Below are positions 1 to 64,000 of a DNA stretch of 64,000 nucleotides, piece after piece. The stretch is from Taiwanofungus camphoratus. Taxonomy: Eukaryota; Basidiomycota; Agaricomycetes; Polyporales; Taiwanofungaceae. Position 1 is the stretch's first letter; the number at the start of each line of letters is the position of its first letter. The stretch lies in the NCBI GenBank assembly GCA_003999685.1, contig CP021225.1, positions 1,426,001-1,490,000 on the forward strand, read 5' to 3'. A program made the position numbers and the translations under genes. The notes beneath the pieces were generated by a model. The model worked only from the letters and a program-made list of their open reading frames with translations, made no database searches and was not told the origin of the DNA.

Positions 1-1944
1 GCCTCTTCTCAAGTCCAACATCTGCATCACGTGACAATATAACTTGTAGGTGCTTGTGGGTGTTTTTGAACTTGGGCAGCTACACATGTGGCCAATACCC
101 GGCTAGTGAACGTTGATAGTAGTCATAACCCCCTGTGTCGTGGCTCAGCGCTCATCAACATGGGACCTTCGGATGCGATACTGTACTAAGCCGATGGTCC
201 TAGTCTTCGACGCCTTTCCGATTAAAGTTCCCCATGAGTGAATGATTTGGCCTTCAGCGGCCTCGAAAAAAGTTTGCCTGTATTGTACAACGGTAGATGC
301 ATTCTACTGGTTGTAAGTCATGATAGGTCTCTGGACAATAATGCTTGCTCACTCTTGCATGACGATCCTTTTGCGGACTACCCATAATGTCCGCAGATGT
401 CTTTGGGCGCCCACCACCCAGATGGCGGATCCTATCGCTGATCGGGGCGGTTCCATAGAATTGTTTCCTGTGGCAGCTTCGATCCTTACCACAACTGTCT
501 GGCATCAAATCGTACATTTGATGGGTCTCTAGCTCGGTCATCAATCCAACTGTTGTCCATGTGCCTCCAGGAACGACTGCTAAGAATACCCTGCATAAGG
601 CTATACTTAGGCTGCTGTACAAGTCTACAAGGAGCTCCTTTTGAAGACTGCGCGGGCTCATTCTGTTCCGTATTGCATCCGTTCACTCTTTATCTCGACA
701 ACTTAGTGTCTGACACATATCTGCGGAAGTACTGGATGGTTTTCCGAGTACTGAAATGCACACATGCTATCTATTTTAAACAATACCGTATTGAAGGCTG
801 GTATGTTACATTTGAGCATATTTCTCCCGAGATGTCGATCAAGAAGTCAAACGAACAGTAACAATTCAGCCGCCCACTGCCCGAACAATCGTAGTTCAAC
901 TCTGTTCTCTAGGTGTGGCGCAATCCGACATCCGTGTATCGACAAGTGCGGAAATCGGGCACATATAGCGCCATTGCTGACGGTGTTTCTGGGTCAAGGC
1001 GCCGGGCCTTCGTGTATAGTTCTTCAGCTCGGTGTCAGGACTTGCGCGCTTATGCAAAACCCACTGACCTTTTCTTGCATTTCAGCATCCCAAGCTAGCG
1101 GAGTCTCTTGATCCGTCTCTTCCTATATGTTTGATGGCGACCTGATACACTGACCATAGCTTTTGAGGCCCTTGAACTTCAGATAGAAGACCGGGGTTCA
1201 TCATCTGTAAGAAACGAAAGTCGGCCTTAGTCACCTTTCTGGTACCAAAATTGCATAACTTGACTAACAAGTCGAATTTCTTGCCTTTCGGTGGCTGAAC
1301 ATGAGGCAGTCAGTCACAGGACAGTCGCACACCAGTCAACCTGTAGTGAGCACAAACATTGACTACGCTTTTTTACAGAGGTTCATCATTGAAAGCGAAT
1401 CAGAAAACCGTGATGAGATTGCAAGCGCCTGGCCCACGAGGCCTGTTAGATACGGTAGATACTTCAAACATTCAGCTCAGCGCGATGTGATGCCGACTCT
1501 AGGCCCTATGGCCAGAGTACAGGATCTATGCTTGACTGGTCTGCCACTCGCTTACGTTCTGAGTGCACTGCCGTTAGGAGGAGTCCGATCTCTGTAATGG
1601 CCGTTCTCGGGATGTTTGACATGTCTGTTCTTAGCCTCATTCAACCTTCTTCGGGCTCACCTAGACCCTCCTGAGCCGTTTGGTACTTGTATCCGTCCAA
1701 GTTGGGTGGCATCAAACGAGGTCCAATCCTCATGACCCTTGCGGTAATATTTTATTTTCTGAAGTCATACATTGCGATATATTTTTAAAGCCACGTGCAT
1801 TTACGGTTCTGCACGGATCACTAGCTAATGGAAAGATCCTGACCATTCCGAGGCTATTCAGACGAATTTCTGCCATCTGTTAGCAGGGGAGGCATCGTCA
1901 GAGAGCTATTGCTTGGGATTCGGGGCAAGATCATACCCAAGTTC
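1..1944. other. No supported gene
   Basis: Short open frames occur on both strands but none joins to a neighbour across convincing splice sites, and none resembles a family I know. The stretch around 910-1100 (+) gives a protein-like run rich in Arg/Ser that ends at a stop with no clear continuation. It may be a decayed gene or intergenic sequence. Confidence 0.4.
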
Positions 1945-2430
1945 TCAAGAACGGTAGTTCAGGGTCACGTGACAGCTGCTGCACCCATTGTTGTTAGTGC
2001 CATAGCTGCCGCATGTGTTACTGCAGTGGTTTAAGATGCTGTTGGCTGTATCTATGATAGTCTGTCCAGAGACGGACTGTGCGCCAGCACCGTTCGTGGC
2101 ATATATCACTGCGACATGCTCTCAGAAGAATTCCCCTCTAGGATTCTGATCGACTCACTGTAGCAGTGACCCACAGAGAACTGTGCTTGGTCGGAATAGG
2201 TTGCACCGGCATTGACGGTACCGATTGCATCTTTGCAATCGTCTAGAAGACCTGAGGAGCAAAGTCCGCTACCTTTGCAGTTATTGCCATACAGTTTAAC
2301 CGGTCCAGAAGAGTTGCTAGCCGGAGATGCCGCTACAACTGCAATAAGAGCAGTAAGGACACTGAATATCTGCACCACTGCGCAGAAGACTATGAGTCTC
2401 CAGCAAGAAGAATAAGATAATTGCCGTACT
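1945..2430 (-). CDS. KP4-like small secreted cysteine-rich protein (killer toxin-like fold)
   Basis: Predicted 127-residue secreted protein. Exons (minus): 2430 (first base of ATG), 2377-2159 and 2108-1945; introns of 52 nt (GTACGG..GCAG) and 50 nt (GTGAGT..GCAG). The first about 19 residues form a hydrophobic signal peptide ending in Ala-Ala-Ser-Pro. The mature part has eight cysteines, a GSGLC segment, a GHCY segment just before intron 2 and a C-terminal HVTLNY segment, which resembles the Kp4/SMK killer-toxin core family found in many Agaricomycetes. KP4 of Ustilago virus acts on calcium channels; activity here is unknown. No in-frame ATG precedes the signal peptide in genomic DNA; the only good start is an ATG split by intron 1 (A at 2430, TG at 2377-2376). 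Alternatively the start is non-AUG or mutated. Family call is moderately sure; the start is inferred. Confidence 0.62.
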
Positions 2431-2512
2431 TTCGATAGTTGAAAGTATACAGTCAAGTGGTCTTAGTTGAGGGGTTTCTCAAGTTGATGTCTGTCAGGCT
2501 CCTTCCAATGCA

Positions 2513-2522
2513 GCCTTTAAAT
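2513..2522 (-). promoter_or_regulatory. TATA-like box of the KP4-like gene
   Basis: GGTATTTAAAGG on the minus strand lies about 85 nt upstream of the proposed split start codon, a usual distance for a fungal core promoter plus short leader. Inferred from position and sequence only. Confidence 0.35.
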
Positions 2523-3230
2523 ACCTGGAGGGCATCACCGACATAGTTAGCTTGGCCGCCCATCCCCAGCCGCATCAGAAGTCTAACGCCCACACAGACT
2601 CACTTTTAGTGTGAAACTGGGACCAAAATGTACACGGGCCTTCCCCATAGGAGACAATGCAGTGGAGAATCACTTCGCCGCCTGCTAATTCTATGGAGAG
2701 AGATAGTCGCTCTCACGTCGGTCAAAACTGCATCATGACCGAACTACCTGTTTGCGCGATCAGTGTATGATGGGATCACGGAGTCCATTGTTCAGAGAAT
2801 GTTTCAGAACAACCATTGAGATGCATCAGCCGATACAAAGGAGACACGAAAGACCAGACCGTGCTGTAACAGAGTAAAGCACTCGTCGACACTTTACTCT
2901 AACAGAAATTAGGTGGTTAGCGCCGATCATAATGGTGGCTGGTCTTCGTGGCAAATGCACTGAGGGACCCAATTCAACGCAGGTGAAACTAACCGCCTCA
3001 AAAATGCTGCGACCTGGAGGTAGGGATTGTCATGGATTGTCATGAAAATCAGTTGCTGCAATGAGCCATCTTGAAGAGCTGCCAACTCAGGATTTTGCGT
3101 GCAAATGTTCCTGATATGATTCTCAGTGTTTCCAACGATTCACGGACCTTTACAGGAAACTTCACTGACGTACAAGCCTAACTGGTGCCACACGAATGTG
3201 AAACGTGAATGCGTATCACAGCCTGTTTAA
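2523..3230. other. Intergenic, nothing recognised
   Basis: No open frame with coding character and no repeat structure seen. Confidence 0.4.
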
Positions 3231-3278
3231 ATCTTGACAGCGACGTATCTTGACAGCAACGTATCTTGACAGCGACGT
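3231..3278 (+). repeat. 16-bp tandem repeat, three copies
   Basis: Three head-to-tail copies of ATCTTGACAGCGACGT; the middle copy differs by one base (G to A). Function unknown; a young minisatellite or a cluster of binding sites are both possible. Confidence 0.85.
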
Positions 3279-3398
3279 AATGGAGCTGCTATGATGCGCC
3301 CCTCTTGACCCACCCTCACTGAGGTGCACCTGCCGGACCAGGCTCGGGATGCTCCAGGGATGCTACACCGACAACTTCCAAAAGAGGGACTACCTCAA

Positions 3399-3627
3399 TT
3401 TGGATTTGGCAGGGAATATCTCCGCAGATATCGCACCTCGTTGGGCATCGTCTTGGGCTTGTCTTGACGAATATGCTACTCATCCATATAATATATTTGA
3501 CTTAGACTTCATGGGGATTATCCGCACGGATACAGCGCATTCTAGATGCAACGAAGATGGTCCCGAGCAGGCGGTTGACAGAATGGCCTAATTTGGACTT
3601 TGGGGGAAACATCCCCACGGATATCAC
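3399..3627 (+). repeat. Degenerate protein-like repeat, three units
   Basis: Three units (about 3399-3434, 3501-3535, 3593-3627) spaced roughly 95-100 bp apart share a pattern like TTGGATTTGG...GATATC. In one forward frame the first two encode LDLAGNISADIA and LDFMGIIRTDTA, and the third encodes LDFGGNIPTDI in the same style but after a stop. This may be a decayed tandem-repeat protein or a non-coding repeat. No family recognised. Confidence 0.4.
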
Positions 3628-3640
3628 CTTTCAGGTCCTT

Positions 3641-4169
3641 ATCGCCACGCACAAATAGGCCCTAAAGAAGCCTAGATGTCAAGGCTCCTGCCTGAGGTGA
3701 CTGAATCAACGCCCCGTGTGAGACCGCGACAGTCTTGAAACAATACATAGCCACTCCAGTGCTTGGCAGGAGGTCACGTGGCCTTCAGCAGAGGCAAGCA
3801 TGAAGACGCCTGGCCTCCTCTGAGGCGCCTATGGACATAGGTGTCATAGGCACTGTCACTGCACCGTTCACGGCTGCAGCCAAGAAGTCCAAAGTAAGGG
3901 GATTCGGCTGTACGTTTCCCGGTCAGCCACCGGTTGATATAGTTGCCTGTAGCTCCATGTTGTAGGTGCTGCCGTCTGGGCAAATGTTCGTCGTGAGTGT
4001 CCGCCAAAGTAAGACTCGGAGCGGAATGCCCGCTCGCATTGTGCATACTACGTTTGCGAATGTCGCCCTGCCTAAGGGATGCCAAGGGGAGGATCAGACT
4101 GAGCCCCACAAATCACAATACTGCGTGTGTCGCCAAGGACACGACTGCTCCCATCTTCTTCCCCACGTA
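3641..4169. other. Intergenic, downstream of the dehydratase-like gene
   Basis: An open frame on the minus strand (3774-4109) has no recognisable motif and no clear splice link to the neighbouring gene, so no gene is called. Confidence 0.35.
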
Positions 4170-5203
4170 TTACGGTTTCGTCTCTGCCTTGTTGTGAGAC
4201 TCTTGTCTCTGCAGGGGCAACGATCGCCGACCCTCAATTTCCTCTATCGTGCTAGGCTCCATATGAATGGGACCTGGCGGCCTCTGGCTCCGAACGTCTC
4301 CTTCGTCGCGCGAGAGGTATCCTTGGAACACGTGTTCTAACAAAATTGCGAGGCGGACATCTCGCAGGGTAATTCCCGGCAGCTTTTTAGGCAGCTTCTC
4401 AGTGTTGGGGTCTTTCGGCGGTCGTGCCTCGTGAGTATGGATCCTGATGTGTGCTTCACGATCGGACAAAGAAATGGTAGAGTGGTGCTATTTAGTATGC
4501 AGAGGCCATGATATAGGGTCAGATTCGTTGGCTCAGAATGGGTGTCAACAGCCCGCATGTCACTCACGTTTTCGCTGCTGTGTATGACCTCAACTTGGTC
4601 TACAAACTTTACGGCATGCTCATGCTCGTGGAAATGGAAGGTCTTGACAAGCTCCGGAGAGCTTCGATTAGGAGCCTGGTTATAGTCTCGAAGCCATTCT
4701 GAGCTGCCGACAAACCATGCTCGACAGTAGAGCGGCATAAGATACTGGGAAATCTCTTCGTCTGTGAGATACGGACATGGGTAACGAGGTGCTGCAGGCA
4801 ATGCCGGAAGAGGAGGGGTGGAGTCCAATTGAGCATCCGTGGATGGCTGAGCTAGTTCCGATCCTTTCAGCGACGATAGAAGTAGCTCTGCCTTGGCCTG
4901 CTGCTTTCGAGCCCGCTGAAGAGAATACACAGAGTCAATAAAGCGCCTTCCCGTAGACTCTCCAGCTTCTTCGGGTGCGGGTTTCGCAGCTCGCTGCGCA
5001 TCGTCAAGAGTGTCTTGAGATGGGGTTGGCTCGCCAGAGGACTCAACAGCTGGTTTCTCCATGCTATCCCCAGCTACAAGATTGGATGCGCGTCGACCCT
5101 GAACCAGACGGTCCGTCGTGCCGTACGGATAGCCTTGTCGTGGGATATATGTCGGAGTTAACGCAGGTACACGACGGTGGAGCTTCAGTATACCGATTAC
5201 CAT
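4170..5203 (-). CDS. Pterin-4a-carbinolamine dehydratase (PCD/DCoH) domain protein
   Basis: PCD removes water from 4a-hydroxy-tetrahydropterins and belongs to pterin cofactor recycling; fungal members are often organellar. Exons (minus): 5203-4568 and 4487-4170, intron 80 nt (GTGAGT, branch ACTAA, ATAG). Product about 317 residues. The N-terminus (MVIGILKLHRRVPALTP) is basic and hydrophobic, like a mitochondrial presequence; a linker rich in Pro, Glu and Ala follows. The PCD core begins near CPYLTDEEI, includes FHFHEHEHAVKFVDQVEVIH, and after the splice reads ENHHSTISLSD, then HIRIHTHEA and PGITLRDVRLAILLE. This matches the family pattern of a His-His pair, a second aromatic/His strand with THE, and the final Asp of the G-[IL]-T-x-R-D helix. 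About 45 residues trail the domain. ATG 5203 is the first in-frame ATG; upstream frame lacks one. Catalytic activity is not proven; a structural dimerisation role is possible. Confidence 0.8.
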
Positions 5204-6176
5204 AGTATGTTCCTCAATCTGATTCCTGTCAAGATTGTGGTGTTGACTGTTGAGAGGAATTGGAAGAACAACTAGTGTACGTCGCGGTGACACCCGTGCA
5301 AGGAAAAGCGGAGTTGGAAGTTCAATGAACGGTCAACCTTGCTACGGCCCACGAGGCCCAAGCCTCCTTGCATTTCTTCTAGTTTTTGCACCTCATCCTG
5401 GCCATCCCTGTCTCTTAGCCTGCAGGACGATCTAATAATTTCATTCTATGTCTCAAATCGTTCGCTTTCGCGATGGGAGGCCTGATTATTCGGCTGCCAG
5501 TCGCAGTTTTGGCATTCTTCTCTGAAACCCGGCCACGGTTGGAGTATAGTGCATAAGGAGCATGTAGTTCTGTCTCTTTGCTGCATGAATGTTGCTAGAT
5601 CAGTCGACATGCCTAGTTATCGCTAGGCATGTTTTCTGGACTCCATTCGTGCAGATTTTTGACATAGCTAGATAGAGGTCCCCTGCGCGCGTGCAATGTG
5701 TCAGCTCATCTACTTGATTGTCAACGGTAGGTATTGTCTTATGAACGTTCCACATTGGCACCCCAAAAGGTTTCCTCGACCCTTGTTCTCTGTATCTGAT
5801 GCCTCGAGGACATCACCTTGTACGAGAAAGGCAGCTCTCTGGCTGCGTAAACTATATCTGACGGGAATATCTGTAAACTGTCGAGCGCTCAGTTAGTAGG
5901 GATGTGGCGTGCTTGGTATTTGGATCCACAACGCGACCCAAACCACCTTTCCCTGCTTGTCTCTTACTGCCGCCTCTAGTCTCCTTTACTACTCGCATTA
6001 TCGACGGCTTTGGGCACTACAACTGCATCCTCAAACGTAGTATTCATTCGTTTGACGTATCAGATACACGCTAACAGTCTAGATTGGCCTTGGTAAGTGT
6101 GCGAAGAAAGAAGACTTCAGTCCTATTGACTGAGACCAGGAGAATTTCATTTGATTGACCATACGAATATTAATTC
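5204..6176. other. Intergenic, divergent promoter region
   Basis: Lies between the heads of the PCD-like gene (-) and the 811-residue gene (+), so it probably holds both promoters. No coding segment or repeat was recognised. Confidence 0.45.
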
Positions 6177-8719
6177 ATGAATCGAACTCTATCGTCGGGT
6201 CCCAGTAACGGCGACTACATTGTTCCTGGAGGATATGTCTTCAATGTTGACGTCCATCCCGCTCCTACGACCTCGGGTAGTCACCGGCGTTCCGCTTCGG
6301 AAGCTGTTGCGACTAACCAGGCTTTCCGAGGGTGGCGAGCATCGGCTCGGTCAGGTCGTGGCGTGCCTGGAGGTGTGAGGATCCTTGCAAATCGGGTCCT
6401 TGTGAGCCTCCATGTCCTTGCCTGCTCGGTCCTGCTGACACGACCTGCAGGAGGATCCCTCAGATTGGCTACCGGACAGGCTTTCAGAGTATATTTCGCG
6501 ATCTTCCTCCGACGCCAATGCAAGAACTATCTCGAAGATGGTTCTCACTCAACGTATGACAGCTCGTAGTTTCCTCCTTTTAGATGAAGAGCAAGCCAAA
6601 ATGTAAGTACATAATTGGATGGTCGGAATCCCGGGTTATAACTCATAAATACTTGTTCAGCCTTGTTAATAGCGCTACAGAGCTGATTCCCGACATTTTA
6701 CGAATCTCGTCTGATCTACAGGCCCGAGTGAGACGATACAGCCCAATCATGCCTCGGTCACCTCGCTTGCAGGATTTGTTCTCACCAACTCTTTCCACGC
6801 CAACCTCACCCTCTGCTTACATGGATTATCAAGGCCTCGGAATACACTTTGGGAACAATGAAGCTGTCACGTCGTCCGCCGAGGCGGCAAATTTGAATAC
6901 TTCCATCATGGGAGCAGTCGGTGATAATACTACACCCATGATTACTCACAATACTTACTTGGATAGCTCGGGCGTGCCTGCTAATGAGACTCAGGATGTT
7001 CCCCGTGACACCAACGGTGAAGCGCTTGTCCACAGTCCTTCTCCGGGCACAAGTTTCTCTTTCTCATCTCGAGTTTCTTCGGTACATGTAGATGACCCCA
7101 TCGTTGATGACGACTACGTGCAAGTATCCGGTGAATCGATCGCCTCAGTCAGCCCTCGCACTCTCTCAGTAGCTACCCATGATGACTTAGTATCACACAG
7201 TGATCCTACTTCTGATTCAGTGCTCAGTCATATCAGGCACGAGTGCACTGCTGGGAATGAGGTCCGGGTTTCGCAAGTAGCTGTTATAGTGCAGTCGTCG
7301 GATTATCAGCCAGACTCTCCACCTTCCTGGTTCCCAATACAATCATGCCATGATTCTAGATCGTACGAAGATTGCGGCATCGAATCTCCAACCCAACCTC
7401 GAACGATCGAAACCGTTCAATCCAATCACGTCCATCGCGACACGGAACAGGATGATCTTGAACAGCGCGAGGGAAGTTCATTGGTCTGCGATATCCCAAG
7501 AAGACTTTCGACTGGCGTGCAAACAGAGCCCTCTGGCAATGCCATTGCTCCTCATCCCGAGCTCGCCTTGGGTAGCTCAGAGCATATCACGGTTGGCTAC
7601 TTCCCATTGTCAGACGACGAGGATGATCGTTCAATTGTATCTTATGCGAGTGACGGAATCCGCGAGGCCGCAATTGGAACTCATCAAGCTCGTGAAGTCC
7701 ACAGTGACATTCCGAGCCAATCTTCTTGTGGTTGCATACTAATCACGGGCAGCGTCGGCTCGGACGATGTTACTTCGGACGGGGGCCGCTATGAGATTCC
7801 TGAGACCGGCAATATGACCGTGGAGGACGAGCACGAAGATCCTAACCTTTCCATTCATGAAATTTCTGGCTCTTCCGTTCTGACACCGGCTCCTCGTGAA
7901 GAGGCCGAGAACGCATGTGGAACACTGCCGGGTTTTGTTCATTCGGATAATAACCTCAGACGCAGTAGAGAATACGGCGAAGGTGATGGATCTTCAGACG
8001 TGCCGAGTTCGGCGTTGCTTCACGAGCTTCGTGACAATGCAGAATACAACATTGATGATTGTCCTCCACGATGGTCTTCCAACGCCGGCTCTCACCTACA
8101 ATCTTGTGGGATGCAGGCGGATTCAATTTACTTGCCCTTTCCTCGGCGTGTACCGAGTCTCCTTGAGGAACCTACATTATCTCCTCTACTGATTGACTCC
8201 GTCGAGCTTCTAGCCTTGAATGACTCCGCCGGAGCCTCATCTCCCGAGTCTAGCCCTCTCACGCGTCCAGACAACTCCATAGATCCTCGAGCTATGCGGT
8301 TCCGTGGGCAGCCGTTAGAACGAACGTTATGGCTGCCCATTTACAGTCGTCAGAACGACACTCGGGTTCATCCCTTCATCGGACGCAATAGACATCTATC
8401 TGCTAGTGCGATGAACCAAGCCCAATCGTCCAATGATCGGTTGGTGCAGACCAGACATCCCGAGCGAAGGTATAGCGACAGTGAGACTCAAGCCAATGCC
8501 ACCTTGCGAACGAGAAGGGAGGCCCCACCACGGCATCGTGTTCCTCAGCCGAGTGATCGACCGAGGGCGCCTCAGTCCACCCGTTTAACGCCCATAGGCT
8601 CTCCCAACGGTCAATCAGCCTCCTTTTGGCGTGCCCTTTTCTCGAGATCATCTTATATGGCGACATCAGAATTGCCGATGCCCAGTCGTCCGCCGACATC
8701 TCAGATTCTGTGGCAGTAA
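6177..8719 (+). CDS. Large Ser/Asp-rich, mostly disordered protein of unknown function
   Basis: Exons 6177-6401, 6451-6602 and 6661-8719 (introns 49 nt GTGAGC..TGCAG with branch CTGAC, and 58 nt GTAAGT..TTCAG with branch CTCAT) join in frame to 811 codons. Residues about 75-150 form the only ordered-looking part, a helical stretch with FLLLDEEQAKILVNSATELI. The remainder is low complexity, rich in Ser, Pro, Asp, Glu and Arg, with acidic clusters such as SDDEDDR; the C-terminal 200 residues become basic. No signal peptide, transmembrane segment or catalytic motif is visible. Such proteins in basidiomycetes are often nuclear regulators or scaffolds, but that is a guess. The long third exon is clean of stops over 680 codons, so the gene is very likely real; the position of the first ATG is less sure. 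It converges on the oxalate decarboxylase gene, with 208 bp between stops. Confidence 0.7.
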
Positions 8720-8927
8720 GCATATACGGATCCTCATTTCAATATTGATGTCGTTTCATCGTATTTTTAAAACTTATCAAGCCTAGTCTTTGTAATTTTT
8801 GACCTTCCCTGCGCGACAACCTTCGCCAGTCCATGTATTGAATTGGGCTTGTCTGACTACAGTATGATACCTAGGAGATGATGCATCTGCTCATTTAGCC
8901 ACTCCTTGCCATTCATTGATTGAATCT

Positions 8928-11147
8928 CTAACTAGGCCCGACGACGATAGGCTTGGTCTTGCTCAGTTGACTGATTGTTTCGTCGGAGAGCTGCAAATGA
9001 GCTTTGACCAGTTCTGGAGGTATCAAAGCGAGCCACTGTATGACCATCTGGTGAGGAACAGTATAAGGCCACGGTAAATGACTAACTTGGTTCAGGCTAA
9101 TGTCCTGGTATCGATCTGCGAGTGAAACACTATGTCAATACATCAAGTGCTAGCTCTGCAGGAATCACACACCGGTATTGAATATCTCTAGGAAGCGTAG
9201 CGTATCGTTTCCAATGTTCTCGATGTAATGTCCTAAACAAACCCTGTCAACTCTTTCGAAAATTATCCGAATCAAAACCCACCATATGACGCAGGAACAA
9301 AACCGATATCCCCAGCCTGCCGTGGATCAATTAAGAGTACGAGCCAAGTGTGGCAGGTGTGACCCACCTCATAGTCCCAAGTCCTGGCCGTACTGGCAGA
9401 TGCAAACAATGTGTTTCGTGCTGTGCCGGAACTGAGAAGTCGTCAGCCTACAGTCTCATTACAAGCTCGGAGGACGCACAGATAATACGTCCATTCATCT
9501 TGAGTCGGGTGCCACTGACTCTGCTTTTAGACGTGTCGATAGGCTCCAAGTGTATTCACATACATGTAATTCCCTACGTCGTCAGTCAATCAATCACCAA
9601 TCCCTTAGTGACAGATGCAGTGAGCTTACCTCATTCCTCCAGGCTCAACGGTCACCTCAGCTACTGCAATTGCGGTCGAAACTGGGAACATTGTAGAGTC
9701 TACCACCTTTACGGTTCCCCCGGACAGTTGCGTTACGTTAACTTCAGAGAGTCTAAAAATATATGGACTTGGGACCTGTCCTTGAGGATCCTCAGGGGCC
9801 GAGGCGTCAGGGGGAGGGGGAGCTTAGAAATTGCATTAGCTTATTTAGAAGCACCAACCTGACAGGACATACAATTGGGGAAGATATACAATTGCTGAGC
9901 CGGAATATGATCAAAAGCAGCCAAACTAGTCTGGAAGTTCTTTGCTATTACTTCCTTAGGAATGTGGGCCATCCAATCTGTCAACTGAAGGGCCATCAAT
10001 GCATTTGCCAATCGAGCGTCTATGGAAGGATGCGGACCAAGAATGTAGAATCTTCGCTGAAATCGCCGTCGTCGAACACCTTTCCAGAAATCAGACTACG
10101 TTGTTGAGATAAAGCATGTTACGTACAAGAAGGAATTCAGCTCCATCTTCGGTTTGATTTGTGGCTTGTAAACTGTGCGGGACTCCCGGTGGGAAATACC
10201 AGAGATCCCCTGGGCCCTACAGGCAAAATTACTCAGAAACGCATATAGGATAAGGAAGAATTTAGCTCGTACCACTGTTCCCAAGAAGTTTTGGCCATCA
10301 GCATTAACTGCTGTTACTTGAACATGTCCCTGAAGCTGATGTCACTGGATTATCACGTATTTGGCGAGTCTCGATGCATACACTCAGAACGTAAGCCCAC
10401 TAAGTCGATGACTAAGTCTACTATCAAACGACCTCAGTTAAGAACTCACTTCAGAAGTCTTGTGCCAGTGCAGTTCACTGCAATAATGATAACCAAGTGA
10501 CCATACCATCATCTACTACTAAACTTACCGGATAGCGCCTGCTTCGAGGCGCATGTCGACGCCCGCCATTGCTTCCAAAAAATCAGCTAGATAAGCCTCG
10601 TAGTCTATGATTTACTCACAAGTTGCGATAGACATCTGATTGACTGCATGATAAGACATGAGACACAAGCGTTTGAGCAAACTTGAGATAACTCGTACTG
10701 TTCTGTTGTCGAGCCCATCCACCAGTCTGTAAGCGGTTCGGGCTTAGACTGAACGGCCATTTAGCGTTCGGACTGGAGGGTTTAATATTCATTGAGAACA
10801 ACTCCAACCAGACACAAAACTGTGACATACATATCACCGGCATCCGTAGTTGGAGGCGCTAGCAGGTCAGGGTTCTGTTTATCGAGCTCGACATTTTGTG
10901 GCCCGAGGATCGTCGCTCCAAGTGAGCCACGGATTGGTTGAGGGTCAGCGTCCGCGGTAACACTCCACGTTATACCATTGGGATTGTTGCTAGCAAGAGG
11001 GGCAGTTTCGCTCGGTTCTGTAGCAGAGGAAACGGCCGTCCCAGCACCTCCGGATGCGACAGAATAAGAGATGCTGCCAGCGGGTGCGGTAGCCACCGGC
11101 CCCAAAAGCGCAATAGCACAAAGGATGTAAATCAAGAATGTGCTCAT
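8928..11147 (-). CDS. Oxalate decarboxylase, secreted bicupin, Mn-dependent
   Basis: Converts oxalate to formate and CO2, which guards the fungus against its own oxalate and low pH. I resolve 18 exons (minus): 11147-10831, 10772-10699, 10643-10620, 10571-10529, 10477-10450, 10399-10382, 10329-10273, 10216-10127, 10079-10038, 9984-9873, 9822-9630, 9573-9564, 9514-9480, 9431-9368, 9316-9283, 9232-9173, 9115-9087, 9035-8928. They join to 446 codons (445 residues, the usual family length). Residues 1-21 are a signal peptide. Cupin 1 has His156, His158, Glu162 and His201; cupin 2 has His336, His338, Glu343 and His382, so both metal sites keep the bacterial OxdC spacing. The lid loop SEDST (225-229) carries Glu226, the feature separating decarboxylases from oxalate oxidases. 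Several acceptors are AAG. Expected to be acid/oxalate induced, but no element was identified. Confidence 0.93.
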
Positions 11148-11736
11148 CGTGAATCCGGAAGCGGATGATCTGAATGGTGCCAGACATGCATCCTTTATAC
11201 CCAGGTTTCGGAACAGGTCGTGGGTGTCGCCTTCCGATGCAACGCTCGTGTGAGATTGGAGTTCCTTGAGCAAGGCAGAATCCGGGTGCATTCGACTCAG
11301 ATTTCATTGCATGTCCTTTTTTTATTTTTGTCCCTCCAGTGATTCAGACATGTGGGTGGCGACTTCCTGTTGGTCCGGACCTCGGAATGGTTGTTCGTTT
11401 ATCATTGGAAATCCACACCCACGACAGGAACAAGTAGTCCAACACGGATATCGAAGTTATTCGTTCCGACTTTTCATCAAGGGCCTGCAGAGATCAAAGA
11501 TTACGATAGAGATCGGCCCCGCGTCGATATCACTCAGCCACGCTCGTCGAAGATATGTTTGACAGCCGTCAGTGCACGAGCATCCTTTTGTGGTAGTCGA
11601 GGATATCATATGATGACATCTGCACGCACATTGTCAGTTAAGCTCTCACCACCTTGTCATACGCTCATCAGACTCACGGTTTAAGGCCGTCCGGAAGGCA
11701 CAGCATGAGATAAAGATCAGAAATGAAGTAGATGAG
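11148..11736. other. Upstream region of oxalate decarboxylase
   Basis: No gene supported. The sequence lies between the oxalate decarboxylase ATG and the 3' end of the unresolved minus-strand gene and probably contains the decarboxylase promoter. Confidence 0.4.
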
Positions 11737-12739
11737 TCAGGACTGAAGGTACACGTAAGGCTGTAGAATAGGATCTCGCTCAAGATTATGGGTCCCACGC
11801 AATCCTGCTATGGAGACGAAACCATGGAAGTTGTGGATGGGCGTTCCGTCTCTATCACCCTGTCAACAAAGGTATAACATGTTAAACAACAAGTGGTAAA
11901 AGTATTTTCATGTGAATTCACTACCGGTTCATATGCGGAAAGCAGTCTCTTGACACGGACGTTGCAACGACGCAGTAGATTACTTGGCTCTTCTTGTCTT
12001 ATGATGTCTGCTGCACATTGAACGAAATACGTCAAAGTAATTCTGAATAGCATTGGGTCTTTTTTTCGTCAAAATTTGACCTGAAAAGTACATCTCTACC
12101 GAAATGTCGGCGCTGAATAAGCGCTATGAAATGGTCTCGTACGCACGGATTCGTGCTTGCCGAAAGTTCCCTGGACAGCACAGGTCACCGGGACCATCGC
12201 CACTAGAGATGACAATATCTACATGGCAGAAGCACGAACGGACTCGACTGGTCTGACTAACCTTCTTTGTCCCCACTCTGAAAGGGTGGTGATTTGGAAT
12301 CTCAACCCACTCTGACAGGTTCGAACATACTCCGCGAGCCTTATTTCCAAAACCGTTCTGATGTGGCTTCGAGCAAAGAACGGGGATCATCAGCACAGCG
12401 CTGAACGGCGCAACAATGTATACTCACCGCAGGATCATATTGTCAGCGCCTACTAGGTATGTCGACCAACGATCGCCTTCGACGTCGCCCTGTGATACTC
12501 AGCGCAAATGAAATTCATCTTTTGAATCCCAGCAATGGTTTGGCTAGCGTCGCATTCGCGATGCCTGATAGTGACTCACCATAATCGGCCGGCCCAACGT
12601 GGCAATTTGATGTACAAACGCAGAGTGGCTTCCATCTTCGCTCGCTAAATCCTGAGCTTCCAATAATGCGGCTAGGTGGTGGCCAGGTGATGTCGATGCC
12701 GTTCTGTAACTTCAAATTGCAGGACTTCTTGAAGGGCAT
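11737..12739 (-). CDS. Candidate multi-exon gene, unknown function, exon chain unresolved
   Basis: Several minus-strand segments look like exons but I could not join them all. One reads GDVEGDRWSTYLVGADNMIL between a CACAG acceptor and a GTGAGT donor near 12420-12485; another near 12260-12360 includes SEWVEIPNHHPFRVGTKK followed by a GT donor; one near 12110-12205 reads VPVTCAVQGTFGKHE; the last (about 11737-11865) includes GTPIHNFHGFVSIAGLRG and ends at TGA 11739-11737. A TATA box (TATATAAGG) lies near 12790, about 50 nt upstream of the ATG at 12739, which suggests a short leader. I do not recognise the family. The protein could be intact with about six small introns, or partly decayed. Confidence 0.35.
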
Positions 12740-13259
12740 GAGAGATAATCCAGAAGACAACGTTCAGGTGATATCGAACTGCATCCGGATACCTTATATA
12801 CTTCATTGTCCAAACCTTATAGCAGGAATGTAACGTTTGTGAACTCTGCAAAGAATCATCGGTGACATAGGCCCCGAAAGACCTTCATACTACAAAACAA
12901 ACTAGATTTTTTTGGCATCAGCGGAACGGGAAATAGCAGCTTAAGAACAACGCCCGCGGAAGCCCTCAGCGCTTTGTCGTATATAAATAGCTCAGAAGAC
13001 CGTTAATTATTTTTGGGTGACCTGCATGTGAACCAGACGGGAATATCTTGACCCGATATCCGCGACAAAGTAAGCCTCTCTACATGTCCGAGAAATGAAT
13101 TGTAGTCCGACTGCAAATTTCAGAGCCCAATGTACACCTGTGCTGTGGCTGTTGAACTGTATGTAAGCTGGGGTGTAATCAGTGCATCAAACAAAGACCT
13201 TAGTCTGCTCCTTAGAAAGTAACGCAGCTATGATGTCCAGAGGTCATCTGACCTGATGT
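12740..13259. other. Intergenic
   Basis: Holds the minus-strand TATA-like TATATAAGG near 12790; otherwise nothing recognised. Confidence 0.4.
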
Positions 13260-14186
13260 TGAACTTCAGCTTCCACCCTTGTTATACCCTATAGACATGT
13301 GTTGTGCTTAGTTCATTCATCTCTTATGCCAAACTCTCACCCCATCCCACTGTCAGCATTCCCCATTTGCAGTACATCCTTGAGTATATCAGTTTTCAGT
13401 TTCTCCATTGGTTTTCAGTTTATCATCAGTTTTGCTCTTAGTTTCCTTCAACTCCTTTGTACCTGGCTGGTATCTCATCAGTCCACTATCTTAGGATTAG
13501 AAGGCTATGTTCTTACCTTCCTGGGACTGTCTGCACTTTGACATAAGATCCTGTCATGCAGAATTTTTTGGCCTCTTACTCCCTTGCACATACAAAACTT
13601 CTAGGCCCCTGGCAGTGGTTTAGGTGGTTTCTTTGTCATGTCTCTTGCTCACTCTTCTCTATTAGTATCCCCCTTAGGCTTACTATCTCGTCTATCTCAG
13701 ATACATTGGACCTACTCTCTAGGTTCACCCACAGGACTCTCTAGGTTGTATCAATACACATCATCATTATATGCACACATCACAACATCATCAACAGGTG
13801 TGCATTATGCATTGATGAGCAGATGTACCACTACTGCATTCTCCTCCTCCACCACCACTTTCTCTTTCCACTTTATGCTCCTGCCAGACAGCATGGCACT
13901 GTGGATCTATATGCCATTCAACTCACACAGCACTGCATGGACATTGTTTGATGGCCACAGGTATGTCAAACTCAAGCATAAGCTTTCTCATCACTGTTTT
14001 ATCATGCTGTACTCAAAACTCTTGCTGGTCACGCAGAGGGCAATCACATCAAAGTGACAGTGTCAAAGTATCTGCTCCCCTACAGTCTGTGCAGACACAC
14101 AGCCAATGGACTGGTTTAACTCAATCTCATGCATACTAAAGTGAAATGAGTGCAAGCACCAGAAGTTGTTTGTCATCATCAAGGAG
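13260..14186 (+). repeat. CpG-poor relic of LTR family C
   Basis: About 13260-13753 aligns by eye, end to end, with 41880-42420 (the 3' third of LTR C): both have a GTGTTGTGC/GTTGCATAC start, an ATATCAGTTTTCAG run, CTTCAACTCCTTTG, CCTACCTTCCTGGGACTGT, AAGATCCTGTCATGCAG and a terminal CTAGGTTGTATCA. CpG dinucleotides of the younger copy are mostly TpG or CpA here. 13754-14186 is of similar composition without a recognised match. Confidence 0.65.
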
Positions 14187-14741
14187 TGATACAAGCTGGT
14201 ATCAACGACCGGAAAGCCTCGAACGTGAGGACCTGGCTACTCGTGATAGTAGTGAGGCTTTATGGACACTGCGTATGTCCTCCTGGGCGAAGTCGATGGA
14301 GTCGAGCGAGTACTCAGGTACGAAGCGAGAGGTCGCAAGATACGAGTATAAGATTGCTAGAGGTGACTAGCTACTTGGTAACCAGATCGAACTTAAGGTC
14401 CGACCTACAAAGTACACGGCCTTATATACGTATTCTACCCTGCGCACGGACCATGGCACGTGGTCTAGGAATCAGCATGAGTAAGCGTAAGTAAGGCGAT
14501 ATGAGTCATTGGGCCGTATTAGCAATCAGTAAGCGTAAGACGAAATGTATAAGCGGGGCCCGATATGAGTCAGAGTCCATGAGTAACCGGGGCCCGTCCG
14601 GGGCCTGTATCGTAAGCAGTAATGAGTCAGGATACTGCGCAAAGAAGCTGGGCCTACCCGAGGCCCGTCCTAGAAGCGAAAAGGTCATGAGACCGATCCG
14701 AGGTCCGACCGATAAGATATGCGATGAAAGAAATTGTATCA
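14187..14741 (-). repeat. 3' LTR of the chromovirus
   Basis: 555 bp, TGATAC...GTATCA, near-identical to 20692-21246. The adjoining internal side carries the polypurine tract. Confidence 0.95.
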
Positions 14742-14755
14742 TTACCCCCCTACTT
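14742..14755 (-). other. Polypurine tract of the chromovirus
   Basis: Minus strand AAGTAGGGGGGTAA directly abuts the 3' LTR, the expected plus-strand DNA primer site in reverse transcription. Confidence 0.85.
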
Positions 14756-15016
14756 ATGATTGAACACCTGGTCAATCAACTAAACTTCACTGGGGACGTG
14801 TCGAGTCTCTCCGAGTCGAACTTTTGGTGACCGTCGATGAACTTGACGAACTTCCGAGGACGAACTTGAAAAACTTTCCTGGAAGTGACGAGCGGGTGTT
14901 TCACCACGACCTATAAGGGATGACCCTTGAACCCATAGGGGATGACCCCTCCAACCGCGAGCATCCTTTCAGCTCGAACTTTACAGTTTTACGACATGTC
15001 AGTCGTACGGTGTAGT
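14756..15016 (-). other. 3' untranslated part of the chromovirus
   Basis: Non-coding. Contains a doubled phrase GGGATGACCC (about 14917-14950) and three copies of an AGTTTAACGAC-like phrase (about 14985-15055), of unknown use. Confidence 0.5.
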
Positions 15017-15271
15017 TTAACGACGTGCACGGTCGTTCCCTCGCAGTTTAACGACATGCAGGAACCACTCTGGATAATATGGTGGTACTGGGTCGTGGGC
15101 GAATGCATAATTGACGGCGGTGCATTCGCGCGTAAGGTGCCCAGGCGACGGGTGACTACAGCGGAGACATTTGTAGTCGGGGCACGTCCTGTGTGAGTGA
15201 CGAGTGCTACCGCAGAGGTAGCACAGACCGTAGCGAGTGAACGAGGATGAAGGACCGTTTGACTGAGACAT
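15017..15271 (-). CDS. Accessory ORF with two zinc knuckles, downstream of pol
   Basis: 84 residues from a true ATG at 15271, 27 bp after the pol stop. The first knuckle reads CYLCGSTRHSHRTC (C-x2-C-x4-H-x4-C); the second reads CLRCSHPSPGHLTREC (C-x2-C-x6-H-x4-C, two residues longer than standard). The N-terminus is Ser-rich. Gag already carries its own CCHC knuckle, so this is a separate putative nucleic-acid-binding protein made from the 3' part of the element. It has no stop or frame break although pol does. It could be a captured gag fragment or a genuine third gene acting in RNA packaging or strand transfer; function is inferred only. Confidence 0.65.
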   Translation of the reverse strand: MSQSNGPSSSFTRYGLCYLCGSTRHSHRTCPDYKCLRCSHPSPGHLTRECTAVNYAFAHDPVPPYYPEWFLHVVKLRGNDRARR

Positions 15272-15298
15272 GCGGGTGAAAATGCGACTCCTCTTTTC

Positions 15299-18200
15299 TC
15301 ATCGTAAATTCTTGCACTGCTTATATGCATTTAGCAGTTCGTCCGCAGTACCGGCTAAGTTTTCTTCCGGTTTCCATAAGTCATCGGCGGATGAGTAACC
15401 TTTCCACCTGACTCGATATTCTCGGCGATTCCTTCGGCGATTCTCACGATGTCCGACCAGAGCTTCGACTTCGTAGTTATCTTCGCCGCTGATAAGCTCC
15501 GGTGGGGGTTCCATGTAGTTGGGACCATGCGTGTCTGTTTCGGTGTATGGTGAAAGAAGTGCGGCGTGGAAAACGGGGTGCACTCGCCATGTCGTCGGGA
15601 GTTTCAGCTTATAAGACACCGGTCCTAGAACGTCCGTGATTTCGAAGGGTCCCTCGCGCTTGGGAGCCAACTTCCTCGTCGGGTATGGCAGCTTTAGATT
15701 TCGTGAGTCTAGCCATACCTTTTGTCCTTTGCGGAAACCCGTTCCTTTGGGTTGTACGTGTCTTGCTAACACCGCCTGTGCTAGCTCCATTGCTGAGTGT
15801 GCGTCTTCCCAAATCTTCTGCAAGTTCCACAGTCAATAAGCGGCGCCCGGGGTGTCCGATCCGGGGTGTACGACGGGAATTCCTCGAGGTTCATAGCCCA
15901 TCATGACCTTGAAGGGTGACACCTTGATCGTAGAATGCTCACGCGAGTTGTGAGCGAATTGTGCCGAGCCTAGCAGCGATGACCAATTGTCCGGGTTGTT
16001 GCTCGTGAAGCATCGCAGGTAGATCTCAAGTTCCTGGTTGACTCGTTCCGTTTCTCCGTCCGTTTGAGGGTGGAACACTGTGCTCATAGCCGACTTGACT
16101 CCGGTCATGCGGCAAAGCTCCTGGAATACCTTTGATGCGAATTGTGGTCCTCGATCGCTAATGATCTTGTCCGGAAGACCAAACCACTTGTATACCTCAT
16201 GATATAATGCCTCGGCTGTTCCTGATGCGTCAATCGTTTTGTTGCATGGAATGAAAATTACCCCCTTCGTAAGGTCGTGGTCCACAACGACCAAAATTGA
16301 ATCGTAGCCCTCTGAAGTCGGCAAATCCGTAATGAAATCGCAGCAGAATGTACTGAACGGAGTGGCGTGCTGTGCAGATTTGATCGGGAGTAGGGCCGGT
16401 CGGGTGGGGTGCGTGTTAACTTTCATTTGCTGGCAAGTGCCGCAACCTTTGACATATCGCGTGACGAAGTCAGCCATTCCGGGCCACCAGTAGTCTCGTC
16501 GAACGGACGAGAGGGTTTTCTGAATTCCAGGGTGGCCGGCGGAGGGGAGGTCATGATAATTCGAGACCGTTTGTCGTCGTAGATCCTCATCCAGGGGAAT
16601 ATACACCCGATTATCGTAGAGGAGGTCTCCATCTCAAACTGTCCAGTGATCGTTTGAGCCGTTTCGTGCATTGCGCATTCCTTCCGTATACACCGAGTCA
16701 TTTACGTATGCTTCCGTGATGGAGGCCCTGAGACTCGTGTCGATTGCTGCTGCCCATACCTTGTCTGGTAGGACGGTTACATCCTGGTTGTCTGATGAAC
16801 CGTCATCGTGATCGGAGCGTCGGGAGAGCGCGTCGCTTTGCACCATTTGCGTGCCCGGGACATGAATTAACCTGTAATCGAATTCGGACAGGCGGAGAGC
16901 CCATCGCGCTTGCCTTCGATTCAGATTCCGTGCCGTCTTCCAGTACGTCAGATTCTTGTGGTCGCTATAGATCGTGACCGGATACGGGCTACTGATGAGA
17001 AGGTGACTCCATTCATTGAGTCCCCTCATGACGCCCATGAGTTCTCGGTCATAGACATCGTAATTTCGTTCCGCGGGCGTCATGCTTTGGGAAATATAAC
17101 CGCACGAATGCCAATCGCCGTTGTTGTCCTTTTGCCTGAGGACGGCACCCATGGCGAACTTTGATGCATCCGTTTCCAACACGAACGGCTTCTCTGGGTC
17201 AGGCATCTGTAAAACCGGTTGTTCCAGGAAAGCTTTCTTCAGTGCCTCGAAAGCTTCCTGTTGTTCATCGTCCCAGTGCCATTTGACGTCTTTTCGCGTA
17301 AGCGAGACCAGAGGCTGGGCCAGGTGCGAGAAGCTGTGTATAAACCGGCGGTAGAAGTTTCCAAATCCAATGAACGACCGAACCTCCCTGAGGTTCTTAG
17401 GTATCGGCCAGTCCTTGATGCCGGCTACCTTGACTGGGTCCATGGCGAGTTGTCCGGGTCTGATGATCATGCCTAAGAATTCGACTTCTTGCACGTCGAA
17501 TTTGCACTTTTCCGGTTTGAGATACAGGTCAGTATCTCGAAGTCTTTCGATAACTCGCCGTGTTCGCTTCTTATGCTCCTCGGGGTCTGTCGAGTAGATA
17601 AGGATGTCGTCCATATAGATTGCCAACCATCCTTCCTTGAGCATGTCTGCGAAGACCGTGTTCATCATCCGTTGGAACGTTGCCGGTGAGTTGCACATCC
17701 CGAAGAACATTACCAGGGGTTCGTAGAATGAGGGAGGTCCTTCCCCTGCTGCTGGAACACCGAAAGCCACTTTCCATTTGTCACCTTCGCGGATGCGGAG
17801 GTTGTTGTATCCTTGACGAAGGTCCATCTTCGTGAAGATCGTGGCGTTATTGAGGCATTCCAGAAGCTCCGTTACGAGGGGAAGAGGGTATCTGTCTTTG
17901 ATCGTTCCCTCGTTGAGTTCTCTATAGTCCTGGCAAGGTCGGTATCCGCCGTCCTTCTTATCCACGAAGAAGAACGGACTTGCGAGTGGTGATTTGGACG
18001 GTCGGATGTATCCCTTCTCTATATTCTCTTCGAGGAACTTGTCCAGTTCCGCTCGTTGATCCTGGTTAAGAGAGTACGTCGTCTGCTTGAAGTCCTTAAA
18101 ATCCGGCTTGAGATTTATCTCGTGGTCGAACTCCAAATGCCGGGGAAGTCTCGCTGCTTTGGCTTTGTCGAACACCGGGAGGAGGTCGTGGAGGTACTCA

Positions 18201-19275
18201 GGAACGAGTTCCGTGACCGGTTTCTCCTCTTTCTTGGCGTGTTCCTTGATCGCGAGTTCCGTGGATGTGGTGAGTCGACCAATGTCGTGCTTGACCTGCC
18301 AGATAAGACCGTTTTCTAGACGGCGATAGGTTCCGTCGAGAGGGTACTTCTCCTCCGTAAGGGGTGCGTCTCGATACACTGGGTACAAGTCTTGTCCATA
18401 TGTTATGATCCGATTGTCTCCTTCGATGAACGCGATAACCAGTTCATCGTCGTCGATCGTTTCCATCGCCTGATCCAGTGTGATACTGTTGACCGATTCT
18501 TCTACTGGGGGTGTAACTGGGATGTCACGGCGTGCCGTCTCCCTAGACATGTCTGTCGTCGGCAGGACAGGAGACATGGTGTCGATCACCTCGAAGTCTC
18601 CTTCGTCCTCTACCTCCTCAACGGTGGGCTGCCATTGTTGTTTGAGGCGTTTGTCTCGTCTGGCGAGGAATGCCGCTACTTGTGGACAAGGGGGTGCTGA
18701 CCAGTCTACCTCATAGTCTAGCACGGGATCCAGGGCTTCCCCCTGTTCTCGTTCGGCTAGTTTCTTCAGCTCCAGTCGCGCCACTCGTTGCGCGATGATC
18801 CCCTTCTTCCACTCCCGAGACTCTTGCAGGGTCATGCGGTGCTTCAGTTCCACACGACCCCCCTTCCAGTCGATACTGGGGTTTTCGAGTTTGAGCCAGG
18901 TATGTCCGAAGATGACGTCTTCGTTCCCTATACTGGCCACGTATGCTTTGACAAACCGGGGCTCGCTCCCGATTTTGTACGATAGCAAGGCTCGTCTGTT
19001 AATGAGCGCTTGCTTGTTGGCAGTGCCGTCCACGTTGAACACCAGTATTGGGCGTGGTAGCGCCTCAGTCCGTAACTTGTGTTCCTTAACAAATCGTGGA
19101 TGCACGAATATTCCTGATGCGCCACTATCGATAAAGGCGCGGGCTTCGACGGCTTTTCGTCCCACAGTAATCGGAATGTGAAGAGCTCTGTCATTCCGAA
19201 CTACAAGTACAACACGGGACAGTAAAATGGATACGGGCAGTGGTTGCGTCGGCTCACCCTGCCCCTTTAAAAATC
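15299..19275 (-). pseudogene. Pol polyprotein: protease, RT, RNase H, integrase, chromodomain; two in-frame TGA codons
   Basis: One reading frame runs from the gag overlap to the stop at 15299. Protease active site AFIDSGASGIFV; RT blocks FVDKKDGGYRPCQDYRELN and the catalytic YMDDILIY; RNase H start FVLETDASKFAMGA; integrase HHCC zinc finger (H-x3-H with CGTCQQMK) and DDE residues in FCCDFITDLP, IISDRGPQF and a Glu in QTDGETERVNQ; a GPF/Y-like REGPFEI; and a C-terminal chromodomain around EYRVRWKGYSSADDLWKPEE. The frame is broken only by TGA at 16636-16634 (between RNase H and the zinc finger) and TGA at 15835-15833 (after the integrase core). Both would be Arg codons if read CGA, so single C-to-T changes explain them. 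Pol is reached from gag by a -1 shift. Without readthrough the integrase is not made as one chain. Confidence 0.93.
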
Positions 19276-19277
19276 CT
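19266..19277 (-). other. Probable -1 ribosomal frameshift site at the gag stop
   Basis: Minus strand GGATTTTTAAAGG. In the gag frame it reads GAT TTT TAA; the pol frame reads TTT TTA AAG, one base back. A Phe tRNA on TTT can re-pair with the upstream TTT when the stop enters the A site. The heptamer is not a perfect X-XXY-YYZ site, so the mechanism is inferred. Confidence 0.55.
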
Positions 19278-20640
19278 CCGTTCCTAACTCCTCGAACATT
19301 GCCCTTTTCTCATCCGATGAGAGCGTCTTGATGTACGAGCGGAAATCCATGGGGGATCGCGCCTCGGGTTCTTTCGAGGTATTTCTTTGACCTGTTTTGG
19401 CCGTCTTCTTCAGACACCTGCGCACCGCGTGTCCTCCCTTGTGGCAGTAGAAACATAGACGATTGTCCATGTGGTACTTCCTTTCCTTTTCGCTAAGGTT
19501 ACATCCGTCTTCCCACTTCTTGGTGAACGGTGTGGGACGCGGGGTAACGAGTGCGTCCACTTCCATGGGTTCGCCGTAATCGATGTTGGAGGTAGCGGAG
19601 AGGGTTTGGTCGATCCCTCTGTAGACGGCGTCGAGGTGAAGAACGTCGGCGTACCATTTTTCCATGGAGTTGGGTCGTTCCGTGTTGGTGCGACCTGCGA
19701 GTGTTGTGTAGATCTGGCGGTCCAGACCTTTGATGAAGATCGCCCTCAACGTGGGGTAATCGTTCTCGGTGCGTTGGCCTTGGAGGCTCGTGAAAGCGTC
19801 CTTTAACTTGGCCTTCTCTGCCAGGAGTCGGAACCTCTCCACGTACATCTTTGTACTGACCCTGGTCTTCTTGTTTAGTTGCTTGGCCGGCAACTCCATT
19901 AGCACCTGGTGAGCCCTCTGGACTCCCTCGTGCTCAGGGAACGCGAGTCGCAAGCTCGCCTTGAATACGTCCCAGCTAGCGTAGGGAGCATGCCCTCCCG
20001 CAGCCCGTTCGTAAAACGTATCGCGCCAGATACGTGCGTCCTGCCCTCCTTTCATGAGAGCGACTGTGTAAGCGATCTTTGCATCATCGCTTAACCCTTG
20101 ATTGTTGGTGGCAGTGAGGTAGTGCTCCACCCGCTGGAGGAAACGCTCCAGATCTTCTCCTTGCCCAGTGAACGGCTCTGGTGCAGGAATGTCGAGCTTA
20201 AGGGGTCGACTCCCCTGTTGCTGTTGCGCCGAAAGGTGCGCTATGAGCGCCTCGAGCTCCGCCCTGGTCATTGTTGCGATAGTAGCCATCGTGGTAGGGG
20301 TTGTGGGTGTTACGGGTGTGGAAGGAAGTGATGGAAACGTGGGAGTAGTCGGAGTGGCTATCAGCGGTGTCGAAGGTATCGACGCGGGAAAGAAACCGGC
20401 TGGGTCTCTTCCGTCTGGTGGAGGGTTACGTCTGAAGTAGGAGGCTAATTTCTCCTGTGCTCGTCGATTCGAAATTGTCCCTGCCCACGCAAGTGGAGAG
20501 TTCGGGTAGATCAGATCGAGGTTCTGGTCAACGAAAGTCCAATGAAGACGATCGTACAGAAGCGGCGCGTCGTTCACTTGAGTCGGCAATCCCCAAGCGG
20601 TGGGGTCGACTGTCTCGATGGTAGACGTGGTGTCTGATGG
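19267..20640 (-). CDS. Gag polyprotein of the chromovirus
   Basis: Forms the capsid and packages element RNA. The frame is open from 20640 to TAA 19269-19267 (about 457 codons). A flexible Pro/Thr-rich N-terminal third is followed by a helical capsid-like section (EPFTGQGEDLERFLQRVEHY and AFPEHEGVQRAHQVL) typical of Ty3/gypsy Gag, then a zinc knuckle CFYCHKGGHAVRRC (C-x2-C-x4-H-x4-C) near the C-terminus. No ATG occurs in frame before the conserved part: the first codons after an upstream TAA read Pro-Ser-Asp-Thr-Thr. Either the start codon has mutated or initiation is non-AUG. It ends exactly at the T-run that links it to pol. Confidence 0.88.
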   Translation of the reverse strand, partial: PSDTTSTIETVDPTAWGLPTQVNDAPLLYDRLHWTFVDQNLDLIYPNSPLAWAGTISNRRAQEKLASYFRRNPPPDGRDPAGFFPASIPSTPLIATPTTPTFPSLPSTPVTPTTPTTMATIATMTRAELEALIAHLSAQQQQGSRPLKLDIPAPEPFTGQGEDLERFLQRVEHYLTATNNQGLSDDAKIAYTVALMKGGQDARIWRDTFYERAAGGHAPYASWDVFKASLRLAFPEHEGVQRAHQVLMELPAKQLNKKTRVSTKMYVERFRLLAEKAKLKDAFTSLQGQRTENDYPTLRAIFIKGLDRQIYTTLAGRTNTERPNSMEKWYADVLHLDAVYRGIDQTLSATSNIDYGEPMEVDALVTPRPTPFTKKWEDGCNLSEKERKYHMDNRLCFYCHKGGHAVRRCLKKTAKTGQRNTSKEPEARSPMDFRSYIKTLSSDEKRAMFEELGTEDF

Positions 20641-20677
20641 TTAGCCCTACTAGATAAGACTAGGGGGCGACTTAGCG

Positions 20678-20691
20678 TAAGTTCGATCTTT
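20678..20691 (-). other. Primer-binding site, self-complementary to the element's own 5' RNA end
   Basis: Minus strand AGATCGAACTTA begins 2 nt after the 5' LTR. It is not a tRNA-type PBS (no TGG). Its exact complement TAAGTTCGATCT sits in the LTR at 20900-20889, exactly where transcription should start. This is the Tf1-type self-priming arrangement. Confidence 0.75.
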
Positions 20692-21246
20692 TGATACAAG
20701 CTGGTATCAATGACCGGAAAGCCTCGAACGTGAGGACCTGGCTACTCGTGATAGTAGTGAGGCTTTATGGACACTGCGTATGTCCTCCTGGGCGAAGTCG
20801 ATGGAGTCGAGCGAGTACTCAGGTACGAAGCGAGAGGTCGCAAGATACGAGTATAAGATTGCTAGAGGTGACTAGCTACTTGGTAACCAGATCGAACTTA
20901 AGGTCCGACCTACAAAGTACACGGCCTTATATACGTATTCTACCCTGCGCACGGACCATGGCACGTGGTCTAGGAATCAGCATGAGTAAGCGTAAGTAAG
21001 GCGATATGAGTCATTGGGCCGTATTAGCAATCAGTAAGCGTAAGACGAAATGTATAAGCGGGGCCCGATATGAGTCAGAGTCCATGAGTAACCGGGGCCC
21101 GTCCGGGGCCTGTATCGTAAGCAGTAATGAGTCAGGATACTGCGCAAAGAAGCTGGGCCTACCCGAGGCCCGTCCTAGAAGTGAAAAGGTCATGGGACCA
21201 ATCCGAGGTCCGACCGATAAGATATGCGATGAAAGAAATTGTATCA
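20692..21246 (-). repeat. 5' LTR of the chromovirus
   Basis: 555 bp. In element orientation U3 is 21246-20901 and R/U5 is 20900-20692, given the inferred start site. Target duplication GGAG follows at 21247. Confidence 0.95.
20900..20933 (-). promoter_or_regulatory. TATA box and inferred transcription start of the chromovirus
   Basis: TATATAA (20933-20927) lies 27-33 nt upstream of 20900, the first base of the 12-nt segment complementary to the PBS. Spacing is what a Pol II TATA promoter needs, and it supports the self-priming model. Confidence 0.7.
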
Positions 21247-23262
21247 GGAGAGCCTCTTCTGCAAACGGCAGTGGCACCATGAGTTCCTGGGTGTGATTCT
21301 GTCTGCCCACTCCTTATTGTCTTAATGGTCTTATAACATCCTTAGTGTTCTTATATATTTTTTATATCATACAAACAAGACTGTAAGACACATCAGAAAT
21401 AAAGTTGCTTAAGAAACTATGACAGATAAGAAATTTAAGAACCATACAAGCATTGAAAGAGCATTCCTTAGCTGTCTTACTTGCTTTTATATGAAAACTT
21501 TTTACAGTCTGGATACGTTGAGTTTATATCTTAAGCACTTTCAGAACATCAAGTCTGTTATTAAGACAATTTTGAAAAGAGTCAAGTAATAACTTTGCCT
21601 TAATAAGACAGGCCCATTCTTAATCAAGACCATTATTTCTTGGATTTTCCCTATTTTATATCACCCTTACAGTCTTGATCAAGACAATTAAGACAAATAA
21701 GAAAAATTTATATTTTGCTGATGTTTTCTCTCAGTACACTTCTTCACCCCCTTCATTCCCCCTTTTCCTGCATATTAGCCACATGCTGGCAACACCCCTT
21801 TCAGCAGCAAATGATCACCTGAAGACAATGAGATATGAGATGACATGATCTTTGACGTATACGGAAACAAAGAACAATAGGGTAGTTGAATAGGACTCTG
21901 ACTTTAGCAGAAAGGCAGTGAAACAATTTCTTTATTTTATCTAACAGCTTCTCTTATATATGCATACTGACTCAGTGGGCCCCACTTACACATTCTCTCT
22001 TATCATTGCAATCACTAATATGACCCAATGACTTGTATTTACAAATAGTTATACCACTTCCATTATTGACTGACCTGCTCTAATGCAGTTCTCTGGTCTA
22101 TATACATAGTCAGTATTTATATGTATAGCCATGTATTTCCACAAGTCAGACCCTAAGTTTGATCTGCTTACTATTATATCCACACCTTGTATCTTTTCTT
22201 ACACCTGGGTGATACAAGGCTTGATAAGCATCTAGCTCAGACTTCACAACACTCAGACATGCATCATCCATAAGTCCTTGCTCTCTTCTATCAGAGTCAG
22301 GCTCTCACATGTGAGGTAATAAGATATAGAATACCAATTTGTATCACCAATATGTCATTTGAGAATCACTTGAAAATGATGAGTGACTGATGGGTTACAA
22401 TCTTGAAAGGCAATATATGTTTCATTTTTCAGATGGTGAAGTAAGCTTAGCATATTTGTTTCTGAATGAACCTGGTTCATCTTACCTCCCATACTATCTG
22501 AAATTAATTTCTCCTTGAGATACAGCAGAAGGCACAGCCTTTGATTCCTGCAAACATATCAGCTATAATGAGACTGCTTCACTCAGTATTCTGTCACCTC
22601 ATGCATGACTATAAGAATGAGAAAACTATCTGAGCTCTCAGTGCTGAGTGCCATCAAGTGCTTATGATATCAAGGTCTCCATTGACTACCTCAAACCATT
22701 TCATAAGTACTGTGATAGAATCAGCACATATACTCAGTTGATGCTCACTTCTGATTGGTTAAAAGCAGAGACTGTTTTGATAACTTCAAAAGTTTTGACA
22801 AACTGCTGAAGGTTGAAGCTTTGTAAAAAAGAAGAGTCAACCTAGTTACAAATCTAGTCCTCAAATTGCATCAATGGACTAGCTAGTTATTTTTTTTAAC
22901 CACATCTGTCCAAATTTGGAGAAAATAGTCACAAATTAGTCAAGGAGTAGTCAATTTAAGCAACTAATGAGTGACTACACTCTCTTATTTAGTAACAATT
23001 GTTACAATTATAAAGCTCAGTTGCACTGTGTTTTGTGGTAAGCAACTGTATTAAGCATGTTGTACCTGCTATGATTATAAAGCTACATTATACTCAATCA
23101 ATTCATTGCTCTGTGTATCATATAAAGGAGTCCTTACCTTAGTCATGCCATGTTTCATAATAAGCAACTGTGGGGTAAACACTATCTACTTTGTGCTCAA
23201 AAGTCCATCTGTCACAGTCACATGTCTGTTATATGCATTCTCCTCACATCAACAAAGGGGTC

Positions 23263-23335
23263 CAGTGGCAAAGAGGTTAACCATCTGGAGGGCATCATGG
23301 CACTGGCCTGGTAGACTTATGGGTTCAATTTCTGC
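23263..23335 (+). repeat. tRNA-like (SINE-head-like) segment
   Basis: TGGCAAAGAGG fits the Pol III A box and GGGTTCAATTT nearly fits the B box, about 55 nt apart. The stems are poor, so this is a relic tRNA or SINE head, not a working tRNA. Confidence 0.3.
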
Positions 23336-23925
23336 AGCCTCATCTCTGATCTTACCTCATCCAACCATTTATATTCCCCTCTTAATTTATTCTCTAAACT
23401 GATTGTATAACCCCACCTAAATCTGGCCAAGCTAACAATCCACCTTCAATGCTGTCATGTTCAGAGATTCAACTCACCAGACCTCAACAGCTCTAGTCCA
23501 TATATTGTGGAGCAATCTTCAAATGGCATAGGCTGAGATCATATCTCAGTAACTGTTACCCTTTGACAGCACAGGCCAAGAATAGCAATCATTTAGGCAA
23601 ACATTAGAAGGAGTTGGGGTGAAAAGTGGCATTGCATAATTGAAAATTAGTTGAAATCCCATTGTTTGTATAGATTTGGCTTGACTCCATCATAAGCATG
23701 TAGTTGCTTGAAAGAGAATAATTGAATTCATCATCATCATCACATCAACAGCAATACATCAGAAAGATCAGAAATCCACTGATGAGTTGATGTCAGTGAT
23801 TTCAGAGGCCTCAGAAGCCTTCAGTAGCCATCAGAAGTGATCAGTTGGTCAGCTGTTAAAACCTGAAAATTTCAGAGATTTCCAGTGCTCAGATTTCTCA
23901 GAGCCTGAACTTTTAATCTCACATT

Positions 23926-24530
23926 TAGTGATGTGCCAGACCTGGCTTTAGGCTGTCAGCTGGGCCTGACCAAGTCTACTTAGGCTGAGCCAAGCCAAGC
24001 CTGCATATATGGCCTGAGAGGGCTCATGGCCTGGCTCATGCTCTCTGAGAGTCTGAGCTGAGGCCAGAAACATATCACTGGTATTCATTAAATATATGTA
24101 TAGCTTTTCAGCATTATTAGTACACTTATTTTCAGATTGTTGTAGTGCACTTAGGTTTAGATAGACTTCTAAATACAGGACCTAAATAGGCAGATAAGCC
24201 ACACTGCTGCAGCTGAAGAGAGGGCTGGCCGGCTGTTGCATGCCTGAAGGTGGTGGCTTACTAAGCCTTACTTGCCTGTTTAGATGCTCAAATCAAATGT
24301 CTGTCTACAGCTAGACAATTCAATTGTGCTAAATTGATCTGCAAGTAAATGGAAAGATGAGCCGCATTCTTCTACATATGATACAGTATGCCCCAGCCTG
24401 AGACAAGCCAAGCCTGAGCTGAGCTTGAGCTGTGGTCAAGGGCCTGGCCTGAATGTCTAGCAAGCCTGAGCCATGTCAGGCCAGGCCCAAGCCCTGGCTA
24501 TTGGGCTAAGCTGGGCCTGGCACATCACTA
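23926..24530. mobile_element. Non-autonomous hAT-type element (MITE), 605 bp
   Basis: Perfect 14-bp terminal inverted repeats: TAGTGATGTGCCAG at 23926-23939 and its reverse complement at 24517-24530. Outside them is an exact 8-bp duplication CTCACATT (23918-23925 and 24531-24538). An 8-bp duplication and TAG-type ends are hallmarks of the hAT superfamily. Inside there is no transposase, but many GGCCTGAGC-like short motifs in both directions near each end, which may be subterminal transposase-binding sites. Confidence 0.88.
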
Positions 24531-25455
24531 CTCACATTGCACAACTTCCTGAGCATATATCATAGTAGAACTGGTACCAAATGTTTCAATAGTATATTAA
24601 ATATATTTTTCCAGAAGCACTAAGAAAAATATTGAGATGTGCTCATGTGGGAGCCAAAAGAGTATATTTTGGTCAGAGGCTTCAGATGGTCAGGTGATCA
24701 GCAATTTCCTGTAATAGTCACCTGGCACAATTTGGGGACTACAGCTGACTATCCTTTTTTACAGAGGTTGAAGCATCTCAATTCTATACCTTCAGGGCAG
24801 TCATACTTCTGGATTTTCACAGTTCTACAATGCCTGGTATACATCAGAAAGCATAAGCTTGTACACAGAAATTCACTTGCCTTCACTCTGTTTTGATGGC
24901 TTTTGAAAATACCAATATTTGAATGGCCGAAACCCCTAAGTGCAGACTGAGGGACTCTATGTACTTAAAGGTATTGGAGGGCACAATTCATCAAGCACCT
25001 GTTTCCCTACCCATCGGTTGTGCACAACAACTTTGAAGTTATGAGACAAAGGGTAAAAATATCCTTTCTCAGACATAATAGTACCTGCTCGCCTGAACCT
25101 GCTACCTCGCCAATCATGTGCAGCACTCCATAACCACGACACACAACTTTTGTGCGGTTTACAGACACCTTTCATTTCACTGCTAGGGCCGCAATTTGGT
25201 GGTCCCGACTCCTCGGTAAATTCTTGGTAAATTCAGGCTGCATTTACAGCTCACGTGATCACATGCGTTATGGTACTCACCGTTACGATCGGCATACTTC
25301 AAGTTATCATTACTGTAACTTACTAGTGCCAGTGCATGGGAGGGTAGGGTCACTTTCTTGTTCAAGTACACCCGTTTTACCAGTTTACTCACACACTTGG
25401 TCTCCAGCGGTAAGTCTGCAACCCTCAAAGATTGTAATGTTACCGGGAATGTACG

Positions 25456-27848
25456 ATGATGACTGCTGAGCCCTCAGACTCCCTCGCAGCACTAGTGGTA
25501 TTACGAAGAAAGCTCCGGCCAAATCTGATGTCGCCCATCGCGAGTGAAGACACTATTGGATGCCGTCATATCGTGTCTTATCTCAAGGATGCAGACCAGA
25601 AGACAAATTTACTGAAGAAATACAAATCCATCATTTCCTGGAACATACAACGTTCGCATAACTCTAAGCGCCTTGCAAAGCGTCGTAAGGTGGGCTTCAC
25701 CCAATTCTCATGCAATGAATATTTGAAAGGTGATATTCCGGCACAGACGTCAGCTCCTATTTGTGGTACTTGCGATTTGACACTTGCACGCCCCTTTGTT
25801 TGCTTGCACTGCCCATACTCTGGCTGCTGGCGGGACTCCCACGTTAGAAATCATTTGAAGGAAGCTCGACATGCCTTTTGTTCGTCTTTTCATTAATCCT
25901 CCAGAAATATCGTTTGGGGATGATCCGTTGGATCAGGTCGCTATATAAGTGAATACTTATATTCTTTTCTTACAGGTGCCGATGTCAAGACCGGCTCCAT
26001 TTTTTGCTCTGGATGTGATGATTTTGTGTATGACAGTATACTGAGTCATGCATTTTCTGCAACCATTCTTTCCGTAGAAGAGAAGACGACTATATTCCAA
26101 GGTACTGGGACGCCAGCTTTAGTGCTCAATTTCTCATATATGTTCCAAAGTGGCGAAGAAGCGTCGAGAACCTTTCCGGTCATGGATGCCCAGCGACAAA
26201 GAAGTGGCAGTCATTGAAGGGGCTGTCTCTCTGTCTTGTCAAGGTCGGCGAAGGATTCCTGCATTGGTAAGGTGGGACGAGTGATAGCCACTGACTCTCC
26301 ATATGTTATCAGGTCGACGAGGTCTTTTGAACCTTGGCCAAACATGTTTCCTGAATGTTATTCTTCAATCTTTTGTGGCGAATCCCCTTGTGCTGGATTA
26401 TTTTCTCAGTGATAAGCACAATCATCAACTATGCAAGAACAAGGACTGCACTTGTTGTGAAATGGATAAGCTTTTTGCAGAAGTGAGTTTGCACTTCTTC
26501 GCTGGTTGTAACCTCGAGATCGAGACCATTCTGCGAGGTTTATTCTGAGAATGCGACTTCATATGGCCCTACGAGCTTCCTTGCGACGACATGGCGAGCT
26601 TCCTCGGAGCTTTCAGGCTACGCTCAACATGATGCACACGAATTTTTCATCTCCGTGCTGAACCAAATTCATGCTACCTCTCGCGGGTCGACGATATTGC
26701 AATGCATGTGCATCGTACATTCTACGTTTGCCGGCCTCCTGCAGAGCGACGTCAAGTGCGAGCGGTGTGGAAATGTCACGACCGCAACCGATCCGATGCT
26801 CGATATCAGCTTGGAGCTCAAAGACATTACCGGAGGGGCTGTTGGCCAGGGACTAACCCTTGCTTCGTGTCTTCGAAGGTAAGCGTTCCATTAAGATCTT
26901 CGCAAGTTTATTCTCATACGATAACAGATTTACTCATCCAGAGAAGTTGGGACCAAATGAGTACAGTTGTGCAAAGTGTGGGAAAGCTTCCCACGTGCAT
27001 CCTATTTGTAGTCCTTCTTTCATTGTGAGGTGCTAAAAAATTCACAGGAAGCAAGCAAACGGTTGAGCATCCGAAAATTGCCTCCGGTCCTGAGTTTTCA
27101 ATTCAAGGTAGGAAACCATAGAAGCTCGATGACGGTAATTACCAAATGCTTTTACCTTCAGCGCTTCGAGCACAAGTCTGGAGACAAGACTGCAGCCCAT
27201 AAGATCGAAGCACCCGTCCGTATATGTTCGACCATCAATATGGAACCCTTTACTACACTTTTTATGGACACGAAAGAGCAAGAAGCGAACGGTAGCGGAC
27301 CAGCGGAGGTTATTCCTCTCTCGTAAGTGGCATCTTTTACGTACTGTTGTTGCGTAGGTGTGGTTGACAGCTTTGGCAAATCTTAGGCATCTTGGGCCTG
27401 AAGCACTCTATGAATATGATCTCTTCTCCGTGGTTTGCCACGAGGGTCAGATAAACAATGGACATTACACCTGCTTCGCACGTTCTCATGATGAGGTGAG
27501 TCTGGTTTCTTTTTTTTCATAATTCATGGTCGGTGCCCACTCACAACTGTCCCATAGTGGTACCGATTCGATGATGACAAGTGAGCATGGTTCCCATGGC
27601 TGCTTATACTGTGTGCTGACTGAGCCGTCCTAAGGGTCACACATTCGACCCTCGGTGCCTGTCTCAATTCGCAGGCGCAAGTGTACATGTGCTTTTATGT
27701 CAAGAGGCATCTGGATTACCTACCGTACATGACACCGTCATACAAAGTCACACGGGAAGCGGAGGCCGTCAAGGAGAAGGAACGGGAACGAGAGAAAGAG
27801 GCCGCCCGCATACGGGAACTCGAGGATGCACTTTTGGCCACAGTCTGA
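25456..27848 (+). CDS. ubp8: Ubiquitin-specific protease, Ubp8/USP22 type (SAGA deubiquitinase module)
   Basis: Removes ubiquitin from histone H2B within the SAGA coactivator. Exons: 25456-25879, 25976-26101, 26151-26243, 26313-26482, 26538-26878, 26928-26994, 27048-27107, 27162-27322, 27387-27495, 27558-27580, 27635-27848; 596 codons, 595 residues. N-terminal ZnF-UBP domain begins at GCRHIVSYLKD and includes CGTCDLTLARPFVCLHC, HAFC and GSIFCSGCDDFVYD. The USP core starts RRGLLNLGQTCFLN with catalytic Cys, has the QHDAHEFF box, a zinc pair CERCGN..CAKCG, and ends with catalytic His in NNGHYTCFAR and Asp/Glu region SHDEWYRFDDD. A charged helix (VKEKEREREKEAARIRELE) forms the tail. The two-domain order is that of Ubp8 rather than other USPs. 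Start chosen at the ATGATG just ahead of the zinc finger. Several donors are weak (GTTCGT, GTCGGC) and some acceptors are AAG or GAG, but every join keeps family residues in frame. Confidence 0.9.
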
Positions 27849-28108
27849 AGGCTTCCAAATCAATCTGGATAAGGTTCCCAGTCCATTTCTGCGCTTTCAA
27901 TATCAGTCGTTTCATAGTATAGATTCGTTAGTGACACCGAAGTATCGGTAGGACGGAAAAGGAGTGTGCATCGCAGATACAAGTGTTAGGTATATGAGCT
28001 GTGAGTGAAATACAGTGAGGGGTGGGAGTTTAAGACTGTGAACACCGAGGTGATACGAGGCGACGAAGACAAGGAACCAGTCCATGATGTCAGCCTGGCG
28101 CATACCAG

Positions 28109-28882
28109 CTAGGGAATGATGTCGTTCAGCTCTCCCTCCTTCACTCGAATCTCGACCACTTCAACCTCATAATCCATCATGGACGAATTCGTTGAAGACA
28201 CCGATGAGGACACAAATCCAGACGCATTCGGCGGAGAAGTCGAGGCAACGTCTATAACCCATCAGACGATCAGTTCACATGCAGCGCATACGCATAGCGC
28301 ATGGAAATGAATTAGCGAATGCAGAGTGTAGAAAAAGCAAGAAACGAACATCGATCCTTGATGTATGGTGGAACAAAGAGATCCTACCACATGGTGAGAC
28401 ACATCAGCACGCCGTGAGATCGACAATGCGGCTCCGTGACGGACCTGATTCCACACAAACCCCTGGCTCTTCTGAATGGTCAAGATAGGTCGAAGAGTGA
28501 ACATCGACTGGCGACGCTTCCTCCGGTGCTGCCTCTTGGAATTCTCATGCTCAGGATCAATGGCACGCTGCTTTCCCTTGACGTCCTTCTTGTAGTCCGC
28601 TATCTTTTCCGAGGAGACGGCCTCATCACCCTCGTCAATCACCATGTCGCCGTCGACCCGAGGTGCTTGCTTTTCACTCTCGTGTGCGTGATGGTCACCC
28701 TCAGATGAGTCACTGCCATGATGAACGATCCTGCCATAGTCCTCTTCATCCTCAGAGCATGAGTTGTCCTCTGACCCGCTTTCGCTGAAGTCATCATCGT
28801 ACGGTATCTGCTCGTAACAAGCCCATGTTATGGGAGACGGCGCTCGTCCGATCCTGCGGCGGAAGTATTCACTGTTGCTCAT
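28109..28882 (-). CDS. Acidic protein of unknown function
   Basis: Exons (minus): 28882-28445, 28383-28350 and 28251-28109; introns 61 nt (GTCCGT..GGTAG) and 98 nt (GTTCGT..ATAG); 205 codons, 204 residues. N-terminus MSNSEYFRRRIGRAPSPITW, then an acidic stretch SESGSEDNSCSEDEEDYG, a basic stretch KRQHRRKRRQ that could be a nuclear signal, a more ordered segment QGFVWNQDLFVPPYIKDR spanning intron 1, and a Ser-rich tail ending VKEGELNDIIP. No enzyme motif. The gene converges on the ubp8-like gene (stops 260 bp apart). Joined exons read smoothly, so the model is likely right, but the function is unknown; acidic plus basic blocks suggest a nuclear or chromatin factor. Confidence 0.65.
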
Positions 28883-29092
28883 AGTAGTAATCGGCGTCGA
28901 AGGTGCAGAGCTTGCACGCGATGATGGTGGTCAAAGTAAAAGTTGCGTACAGGGCATGAGGCCTCGGCGTTGAGTCGCGACCTCCCTGTTTAGGTAACCC
29001 CTCCTAAAGTCATGTCTATTCAAGTTATCACACTTGAGCCACTTCTGCAATGTCCTGGAGGTCAATCCACCTTATGCAAGACTTTCCCCGTA

Positions 29093-29266
29093 TCACACAT
29101 GAGACCGCGCCAGGCTAGGATACATATACGACAACAGAACCAGGAGGACGAGGATCGCTCCGCCACCTAACATTACAATTATAGCCAACAGAACAAGACC
29201 AAACTCCAATGTATCTACTACATAACTCCCCCAACTGAACCCGCCTTCGTCCAACCCAACAGATCG
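29093..29266 (-). CDS. Possible exon of a small membrane protein
   Basis: A 58-codon open stretch ends at TGA 29095-29093 and contains FGLVLLAIIVMLGGGAILVL, a clear transmembrane segment, then a short basic tail (YMYPSLARSHV). No in-frame ATG precedes it and no acceptor was found; an ATG at 29299 is in another frame. It may be the last exon of a small gene with an unseen first exon, or a decayed gene. Confidence 0.3.
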   Translation of the reverse strand, partial: RSVGLDEGGFSWGSYVVDTLEFGLVLLAIIVMLGGGAILVLLVLLSYMYPSLARSHV

Positions 29267-29444
29267 TTATCGTAGTGTAGTAGAGATAAGTGGCGCATTT
29301 TAATGCCTACTGTTTGTATATACCGGGAAACACCGCGTCTTAGCACCCGTTTGCTTGTGGCGGTGTACAAATGCTGATTTCATCATCATCATCATGGAGG
29401 TCAATCCAAAGGTGGTTCTACGTAATGGTAATCATATATCACTA

Positions 29445-30526
29445 CTACTCGTCAAGGAGGTCAGGCCTGTCGTCCCAAAATTTGTCCCCAATGATATCAC
29501 AATGCAACAGTTCTACACTTGTTTGAGTCTTTGTTTTCTTAGCTGCATTTCTTCCTTGTGCATCTTCAGACTGGAATCTTTGACTTGTCTCCATAGAGAC
29601 CTAAGCGATCATATTGAGCCGACATCATTCCGTGGCCGTCTTAAGAGCATTCACCTTTTCTCGAACGAGAACGCTGCCTTTCCTGTATCTGGCCGAAATT
29701 GTATTGTAATTTATACCAAAACGTGAAAAAAGCATCTCATGCTTGCTGCTGGAGACGGTGCCCTGAAACGACAGACGATCAGTCAAAAGTAGGGTAAAAG
29801 AATGTGGATATTACTCTAAGTGTCGCGTGCGCTTGCGTAGTTGTCTCGCCGCCTTGCATGACAAGTGCCCAGAATATGGTGTTGTATAAGTTATTGATAT
29901 GTGCTTCATGCTGTACATCAGTTTGATTCAGCCGTAACCGTCCGAAACGGCGAATGATCGACTTACTGTCTGCTTGCCTCCATGCGAAATAATCCCTAAT
30001 CTCACGAGGAGAAGGGTACATAGCTATCCGACCATCGAAAGAAGGCGGGTACTTTAGCGGTGTATCTGGAAGATATCTGGACCAGTGATAGACATATGAA
30101 GACGTGAAGAGCGATGTAACGGTGCTAAGAATTTTAGCCTGCCGACGATTATACAACGTGGTTGATTTGCGGAAGAGGAAACTGGATGTGGAACAGATTA
30201 GCGATCGCACAACGGGCGTTCAGTGCAACCGACCTGAACTCGTCTGACTCTCCGAACGCCAGAACTATGTCTTGGTATTCATTCATGACATCGCGTGCGG
30301 CGTGATCCATCAGCTGCAGAGCACGCTCATCGTTTGGTTTGGCAAAATCATGATTCTCTGACAGTCTTGTGATGTACATTGATGACACACATTGAAAGGC
30401 GATACGAATCATGACTACTGACCGATGAAATGCATGCCCGTCAAGGCGTAGAACCATGAAGGTGCCTGGCAACAGAGGGTCAGGCAGTTCAAACGTCTTG
30501 ACATACTCGAATCGGGAGCCAGCCAT
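29445..30526 (-). CDS. THG1: tRNA(His) guanylyltransferase
   Basis: Adds the G(-1) residue to tRNA-His, needed for recognition by histidyl-tRNA synthetase; acts in nucleus/cytosol. Exons (minus): 30526-30423, 30365-30234, 30181-29967, 29903-29815, 29762-29655, 29600-29445; introns 52-63 nt; 268 codons, 267 residues, normal for fungi. Family signatures in order: SRFEYVKTFE, RLDGHAFHR (metal-binding Asp), HDFAKPNDERAL, FGESDEFSF (second metal-site Asp and Glu, split by intron 2), [45 protein letters not shown] (intron 3), GTVSSSKHEMLFSRFGINYN, and RKGSVLV. The C-terminus HCDIIGDKFWDDRPDLL is also typical. Two of five acceptors are AAG. ATG 30526 is followed at once by the conserved AGSRFEYVK start. 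Confidence 0.95.
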
Positions 30527-33031
30527 GTATGTTCTTCAAGAGTAGATATTTCGTCAACAATTTCCCTGCTAGACAAAAGTCAAAGTCGGTGCCTTGATCC
30601 TCTTGTCACGAGCTTTGTCGTAAGCCTTTCAAGTTTCCAGATCACCATTGAAGATGTTTCACAAGGGTTCTATGCACTTGTTCATTGATTTTGACTTGGT
30701 TCCGGCCCTAAACCATAGGTCTTTACGATCAGAATGAGTGAGATCTGTGTAATCTTAGTCTCCCAAAGGCAAAGCTTCGAAGGCTCCGTATCTGACGGTG
30801 TACCGCTCACTCATAGAAATCGGAATCTATGAAATGCTTTCGAACTTAGGTCAAAGTTCTCAGTCCTCCGACTTCGTTTGCGTAATATCGTATGTCATAC
30901 ATATAAGACAATCATCTATTATAGACCTTACATCGATCCTCGTAAAACTAATAGGCTCACTTTATGGGATTATTCATTCGTCCTTTTCTTGTGTCTGCTT
31001 ATGCATGGACCATTATGACGATGCTCCTGGTAGCTACAAGAGTATGTAGACGTCGTTCTTTTCGCTTGCATGCACCTCGGCCATATCTGATCATGTGTCT
31101 CATGTATATCTAGTATAGGTCTAGGTATGTTCATTGATATTATCTTCAATTCGTCCGAGAAGTTGCAGTATTATTCCTGACCATCCTCTCAAATTAGTCA
31201 GCCATCTATGCAAGCCAACCTCAGAGAGTGGACAAGCTTATTAGTTAGCCAAGCTCTCGCTTGCATTGAAGGTCAGTTCACAGACGCGGTTGAAGATCAT
31301 CTGCCTGACTTCTCAAAATACGTCCATGGTATCATTGCGCCGAACTTGGACCGCTGTGCCGCAGTTCTTGCGTAATCTCTGGATATGTGGTCCATGTATT
31401 ATGAAGAGCTCTACTCTTCCTACTGACTCTGGCATCGAACAAGAATTTCTTACCCATATTACAACCACGTTCACCTCCCTTCTTTCCGCTGCCGTGCTAG
31501 TAAGCGTTTTGCTCATCTTACTCTTCATTAAGCTTAATAAATGAAGCTTTCATACTCCGTCCTATAAACCGTTACAGAAGTTTACTCTCTGGATGATCGA
31601 GGGTATCGCTGTTCCTATCTTTGGAGTAGTTCTCTGTTTCGAGGATATGCAAGCATCACTGCCCTTTCAGGTGGGTATCTTTCCGCCACTAAACAGTAAA
31701 CAAAGGCCGACACAAATATAGATTTGGACTTTAAACCTGTCAACATCACTCATCCGTCACACCCTTCAATTTGTTCCTGAGCTGTATTTTCACTGCACGC
31801 TCAGACCGCCGACTACGGTCCCTTTTCAGCGGCCGCTGGGCCTTATTTCGTTGATGCCACTCTTGAGCCAAACATAGCTCGTGCATCATCTCGGCCTGGA
31901 TGACTCCCGTGTTTATATTGCCGTATATGACCAAGGTTCCCCAAAGACAAATTCAAACCGGAGTACTCAGCATGCACTGATTTCGAGGACGTTAACTGGC
32001 GCAGAGGATGAGACGAGAGCCTCCAGTCTTACGTGGCCGTTGTTTAGTGACTCCATTTCTTGAGTATATGATAGCCGTTCCGACAACCAGGCGTGATGCT
32101 AATGCACGAACTTTTAGCCGACATTCCCGCAACGTCGCCGGCCATCGAGCTCTATCCCTGCGGTCTGATTGGAAAAACACACAGGCCCTCAAGCATTCTT
32201 CGTCTTCTAAAACTTCCGCGAAAGGCAGCGGAACTGAACCAGAATAATCTCCATCTTGGTGCATTAGTCATGGCTCCTCGACCCTTTTACTCCTGCAGCA
32301 AGTTGCCCTCTGGCAGTACGTTTCTGCGAACTCTACTTTGCGTATAAACGTGGAGAAGATGTGGAACTCGTTGGAGCCCCCTTGACGCGGTTGCTGCAGC
32401 AGACGAAGAAACCCGTCATTGGGGAGCCGCTTGGAATGAAGGACGAGAGAGCCTCGCTTATAAACGAGTCCATAATTGATGCGGATATTGCTCAGGATTA
32501 CGAAAACCGCACCTGAGGTTGTGTACATAGACTCTATCACGTCTATTCGCCACATGGAAGCTTGTCACTCTCGGTTATTGACGATGATCTAATTGAAGGC
32601 TCGGAGCACAGGTTATCGCGTCAGATGAGATTTTATCACTCCTAGACCAGCAGAAAGTCGCGGATTTGATGTCGTTTATGCATGATATTGCAACGACTAT
32701 GATCCGGAGAACGCTATATGCATGTGCCATCTAGGTACCGACGTTCGTTCGGCCTCGCTATAATGGCATCTACACATAATATTTAAGATTCGGTTGGGAT
32801 CTTGTGATGGAACTCCAAACGCCACCGTTTGTCCTTCCTATCTCTCGTATTACGTGCCACAACAACAGCAGTATCGTATTCTCTTCTAGCATCCGTCCTC
32901 CTTTGCTCCCATGCAACTGTTTGTTCTCATCTGGGGTCTCCACCTTGCTATGAAATTAATCGATGGTTAAGCTTGACTCTGTTCTTTGTTTTCCATGGAA
33001 GGATTGATACGAGAACATATAAATGTATCAT
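30527..33031. other. Unresolved region with possible decayed plus-strand gene(s)
   Basis: A 56-codon frame from ATG 31208 to TAA 31375 (+) reads like real protein (SLLVSQALACIEGQFTDAVE, then HLPDFSKYVHGIIAPNLDRC). Further protein-like pieces follow on the same strand: MIEGIAVPIFGVVLCFEDM near 31595, GLDDSRVYIAVYDQG near 31885, and EILSLLDQQKVADLMSFMHD near 32630. I could not connect them into one frame with good splice sites, and stops intervene. Either a gene with many small introns or a pseudogene; no family identified. Confidence 0.3.
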
Positions 33032-34368
33032 CTAGTGTTTATTGATGAAGCCCGTCACGAGCTTCTTAAATCCATCCGGTCTAAGGCAATCATCAGATTT
33101 GGATCAGTAACCAGGAGAGATTTGATCATACCTTTCGGCATGGACTGCGGATGTGTTTATTCAGTGATAGCACCGGGGTGTGGCTAATTAACGTACCCCA
33201 ATGTCCAGCATCTAATGTCTCTAGGACCATGTTGGGAAAGAATTGTTTTGCTATGGGAATATTTCGGTCATTGATGTATCTACACCACGAATAATGAACA
33301 TGAATCAAGCAATCACAGAACTTTGAGAATTTAGATACCTGCTTTTCGTCCCCTTGATGAATAAAGTGTTACCCTCCCAAACACGTTCGCCTGGTTCATA
33401 CGGAAATGACCCCAGGTCGGGAATACTATCTCCGATGATTTGTAGAGGGATCCGGAAGTGAAGTGGCACGCCATGTCCCCCTGAGTCAGTTAGATTGGTC
33501 AGGAGAAACGCACGTGTCATTGGATCCTTCGGAAGAAGTCAGTATCGGTGCTCGCTGAGTTCATCCGATGCTACCTTCTCATATGGCGTCAATATCTCCT
33601 GGGCTTCTTTGCGAGTGGTCACTTTGCTATCTTCAATCTTCTTCATTGCCTCCACATATCCAGTGAACTCCCGCGACAGCGGACCCCTCGAGGGTGCGAT
33701 ATCAGCTACGATCAAATGCCTGAGTAAACTCTGAGGTAGCTCTGGGTTGAGGGCGCACGCCATGGCCACCTTTCCGCCCCTAACATTGACGTAAGTTTGA
33801 GAACCAGGAACTCAACATCTGAATAGACACACATTGAGTGTCCGAGGAGAGAGATGTTAGTTAATGAATGTACACGGCAGAAGTGCAGCACGTCTTCTGC
33901 CATTGCGGCATAATTCATAGGTTCTGCATGGGGTGATGTGCCGTGATTGCGAAGATCCTTATTGATACATGACAGTTGTATTTATTTTCAGTTGCGGCCC
34001 GATAGACTTACCAATGAGTATACGGGTCTGTCCAAATCTCTGCTGAATGCTTTTGAGAGCGATAACCAATTCCTCTTCATGCCGCTAACGTCCAGCTCGT
34101 GAGATTGGAAAAGTTGGGTTATACAATCACATCACCAAACGTACAACAAGCCATGAAGAATTACTAGTGGGCGTTCATTCTCATTCCCATCTGGCGGCAC
34201 AAACTTGTCGTAGTGAAGGGACACATGTGCACCCCGAGTCGCCGTTGATGACAGTCGAGTCAACGAAATTCCTGAGACTTGTGGAGTTATATCCGCCGAA
34301 AATATTCGGGTATTGGCGGAGACAAGGGTCCTTTTCATACGCACGTATGGCGAGGCAGGCCTACGCAT
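33032..34368 (-). CDS. Alpha/beta hydrolase, ABHD11 / Imo32 type
   Basis: Mitochondrial serine hydrolase family of the alpha/beta fold. Exons (minus): 34368-34145, 34084-34012, 33957-33833, 33779-33575, 33526-33339, 33279-33197, 33144-33132 (13 nt), 33080-33032; 320 codons, 319 residues. The N-terminus MRRPASPYVRMKRTLVSAN is basic like a mitochondrial presequence. The domain starts VSLHYDKFVPP, PLVILHGLFG (oxyanion HG), LDLRNHGTSPH, nucleophile elbow GHSMGGKVAM (split by intron 3), LIVADIAPSRG, a lid with AFLLTNL, PFPYEPGE-like SFPYEPGERV with LFIKGTKSRY, and catalytic His in LDAGHWVHAERP (split over three exons). All introns are 48-60 nt; two acceptors are AAG. A TA-flanked MITE ends only 54 bp upstream of the ATG and could influence the promoter. 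Confidence 0.92.
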
Positions 34369-34421
34369 TGTATGTATGGTAATGACACTTTAGACCGTGC
34401 TGGACCAACTCGAGATGCATA

Positions 34422-34799
34422 AGTACTATGCCTAACCACGTATTCGGCACCCCTCCAAGTCGGCAGTAACGGGGCTGTCACAGATCATGTGAGTGCATAT
34501 TTCACAGGCAGCTAAAGCTCAGAGCAGGACAGGTAGACGGAGATGGTCGGACTTTGTCGTCAACAGCGTACTCCGCTGGCGTGCGTGATTCCAAGGCGTG
34601 ACAGCACCTGCTGTTGCCCGAGAAAAAGGGACTCCTCAACCACTCCACTTTTTACCGTCGTTCAAGCTCGAAATGAGAGCAGGAATGTGAAAATATATGT
34701 ACATAAAAAGAGTGAAGAAGATTGAGTGTAGTGAATGTGAGAATCATGAGGGTGCCGACTTGGGGGGGGGGTGCCGAATACGTGGTTAGGCATAGTACT
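34422..34799. mobile_element. Tc1/mariner- or pogo-like MITE, 378 bp, flanked by TA
   Basis: Inverted ends of over 30 bp: AGTACTATGCCTAACCACGT continuing to CGGCACCCC at the left, with the reverse complement at the right (34767-34799). A further CCAAGTCGGCA is also inverted if a C-run length difference is allowed. TA dinucleotides at 34420-34421 and 34800-34801 fit a TA target duplication. Ends beginning AGTA and running into GCACCCC recall fungal Fot1/pogo elements. No transposase inside; the small open frames look incidental. Confidence 0.85.
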
Positions 34800-34801
34800 T
34801 A

Positions 34802-35782
34802 TTACAGGCGAGTCACGCGACTGCAGGGATCACCGACACGGCAGACACGGGCCAATTGACGAAGCTCAAAGAGGCTTAACATATTGATGTAAATATGATC
34901 AATGTGTCAGCAACTTGGCTAAGCTCCCCAAGCCAATGAAATATTTTTGATGTGGGGCACCAAAGAGTAAGAACATGTACAAAGGCTTCACACAGCAGAC
35001 ATGGCCCAATTGGTGAGGGTAAAAGGGACATAAAATATTGGTTGAAATATGGTCAATATGTCAAAGAATTTGTGAGGGTTGCAGGGCTGCTGAATTTGCC
35101 TTACAATCTTATGCTCTGATTGGCCTAGCAGCTAACTTTTGAATGGATTTGTGTTTTTGACTGTATGAGTCTCACAGCTTGTTCTAGAACAGAGATGAAT
35201 AAATACTCAGTCTCATGTTATACAAGTACTTTATAGAATTGCTAACCTAGAACAGAGATGAATAAATACTACTCTATGTCAGTAAAAGTAGTATACTTTA
35301 GAATTAACTCTACTCACCTCAGTCTCACATTATATGAGTACTGAGATGTGTCAATGAAAACTTTGCATGCATACTGTACTGATTATATAAGTGTTGGAAA
35401 TTCCAGTTTCTATGCTCAGTACATACAGATCACATAATCTAATGTAGTACTTTACCTGTTCATACATATCTGATTTGATATGTGTTTGCTGGTGGAGACC
35501 AGGTGAAACATGGTCTATTCTTCCTCTGTTGTGTGGTCCCAGCTAAATTACAACACAAACACATCTTGGATAGTGACTGGCACCATTGCTAGAGTACATC
35601 AAGACCATCAAATGTCAGATCTTGACTGTTCCAAGCCCTGTCAGTATATGCAGAAGACCTCACTGTTCAAGAGGTAGCCCACAGACTACCTGTTCTGTGA
35701 CTACTCTCAGCTGTGATAAAGGCTTGAGCAGCAAGGTTTGTGCTGACAGCCAGTCCAACTGAGACCATCAGCCATAGCATGG
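34802..35782. other. CpG-poor intergenic or relic repeat sequence
   Basis: Low CpG content after the first 60 bp. The phrase CTAGAACAGAGATGAATAAATACT occurs twice (about 35185 and 35250) with shared ends, a small duplication. No coding signal. Confidence 0.5.
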
Positions 35783-37391
35783 TGATGAGTTCCGTAGCCG
35801 CCTGGGCCCCGAATCGTGATTTCAGGAGCTTTCTAATCCCCCAACCGACCATCCTAAGACTCTTCTACAGCCTACGACAGGTGGGATAGGTTCCTATAAT
35901 ATTCCTAGTGCCTCCTTTCCTTCCTAAACCCTTCTAACAACCTATGAAGTCCTGCGAAGTCACACGAGGTGCTACAAGGTTTCTAACGCTAGCCACAAAG
36001 TCCCTAACTCCTGCTAAGTCCACTATCGGACACTGCCGGCCCTCTCATACTGTTCTATTGGATCTAGGTCCCAGCTACTATGTCACACATCCCGGGCTTA
36101 GCTAAGAAGTCTTAGCTAAGTCTCTCCTAGCTCTTGTGATTGCAGCTACCTCCGATAGGCTCCGAAACGGTCCGAAGTCCCAGAGGCTGGACTTAGAAAG
36201 CCTTGCGCACCCCATGGGCCTCGATCCTATGCCATAAGGTTCTCCTATGGCGCATCCATATGATCCTCTGCCCAGTTAGGACACCTCCTACCCTGATTAG
36301 GCCAAGTCCTGCTGCTAGAAAACTTCGTACGCTCTTAGCCCACTAAGATAGTTGATCACGGTGCATGGCTGCTCTCGGATAGTCATCCCGCCCTCGTGAA
36401 TGAACTTGGTCACCTTTCTACCGTACATAGTTCCCCTGTTTCAGTTCCTATTTAGTTCCTATCCTCCTCGTGTTCACTTCGGAGCCCATGCGCTGTAGTA
36501 CACATTTCAGACTCGTAAGGATCACTTCGCGCAAGAATAGTTCACCTCACGCTCCCCTATTTAGTCAGAGGTAGTTTACTATGTACGAGAGAGACCCCTC
36601 AGTGCACACTTCTCCCTTTGGAATACCAGTTCTCCTGTAGCTCCGATCTTAGGAAAGTGCCATGAGTACAACCTTAGAAACGGTCCTAAGGCCCCTAAGT
36701 CTCCACCCTAGCTCCGTTTCAGTACCTTTGAACTACGTCTACGCTCACAATATATCTACAAATCACGTCTACGCTTCCTGAACTACGCACTACGATCCAT
36801 GAAGTCGCCATGACTTCGCACTCTTCAGCACATCTCATAGCACCTATCCGGTGGGCCTCCGCCTTAGTTATACCCTTAGGCTCACGTTGCGTTATCCCTA
36901 TGTCCTATGAATAGCCCTACGACTCTCTGATAGCCTTCATTTTAGGCTATAGTACATCCCCCTATGTCTGCGAACCACCCGACCTATGCCTCGAAGTCAT
37001 CAGACACTTCGAAACTTCCAGCGATCTCGTCCTCCCATCCTTATTCCAAGTATTAGCCCTCCGAACCATCCGACCTTTTCTACAGGTCTCCTACGCTAGC
37101 CAAATCTCGCCCACCTCACTCTAACAAGCCTCAAAGCCTTATGCCCTTTAGCTAACTCTAGTTAAAAACTTTGCAGCAGTCTCGTACCATTGGCCAATTG
37201 ATTGAAGCTATATTCCGTTGGCTTATTGCTCCCTAACTCCATACAGCCTATGAAGTCAGCTCGTGCGCTTTAGCTAAAAACTTCGAAGGATTTCGCAGAA
37301 CTTCGAAGGACTGTGCGCACTTCGGAGGGCCTCGCAAGGCCTTAGGGATTGTCTAGCACTTAGGAACAAAATCCTGTTGCGCAGGACCCTT
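35783..37391 (+). mobile_element. LTR family A, copy A1 (3' end missing)
   Basis: Starts TGATGAGTTCCGTAGCC, the family-A left end, and follows the full copies to GCAGGACCCTT, where about the last 170-200 bp are absent. CpG decay is moderate. Left flank ATGG. Together with A2 it forms long inverted arms about 1.3 kb apart. Confidence 0.9.
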
Positions 37392-37503
37392 CTACGCCTG
37401 TAAGTGACTACTGATGATGGTGAGTCATTGAGTAGTCAGATGTGAGGTGTATATGAGGAGTCAGCCTGGCTGATGATGAGTATACACCTAAGTCTTCAAC
37501 CGG
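37392..37503. other. Spacer with two hairpins between inverted LTRs A1 and A2
   Basis: Contains TGACTACT (37405-37412) facing AGTAGTCA (37431-37438), and GTGTATA (37447-37453) facing TATACAC (37481-37487). Ends with CCGG, the target duplication of A2. Confidence 0.55.
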
Positions 37504-37615
37504 TGATATGACCTAGGGGACCCTGGTACCTAGGGAGTGCTCTGCAATGTGGCTGAGAGGTAGTGTGTGAACTGTGGAGATGTGAGGGGAGGAGCTACAA
37601 CCTGTATGATACCGG

Positions 37616-38651
37616 TGATAGGCACCAGGCACTTCTAGGCCCCGTGGAGCGCCCGCACTCGACCCTAGGACCTTAGTCATGGCTTCGATGCCACTCGACG
37701 CATCCGATACAGCCCAAAAAGCCACTGTGGGACTCTCCAATAGCCTCGAATCACGCCACCGCCACTCCGCCAGTTCCGGTCCGATGTTCCGGTGCACTGG
37801 TCCCTCTACGCACAAAACACCACACGCAGTTGCCACTCAATGTCCTTGCACGTGACCGGTCTCGCCACTCCGATATCGCTCGATCTGCTACGACGCACCA
37901 CTCGATGTACTCGATAATGCTACGGCCCTAGGTCTTGTCTTAGTATATTTCATGTATGTTCCTTTGTTTCAGCCTTTCTAGTGACGACAAGTAGCCACCC
38001 CCTCTACAGGCCACTCCGTAGTTCGTAGTACGCAAGTAGTTAGGATGCCACTCGTACTATGCCACTCCCGATGCACCTTACATTATAGTACAGTAGTATA
38101 AACGCGATGTATGGTGTCTCGGAACGACAGAGAAGTTTTCCCCCATCCTGCAGAGCTCAAGAAGAGCACCTTCGATTCAGTCACCTACTGTGTTCTACTG
38201 CGTCCTTCCGTCTTCGATTACGTTCGAAGAGTTGCGTCTACTATCTGCCTTCTACAGTATCTTGAAGGGTTGCGTCTCGTCCGTCTTCAACATCCGTTGA
38301 AGAAGTTGCGTTCAGTCTTACGTCCGCCTTTGAGCCACATCGAAGGGTTGCGCTAGCATCTCTCTCTAACCCAAGTCCGCCTTCTATAGTATTTCGAAGG
38401 GCTGCGTATCAGCTAAGTTCTCACATTTAAGCCTCTCCTTAGTATAGAACAGCATAGTAGCGCATCGAAGCTACATCGAGCAGTCGCAACACACACCGAA
38501 GGTCATCAAAGACCTTCATAGACGTCTCTCGACCCATTTGAGATCGGGAACCCTTTGCTGCTGACTCTCCCCTCCACACTAACTAGTTCTATAGCCTTCC
38601 AGCTTCTCTAGGTTGTACCTCGTTGGGGTTGGAGTGTTATAGTGCGCATCA
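37616..38651 (+). mobile_element. LTR family B, copy B1, nested in A2
   Basis: 1,036 bp from TGATAGGCACC to GTGCGCATCA. Flanks CCGG (37612-37615) and CCGA (38652-38655); uninterrupted A copies read GATACCGGGAAACC at this point, so B1 inserted into LTR A with a 4-bp duplication. No internal element sequence is known for this family from the window. Confidence 0.88.
38160..38408 (+). repeat. Tandem hairpin array inside LTR B
   Basis: Five degenerate units, each with a CTTC...GAAG stem (for example CTTCAACATCCGTTGAAG) followed by a G-rich GGTTGCGT-like tag; tags at about 38231, 38269, 38305, 38347 and 38401. The array recurs in B2 near 48245-48445. Confidence 0.75.
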
Positions 38652-40308
38652 CCGAGAAACCTGTATGTCTTGTTTTTGTAAGTGGGAGAGTAAGGGGTCA
38701 AGGGTCCTGCACAACAGGATCTTGTTCCTAAGTGCTATATGATCCCTAAGGCCTTGCGAGGCCCTTCGAAGTGCGTGAAGTCCTTCGAGGTTCTGCGAAG
38801 TCCTTCGAAGTTTTAGCTAAAGCGCACAAGCTGACTTCGTAGGCTGTATAGGGTTTAGGGAGCAATAAGCTAATAGACTATAGTTTCAACTAAGCGGCAG
38901 AGGGTACGAGACTGCTGCAAAGTCTTTAGCTAGAGTTAGCTAAAGGGCATAAGGCTTAGAGGTTTGTTAGAACGAGGTGGGCGAGATTTGGCTAACATAG
39001 GAGACCTGTAGAAGAGGTCAGATGGTTTGGAGAGCTAATACTTGAAATAGGAATGGGAGAACGAGGTTGCTGGAAGCGCTGAAGTGCCTGATGACTTCGA
39101 GGTGTAGGTCAGAGAGTTTGAGGGCGTAGGGAGATGTACTATAGCCTGAAATGAAGGCTATCAGAGAGTCGTAGGGCTATTCATAGGACGTAGGGATGAC
39201 GCAACGTGAGCCTAAGGGTATAACTAAGGCGGAGGCCCACCGGATAGGTGTTATGAGATGTGCTGAAGGGTGCAAAGACATGGCGACTTTGTGGATTGTA
39301 GTGCGTAGTTCGGGAAGCGTAGACGTGATTTGTAGATATATTGTGAGCGTAGACGTAGTTCAAAGGTACTGAAACGGAGCTAGGGTGGAGACTTAGGGGC
39401 CTTAGGACCGTTTCTAAGGTTGTACTCATGGCACTTTCCTAAGATCGGAGCTACAGGAGAACTGGTATTCCAAAGGGAGAAGTGTGCACTGAGGGGTCTC
39501 TCTCGTACATAGTAAACTACCTCTGACTAAATAGGGGAGCGTGAGGTGAACTATTCTTGCGCGAAGTGATCCTTACGAGTCTGAAATGTGTACTACAGCG
39601 TATGAGCTCCGAAGTGAACACGAGGAGGATAGGAACTAAATAGGAACTGAAACAGGGGAACTATGTACGGTAGAAAGGTGACCAAGTTCATTCACGAGGG
39701 CGGGATGACTATCCGAGAGCAGCCATGCACCATGATCAACTATCTTAGTGGGCTAAGAGCGTACGAAGTTTTCTAGCAGCAGGACTTGGCCTAATCAGGG
39801 TAGGAGGTGTCCTAACTGGGCAGAGGATCATATGGATGCGCCATAGGAGAACCTTATGGCATAGGATCGAGGCCCATGGGGTGCGCAAGGCTTTCTAAGT
39901 CCAGCCTCTGGGACTTCGGACCGTTTCGGAGCCTATCGGAGGTAGCTGCAATCACAAGAGCTAGGAGAGACTTAGCTAAGACTTCTTAGCTAAGCCCGGG
40001 ATGTGTGACGTAGTAGCTGGGACCTAGATCCAATAGAACAGTATGAGAGGGCCGGCAGTGTCCGATAGTGGACTTAGCAGGAGTTAGGGACTTTGTGGCT
40101 AGCGTTAGAAACCTTGTAGCACCTCGTGTGACTTCGCAGGACTTCATAGGTTGTTAGAAGGGTTTAGGAAGGAAAGGAGGCACTAGGAATATTATAGGAA
40201 CCTATCCCACCTGTCGTAGGCTGTAGAAGAGTCTTAGGATGGTCGGTTGGGGGATTAGAAAGCTCCAAAAATCGTGATTTGGGGCCCAGGAGGCTACAGG
40301 ACTCATCA

Positions 40309-40784
40309 CTGGTAGCCCAACAGTCTTGAGAGAGTTGTGGGCTAGTTGTCGTCTAAGTCCTAGTGTAGTCACAAGGATATAGATGGTCTGAGAAGACCCA
40401 TTGAATAGACAAAGACATTGGGGCCTAAGCCCAGTTGTAAAGTACAAATGATAATGACAGTATCAAGGTACACAGTGTAACTAAAGAGGACAAGATTGGG
40501 ATACTCTGCAGTGAGCCCACCCCTTAAGTACTACAATGAGTTTAGGGCAAGTCAGCCCTCACTCCCACAGGTATCGGTACCCATGTCTACCAAGTGTCTG
40601 TGAGTCAGAGGCTCAAATGGCCTCTACTGAGAAATAGTCCATAACTAAGCAGGTGACAGTCAGCCCATCAGGAAGGGTGGTGGTAATCGTAAGTGTACAC
40701 AACCTGCTAGTCCGGTATAGTGAAGAGAAGTAAAAATGTACATCTGCTGATGAGCACAGACAATGGCTGAACCAAGAAAAGGGC
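40309..40784. other. Non-coding tract between A2 and the tRNA-like locus
   Basis: No gene seen. Read on the minus strand it follows the tRNA-like sequence and its T-run, so it could be the body of a SINE, but no second copy was found in the window. Confidence 0.4.
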
Positions 40785-40857
40785 AACACTAGCAGGATTT
40801 GAACCTGCATCCTCTCAACTGGCCTTCTGATGCTTTAGACCATTAAGCTATAGTACT
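40785..40857 (-). ncRNA. tRNA-like sequence, degenerate anticodon arm
   Basis: 73 nt with a 7-bp acceptor (AGTACTA / TAGTGTT, two wobble pairs), D stem GCTT/AAGC, A box TAGCTTAATGG, a perfect T arm GCAGG-TTCAAAT-CCTGC with B box GGTTCAAATCC, and TTTT shortly downstream. The anticodon stem does not pair and base 33 is not T, so no anticodon is assigned. Likely a tRNA pseudogene or SINE head. LTR C1 begins 3 bp upstream of its 5' end. Confidence 0.5.
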
Positions 40858-40859
40858 GG

Positions 40860-42420
40860 TGGTAGGTCTAGTACGATTTCATGCTCTGAATTTGTGTATT
40901 TTTGGTCTCCTGCCCCTTTCTCAGAATGTACTGCCGAGTTTTGGAAGTCCAAATGTTGTAACAAGGACCGAGGGCTCTATTCCATCACTAGGGAGTGCCC
41001 TAACTCAGCAGGCAGGTGTGCTACATGTATCTACTCACACCTTGGCAATCCGGCCTTTCTATTCAAGAAGAACAATGGGATTTCTGATGATAGAAGGTCT
41101 GCCTGACACTCTGAAAGTCCTGTTGAAGAGAAGTGGTCCCTCACGCTCTAGAATGCACACCAGCAGCCTCCCCTAGCATCCTCCTGACCTTTGACAGGTC
41201 TGGGCCTTTGATTGCGATCAATTGAGAAAAGGCACTTTGGTTTTCAGTTTTCGGTCCTCAGTTCTGGTTCTCAGTCTCTCGGTTCGGAGTTCTGGCCTCT
41301 TGTTTATGACATCCATATGATCCCTTGGTATTGCCTAGACCCCCTACGCATTGGCTTGACAGTTCAGCACTCCTAGGTCCCTGTTCCTCTCAAGGTCTGG
41401 TTAGATAGCCCATCTTCCATATGATGATCTTTAGATAAGCATCCCTCACCCTGTGCCATTCCCCAGTAACCTTTCTACTGCATTCAGAGTTCCTGTTTCA
41501 TGTCCTACTTCAGTTGAGTTCCCCATATGGTACACTGATCAGATCCTAGATTTTACGATTTTCAGTTTGTTTTCAGTTTCTTCAGTTTTATTTTGCGTAA
41601 GATACTTTGACACCACAGACCCCTTATGTAGTCTCCTGTACCTACCAGATGGCAGAGAAGATATGCGCTCCTGTCTTGTCTCAAAGAATCTACAGACTTG
41701 TCCCCCAGAGTTCAGATTTGGGCTTCCTGCTCTAAAGCTTCCCAACAGTTTGACAAGGTTCCCCTCCATTGCATCTACGCATTTTGTCAGCCAGCAGTCA
41801 TATTATATTGTATATCGCAGCAGTCATACGTCCTCTACGTTCTACATTCCTGAAGTTGGAGTAACTTCGGTCTGAGTAACCAGCCCCCCTCCTCCTCCTC
41901 ATCCAGCATGCCTCCACCCTCGTTATATCCTATAGGCACATGTTGCATACAGTTCAGTCTATCAGTTATCACCTACGCCAGCTCTATGTCTCATTCCTAC
42001 ATCGGCAGCCCTCAGCAGTATCCTCTCTCCCAATTATATCAGTTTTCAGTTTATTCTTCAGTCCTTGGTTTACCATCAGTTCACCTCCAGTTTTCTTCAA
42101 CTCCTTTGCACCTGGCCGGCATCCTACCAGCCCGCTGCTATTGGATTAGAAGACCACGTTCCTACCTTCCTGGGACTGTTCACACCTCGGCATAAGATCC
42201 TGTCATGCAGGATTCATTGGCCTCTTACTCCTCTGCACACACTAGACTTTTAGAACCCTGACTGTGGTCTAGGTAGTTTCTCTGTCATGTTCATTCACTT
42301 ACCTTTTCCTGTGGTATCTCCCATAGGTACCACACCGCTTTAGCTCTTCCTACTCATTAGGACACATCAGACCTACTCTCTAGGTTCATCCCTCTGTACA
42401 GGACTCCCTAGGTCATATCA
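40860..42420 (+). mobile_element. Solo LTR family C, copy C1
   Basis: About 1,561 bp, TGGTAGGTCT...CTAGGTCATATCA. Flanks CTGG (40856-40859) and CCAG (42421-42424) are the two deamination products of CCGG, fitting a 4-bp duplication. The first 330 bp recur at 42802-43235 and the last 540 bp at 13260-13753 and, inverted, at 44030-44530. Confidence 0.75.
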
Positions 42421-42801
42421 CCAGTCAAACCTAACACTTGTTAGGTGGATGTGGGTACAAACCACTGAAGGCTTCAAACTCCCTCTGGATATAAACCACT
42501 TAAGGCTTCAAACTCTCCAGTTTCATCACTGCACCATTACCACCTTGTAACACTTTGCTGCTGACTTCTCCTTGCACCTAACACAGTTCTATAGTTTCTC
42601 TAGCTTCTCTAGGTCATACCCAGTAGAGGTTGAAGTGCTATAGTACAGTGACTCACAAAACCATTGCAATGTTTGCCACTTTCTGACTGTTTGGCCTATA
42701 TCTCAGCAACCAGATGTATGTATCACTGCTATTATCAACCATGTCTGACTCTCACTTACTCTAAGGCACACCACTTGCACAGGCCAGTATTGAAGATGCA
42801 C
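42421..42801 (+). repeat. CpG-poor fragment with LTR B similarity
   Basis: 42560-42655 (TTTGCTGCTGACTTCTCC through GTTGAAGTGCTATAGT) matches the 3' end of LTR B (38550-38645) after CpG decay. Before it, a 34-bp unit AAACCACT.AAGGCTTCAAAC is doubled (about 42460-42520). Confidence 0.55.
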
Positions 42802-43235
42802 TGATAGATCTGGTATGTCTCTGTGCCCTGAGATCACATATTTTCAGTCTCCTGCACCCTTCTCAGCTGTACTGGCAAGCATCAGAGGTTCAAATGTCAT
42901 AACAAGAACTGAGAATCTCACTCTGCTGCTGGGGGATGACCTCATTCAGTGAACAGGTGTGCTACATGTGTCTGATCATACTCTGGCCATCCAGCCTTTC
43001 TATTTAGAATGAACAATGGGATTTCTGATAATAGAAGTCTTGCATGGTACTCCAGAAGCTCTGCTGTAAGGGAGTGGTCCCTTGCATTCTAAAATACACA
43101 CCAGCAGTCTCCTCTAGCATCCCTCTTAACACCCCATGAGTCTAGGTCTTTGGTCAAGAGAAGTGGAGCAGAAGCCCTTCAGTTTTTGGTCTTTGATTCT
43201 TGATTTTGGCTTTGGTCACCTGGTCCAGAGTCCCG
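42802..43235 (+). mobile_element. LTR family C, copy C2 (5' part)
   Basis: TGATAGATCTGG start; follows C1 through ACAATGGGATTTCTGAT and CACACCAGCAG, then is cut by A3 at CCGG (43232-43235). Older than C1 by CpG content. Left flank GCAC. Confidence 0.7.
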
Positions 43236-44029
43236 GTGATGAGTCCTATAGTCCCCTGGGCTCTAAATCGTGACTTCAGAGACTTTCTAATCCCCTCACA
43301 GGTCATCCTGTGACTCTCCTATAGCCTACAACATTTGAGATATGCTCCTAAGGCACCCTTTGCATTCTAAGTCCTTCTAAAGCCCTACAAAGTCACATGA
43401 AGTACTACAAAGCTTCTAACTCTAGCTACAAAGTCTCTAACCCCTACTAAATCCACTATTGGACACTGCCAGCCCTCCTATATTGTCCTATTTGGTCCAG
43501 ATCTCATCTCCTATGTCATCTATCTCAGGCCTAACTAGAAAATCTTAGCTGAATCTCTTCAATCTCTTGTGGTTATAAACATCTCTGATAGTCTTCAAAA
43601 TGGTCCAAAGTTCTGAAGTCTGGACTTAGAAAGCCTCATGCACTCCCTGGGTCTTGATCCTATGTCATAAGATCCTTCTATGATATGCTCATATGATCCC
43701 TTACTCATTTAGGACACCTCCTACTCTGATTTGGCCAAGTCCCACTGATAGAAACTTCATGCACCCTTAGCACACTATAATAGCTGATCACTGTGCATGC
43801 CTGCTCTCCAATAATCATCCTGCCCTCATGTTTGATCTTGAAAACATTTCTACTGTATGCAGTTTCCCTGTTTCAGTACCTAATTGATTCCTATCCTCCT
43901 TATGGTCACTTCAGAGTTTGCATGTGTTTAGTATACATTTCAGACTTGTAGATACCACTTTGTGTAAGATAGTTCATCTCACCTTCTTCTATTTAGTTGG
44001 ATGTATCCTACAATGTATGACAGAGACCC
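43236..44029 (+). mobile_element. LTR family A, copy A3, CpG-depleted, truncated
   Basis: TGATGAGTCCTATAGTCC start, matches the first half of LTR A with most CpG changed to TpG or CpA; ends where C3 begins. Left flank CCGG. Confidence 0.75.
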
Positions 44030-46670
44030 TGATGGAAGGATGAACCTAGGGAGTAGGTCCAACATGTCTGAAGATAGAAGAGCTAAAGCGGTGTGGTATC
44101 TATGGGGGATACCAGAGGAAAGAGTGGGCAAATGAACATGACAGAGAAACCACCTAGACCACAGTCAGGGTCCTAGAAGTCTAATATGTGCAGAGGAGTA
44201 AGGGGCCAATGAGTCCTGCATGACAGGATCTTATGCCAAAGTGTGGATAGTCCCAAAGAGATAAGAACATACAGTAGTCTTCTAGTCCAGCAAGCTGGTA
44301 GAATACTGGCCAGGTGCAAAGGAGTCGAAGGAAACTGAGGGCGAACCAATGGTAAATCAAAAACCGAAGGATAACCGAGAACTGATATAATCAAGAGAGG
44401 AGATGCTGCTGGGGGATACTGGCATAGAGATGAAGCATAGAGCTGGCATAGATGATAACTGATAGACTGAAATATATGCAACGCGTCCATATAGGGTATA
44501 ATGAGAGCGGAGGCACGCCAGATAAGGGGGAGGAGAGGTGCTGGATACTCAGACCAAAGTTACTCCAACTTCAAGAACATAGGACGTAGGAGAATATAGG
44601 ACTGCTGCGATGTGTGATGTAGTATTGACTGCTGGCTGATAATATGCATAGAGACAATAAAGGGGAACCTTGTCAGACTGTTAGAAAGCCTTAGAACAGA
44701 GGAAACCCAAATCTGAACTTTGGGGGACAAGTCTGTAGATTCTCTGAAATAAAATGAGGGCATGTATTTTCACTGCCATCTGGTAGGTACAGGAGACTAC
44801 ATAAGGGGTCTGTTGATGAGTTCTATGGCCTCCTGGGCTCTGAATTGTGATTTTAAGAGGTTTCTAACCCTCTCACAGCCCATTCTACAGCTCTCCTATA
44901 ATCTATGACATTGGAGATAGGTCTCTAAGACGTTTCTAACACATCTTTCACATTCTAAACCCTTCCAACCTTCTACGAAGTCCTGTGAGGTTGCGCAAAG
45001 TGCTACAAAGTTCCTCACTCTTGCTAAGTCCACTATCAGACACTGCTGGCCCTCTCATATTGTTCTATTGGGTCCAGGTCCCAGCTACTATGTCATCCAT
45101 CCTGGGTTTAGCTAAGAAGGCTTAGCTAAGTCTCTTCAATCTTTTGTGATTGCAGGCACCTCTGATAGTCTCTGAAACGGTCTGAAGTTCTGAAGGCTGG
45201 ACTTAGGAAGCCTTGCGTACCCCCTGGATCTCAATTCTACGTCATAAGGTCCTTCTATGACACACTCATATGATCCCCTACCTATTTAGAACATCTCCTA
45301 CCCCGATTTGGACAAGTCCCACTGGTAGAAACTTTGTACGCCTTTAGCCCACTATGATAGTTGATCACTGTGTATGGCCACTGTCTGATAACCATCCTGC
45401 CCTCATAGGTGATCTTGGCCACCTTTTTACTGTACAAAGTTCCCCTGTTTCAGTTCCTATTTAGTTCCTATCCTTCTCATGGTCACTTTGGAGTCCACAT
45501 GCATTTAGTACACATTTTGGACTTGCAGAGACCACTTCACATAAGATAGTTCACCTCACCCTCTCCTATTTAGCCAGATGTAGTCTACTATGTACGAGAG
45601 ACCTCTCGGTACATGCTATTCCCCCACTTGAGAATACAAGTCCCTCTGCAGCTACGATCTCACAGTGCATTGAGAATAGAAGCCTTAGGATCCATCTAAG
45701 CTTCTAAAGTCCCTCACCTACATTCAGTATCAACTCAGACAACTATGACTACACTTGTAATATAATCTACATCTATCCCTATGCCCTCAAACTATGTCCT
45801 ACGCTCTACAAAGTTGCCATGACTTTGTACACTTCAGATACTCATCCAGTCCCCTATCTGGTGTGCCTCCACTCTAAAGATACCTCACAGACCCACGTTG
45901 CATTATTACCATGTTCCCCTATGTCCTATTTCTTACCCTATGATCTCTGATCCCCTTCCTACCTATCCACTACTCTTCTAAACCCTTCGAAATATGTACT
46001 ATGCTCAGCAGCTTGATCATTGTCCCTCACAACCTTGTAACCTTCTACAACAGCCTATACATCCCTATATCACCTTCCAGTCCTTCTATATATGTCCTAT
46101 CTTGTTTTTATTTCCCCTATCCTCCCCTATGACCATCTGAAGTCCTTCACAGTTTTAGCTAACTCTGACCCACTTGAAAGGCATTAGGAAGTCTGTTGTC
46201 CAATTTGTTACCTTTCACACTCCTATCCCACTTCCTTACATATTAACCCTCACCTCCTATCTCCTCCCTATGCTTCTATCTCCCTTCTGATCCCTTCTAT
46301 GAGCTTCGTCCTACATTGCAGCACTTTGAAGCACTTTGGAGCACATCGCAAGACTTTGGAGGTCTTTGAAAGGCTTTGCATCTCTTAAGGGACATTTAGC
46401 ATGCAAGAGTACATTCCTGAAGTGCAAGACCCTTGACCCCTTACCGCCTCACCTAACAAAACAAGACATACAGGCTACTCGGTATCACACAGGCAATGCT
46501 CCTCCTCCTCTACAGCTATTCACATACACCACTCACTGACCAGCCATTTCAGAGCACTCTCTAGGTACCAGGGTTACCTAGGTTGTATCACCATGGTATC
46601 AACATATCTTTTGCAAAATAGAACTGAAGAAACTGAAAACAAACTGAAAATCATAAAATCTAGAAACCAA
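44030..46670 (-). mobile_element. LTR family C, copy C3, inverted, split by A4
   Basis: 44030-44813 and 46591-46670 together match the reverse complement of 41530-42400: the joint falls in GGGGTCTGT / GGTATCAACATATC, which is continuous in C1. A short piece near its first end is missing. A5 truncates it at 46670. Confidence 0.75.
44814..46590 (+). mobile_element. Solo LTR family A, copy A4, CpG-depleted, nested in C3
   Basis: 1,777 bp from TGATGAGTTCTATGG to CCTAGGTTGTATCA. Flanks CTGT (44810-44813) and CCAT (46591-46594) are both explained by deamination of CCGT. The most decayed full copy. Confidence 0.8.
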
Positions 46671-47986
46671 TGATATGACCTAGGGGACCCTGGTACCTAG
46701 GGAGTGCTCCGCAACGTGGCTGAGAGGTAGTGTGTGAACTGTGGGGATGTGAGGGTAGGAGCTACAACCTGTATGATACCGGGAAACCTGTATGTCTTGT
46801 TTTTGTAAGTGGGGGAGTAAGGGGTCAAGGGTCCTGCACAACAGGCTCTTGTTCCTAAGTGCTATACAATCCCTAAGGCCTTGCGAGGCCTTCCAAAGTA
46901 CGCGAAGTCCTTCGAGGTTCTGCGAAGTCCTTCGAAGTTTTAGCTAAACCGCACGAGCTGACTTCGTAGGTGCTGCAAAGTCTTTTAGCTAGAGTTAGCT
47001 AAAGGGTATAAGGCTTAGAGGCTTGTTAGGATGAGGTGGGCGAGGTTTGACTAGCGTAGGAGACCTGTAGGAGAGGTCAGATGGTTCGAAGAGCTAATAC
47101 TTGGAATAGGAGTGGGAGAACGAGGTTGCTGGAAGCTCCGAAGTGTCTGATGACTTCGAGGTGTAGGTTGGAGAGTTCGAGGGCAGAGGGGGATGTACTA
47201 TAGCTTGAAATGAAGGCTGTGGGAGAGTCGTAGGGTTATTCGTAGGATGTAGGGATGACGCAACGTGAGCCTAAGGGTATAACTAAGGTGGAGGCCCACC
47301 GGATAGGTGTTATGAGATGTGCTGAAGAGTGCGAAGTCATGGTGACCTCATGGATTGTAGTGCGTAGTTCGGGAAGTGTAGACGTGGTTTGTAGATATAT
47401 TGCAAGCGTAGACGTAGTTCAAAGAAACAGAAACAGAGCTGGGGTGGAGACTTAGGGGCTTAGGACCGTTCCTAAGGTTGTACTCGCGGCACTCCTCTGA
47501 GATCGAAGCTACAGGGGAACTTGTATTCCAAAGAGAGAAGCGTGCACTGAGGGGTCTCTCTCATACATAGTAAACTACCTCTGACTAAATAAGGGAGCGT
47601 GAGGTGAACTATTCTTGCGCGAAGTGATCCTTGCACCTCCGAAATGTGTACTACAGCGCATGGGCTCTGAAGTGAACACGAGGAGGATAGGAACTAAATA
47701 GGAACTGAAACAGGGGAACTACGTACGGTAGAAAGGTGACCAAGTTCATTCACGAGGGCGGGACAACTATCCGAGAGCAGCCATACGCCGTGATCAACTA
47801 TCTTAGTGGGCTAAGAGCGTACAAAGTTCTTAGCAGCGGGACTTGGCCTAATCAGGGTAGGAGGTGTCCTAACTGGGTGGAGGATCATATGGATATGCCA
47901 TAGGAGGACCTTATGGCATAGGGTTGAGACCCATGGGGTGCACAAGGCTTCCTAAGTCCAGCTTCCGGAACTTTGGACCATTTTGG
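46671..47986 (-). mobile_element. LTR family A, copy A5, cut by B2
   Basis: Starts TGATATGACCTAGG, runs to TTTGGACCATTTTGG where B2 enters; intact copies continue from CGGACCGTTTCGG at this point. Left flank CCAA. Confidence 0.85.
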
Positions 47987-48785
47987 TGATGTGCACTATA
48001 ACACTCCAACCCCAACTGGGTACGACCTAGAGAAGCTGGAAGGCTATAGAACTAATTAGTGTGGAGGGGAGAGTCAGCAGCAAAGGGTTCCCGATCTCAA
48101 ATGGGTCGAGAGACGTCTACGAAGGTCTTCGACGACCCTCTACGTGTGTTGCGACTGCTCGACGTAGCTTTGATGCGCTACTATGCTGTACTATACTAGG
48201 GAGAGGCTTAAACATGAGAACTTAGCTGATACGCAGCCCTTCAAAATACTGTAGAAGGCGGACTTGGGTTAGAGAGAGATGCTAGTGCAACCCTTCAATG
48301 TGGCTCGAAGGCGGACGTAAGACTGAATGCAACTTCTTCAACGGATGTTGAAGACGGACGAGACGCAACCCTTCAAGATACTGTAGAAGGCAGATAGTAG
48401 ATGCAACTCTTCGAACGTAATCGAAGACGGAAGGACGCAGTAGAACACAGTAGGTGACTGAATCGAAGGTGCTCTTCTTGAGCTCTGCAGGATAGGGGAA
48501 AACTTCTCTGTTGTTCCGAGACACCATACCTCGTGTTTATACTACTGTACTATAATGTAAGGCGCATCGGGAGTGGCATAGTACGAGTGGCATCCTAACT
48601 ACTTGCGTACTACAAACTACGGAGTGGCATGAAATATACTAAGACAAGACCTGGGGCCATAGCATTATCGAGTACATCGAGTGGCGCGTCGTAGCAGATC
48701 AAGCGATATCGGAGTGGCGAGACCGGTCACGTGCGAGGACATTGAGTGGCAACTGCGTGTGGCGTATTGTGCGTAGAGGGACCGG
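47987..48785 (-). mobile_element. LTR family B, copy B2, inverted, cut by the family-A element
   Basis: TGATGTGCACTATAACACTCC start (reverse of the B right end), includes the hairpin array, and stops at GAGGGACCGG where LTR A6 begins; the remaining about 230 bp of B are not seen. Left flank TTGG corresponds to TCGG in uninterrupted A copies. Confidence 0.85.
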
Positions 48786-50393
48786 TGATACGACCTAGGG
48801 GACCCTGGTACCTAGGGAGTGCTCCGCAACGTGGCTGTGGGGTAGTGTGATAACTGTGAGGGTGTGAGGGTAGGAGCTACAACCTGTATGATACCGGGAA
48901 ACCTGTATGTCTTGTTTTTGTAAGTAGGGGAGTAAGGGGTCAAGGGTCCTGCACAACAGGATCTTGTTCCTAAGTGCTATACTATCCCTAAGGCCTTGCG
49001 AGGCCCTCCGAAGTACACAAAGTTCTTCGAGATTTTGCAAAGTCCTTCGAAGTTTTAGCTAAATCGCACGAGCTGACTTCGTAGATGCTGCGAAGTCCTT
49101 TTAGCTAGAGTTAGCTAAAGGGCGTAAGGTTTAGAGGTTTGTTAGAGCGAGGTGGGCGAGGTTTGGCTAGCGTAGGAGACCTGTAGGAGAGGTCAGAGAG
49201 TTCGAGGGCGTAGGGAGATGTACTATAGCCTGAAACTAAGGCTATGGGAGAGTCGTAGGGCTATTCGTAGGACGTAGGGATGACGCAACGTGAGCCTAAG
49301 GGTATAACTAAGGCGGAGGCCCACCGGGTAGATGCTATATGAGGTGTCGAAAGGTGCGAAGTCACGGCGACTTCGTGGATCGTAGTGCGTAGTTCGGGAA
49401 GCGTAGACGTGGTTCGTAGATATATCGCGATCGTAGACGTAGTTCAAAGGTACTGAAACGAAGCTGGGGTGGAGACTTAGGGACCTTAGAACCATTCCTA
49501 AGGCTGTACTCGCGGCGCTTTCCTGAGATCGGAGCTACAGGGGAACTGGTATTCCAAAGAGAGAAGCGTCCACTGAGGGGTCTCTGTCTTACATAGTAAA
49601 CTACCTCTGACTAAATAGGGGAACGTGAGGTGAACTAATCTTGCGCGAAGCGATCCTTATGAGTCCGAAATGTGTACTAAAGCGCATGGACTCCGAAGTG
49701 AACACGAGGAGGATAGGAACTAATTAGGAACTGAAACAGGGGAACTACGTACGGTAGAAAGGTGACCAAGTTCATTCACGAGGGCGGGATGACTATCCGA
49801 GAGCGGCCATGCACCGTGATCACCTATCTTAGTGGGCTAAGAGCGCACGAAGTTCTTAGCAGCGGGACTTGGCCTAATCGGGGCAGGAGGTGTCCTAACT
49901 GGGTGGAGGGTCATATGGGTACGCCCTAGGATGACCTTATGGCATAGGATCAAGACCCATGGGGGTGCACAAGGCTTCCTAAGTCCAACTTCCGGAACTT
50001 CGGACCGTTTCGGAGCCTATCGGAGGTAGCTGCAATCACAAGAGCTAGGAGAGACTTAGCTAAGACTTCTTAGCTAAGCCCGGGATGAGTGACATAGTAG
50101 ATAGGACCTAGATCCAATGGAACAGCATGGGAGGGCCAGCAGTGTCCGATAGTGGACTTAGCAGGAGTTAGGGACTTCACGTCTAGCATTCGAAATCTTG
50201 TAGCACCTCGTGTGACTTCGCAAGACTTCGTAGGGTGTTAGGAGGGTTTAGGAAGGAGAGGGGGCGTTAGGAATATTATAGGAACCTATCTCTCCTGTCG
50301 TAGGCTGTAGGAGAGTCTTAGAGTGGTCGGTTGGGGGATTAGAAAGCTCCTAATAATCGCGATTCGGGGCCCAGGAGGCTACGGGACTCATCA
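48786..50393 (-). repeat. 3' LTR A6 of the family-A element
   Basis: 1,608 bp, TGATACGACC...GGACTCATCA, flanked outside by CCGG (48782-48785). An 81-codon open frame (48795-49040) recurs in three A copies but starts with TTG and is broken in older copies, so it is not called. Confidence 0.92.
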
Positions 50394-50429
50394 CCTCCTC
50401 TCTATTGAAATCCTGACTGTCCTCAGTCA
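50394..50429 (-). other. Polypurine tract of the family-A element
   Basis: Minus strand TAGAGAGGAGG abuts the LTR. The 36 bp here match 53912-53947 inside pol at 31 positions, so the tract has an internal twin. Confidence 0.65.
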
Positions 50430-50560
50430 GTGTGCGCGACCGTGGGAATTTGTAGCCTATCGCGTCTGATCTGCGAAGCGGGCGATATCCTGATAGAAGC
50501 TAATCGTGGGTGCCTCTTATCTTTTCCTCCTCCTCCCCTTTTGCCTTTCCCTTCCCCATC

Positions 50561-51938
50561 ATGTTCGACGATATGGACTCTGATGGTGTTGGCCTAGTTC
50601 ACAGCGATGTCCTGGCGCTCCTCGATTCTCGTCCGGAGGGCGTAGCGGAGGCCGAAGATTACCTGCGGTGGGCGAGGAACTTAGGACGTCATGTGGTATG
50701 TACCCTCCTCGATTGCTCGCTACATTGTCTTCACTGCGTTATAGGGTAACTGGTGGGTCCTGTCCCAGGCTTCGAACGCTCCTGCCGATCCTACCTTAGA
50801 GGCCGCCATTGTCGAAGGTTTGATGGCGATCCTCCCTCTCGTGGACTCGTCGTGGATCTCGTGGGCCCACACCGGCTTTCCTCAGTTTGCTGCTATGCTT
50901 CAAGAGCGAGACGCACAGCGCGAACTTGCCCGCGCGACCGAACGACTTCGTGTGAAGGCGGTCGAGCGCGCTGCGCTTGAACGCGCTGCCCAACTTGCGG
51001 CTTCGTCTTCTGCTCCCTCGCCGGCCCCTAGTCGTACCTCATCGCGCACTCGTCGTCCCTCAGCTCGGGCCAAGGCAGCAGCTTCTACTCGCGCGGCTTC
51101 CCAGGCCAGCTCCATCATGGCCTCCGTTTCTAGCGGCCAAGTCGGCGAACTCGCCTCGTCCACGAGTTCGGGTGTCTTCATAGGGGTCCCTCCTACTCAG
51201 GGGAAGGACGCTGCGAAGGTGAAGGCTCCTCCGACGCCCGAAGCCCTGGCTAACATGGCGAAGGCGGCGGAGCATAGGCGAACTCATGCGAAGGTGAGTA
51301 CGCTTCTTTTTCGTGGCTGTTCGCGACTTATTATTGCTTTCCAGTGCGATCGCTGCAGCACCTACACCACTGACTTCGAGTGCGAACTCCCCGTGGGTGC
51401 TGTGAAGTGCGGTAAGTGCCTTTGAGAGTCGCAGGGGTGTTATTGGGGCGGATTCTCTGTAGACGGTAAGAAGCGCGGAGTGCGCATTTCGAAGCACGGT
51501 AGGGCTTCTCGTGCCCTCATTATCGCGTCATTGCTGATGTTAGGGCGTCCCCTAGCTGCGGGCCAACCTCCTCAGGTGTCCCCGCCTCGCGCCCGCGAGT
51601 CCAAGAAGATGAAGTCGACCCCTGCGCCTACGATGTCGCTCGAGGCCTTGCTGGCCCTTAACGGCGCCGAGTACTTGGATGGCCTCACCCCTGCGCATCA
51701 AGCCGTTGTCGAAGGCCTCTGGTATGACCGCACGATGGCCGAAAGTCGCGCGATGCGTCTCGAAGACTACATCTCGGGGCTCTATCGTGCCGAAACCGCC
51801 CTAACCGGTCGTACGCCTGCGCCGCTCGACTTGAGCTCTCTCCCTCTTCCTCGCCGTCGCATCGCCGCCTCCTCTACTGATCCTGGTCCCTCCGGTGAGT
51901 CCGAGCAGGATGAGGAAGATGCTGAGGCTGAGGTTTAG
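50561..51938 (+). CDS. Spliced antisense gene carried between pol and the 3' LTR; Cys-cluster protein
   Basis: Exons 50561-50695, 50745-51293, 51345-51411 and 51463-51938; introns 49, 51 and 51 nt with textbook donors (GTATGT, GTGAGT, GTAAGT) and acceptors (TATAG, TCCAG, TGTAG); 409 codons, 408 residues, no stops. N-terminal part (MFDDMDSDGVGLVHSDVLAL, NWWVLSQASNAPADPTLEAA) is helical; a coiled coil follows (ERDAQRELARATERLRVKAV); then an Ala/Ser/Arg-rich low-complexity region; then a cysteine cluster CDRCSTYTTDFECELP...VKC that recalls fungal zinc clusters; then a helical SLEALLALNGAEYLDGL segment and an acidic tail SGESEQDEEDAEAEV. It is opposite in direction to pol and lies inside the element. 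Pol around it has five nonsense codons, this frame has none. DNA or RNA binding is a guess; host-gene capture or a native element gene are both possible. Confidence 0.75.
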
Positions 51939-52472
51939 AAGGTGGGGGGGGCTCGTAGTTCGTCGTCTCGCCCATTCCGTATCCGTCGCACCAATGTGCT
52001 GTATTCTCTCTCGTTGCGCGTCCCTTTGCTAGGGACCTTCTTCAATATGTGTACAATAGTCTGAATATAGCGGACGCAAACGTCGTCCTTGTGAAAAGGT
52101 TCCTAAGTGCGTGAAGTAACCAAACAACACAGAGATGAATTAGAAGACTTAGGGGGATAAAATGCGCTCATTTAGGCTCAGTAAATCATCATGGCCTTGA
52201 AGGGCTTAAGGCCCCTCGCGCAATCTTTGCTCCGCTCGACATTTTAGGAGCCTTTAGAACGATATCGCGACTTCGTGAGTTGAATCACTATAGTAAAAAG
52301 TAGGAGATGTTGTAAGTAAAAATTCGTAGACATTCGGGACTTCGTAGCTGTCAAAACTGAGTGGGGGCTTGTTGGGGAAAGTAAAACATGACCAAAGGGT
52401 AAGCGAAAAGTAAAATGGACGTAGCGTAATCTTAGCTAAAGTCGGGGTATCGTTGATTGCTCCTCTGATTCT
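51939..52472. other. Non-coding spacer between the antisense gene and the pol end
   Basis: Both genes end here (convergent). Contains a G8 run near 51943 and A/T-rich sequence; presumably holds both 3' untranslated regions. Confidence 0.5.
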
Positions 52473-55400
52473 TTAGTGAGCTTCGGATGGACTAGAGCCG
52501 GACTTAGGAGAGTAGGGATACGATCCTAGTTCTTCGTCATCGCCTTGGGTGGTAGTCAGCTCTAATTCGCAAAGTCGCTCCGTCGACACGTCCAAGAGTT
52601 CAGTAGGAAGTTCGAGAGCTTTTCGCGCTAAGTAGGGGATGACTCGGAAGGCTGCCGTAGGCCTGTCGAGTACCGAACCATCCAATTCGCATAGGATATA
52701 AGCACCACCTTTGTTTCTAGATACCACGAGTACTGGGCCGAGGTAGCGAGGTCGCATCTTCCAATTTAGGGACTTTTCTATCTGTGTGTTGCGAATTAGT
52801 ACTAAATTGCCCTTTTCGAAGTTGAAATCGTGGATGGAGTGCTTATGCTTTTCTTGGAATCACAGAGCAGCTTGTCTTCGCGCTTCGTAGACCTTCGAAT
52901 GTAGTTCCGCTACCTGAGTCACCCGCTTTTGCAATGCGATAGCTCGACGTGCGATAAGATCGATCGTGGATAGCATGGAGGACGGAGGAGGAAGGATATA
53001 GGTGGCCTCTACGACGTCCAAAGGGATAACAGGGTGGGTGCCAGTGACCGCAAAATAGGGCGAACATCCCATGCACTTTCGAGTCGTGATCCTTTCGGAT
53101 CAGAAGACTGAGTACGTTGCCTGAGACCATTTAGACTCTTCGCCATCCACGGCCTTGAATAGAGCCTGCCTAACATCGAAGTGAGGCCTCTCCACCAGCC
53201 CATTGGCACGCGAATTGTATCCGCTAATTCGGATGTGTCGTAGCTGGTACTTCTTCGCTATATAGTTCATAGCTTTTACGAAGGGAGCGCCGTTGTCCGT
53301 GACTATCTCCGATAGCGCGCCCCACCTACAAACAAAGTCTTCGAAGAGCCATTCTGCCAAAGCTTTAGCCGTCTCCTTGCGAAGCATCCGAAATTCGGGA
53401 TACTGGGTTAGAGAACACCGGCCTTGCACCAAGTACCTAAATCCATTAGAAGGGGGCATATGCATGGTATCTATATGAACCTTTGCGAAGATCGGAGCGG
53501 GCATAGCGACCATAGGAGGGATTAGGATCTGCCGCACTTGGCGAATCTGGCATAGGTGGCAGCTTCGAACATACCAGGCAATGTCGATATGATGGTAGGG
53601 CCATCAAAACCGCTCCGAAATCAGTGCCTTCGTAGCGTGTATTCCTCGATGCGCGACTGCATCGTGACATTCTCGGAGGATTCGTAGACAATCTGCCTGC
53701 TTTACAACTAGTTTGTGAGCTCCTTGTGGATCTTTGCGCCATAGTATGTCCTCATCGAGGAAGAATAGAAGACAGTATTTTACGAAACTTTCGTATTCTG
53801 AATCCGATAGGTTGGCAGGTCTTGCGAGGCTTCATAGGAATTTTGCTACTAAGTCAAGTCTTGCGTCAGCTTCCTTGGCCATTTCGGATCTTGGGACGCT
53901 ATCGTAGCTCTCCTCCTCCCTATTGAAACCTTGGCTGTCCTCAGCCAACTCGGAGGCGAAGGTTGGAGCTATCGGAGATGTGGGGGTTGTGATAGGAATG
54001 TTAGAGGCGAATTTGTAAGGGAATAGGGTAGAAATCGATGGTATAGGATGGGAAGGGGGGGCTTGGATGTGATGTAGAAACGAGTGCATTTTGTCTATCC
54101 AGTCTTCGAAGTCTTCTTCGCTGCTCTCTTCTTGATCTCCTGGCTGGGGGGTTCGTCTTGATAGTCCGTCTGGTCCATGCATCGTACCTGGTACATGTAC
54201 TAGGGTGAAATGAAATGTTAGAATCGATACGATCCAGCGATTTATACTCGCGCTGGGTGCGATGTCCGGATTTTGCAACATCCCTTTGATATATCGTGCG
54301 TCAACTTCCACTATAAGGTTCCTAACTCCGATTAGGTAGATTCGTAGTACGCGAAGTGCTCAAAACAATCCGTAGATCTCTAACTTCGGTTGTGAGAACC
54401 TCCGCTCGCGATCATTTAGGGTGATGGATCCGAAACGATTGTAGAATCGAACTTTAGGGTTGTCCTCATCGCATTGGCAAAGGTGATAGCCAACTGCAAT
54501 ATAGGAGGTGTCAACCGCTAAGATCACGGGCGCACCTGAAAAATAGTTAATGGATTGGAGAGCTGGAGAGGACAGCAAAGCATCCTTAAGGTCCTCCTGC
54601 GCTGCGATTTGCGCTGGACCAAATTCGAAGGGTACTGCCTTTCGTGTTAGGCGTACTAAGGCATCTGCACGATGTGCGAAGTTTCGGATGAAGATACGGA
54701 CCACTCCAATGGTTCCTAAAAAGGCTTGAACGTCAGATAGGGTCGCACAAGGTCCCCAGTTGCATATGGCTGCAACACGAGACTCGTCCGGTAGGCGACC
54801 TTCTGGAGTACACCGATGCCCTACAACGGTGATTTCACGGGCAATTAGAATGCTTTTAGCTCCAGAAAAGGTACCTCCTGCGTAGCGCATGCGTGTGACT
54901 ATCCTATTGAGGTTTGTAAAATGTTCCCAAACAAACTTTCGAATGCCTGGATTCTCCGAAATAGGTACGAGATTGTACGAACTTTCAGGGCCTTTGACCG
55001 GAACATCGTCGATATAGGGAACCGTTAGGTGAGGAATTTCGGGCTGTAGGATGTGCGTAACATCATCGTGGAAGATAGGGACCGAGTTGGTCCACCCCAT
55101 AGGTAGAGTGACCAATCTCATAGCTCCGAAAGGTGTTTGAAATGTCGTAAGCTCGCGTGAAGTCTCCGCTATCAAGCGTTCATCATAGCCTACATATAGA
55201 TCCAACATAGCACCACAAGATCGTCCTCCGAACTGTTCTGCGAGGTGTTCGGGAGTCGGGGGAACGCCTGAGTGTTGAATCGTGACAGCGTTGAGGGGTT
55301 CCAGACTATGTACCAGGCGTAGGGACTTTCCGTCTTTCTTCACCACACAAAACCATCGTGAACGATAGGAAGAATTTGAAGGTTCGTAGACCCCAGCTGC

Positions 55401-57118
55401 AATCTTCTTTTTGATGATTGCGCACACTTCGTTGTAGATTCCGGGTGGGATAGGAATGTTCTTTTGTACCCATGGCGTGTGCGGTACTACCGGAAAGTCG
55501 ATGGGAGGGAAGTACTCCAGCTTGAAGCACCCCCTTTCGGAGTCATTCCAAGCGAACACATCAGCATGTAGGGTCATAAAGTGATGTAGGAGGTCCCTCT
55601 CTGCTGGTTGTAGGAAGTCTCCACTGTGTAGCTTGTCCGTGAGATCGTGCCGTTCTTGCATATATCGCGAAGTAGGTTCGAAAGGTGGTGGAGTCGGTGA
55701 TAGGGTAGGCATTGTCGCTAAAGGGTCACCTTTAATTTCGCGAATGATTCGGAATCGTTCGTCCAAAGTTCCCAGAATAGGGCGAGTCTTCAGCGCTACA
55801 GGCTTGTACTTCTTTTTCGATGCTGCAAATGTAGGAATAGGGGAAGAATCTGACAACTTAGGAAGGGGTACCTTCGGATTAGGAGGTAGGGAAGGTCTTC
55901 GGGCTAACTTCGTGACCTTCGTAGCGTTCCTGGGACCTGGAATGGGGATAGAGGATATGTTTCTAGAGGCGGAAAGCGAAAGCATAGGGAGAGAATTCGA
56001 ATTATCGTGTGAAAGGGAGGGAGCCTCAGGCAGTGTTGCTGCTGCTAGAAAGCCAGATAGCCACCTAGTATGATCAGCAGGACCTTCCGAGACTTTCGAA
56101 GTTTCGCTAAAATAGAGAGACTGCAGATAGCTAGACACAGAGTTAGAGACTGATAGATAGAGCGCAGGAACAGAAATGTTATCTGCCGCATTTACAGCAG
56201 CGAAAGACACGATTTTAGGGGTATCGGATTCATACTCAACGACCAGGGCGACCTCTCCTTGATTTCTCAAATCCTCGAAATCTAAAAACCCGATCGCAAA
56301 TGATTCGAAGAGTTCGCATGGGGGCAACTATAATGATGGGCTGGTAAGAACTTTTGATGTCCTTGAGGCATCGTAGGGATGGTCGCGACTTCGCTCGTGT
56401 TCGGGCATACGATCGTGATGGTCTGCTCCTCGTTTCCGAAGTTCTTAACCACACTCTTGGTTACCACATCGAAGGGACGGCCTAGAAGGATATCGTAGGA
56501 GGGATTGCGTATGACGTGCATCTGTAGGTACAACACAATGTCGCCTACTTGGAACGAGACATTTCGAACCAGTCCTAAGGAACGGTCAATACTGCCATTA
56601 GCAGACTGCATATTTAGCTGCACAGAAGGGTCGTAGATTAGCCCTAAGGCATGACAGACTTGCTCTGACATCGCAACCACTTGTGAACCAGGGTCCACGA
56701 TGCATTCAATTCGCTCTTTGTTGTCGATTAGGGCTTCGATAGAACGGATAGAGTTCGAGTCGCGGGCTACTATAATTTCGGAGGGTTCTTCCTTTCCGGG
56801 TACGTGTCGTAAGTATGTTTCGTAGGGGTCTAGAATGATGGTCGAACCAGGGACAAGGGGTTCACCGTGGCACGATAGTTCGGAGGTTGCTAGCGTCGTT
56901 TTAGAAGTGAGATCGTCTGAGAGTTCCGTAATTTGAGCCATATGAGTAGCCTTAGGATCCATAGACACACGTTTAGGGGTGATAGCTTTGCGATATCGCG
57001 CACGAACATCCAGGGATATAGATAGTAGCTCCTCGGGCGTTAGTGTAACCACTGGTGTTCTCATAGATCGCGCGAATATTTCCTCTGTAAGTTTCTCCTG
57101 ATGAACCGGTGTGATTGT
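52473..57118 (-). pseudogene. Pol of the family-A element: protease, RT, RNase H, integrase; five nonsense codons and one frameshift
   Basis: One ancestral frame. Protease CIVDPGSQVVAMSEQV and ILLGRPFDV; RT with FCVVKKDGKSLRLVHSLEPL, LPMGWTNSVPIF and catalytic YIDDV; RNase H starting ILAVDTSYIAVGYHL; the linker with DARYIKGMLQNPD and HVPGTMHGPDGLSRR; integrase zinc finger HDAVAHRGIHATKA..CHLCQ and DDE residues in VHIDTMH, IVTDNGAPFV and a Glu in GLVERPHFDV; C-terminal MRPRYLGPVLVV. No chromodomain seen. Breaks: frameshift at a five-G run 56320-56324; TGA at 54362-54360, 53834-53832, 53606-53604, 53102-53100 and 52862-52860. Family residues imply Arg (CGA) or Trp (TGG) originally at most of these sites, so the stops are transitions. 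The 5' end at 57118 is cut from gag by LTR A7. Confidence 0.92.
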
Positions 57119-58726
57119 TGATGAGTCCCGTAGCCTCCTGGGCCCCAAATCGCGATTTTAGGAGCTTTCTGATCCCCCAACCGACCACTCTAAGACTCTC
57201 CTACAGCCTACGACAGGAGGGATAGGTTCCTATAATATTCCTAATGCCCCCTCTCCTTCCTAAACCCTCCTAACACCCTACGAAGTCTTGCGAAGCCACA
57301 CGAGGTGCTACGAGATTTCGAATGCTAGACGTGAAGTCCCTAACTCCTGCTAAGTCCACTATCGAACACTGCCGGCCCTCCCATACTGTTCCATTGGATC
57401 TAGGTCCTATCTACTACGTCACTCATCCCGGGCTTAGCTAAGAAGTCTTAGCTAAGTCTCTCCTAGCTCTTGTGATTGCAGCTACCTCCGATAGGCTCCG
57501 AAACGGTCCGAAGTTCCGGAAGTTGGACTTAGGAAGCCTTGTGCACCCCCATGGGTCTCGATCCTATGCCATAAGGTCATCCTAGGGCGTACCCATATGA
57601 CCCTCCACCCAGTTAGGACACCTTCTGCCCCGATTAGGCCAAGTCCCGCTGCTAAGAACTTCGTGCACTCTTAGCCCACTAAGATAGGTGATCACGGTGC
57701 ATGGCCGCTCTCGGATAGTCATCCCGCCCTCGTGAATGAAGTTGGTCACCTTTCTACCGTTCGTAGTTCCCCTGTTTCAGTTCCTAATTAGTTCCTATCC
57801 CCCTTGTGTTCACTTCGGAGTCCATGCGTTTTAGTACACATTTCGGACTCGTAAGGATCACTTCGCGCAAGATTAGTTCACCTCACGCTCCCCTATTTAG
57901 TCAGAGGTAGTTTACTATGTAAGGGAGAGACCCCTCAGTGCACGCTTCTCTCTTTGGAATACCAGTTCCCCTGTAGCTCCGATCTCAGGAAAGCGCCGCG
58001 AGTACAGCCTTAGGAACGGTCCTAAGGTCCCTAAGTCTCCACCCCAGCTTCGTTTCAGTACCTTTGAACTACGTCTACGCTCGCGATATATCTACGAACC
58101 ACGTCTACGCTTCCCGAACTACGCACTACGATCTACGAAAGTCGCCGTGACTTCGCACCCTTCAGCACCTCTTATAGCACCTATCCGGTGGGCCTCCGCC
58201 TTAGTTATACCCTTAGGCTCACGTTGCGTCATCCCTACGTCCTACGAATAGCCCTACGACTCTCCCATAGCCTTAGTTTCAGGCTATAGTACATCTCCCT
58301 ACGCCCTCGAACTCTCTGACCTCTCCTACAGGTCTCCTACGCTAGCCAAACCTCGCCCACCTCGCTCTAACAAACCTCTAAACCTTACGCCCTTTAGCTA
58401 ACTCTAGCTAAAAGGACTTCGCAGCATCTACGAAGTCAGCTCGTGCGATTTAGCTAAAACTTCGAAGGACTTTGCAAAATCTCGAAGAACTTTGTGTACT
58501 TCGGAGGGCCTCGCAAGGCCTTAGGGATAGTATAGCACTTAGGAACAAGATCCTGTTGTGCAGGACCCTTGACCCCTTACTCCCCTACTTACAAAAACAA
58601 GACACACAGGTTTCCCGGTATCATACAGGTTGTAGCTCCTACCCTCACACCCTCACAGTTATCACACTACCCCACAGCCACGTTGCGGAGCACTCCCTAG
58701 GTACCAGGGTCCCCTAGGTCGTATCA
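57119..58726 (+). repeat. LTR A7, plus orientation, upstream of the flipped gag
   Basis: 1,608 bp from TGATGAGTCCCG to CTAGGTCGTATCA. Its left side cuts pol (flank TTGT, 57115-57118); its right side runs into PBS and gag in proper 5' LTR order. Confidence 0.92.
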
Positions 58727-58730
58727 TTTC

Positions 58731-58748
58731 TGGAGCCCACCGCGAGGG
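58731..58748 (+). other. Primer-binding site of the family-A element
   Basis: TGGAGCCCACCGCGAGG begins 4 nt after LTR A7. A PBS starting TGG pairs with a tRNA 3' CCA end; the tRNA was not identified. This differs from the self-primed chromovirus at 14-21 kb. Confidence 0.7.
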
Positions 58749-58766
58749 GGAGCAGTCAAGATTTCA

Positions 58767-60867
58767 TTGCCTTCAGATCATCCTACGTCTAACCAGTCCT
58801 CTCCAAGAAACAGCGATCAGTTACTATCCGAGTTCTTTCAGGTCGGCTATCATTACTACACTCAAGCAGGCCTTCCACGAAGCACCTCTTCGCGAACACC
58901 TACGACTATCCCCTCCGATATCATTTCTACACTCGAATCTTCCAAATTGACCCCCGACTTCGAGGCTCTTTTCGAAGGGTCTCTAGACACGCTTACCACG
59001 TCCGAAGACTCACCAATTGAGGACTTCGAACCTCAGTCCACGTCCCCTGAGCTTCCTAACACCTCCGAAGAAAGCGGTCCTTCTTCAGTGTCTGACCCTA
59101 TCTTAGTCCATTTACCAGAATCCCCTCAGCTATCCTCTACGCTCCCATCAGCTTCGTGTTCCCCTCCGATTCCTTCTATTACACTTTCCGACGCTTCTAC
59201 GACCCAATCTTCTTCAGCTAGCATCAACTCAGCATCGAACCCATCTTTGACCGCACCCATTTTAGCTAATCCCCTATATCCTATTTCTGTGTCAACCATG
59301 AACGCACCTCCACTCATGCCACCTCGAGGAGATCGTACATCCCCCACCTTCGATCCTGACCAGCCTAGGACCATCCGAAGGTATTTCCAGGACTTAGAGT
59401 CACTTTTTGTCCACTGCCAGATAGCGGATGAGGCAACGAAGAAACACTGGACTACTCGCTACCCTCCTATCGATGTTTCGAACCTATGGGAGTCCCTCCC
59501 TGAGTGTTCCGATGTCACGAAGATCTACGAAGACTTCAAGAAGGAGATTAGAAGCCTCTACCCAGGCACAGAGGACGATAGAATGTGGTCTATGTCCGAC
59601 TTGGATCAGTTGATAGGAGAATGTGCTAGAATTGGAATCAACAATGCGGCAGACCTAGGAAGCTTCTATCGTGAGTTTTATGCCATCACGAAGTATCTAA
59701 TTTCGAAGAATAGGTTGTCTACTATCGAGCAAAGCCGTGCTTTCGCGAGGGCCTTCCAGCCTTCGCTATGGGCTCGTGTGTCTACTAGGTTACAGCTAAA
59801 GTTCCCTGATCACTTACCCGATGATCCCTACACCTTGGACCAGCTACATAGCGCAGCGAAGTTCGTACTCCTTGGTACTTCTACGACTCTTACCTCTGCT
59901 ACGACTGTAACTGCTTCGACCACTGCCATGCCCGTGGGGGGCTCATTGCTAAAGATAGAGGATCTACAGACGTTCACAGAGATCCTCACGAAGTCCGTAA
60001 CCAGTGCACTAGCTCCTGTTCTTGCGAACCAGCGACCCCCTCGATTGGACAGCTCGCGCGGCGAGCACACTCATGTGGAAGGCCAGTACTGTCACTATTG
60101 CGGGGACTTGGACTGCTGCACTAGGTGTTGCAAGCACATTGAGCAAGACATCAAGGATGGCAAGTGCAAGCGCAACCCAGATGGAAAGATAGTGCTGCCA
60201 AATGGAAATTTCGTACCCAGAACGATCCCAGGACGTACGATTCGCGATAGGCTTTACGAATACCATCGACGAAATGGCACGAATTCCTCCTCACAGCTCC
60301 TATTCGAAATCGACAATCGCCTAAATGTGCCCGCATTCTCATTATCTGCCGAGGATCGTATAGCCGCTTTAGAACACGAGATTTACCAACTTCGGAGACG
60401 TCGCGAAGTCTTCGATGGTGTGGAAGTACCCCAGCGCAGAAGGCAGGGTGCTCCTGACACACAGTCTGATCCTAGAAACCCACCCATAGCCAACGCACCT
60501 CCGATAGGACGCGCTCAGCATCCAGTAGTGGATCTCCCTGCTAACCAAGATGCCCCAGTAGCAGAGGCACAGAACCAGACCCCTCCTACCATTCTAAGGC
60601 GATCCAATTATCCTTCTAATTCAGCGCCTTCACCTCCGAAGCCTGCGAATGCGTCCAACCCACCCACGAACTCATCGGAGCATGCCTCGTCTACACCTAA
60701 CGTACCAGCCCAACCAGCATCACAGGCAGCCATTCCACCGCCCGCTCCACCAGTACATCCTTTCGCTAATGCTCGAGATGCTACTTACGCACCTCCGAAT
60801 CTTCGAAATTTCACAGCAGCTCCGAAGCCTACAGCAGACAAAGGCAAGGATTTGGCCTATAAGACGA
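58767..60867 (+). CDS. Gag of the family-A element, inverted relative to its pol
   Basis: About 700 codons, open until three codons inside LTR A9 (stop at 60875). N-terminal 190 residues are Ser/Pro/Thr-rich; a capsid-like part follows (FDPDQPRTIRRYFQDLESLF, WTTRYPPIDVSNLWESLPEC); then a cysteine-rich segment CHYCGDLDCCTRCC, which has the spacing of a zinc knuckle (C-x2-C-x4-x-x4-C) with Cys in the usual His place; then a conserved basic stretch (GKIVLPNGNFVPRTIPGRTI) and a Pro-rich tail. No ATG opens the frame: the reading frame passes TTG at 58767 without a Met. The end, ...GKDLAYKT, flows in frame into the pol start (ITPVHQEKLTEE) if LTR and one duplication copy are removed, so gag-pol was one ORF. 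Confidence 0.85.
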
Positions 60868-63800
60868 TGATATGACCTAGGGGACCCTGGTACCTAGGGA
60901 GTGCTCCGCAACGTGGCTGTGGGGTAGTGTGATAACTGTGGTGGTGTGAGGGTAGGAGCTACAACCTGTATGATACCGGGAAACCTGTGTGTCTTGTTTT
61001 TGTAAGTAGGGGAGTAAGGGGTCAAGGGTCCTGCACAACAGGATCTTGTTCCTAAGTGCTATACTATCCCTAAGGCCTTGCGAGGCCCTCCGAAGTACAC
61101 AAAGTTCTTCGAGATTTTGCAAAGTCCTTCGAAGTTTTAGCTAAATCGCACGAGCTGACTTCGTAGATGCTGCGAAGTCCTTTTAGCTAGAGTTAGCTAA
61201 AGGGCGTAAGGTTTAGAGGTTTGTTAGAGCGAGGTGGGCGAGGTTTGGCTAGCGTAGGAGACCTGTAGGAGAGGTCAGAGAGTTCGAGGGCATAGGGAGA
61301 TGTACTATAGCCTGAAACTAAGGCTATGGGAGAGTCGTAGGGCTATTCGTAGGACGTAGGGATGACGCAACGTGAGCCTAAGGGTATAACTAAGGTGGAG
61401 GCCCACCGGGTAGATGCTATATGAGGTGTCGAAAGGTGCGAAGTCACGGCGACTTTCGTAGATCGTAGTGCGTAGTTCGGGAAGCGTAGACGTGGTTCGT
61501 AGATATATCGCGATGATGAGTCCCGTAGCCTCCTGGCCCCCGAATCGCGATTTTAGGAGCTTTCTAATCCCCCAACCGACCACTCTAAGACTCTCCTACA
61601 GCCTACGACAGGAGGGATAGGTTCCTATAATATTCCTAACGCGCCCTCTCCTTCCTAAACCCTCCTAACACCCTACGAAGTCTTGCGAAGTCACACGAGG
61701 TGCTACGAGATTTCGAATGCTAGACGCGAAGTCCCTAACTCCTGCTAAGTCCACTATCGGACACTGCCGGCCCTCCCATACTGTTCCATTGGATCTAGGT
61801 CCTATCTACTACGTCACTCATCCCGGGCTTAGCTAAGAAGTCTTAGCTAAGTCTCTCCTAGCTCTTGTGATTGCAGCTACCTCCGATAGGCTCCGAAACG
61901 GTCCGAAGTTCCGGAAGTTGGACTTAGGAAGCCTTGTGCACCCCCATGGGTCTTGATCCTATGCCATAAGGTCATCCTAGGGCGTACCCATATGACCCTC
62001 CACCCAGTTAGGACACCTCCTGCCCCGATTAGGCCAAGTCCCGCTGCTAAGAACTTCGTGCGCTCTTAGCCCACTAAGATAGGTGATCACGGTGCATGGC
62101 CGCTCTCGGATAGTCATCCCGCCCTCGTGAATGAACTTGGTCACCTTTCTACCGTACGTAGTTCCCCTGTTTCAGTTCCTAATTAGTTCCTATCCTCCTC
62201 GTGTTCACTTCGGAGTCCATGCACTTTAGTACACATTTCGGACTCGTAAGGATCACTTCGCGCAAGATTAGTTCACCTCACGCTCCCCTATTTAGTCAGA
62301 GGTAGTTTACTATGTACGAGAAAGACCCCTCAGTGCACGCTTCTCTCGTTGGAATACCAGTTCCCCTGTAGCTCCGATCTCAGGAAAGCGCCGTGAGTAC
62401 AGCCTTAGGAACGGTCCTAAGGTCCCTAAGTCTCCACCCCAGCTTCGTTTCAGTATCTTTGAACTACGTCTACGCTCGCGATATATCTACGAACTACGTC
62501 TACGCTTCCCGAACTACGCACTACGATCTACGAAGTCGCTGTGACTTCGTGCCCTTCAGCACCTCTTATAGCACCTATCCGGTGGGCCTCCGCCTTAGTT
62601 ATACCCTTAGGCTCACGTTGCGTCATCCCTACGTTCTACGAATAACCCTACGACTCTCCCATAGCCTTAGTTTCAGGCTATAGTACATCTCCCTATGCCC
62701 TCGAACTCTCTGACCTCTCCTACAAGTCTCCTACGCCAGCCAAACCTCGCCCACCTCGCTCTAACAAACCTCTAAGCCTTACACCCTTTAGCTAACTCTA
62801 GCTAAAAGGACTTCGCAGCAGTCTCGTACCCTCTGCCGCTTAGTAGAAATTATAGTCCATTGGCTTATTGCTCCCTAACTCTATACAGCCTACGAAGTCA
62901 GCTCGCGCGATTTAGCTAAAACTTCGAAGGACTTCGCAGAATCTCGAAGGACTTCGCGTACTTCGGAGGGCCTCGCAAGGCCTTAGGGATAGTATAACAC
63001 TTAGGAACAAGATCCTGTTGTGCAGGACCCTTGACCCCTTACTCCCCTATTTACAAAAACAAGACATACAGGTTTCCCGGTATCATACAGGTTGTAGCTC
63101 CTACCCTCACACCACCACAGTTATCACACTACCCCCAGCCACGTTGCGGAGCACTCCCTAGGTACCAGGGTCCCCTAGGTCGTATCAGCGATCGTAGACG
63201 TAGTTCAAAGATACTGAAACGAAGCTGGGGTGGAGACTTAGGGACCTTAGGACCGTTCCTAAGGCTGTACTCACGGCACTTTCCTGAGATCGGAGCTACA
63301 GGGGAACTGGTATTCCAAAGAGAGAAGCGTCCACTGAGGGGTCTCTGTCTTACATAGTAAACTACCTCTGACTAAATAGGGGAACGTGAGGTGAACTAAT
63401 CTTGCGCGAAGCGATCCTTATGAGTCCGAAATGTGTACTAAAGCGCATGGACTCCGAAGTGAACACGAGGAGGATAGGAACTAATTAGGAACTGAAACAG
63501 GGGAACTACGTACGGTAGAAAGGTGACCAAGTTCATTCACGAGGGCGGGATGACTATCCGAGAGCGGCCATGCACCGTGATCACCTATCTTAGTGGGCTA
63601 AGAGCGCACGAAGTTCTTAGCAGCGGGACTTGGCCTAATCGGGGCAGGAGGTGTCCTAACTGGGTGGAGGGTCATATGGGTACGCCCTAGGATGACCTTA
63701 TGGCATAGGATCAAGACCCATGGGGGTGCACAAGGCTTCCTAAGTCCAACTTCCGGAACTTCGGACCGTTTCGGAGCCTATCGGAGGTAGCTGCAATCAC

Positions 63801-64000
63801 AAGAGCTAGGAGAGACTTAGCTAAGACTTCTTAGCTAAGCCCGGGATGAGTGACGTAGTAGATAGGACCTAGATCCAATGGAACAGTATGGGAGGGCCGG
63901 CAGTGTCCGATAGTGGACTTAGCAGGAGTTAGGGACTTCGCGTCTAGCATTCGAAATCTCGTAGCACCTCGTGTGACTTCGCAAGACTTCGTAGGGTGTT
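60868..64000 (-). repeat. LTR A9 (5' LTR side of the element), split by solo LTR A8, incomplete at window end
   Basis: 60868-61513 and 63188-64000 join without gap in LTR A (…GTAGATATATCGCGATCGTAGACG…). Left flank ACGA (60864-60867) pairs with TTGT/ACAA on the pol side. Ends at the window edge, about 130 bp short of a full copy. Confidence 0.9.
61514..63187 (+). mobile_element. Solo LTR A8, nested in the opposite-strand LTR A9
   Basis: 1,674 bp, TGATGAGTCCCG...GTCGTATCA, with a perfect GCGA duplication (61510-61513 and 63188-63191). It keeps a 66-bp block (about 62817-62882) missing in A6, A7 and A9, so it came from another element. Confidence 0.95.

Follow-up and report, generated by a model that had tools for sequence, protein, structure and literature searches.

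Three LTR retrotransposon families of Taiwanofungus camphoratus with target duplications centred on CpG

Three families of LTR elements (A, B and C) in the genome of Taiwanofungus camphoratus have junctions with a CG dinucleotide at the exact centre of the target, while a chromovirus with similar LTR tips in the same genome lacks this rule. It is quite probable that the central CpG is recognised by the integrase itself, from a Ty3/Gypsy lineage without a chromodomain, and that junctions centred on TG or CA are the product of later decay. To our knowledge, base-exact targeting rules are rare among LTR retrotransposons.

Genome-wide junctions and target motif

Family A has 359 exact LTR starts genome-wide, 41 of which are preceded by a polypurine tract, the other 318 being outer junctions. 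A central CG is present at 238 of these (75%), another pyrimidine-purine (YR) step at 78 and neither at 2 (YR, 316/318). The first 100 LTR starts by position comprised CG (64), TG/CA (20) and polypurine tract (16), with no other class. With the dinucleotide composition of the window (the whole 64,000-nucleotide stretch of contig CP021225.1 that was analysed; CG 4.8%, TG 6.7%, CA 6.4% and TA 5.9%) as the chance baseline, the binomial probability was 1e-63 for CG or TG/CA at 84/84 outer junctions and 1e-66 for CG at 64/84. A TA centre was found at 0/84 outer junctions of this census and was absent among the further genome-wide matches listed. Sampled outer junctions had CG or TG/CA in 31 of 32 cases for family B (28 CG and 3 TG/CA; L143 does not fit) and in 18 of 20 for family C (7 CG and 11 TG/CA; L158 and L160 do not fit). 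Because TG/CA outnumber CG in family C, its support depends on the decay argument set out below. The chromodomain-bearing chromovirus, as a negative control, had CG or TG/CA at 3/20 outer junctions (1 CG and 2 TG/CA), equal to background and distinct from family A (Fisher p 8e-17).

That the tetramers are true duplications, as had been assumed, is borne out by the family A LTRs readable on two sides, which have the same 4-mer on both sides in 13/15 cases, all 13 being CG-centred. For 11 of these 13 copies there is an uninterrupted homologue that carries the 4-mer once. In L018 and L063, the two sides bear different CG 4-mers. The proposed logo check found CG enriched at the two central positions, with 1.8 bits per base at the centre of 63 family A flanks and ≤0.12 bits outside. 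The family A motif is VCGB with little signal beyond the 4 bp; CCGG is the most enriched 4-mer, GCGC is depleted, and TCGA, TCGT and ACGA occur at 0/59 sites after strand symmetrisation. In the family B logo (31 flanks), positions -5 and -11 carry 0.42 and 0.38 bits, and family B integration may read bases beyond the duplication, unless this reflects the small sample. CpG-rich DNA as such is not what is preferred, but one dinucleotide at one position: CG falls at the central offset in 66/70 family A flanks versus a mean of 3.7 (maximum, 12) at other offsets. The flanks have a CpG observed/expected ratio of 0.88.

Junctions in the window

The original observation, that junction tetramers in the window are NCGN or what C-to-T change would make of it, was confirmed on re-reading, and the genome-wide pattern is stronger. 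The features are as follows.

14187..21246, minus strand: chromodomain-bearing chromovirus with a GGAG duplication; its LTRs lie at 14187-14741 and 20692-21246
35783..37391, plus strand: A1, family A LTR lacking its 3' end, with ATGG (35779-35782) on its left
37504..40308, minus strand: A2, family A LTR interrupted by B1, between CCGG (37500-37503) and CTGG (40309-40312)
37616..38651, plus strand: B1, family B LTR in A2; flanks CCGG (37612-37615) and CCGA (38652-38655)
40860..42420, plus strand: C1, family C LTR; flanks CTGG (40856-40859) and CCAG (42421-42424)
43237..44029, plus strand: A3, truncated remnant of an old family A LTR, with CCGG on its left
44030..44813, minus strand: C2, family C LTR, first piece; the rest at 46591-46670 and in L110
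44814..46590, plus strand: A4, old family A LTR in C2; flanks CTGT and CCAT (46591-46594)
46671..47986, minus strand: A5, family A LTR interrupted by B2 and bordered by CCAA (46667-46670)
47987..48785, minus strand: B2, family B LTR in A5, cut by A6; bordered by TTGG, where uninterrupted A copies have TCGG
48786..50393, minus strand: A6, 3' LTR of family A, bordered by CCGG and with a polypurine tract at the inner side
50394..57118, minus strand: pol portion of a broken family A element, with protease, RT-RNase H and integrase core
53100-53603, 54360-56327 and 56282-57148, minus strand: integrase core, RT-RNase H and protease, respectively
57119..58726, plus strand: A7, family A LTR with TTGT on its left; then primer binding site TTTCTGGAGCCCACC
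58727..60867, plus strand: gag-like open frame, inverted relative to pol; ends at ACGA (60864-60867)
60868..64000, minus strand: A9, family A LTR interrupted by A8; end at window 64153 (L110:153)
61514..63187, plus strand: A8, solo family A LTR; exact duplication GCGA/GCGA

The two-sided tetramers of A2, B1, C1, A4, A8 and the A7-A9 pair were read as claimed, as were the single-sided flanks of A1, A3, A5, B2 and A6. The GCAC given for C2 was not found; its ends are instead ACCC (44026-44029) and CCAA (L110:837-840). We agree that this ACCC and ATAC (13754-13757) are off-rule and that the chromovirus, with its GGAG duplication, does not follow the CpG rule. The orientation of B1 was taken from primer-binding-site flanks, and the true length of the family B LTR exceeds what the truncated copy suggests (B1, 37616-38651). 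The right end of A9, just outside the window, is CCGA (L110:154-157, window 64154-64157), and together with the CCAA of A5 would mark one insertion into a C LTR. The pair of A7 (TTGT) and A9 (ACGA) is probably best read as an insertion that fell between gag and protease, with a subsequent inversion. The gag-like frame had no Pfam match and is named by position. ARAGORN predicted no tRNA within the window, and a host-gene search with window positions 6584-8719 matched only itself.

Probable decay of CpG and methylation

The NTGN and NCAN junctions would be former NCGN sites that decayed after insertion. TG/CA junctions are commoner on copies whose own LTR-start CpG has decayed (14/20 vs 27/64, p 0.04). 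Against this account, the excess of C-to-T change at CpG among the sampled A copies is only about twofold (5.3% vs 1.9-2.8%). Old LTRs in the genome have lost their CpG, A3 having an observed/expected ratio of 0.03. Among sampled copies, 56 of 63 family A flanks lie in other, dispersed repeats (a raw count), and pieces of a DNA methyltransferase gene are present. Since A copies are mostly in repeats and old LTRs are CpG-poor, the target CpGs are probably often methylated. Kitamura 1992 reportedly treated CpG methylation and retroviral integration. According to part of a review (PMC3185549), lentiviruses tend not to integrate where CpG is methylated, and methylation therefore cannot be presumed attractive to integrases generally. 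We regard as unlikely, though conceivable, a reading in which the integrase recognizes 5-methyl-CpG, so that the silencing mark of the host directs landing. If true, the element would home on methylated, already silenced repeats while active genes are spared, and its insertions would add CpGs that are methylated in turn, explaining the deep nesting.

Proposed recognition of the central CpG

The idea of a CpG-choosing integration machinery is upheld by its occurrence in three families, the whole-genome counts for family A, the negative control and the empty sites. Because the centring is base-exact, we infer that the integrase is the reader of CG. Its joining of the cDNA, with a 4-base stagger, would be confined almost entirely to targets that have CpG as their two central bases, with the family A integrase preferring VCGB and CCGG best, and the enzyme itself would recognise the CG palindrome in the bent middle of the target DNA. 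Alternatively, a host CpG reader (a methyl-CpG-binding protein, a DNA methyltransferase or a heterochromatin factor) could tether an integration complex whose integrase is not sequence-specific, a rather improbable arrangement that would suit the location of most A flanks in dispersed repeats, the methyltransferase gene pieces and an integrase with no recognised reader domain. Against it stands the CG at one exact offset, whereas the tethers of Ty3, Ty5 and HIV give looser spacing.

An integrase needing merely a flexible YR centre, like the short-stagger retroviruses, with CG enriched through CpG-containing target repeats, would agree with the flexibility of YR centres documented for retroviruses (part of PMC4422553) and with the near-universal YR step at outer junctions. 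This reading is already disfavoured and very improbable, given that TA, also a YR step and 5.9% of window dinucleotides, is missing from the 84 census junctions and from the further matches listed, that CG makes up three quarters of the outer junctions genome-wide and that flank CpG content is only 0.88 of expectation. That LTR ends were misplaced, or one ancestral junction copied, is scarcely credible; certain junction contexts do recur, e.g., one particular CpG within B LTRs (L046, L049 and L099), but the flanks are diverse, the outer bases vary while both sides agree, and the empty sites refute it.

Classification and known systems

Family A has tips TGAT...ATCA, the primer binding site TTTCTGGAGCCCACC after the 5' LTR and the polypurine tract AGGGAGGAGG before the 3' LTR, as in Ty3/Gypsy elements. 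Its pol order is also that of Ty3/Gypsy, with minus-strand matches running from aspartyl protease through RNase H to the zinc-binding and core domains of integrase, though the RVT_1 match in the window copy fell short of 1e-3. Antisense open frames lie in the region downstream of pol. The chromodomain (PF00385) is found in the chromovirus of the window, whereas the 396-aa integrase part of L173 had no match to it up to E 1, which sets family A apart from chromoviruses. Elements near B LTRs have integrase cores ~73-77% identical to those of A, the link to B being by proximity. Judged from sequence, the three families probably form a chromodomain-less Ty3/Gypsy lineage, with C placed by LTR end and junctions alone. 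Two candidates for the source of specificity were rejected. One is a C-terminal targeting domain of the integrase, where only an SH3-like domain matched, and weakly (E 0.067); the other is the residue three past the second catalytic Asp (A188 in foamy virus, part of PMC4422553), which is Ala in A but uninformative, as it varied among the 120 relatives listed.

The foamy-virus integrase is a 4-bp cutter, and that of family A aligns with it (E 2e-11). Prototype foamy virus has the closest solved integrase by sequence and shares a preference for a flexible centre, but the retroviral target palindrome is weakly conserved (both in part of PMC4422553) whereas CG here is near-absolute. The closest precedent is Drosophila ZAM, whose target CGCGCg is palindromic with CpG and whose specificity is credited largely to the integrase by its authors (part of PMC2527525), with a 4-bp duplication in 3 tabulated insertions (part of PMC3276498). 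ZAM resembles the families here in its Gypsy group, duplication length and CpG-containing palindromic target, but needs CGCGCg where central CG alone is near-obligatory here, and the CCGG preference and GCGC depletion of family A do not match a ZAM-type target. Family A has a sequence-specific palindromic 4-bp target as errantiviruses do, but its TG...CA termini, in a fungal host, differ from the AGT/AnT ends of errantiviruses including ZAM (part of PMC5408687). The Drosophila gypsy, Idefix and 412 clades have clade-specific palindromic motifs over the 4-bp duplication, TATA or ATAT reaching outside it (part of PMC3276498), unlike the CG here, with little outside in family A. Plant LTR elements with 4-bp duplications share a GC-rich central dinucleotide, with AT-rich outer bases, but as a pooled tendency, strict CG not being stated in the part of PMC6911290 concerned. 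The chromovirus of the window is alike in its 4-bp duplication, many copies and tips (TGATAC...GTATCA), but differs in its chromodomain and junctions.

No statement that LTR elements of fungi have CG-centred duplications appeared in the open-access literature searched, mostly at the level of titles and abstract openings. The T. camphoratus genome paper describes a Gypsy expansion, with no target-site statement and no occurrence of the word methylation in the available part of its text (PMC8865532), and a term search of PMC3248453, on LTR retrotransposons in fungi, returned neither 'target site' nor 'TSD'. Searches of viral contigs (integrase core, 21-base primer-binding-site pattern and integrase alignment queries) and of genome contigs (integrase alignment) yielded no relatives, and the rule is therefore described here for this genome. 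The Gypsy lineage of this fungus has ordinary TG/CA ends and obeys a simpler rule that concerns a single dinucleotide exactly at the centre. CpG is also a dinucleotide that many fungi methylate, so that the rule offers a way of testing whether silencing and targeting are directly linked. Integrase relatives are present in other Agaricomycetes, including Heterobasidion, Hypsizygus, Termitomyces and Mycena, and their comparison could address which residues are responsible for the specificity.

CpG at family A insertion sites

The start of the family A LTR was sought as an exact degenerate pattern across the 33.19 Mb genome of this Polyporales fungus (15 contigs; the published W1 assembly is described as 16 superscaffolds with 14 nuclear chromosomes, PMC8865532), such that more diverged copies fall outside the count. 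The 359 exact occurrences include 238 with CG at positions -3/-2 and 316 with any pyrimidine-purine (YR) step, and GGAGG directly precedes another 41. As GGAGG is the end of the polypurine tract, these 41 were taken as inner ends, facing the element; two starts are neither YR nor polypurine tract. At the outer junctions, where LTR meets target, YR thus accounts for 316 of 318 and CG for 238 of 318, which confirms and extends genome-wide the originally predicted 4-bp duplications centred on CpG. The first 100 starts in genome order include 36 without CG, each of which was retrieved and read: 16 polypurine tracts and 20 TG or CA, with no TA or anything else, so that 84 of 84 outer junctions are CG or one C-to-T step from it (window dinucleotide background: CG 4.8%, TG 6.7%, CA 6.4%, TA 5.9%). 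At ~1.6 kb each, the 359 LTRs, if complete, would mean that this family alone makes up ~1.7% of the genome. Repeats are published as 4.7-6.1% of it (PMC8865532), a figure that may thus be low.

Sixty A loci were also picked by similarity (for the two LTR ends, the first 30 of 40 listed matches from 482 candidates and the first 30 of 41 from 506). With three polypurine-tract and two primer-binding-site ends dropped, NCGN is present at 40 of 43 outer left and 35 of 36 outer right junctions, the remaining three and one being TG/CA. An identical 4-mer, in every case NCGN, flanks both sides of 13 of the 15 two-sided copies, while in the other two (L018 and L063) the 4-mers differ between sides, each side having CG. 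In 11 of these 13 cases the target has an uninterrupted relative among the DNA compared, holding the 4-mer once, either unchanged or, in some, changed mostly by C-to-T at the CG; none was found for L055 and L038. This single occurrence argues against misplaced LTR boundaries creating false duplications, the alternative raised with the original prediction, and shows that the CpG was already at the target before insertion.

Shape of the target rule

In flank profiles that count the left and right flanks of a copy separately, the logo of 63 A flanks has 1.8 bits at each central position, the predicted CG, with 0.30 and 0.44 bits at the outer two and at most 0.12 elsewhere. The logo of 31 B flanks has 1.65 and 1.79 bits at the centre, and 0.42 and 0.38 at -5 and -11. 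CG occupies the central offset 66 times in 70 A flanks, other offsets averaging 3.7 and reaching at most 12. After strand symmetrisation, A sites show a 5.4-fold enrichment of CCGG and a 3-fold enrichment of GCGG/CCGC relative to every NCGN in the window, and none of the 59 sites has TCGA, TCGT, or ACGA, giving a family A target of V-CG-B. Some CGA junctions do occur among the whole-genome pattern matches, as do ACGA and GCGA in the window, meaning that a final A is disfavoured but still permitted. At three places (L046, L049, and L099), an A insertion occupies one and the same CpG of B LTRs (GAGGGACCGG), representing either a hot spot or copied segments.

Most sampled A insertions appear to lie in other repeats, as 56 of 63 flanks are similar to other sequence at <98.9% identity with the match reaching to within 100 bases of the junction, the comparison DNA being itself repeat-rich. 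Such landing sites fit heterochromatin targeting and fit equally well the loss of insertions from genes.

Families B and C and a chromovirus control

For family B, 40 of 41 listed places (270 candidates; the window's own copy left out) yielded 28 CG and three TG/CA junctions, eight inner ends at the primer binding site, and one misfit (L143), part of a head-to-head pair of B ends with a 33-base spacer. The spacer of this pair (L142/L143, G000:C9:1108277 and 1108311) reads as a primer binding site at one side and ends in TTTCAGAAA, and self-integration or a template switch is possible. For family C, 41 places were listed from 151 candidates, and the 20 whose junctions were read by eye consist of seven CG, 11 TG/CA, and two misfits, L158 with an altered LTR end and L160 with TTTT. 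Identity to the query is 83-92% among the listed C copies, so more decay is expected in this family.

The control element (14187-21246), a chromovirus with a chromodomain, resembles family A in its LTR tips and 4-base duplication (GGAG). From 238 candidate starts, 40 were listed; without the element's own two, the 38 retrieved comprise 18 inner ends and 20 outer junctions, of which one is CG and two are TG/CA, a rate equal to background (p = 0.7) and distinct from family A (Fisher p = 8e-17). As the control lacks CG centring, the rule cannot be the product of the host alone or of the LTR tip alone. CG centring in all three families, against background in the chromovirus, partly supports the originally proposed integration machinery with a preference for CpG.

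CpG decay and DNA methylation

The old LTRs of the window show CpG loss, with observed/expected ratios of 0.03 in A3, 0.23 in A4, and 0.34 in C1 (measured from 41250) versus 0.85 in the A7 LTR. Among fetched A copies, C-to-T changes reach 5.3% at CpG versus 1.9-2.8% elsewhere, approximately twofold. The LTR's own start CpG is decayed in 14 of 20 A copies with a TG/CA junction versus 27 of 64 others (Fisher p = 0.04), in a tally made by hand in which variants could partly be inherited subfamilies. Fungal DNA methylation is described in a review as preferentially located in transposable elements (PMC7862722). This genome contains C5 DNA methyltransferase gene pieces, and judged by eye one resembles DNMT2 and another DNMT1; L071, among these loci, has no ORF of 150 aa.

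DNA methyltransferase (PF00145) gene pieces
G000:C1:488487
G000:C3:1507100
G000:C3:3123747
G000:C5:190854

Integrase and target recognition

At loci with an open frame, the A integrase part has a zinc-binding domain, a catalytic core, and a C-terminal end with a weak SH3-like match, with no chromodomain; its closest solved relative by sequence is the foamy-virus integrase. In retroviruses, central target flexibility is reported to be conserved and to matter more with a shorter stagger (PMC4422553). The strict CG and the absence of TA from the first 100 A starts go beyond mere flexibility and suggest that the two central G:C pairs are read through hydrogen bonds. Direct target reading has a precedent in the ZAM integrase, reported to bind its CGCGCg target directly, although in vitro the motif was not needed for nicking and did not suffice for it (PMC2527525). 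The rule of families A, B, and C, as observed in this genome, is a variant of known sequence-specific Gypsy integration; searches of viral and genomic contigs gave no relative with flanks outside this genome.

Structure of the nested LTRs

Based on self-comparison and reading of the sequence, 35.8-64 kb of the window consists of nested LTRs of the three families with TGAT...ATCA tips.

LTRs of the three families
Family A, 1608-1674 bp, two complete copies measured
Family B, 37616-38651, 1036 bp
Family C, 1561 bp for copy C1, whose own start is TGGT (TGAT start taken from L110, adjoining the window's right edge)

Families A and B share the primer binding site TTTCTGGAGCCCACC adjoining the LTR end, and in family A the polypurine tract AGGGAGGAGG precedes the 3' LTR. 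In the window, the A element is a broken, rearranged copy whose 3' LTR and pol (50394-57118) lie on the minus strand, with an inverted gag-like frame (58727-60867). The TTGT end of A7 and ACGA end of A9 would be consistent with an insertion separating gag from protease and a subsequent inversion between opposed LTRs. In the first 1500 bases right of the window (L110), A9 terminates with the flank CCGA within a C LTR; this pairs with the CCAA of A5, such that the whole A5-A9 block looks like a single insertion at a CCGA site. Together with the gag-like segment in inverted orientation, the recurring opposed A LTR pairs (35783-40308 and 57119-64000) suggest that inverted LTRs have recombined. Additionally, the A element has antisense open frames with CxxC pairs in the interval separating pol from the 3' LTR (50504-51938, plus strand); Pfam returned no family above its cut-off for these frames, and they have annotated T. 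camphoratus homologues (P0122, 92% identity over 83%; P0123, 67%).
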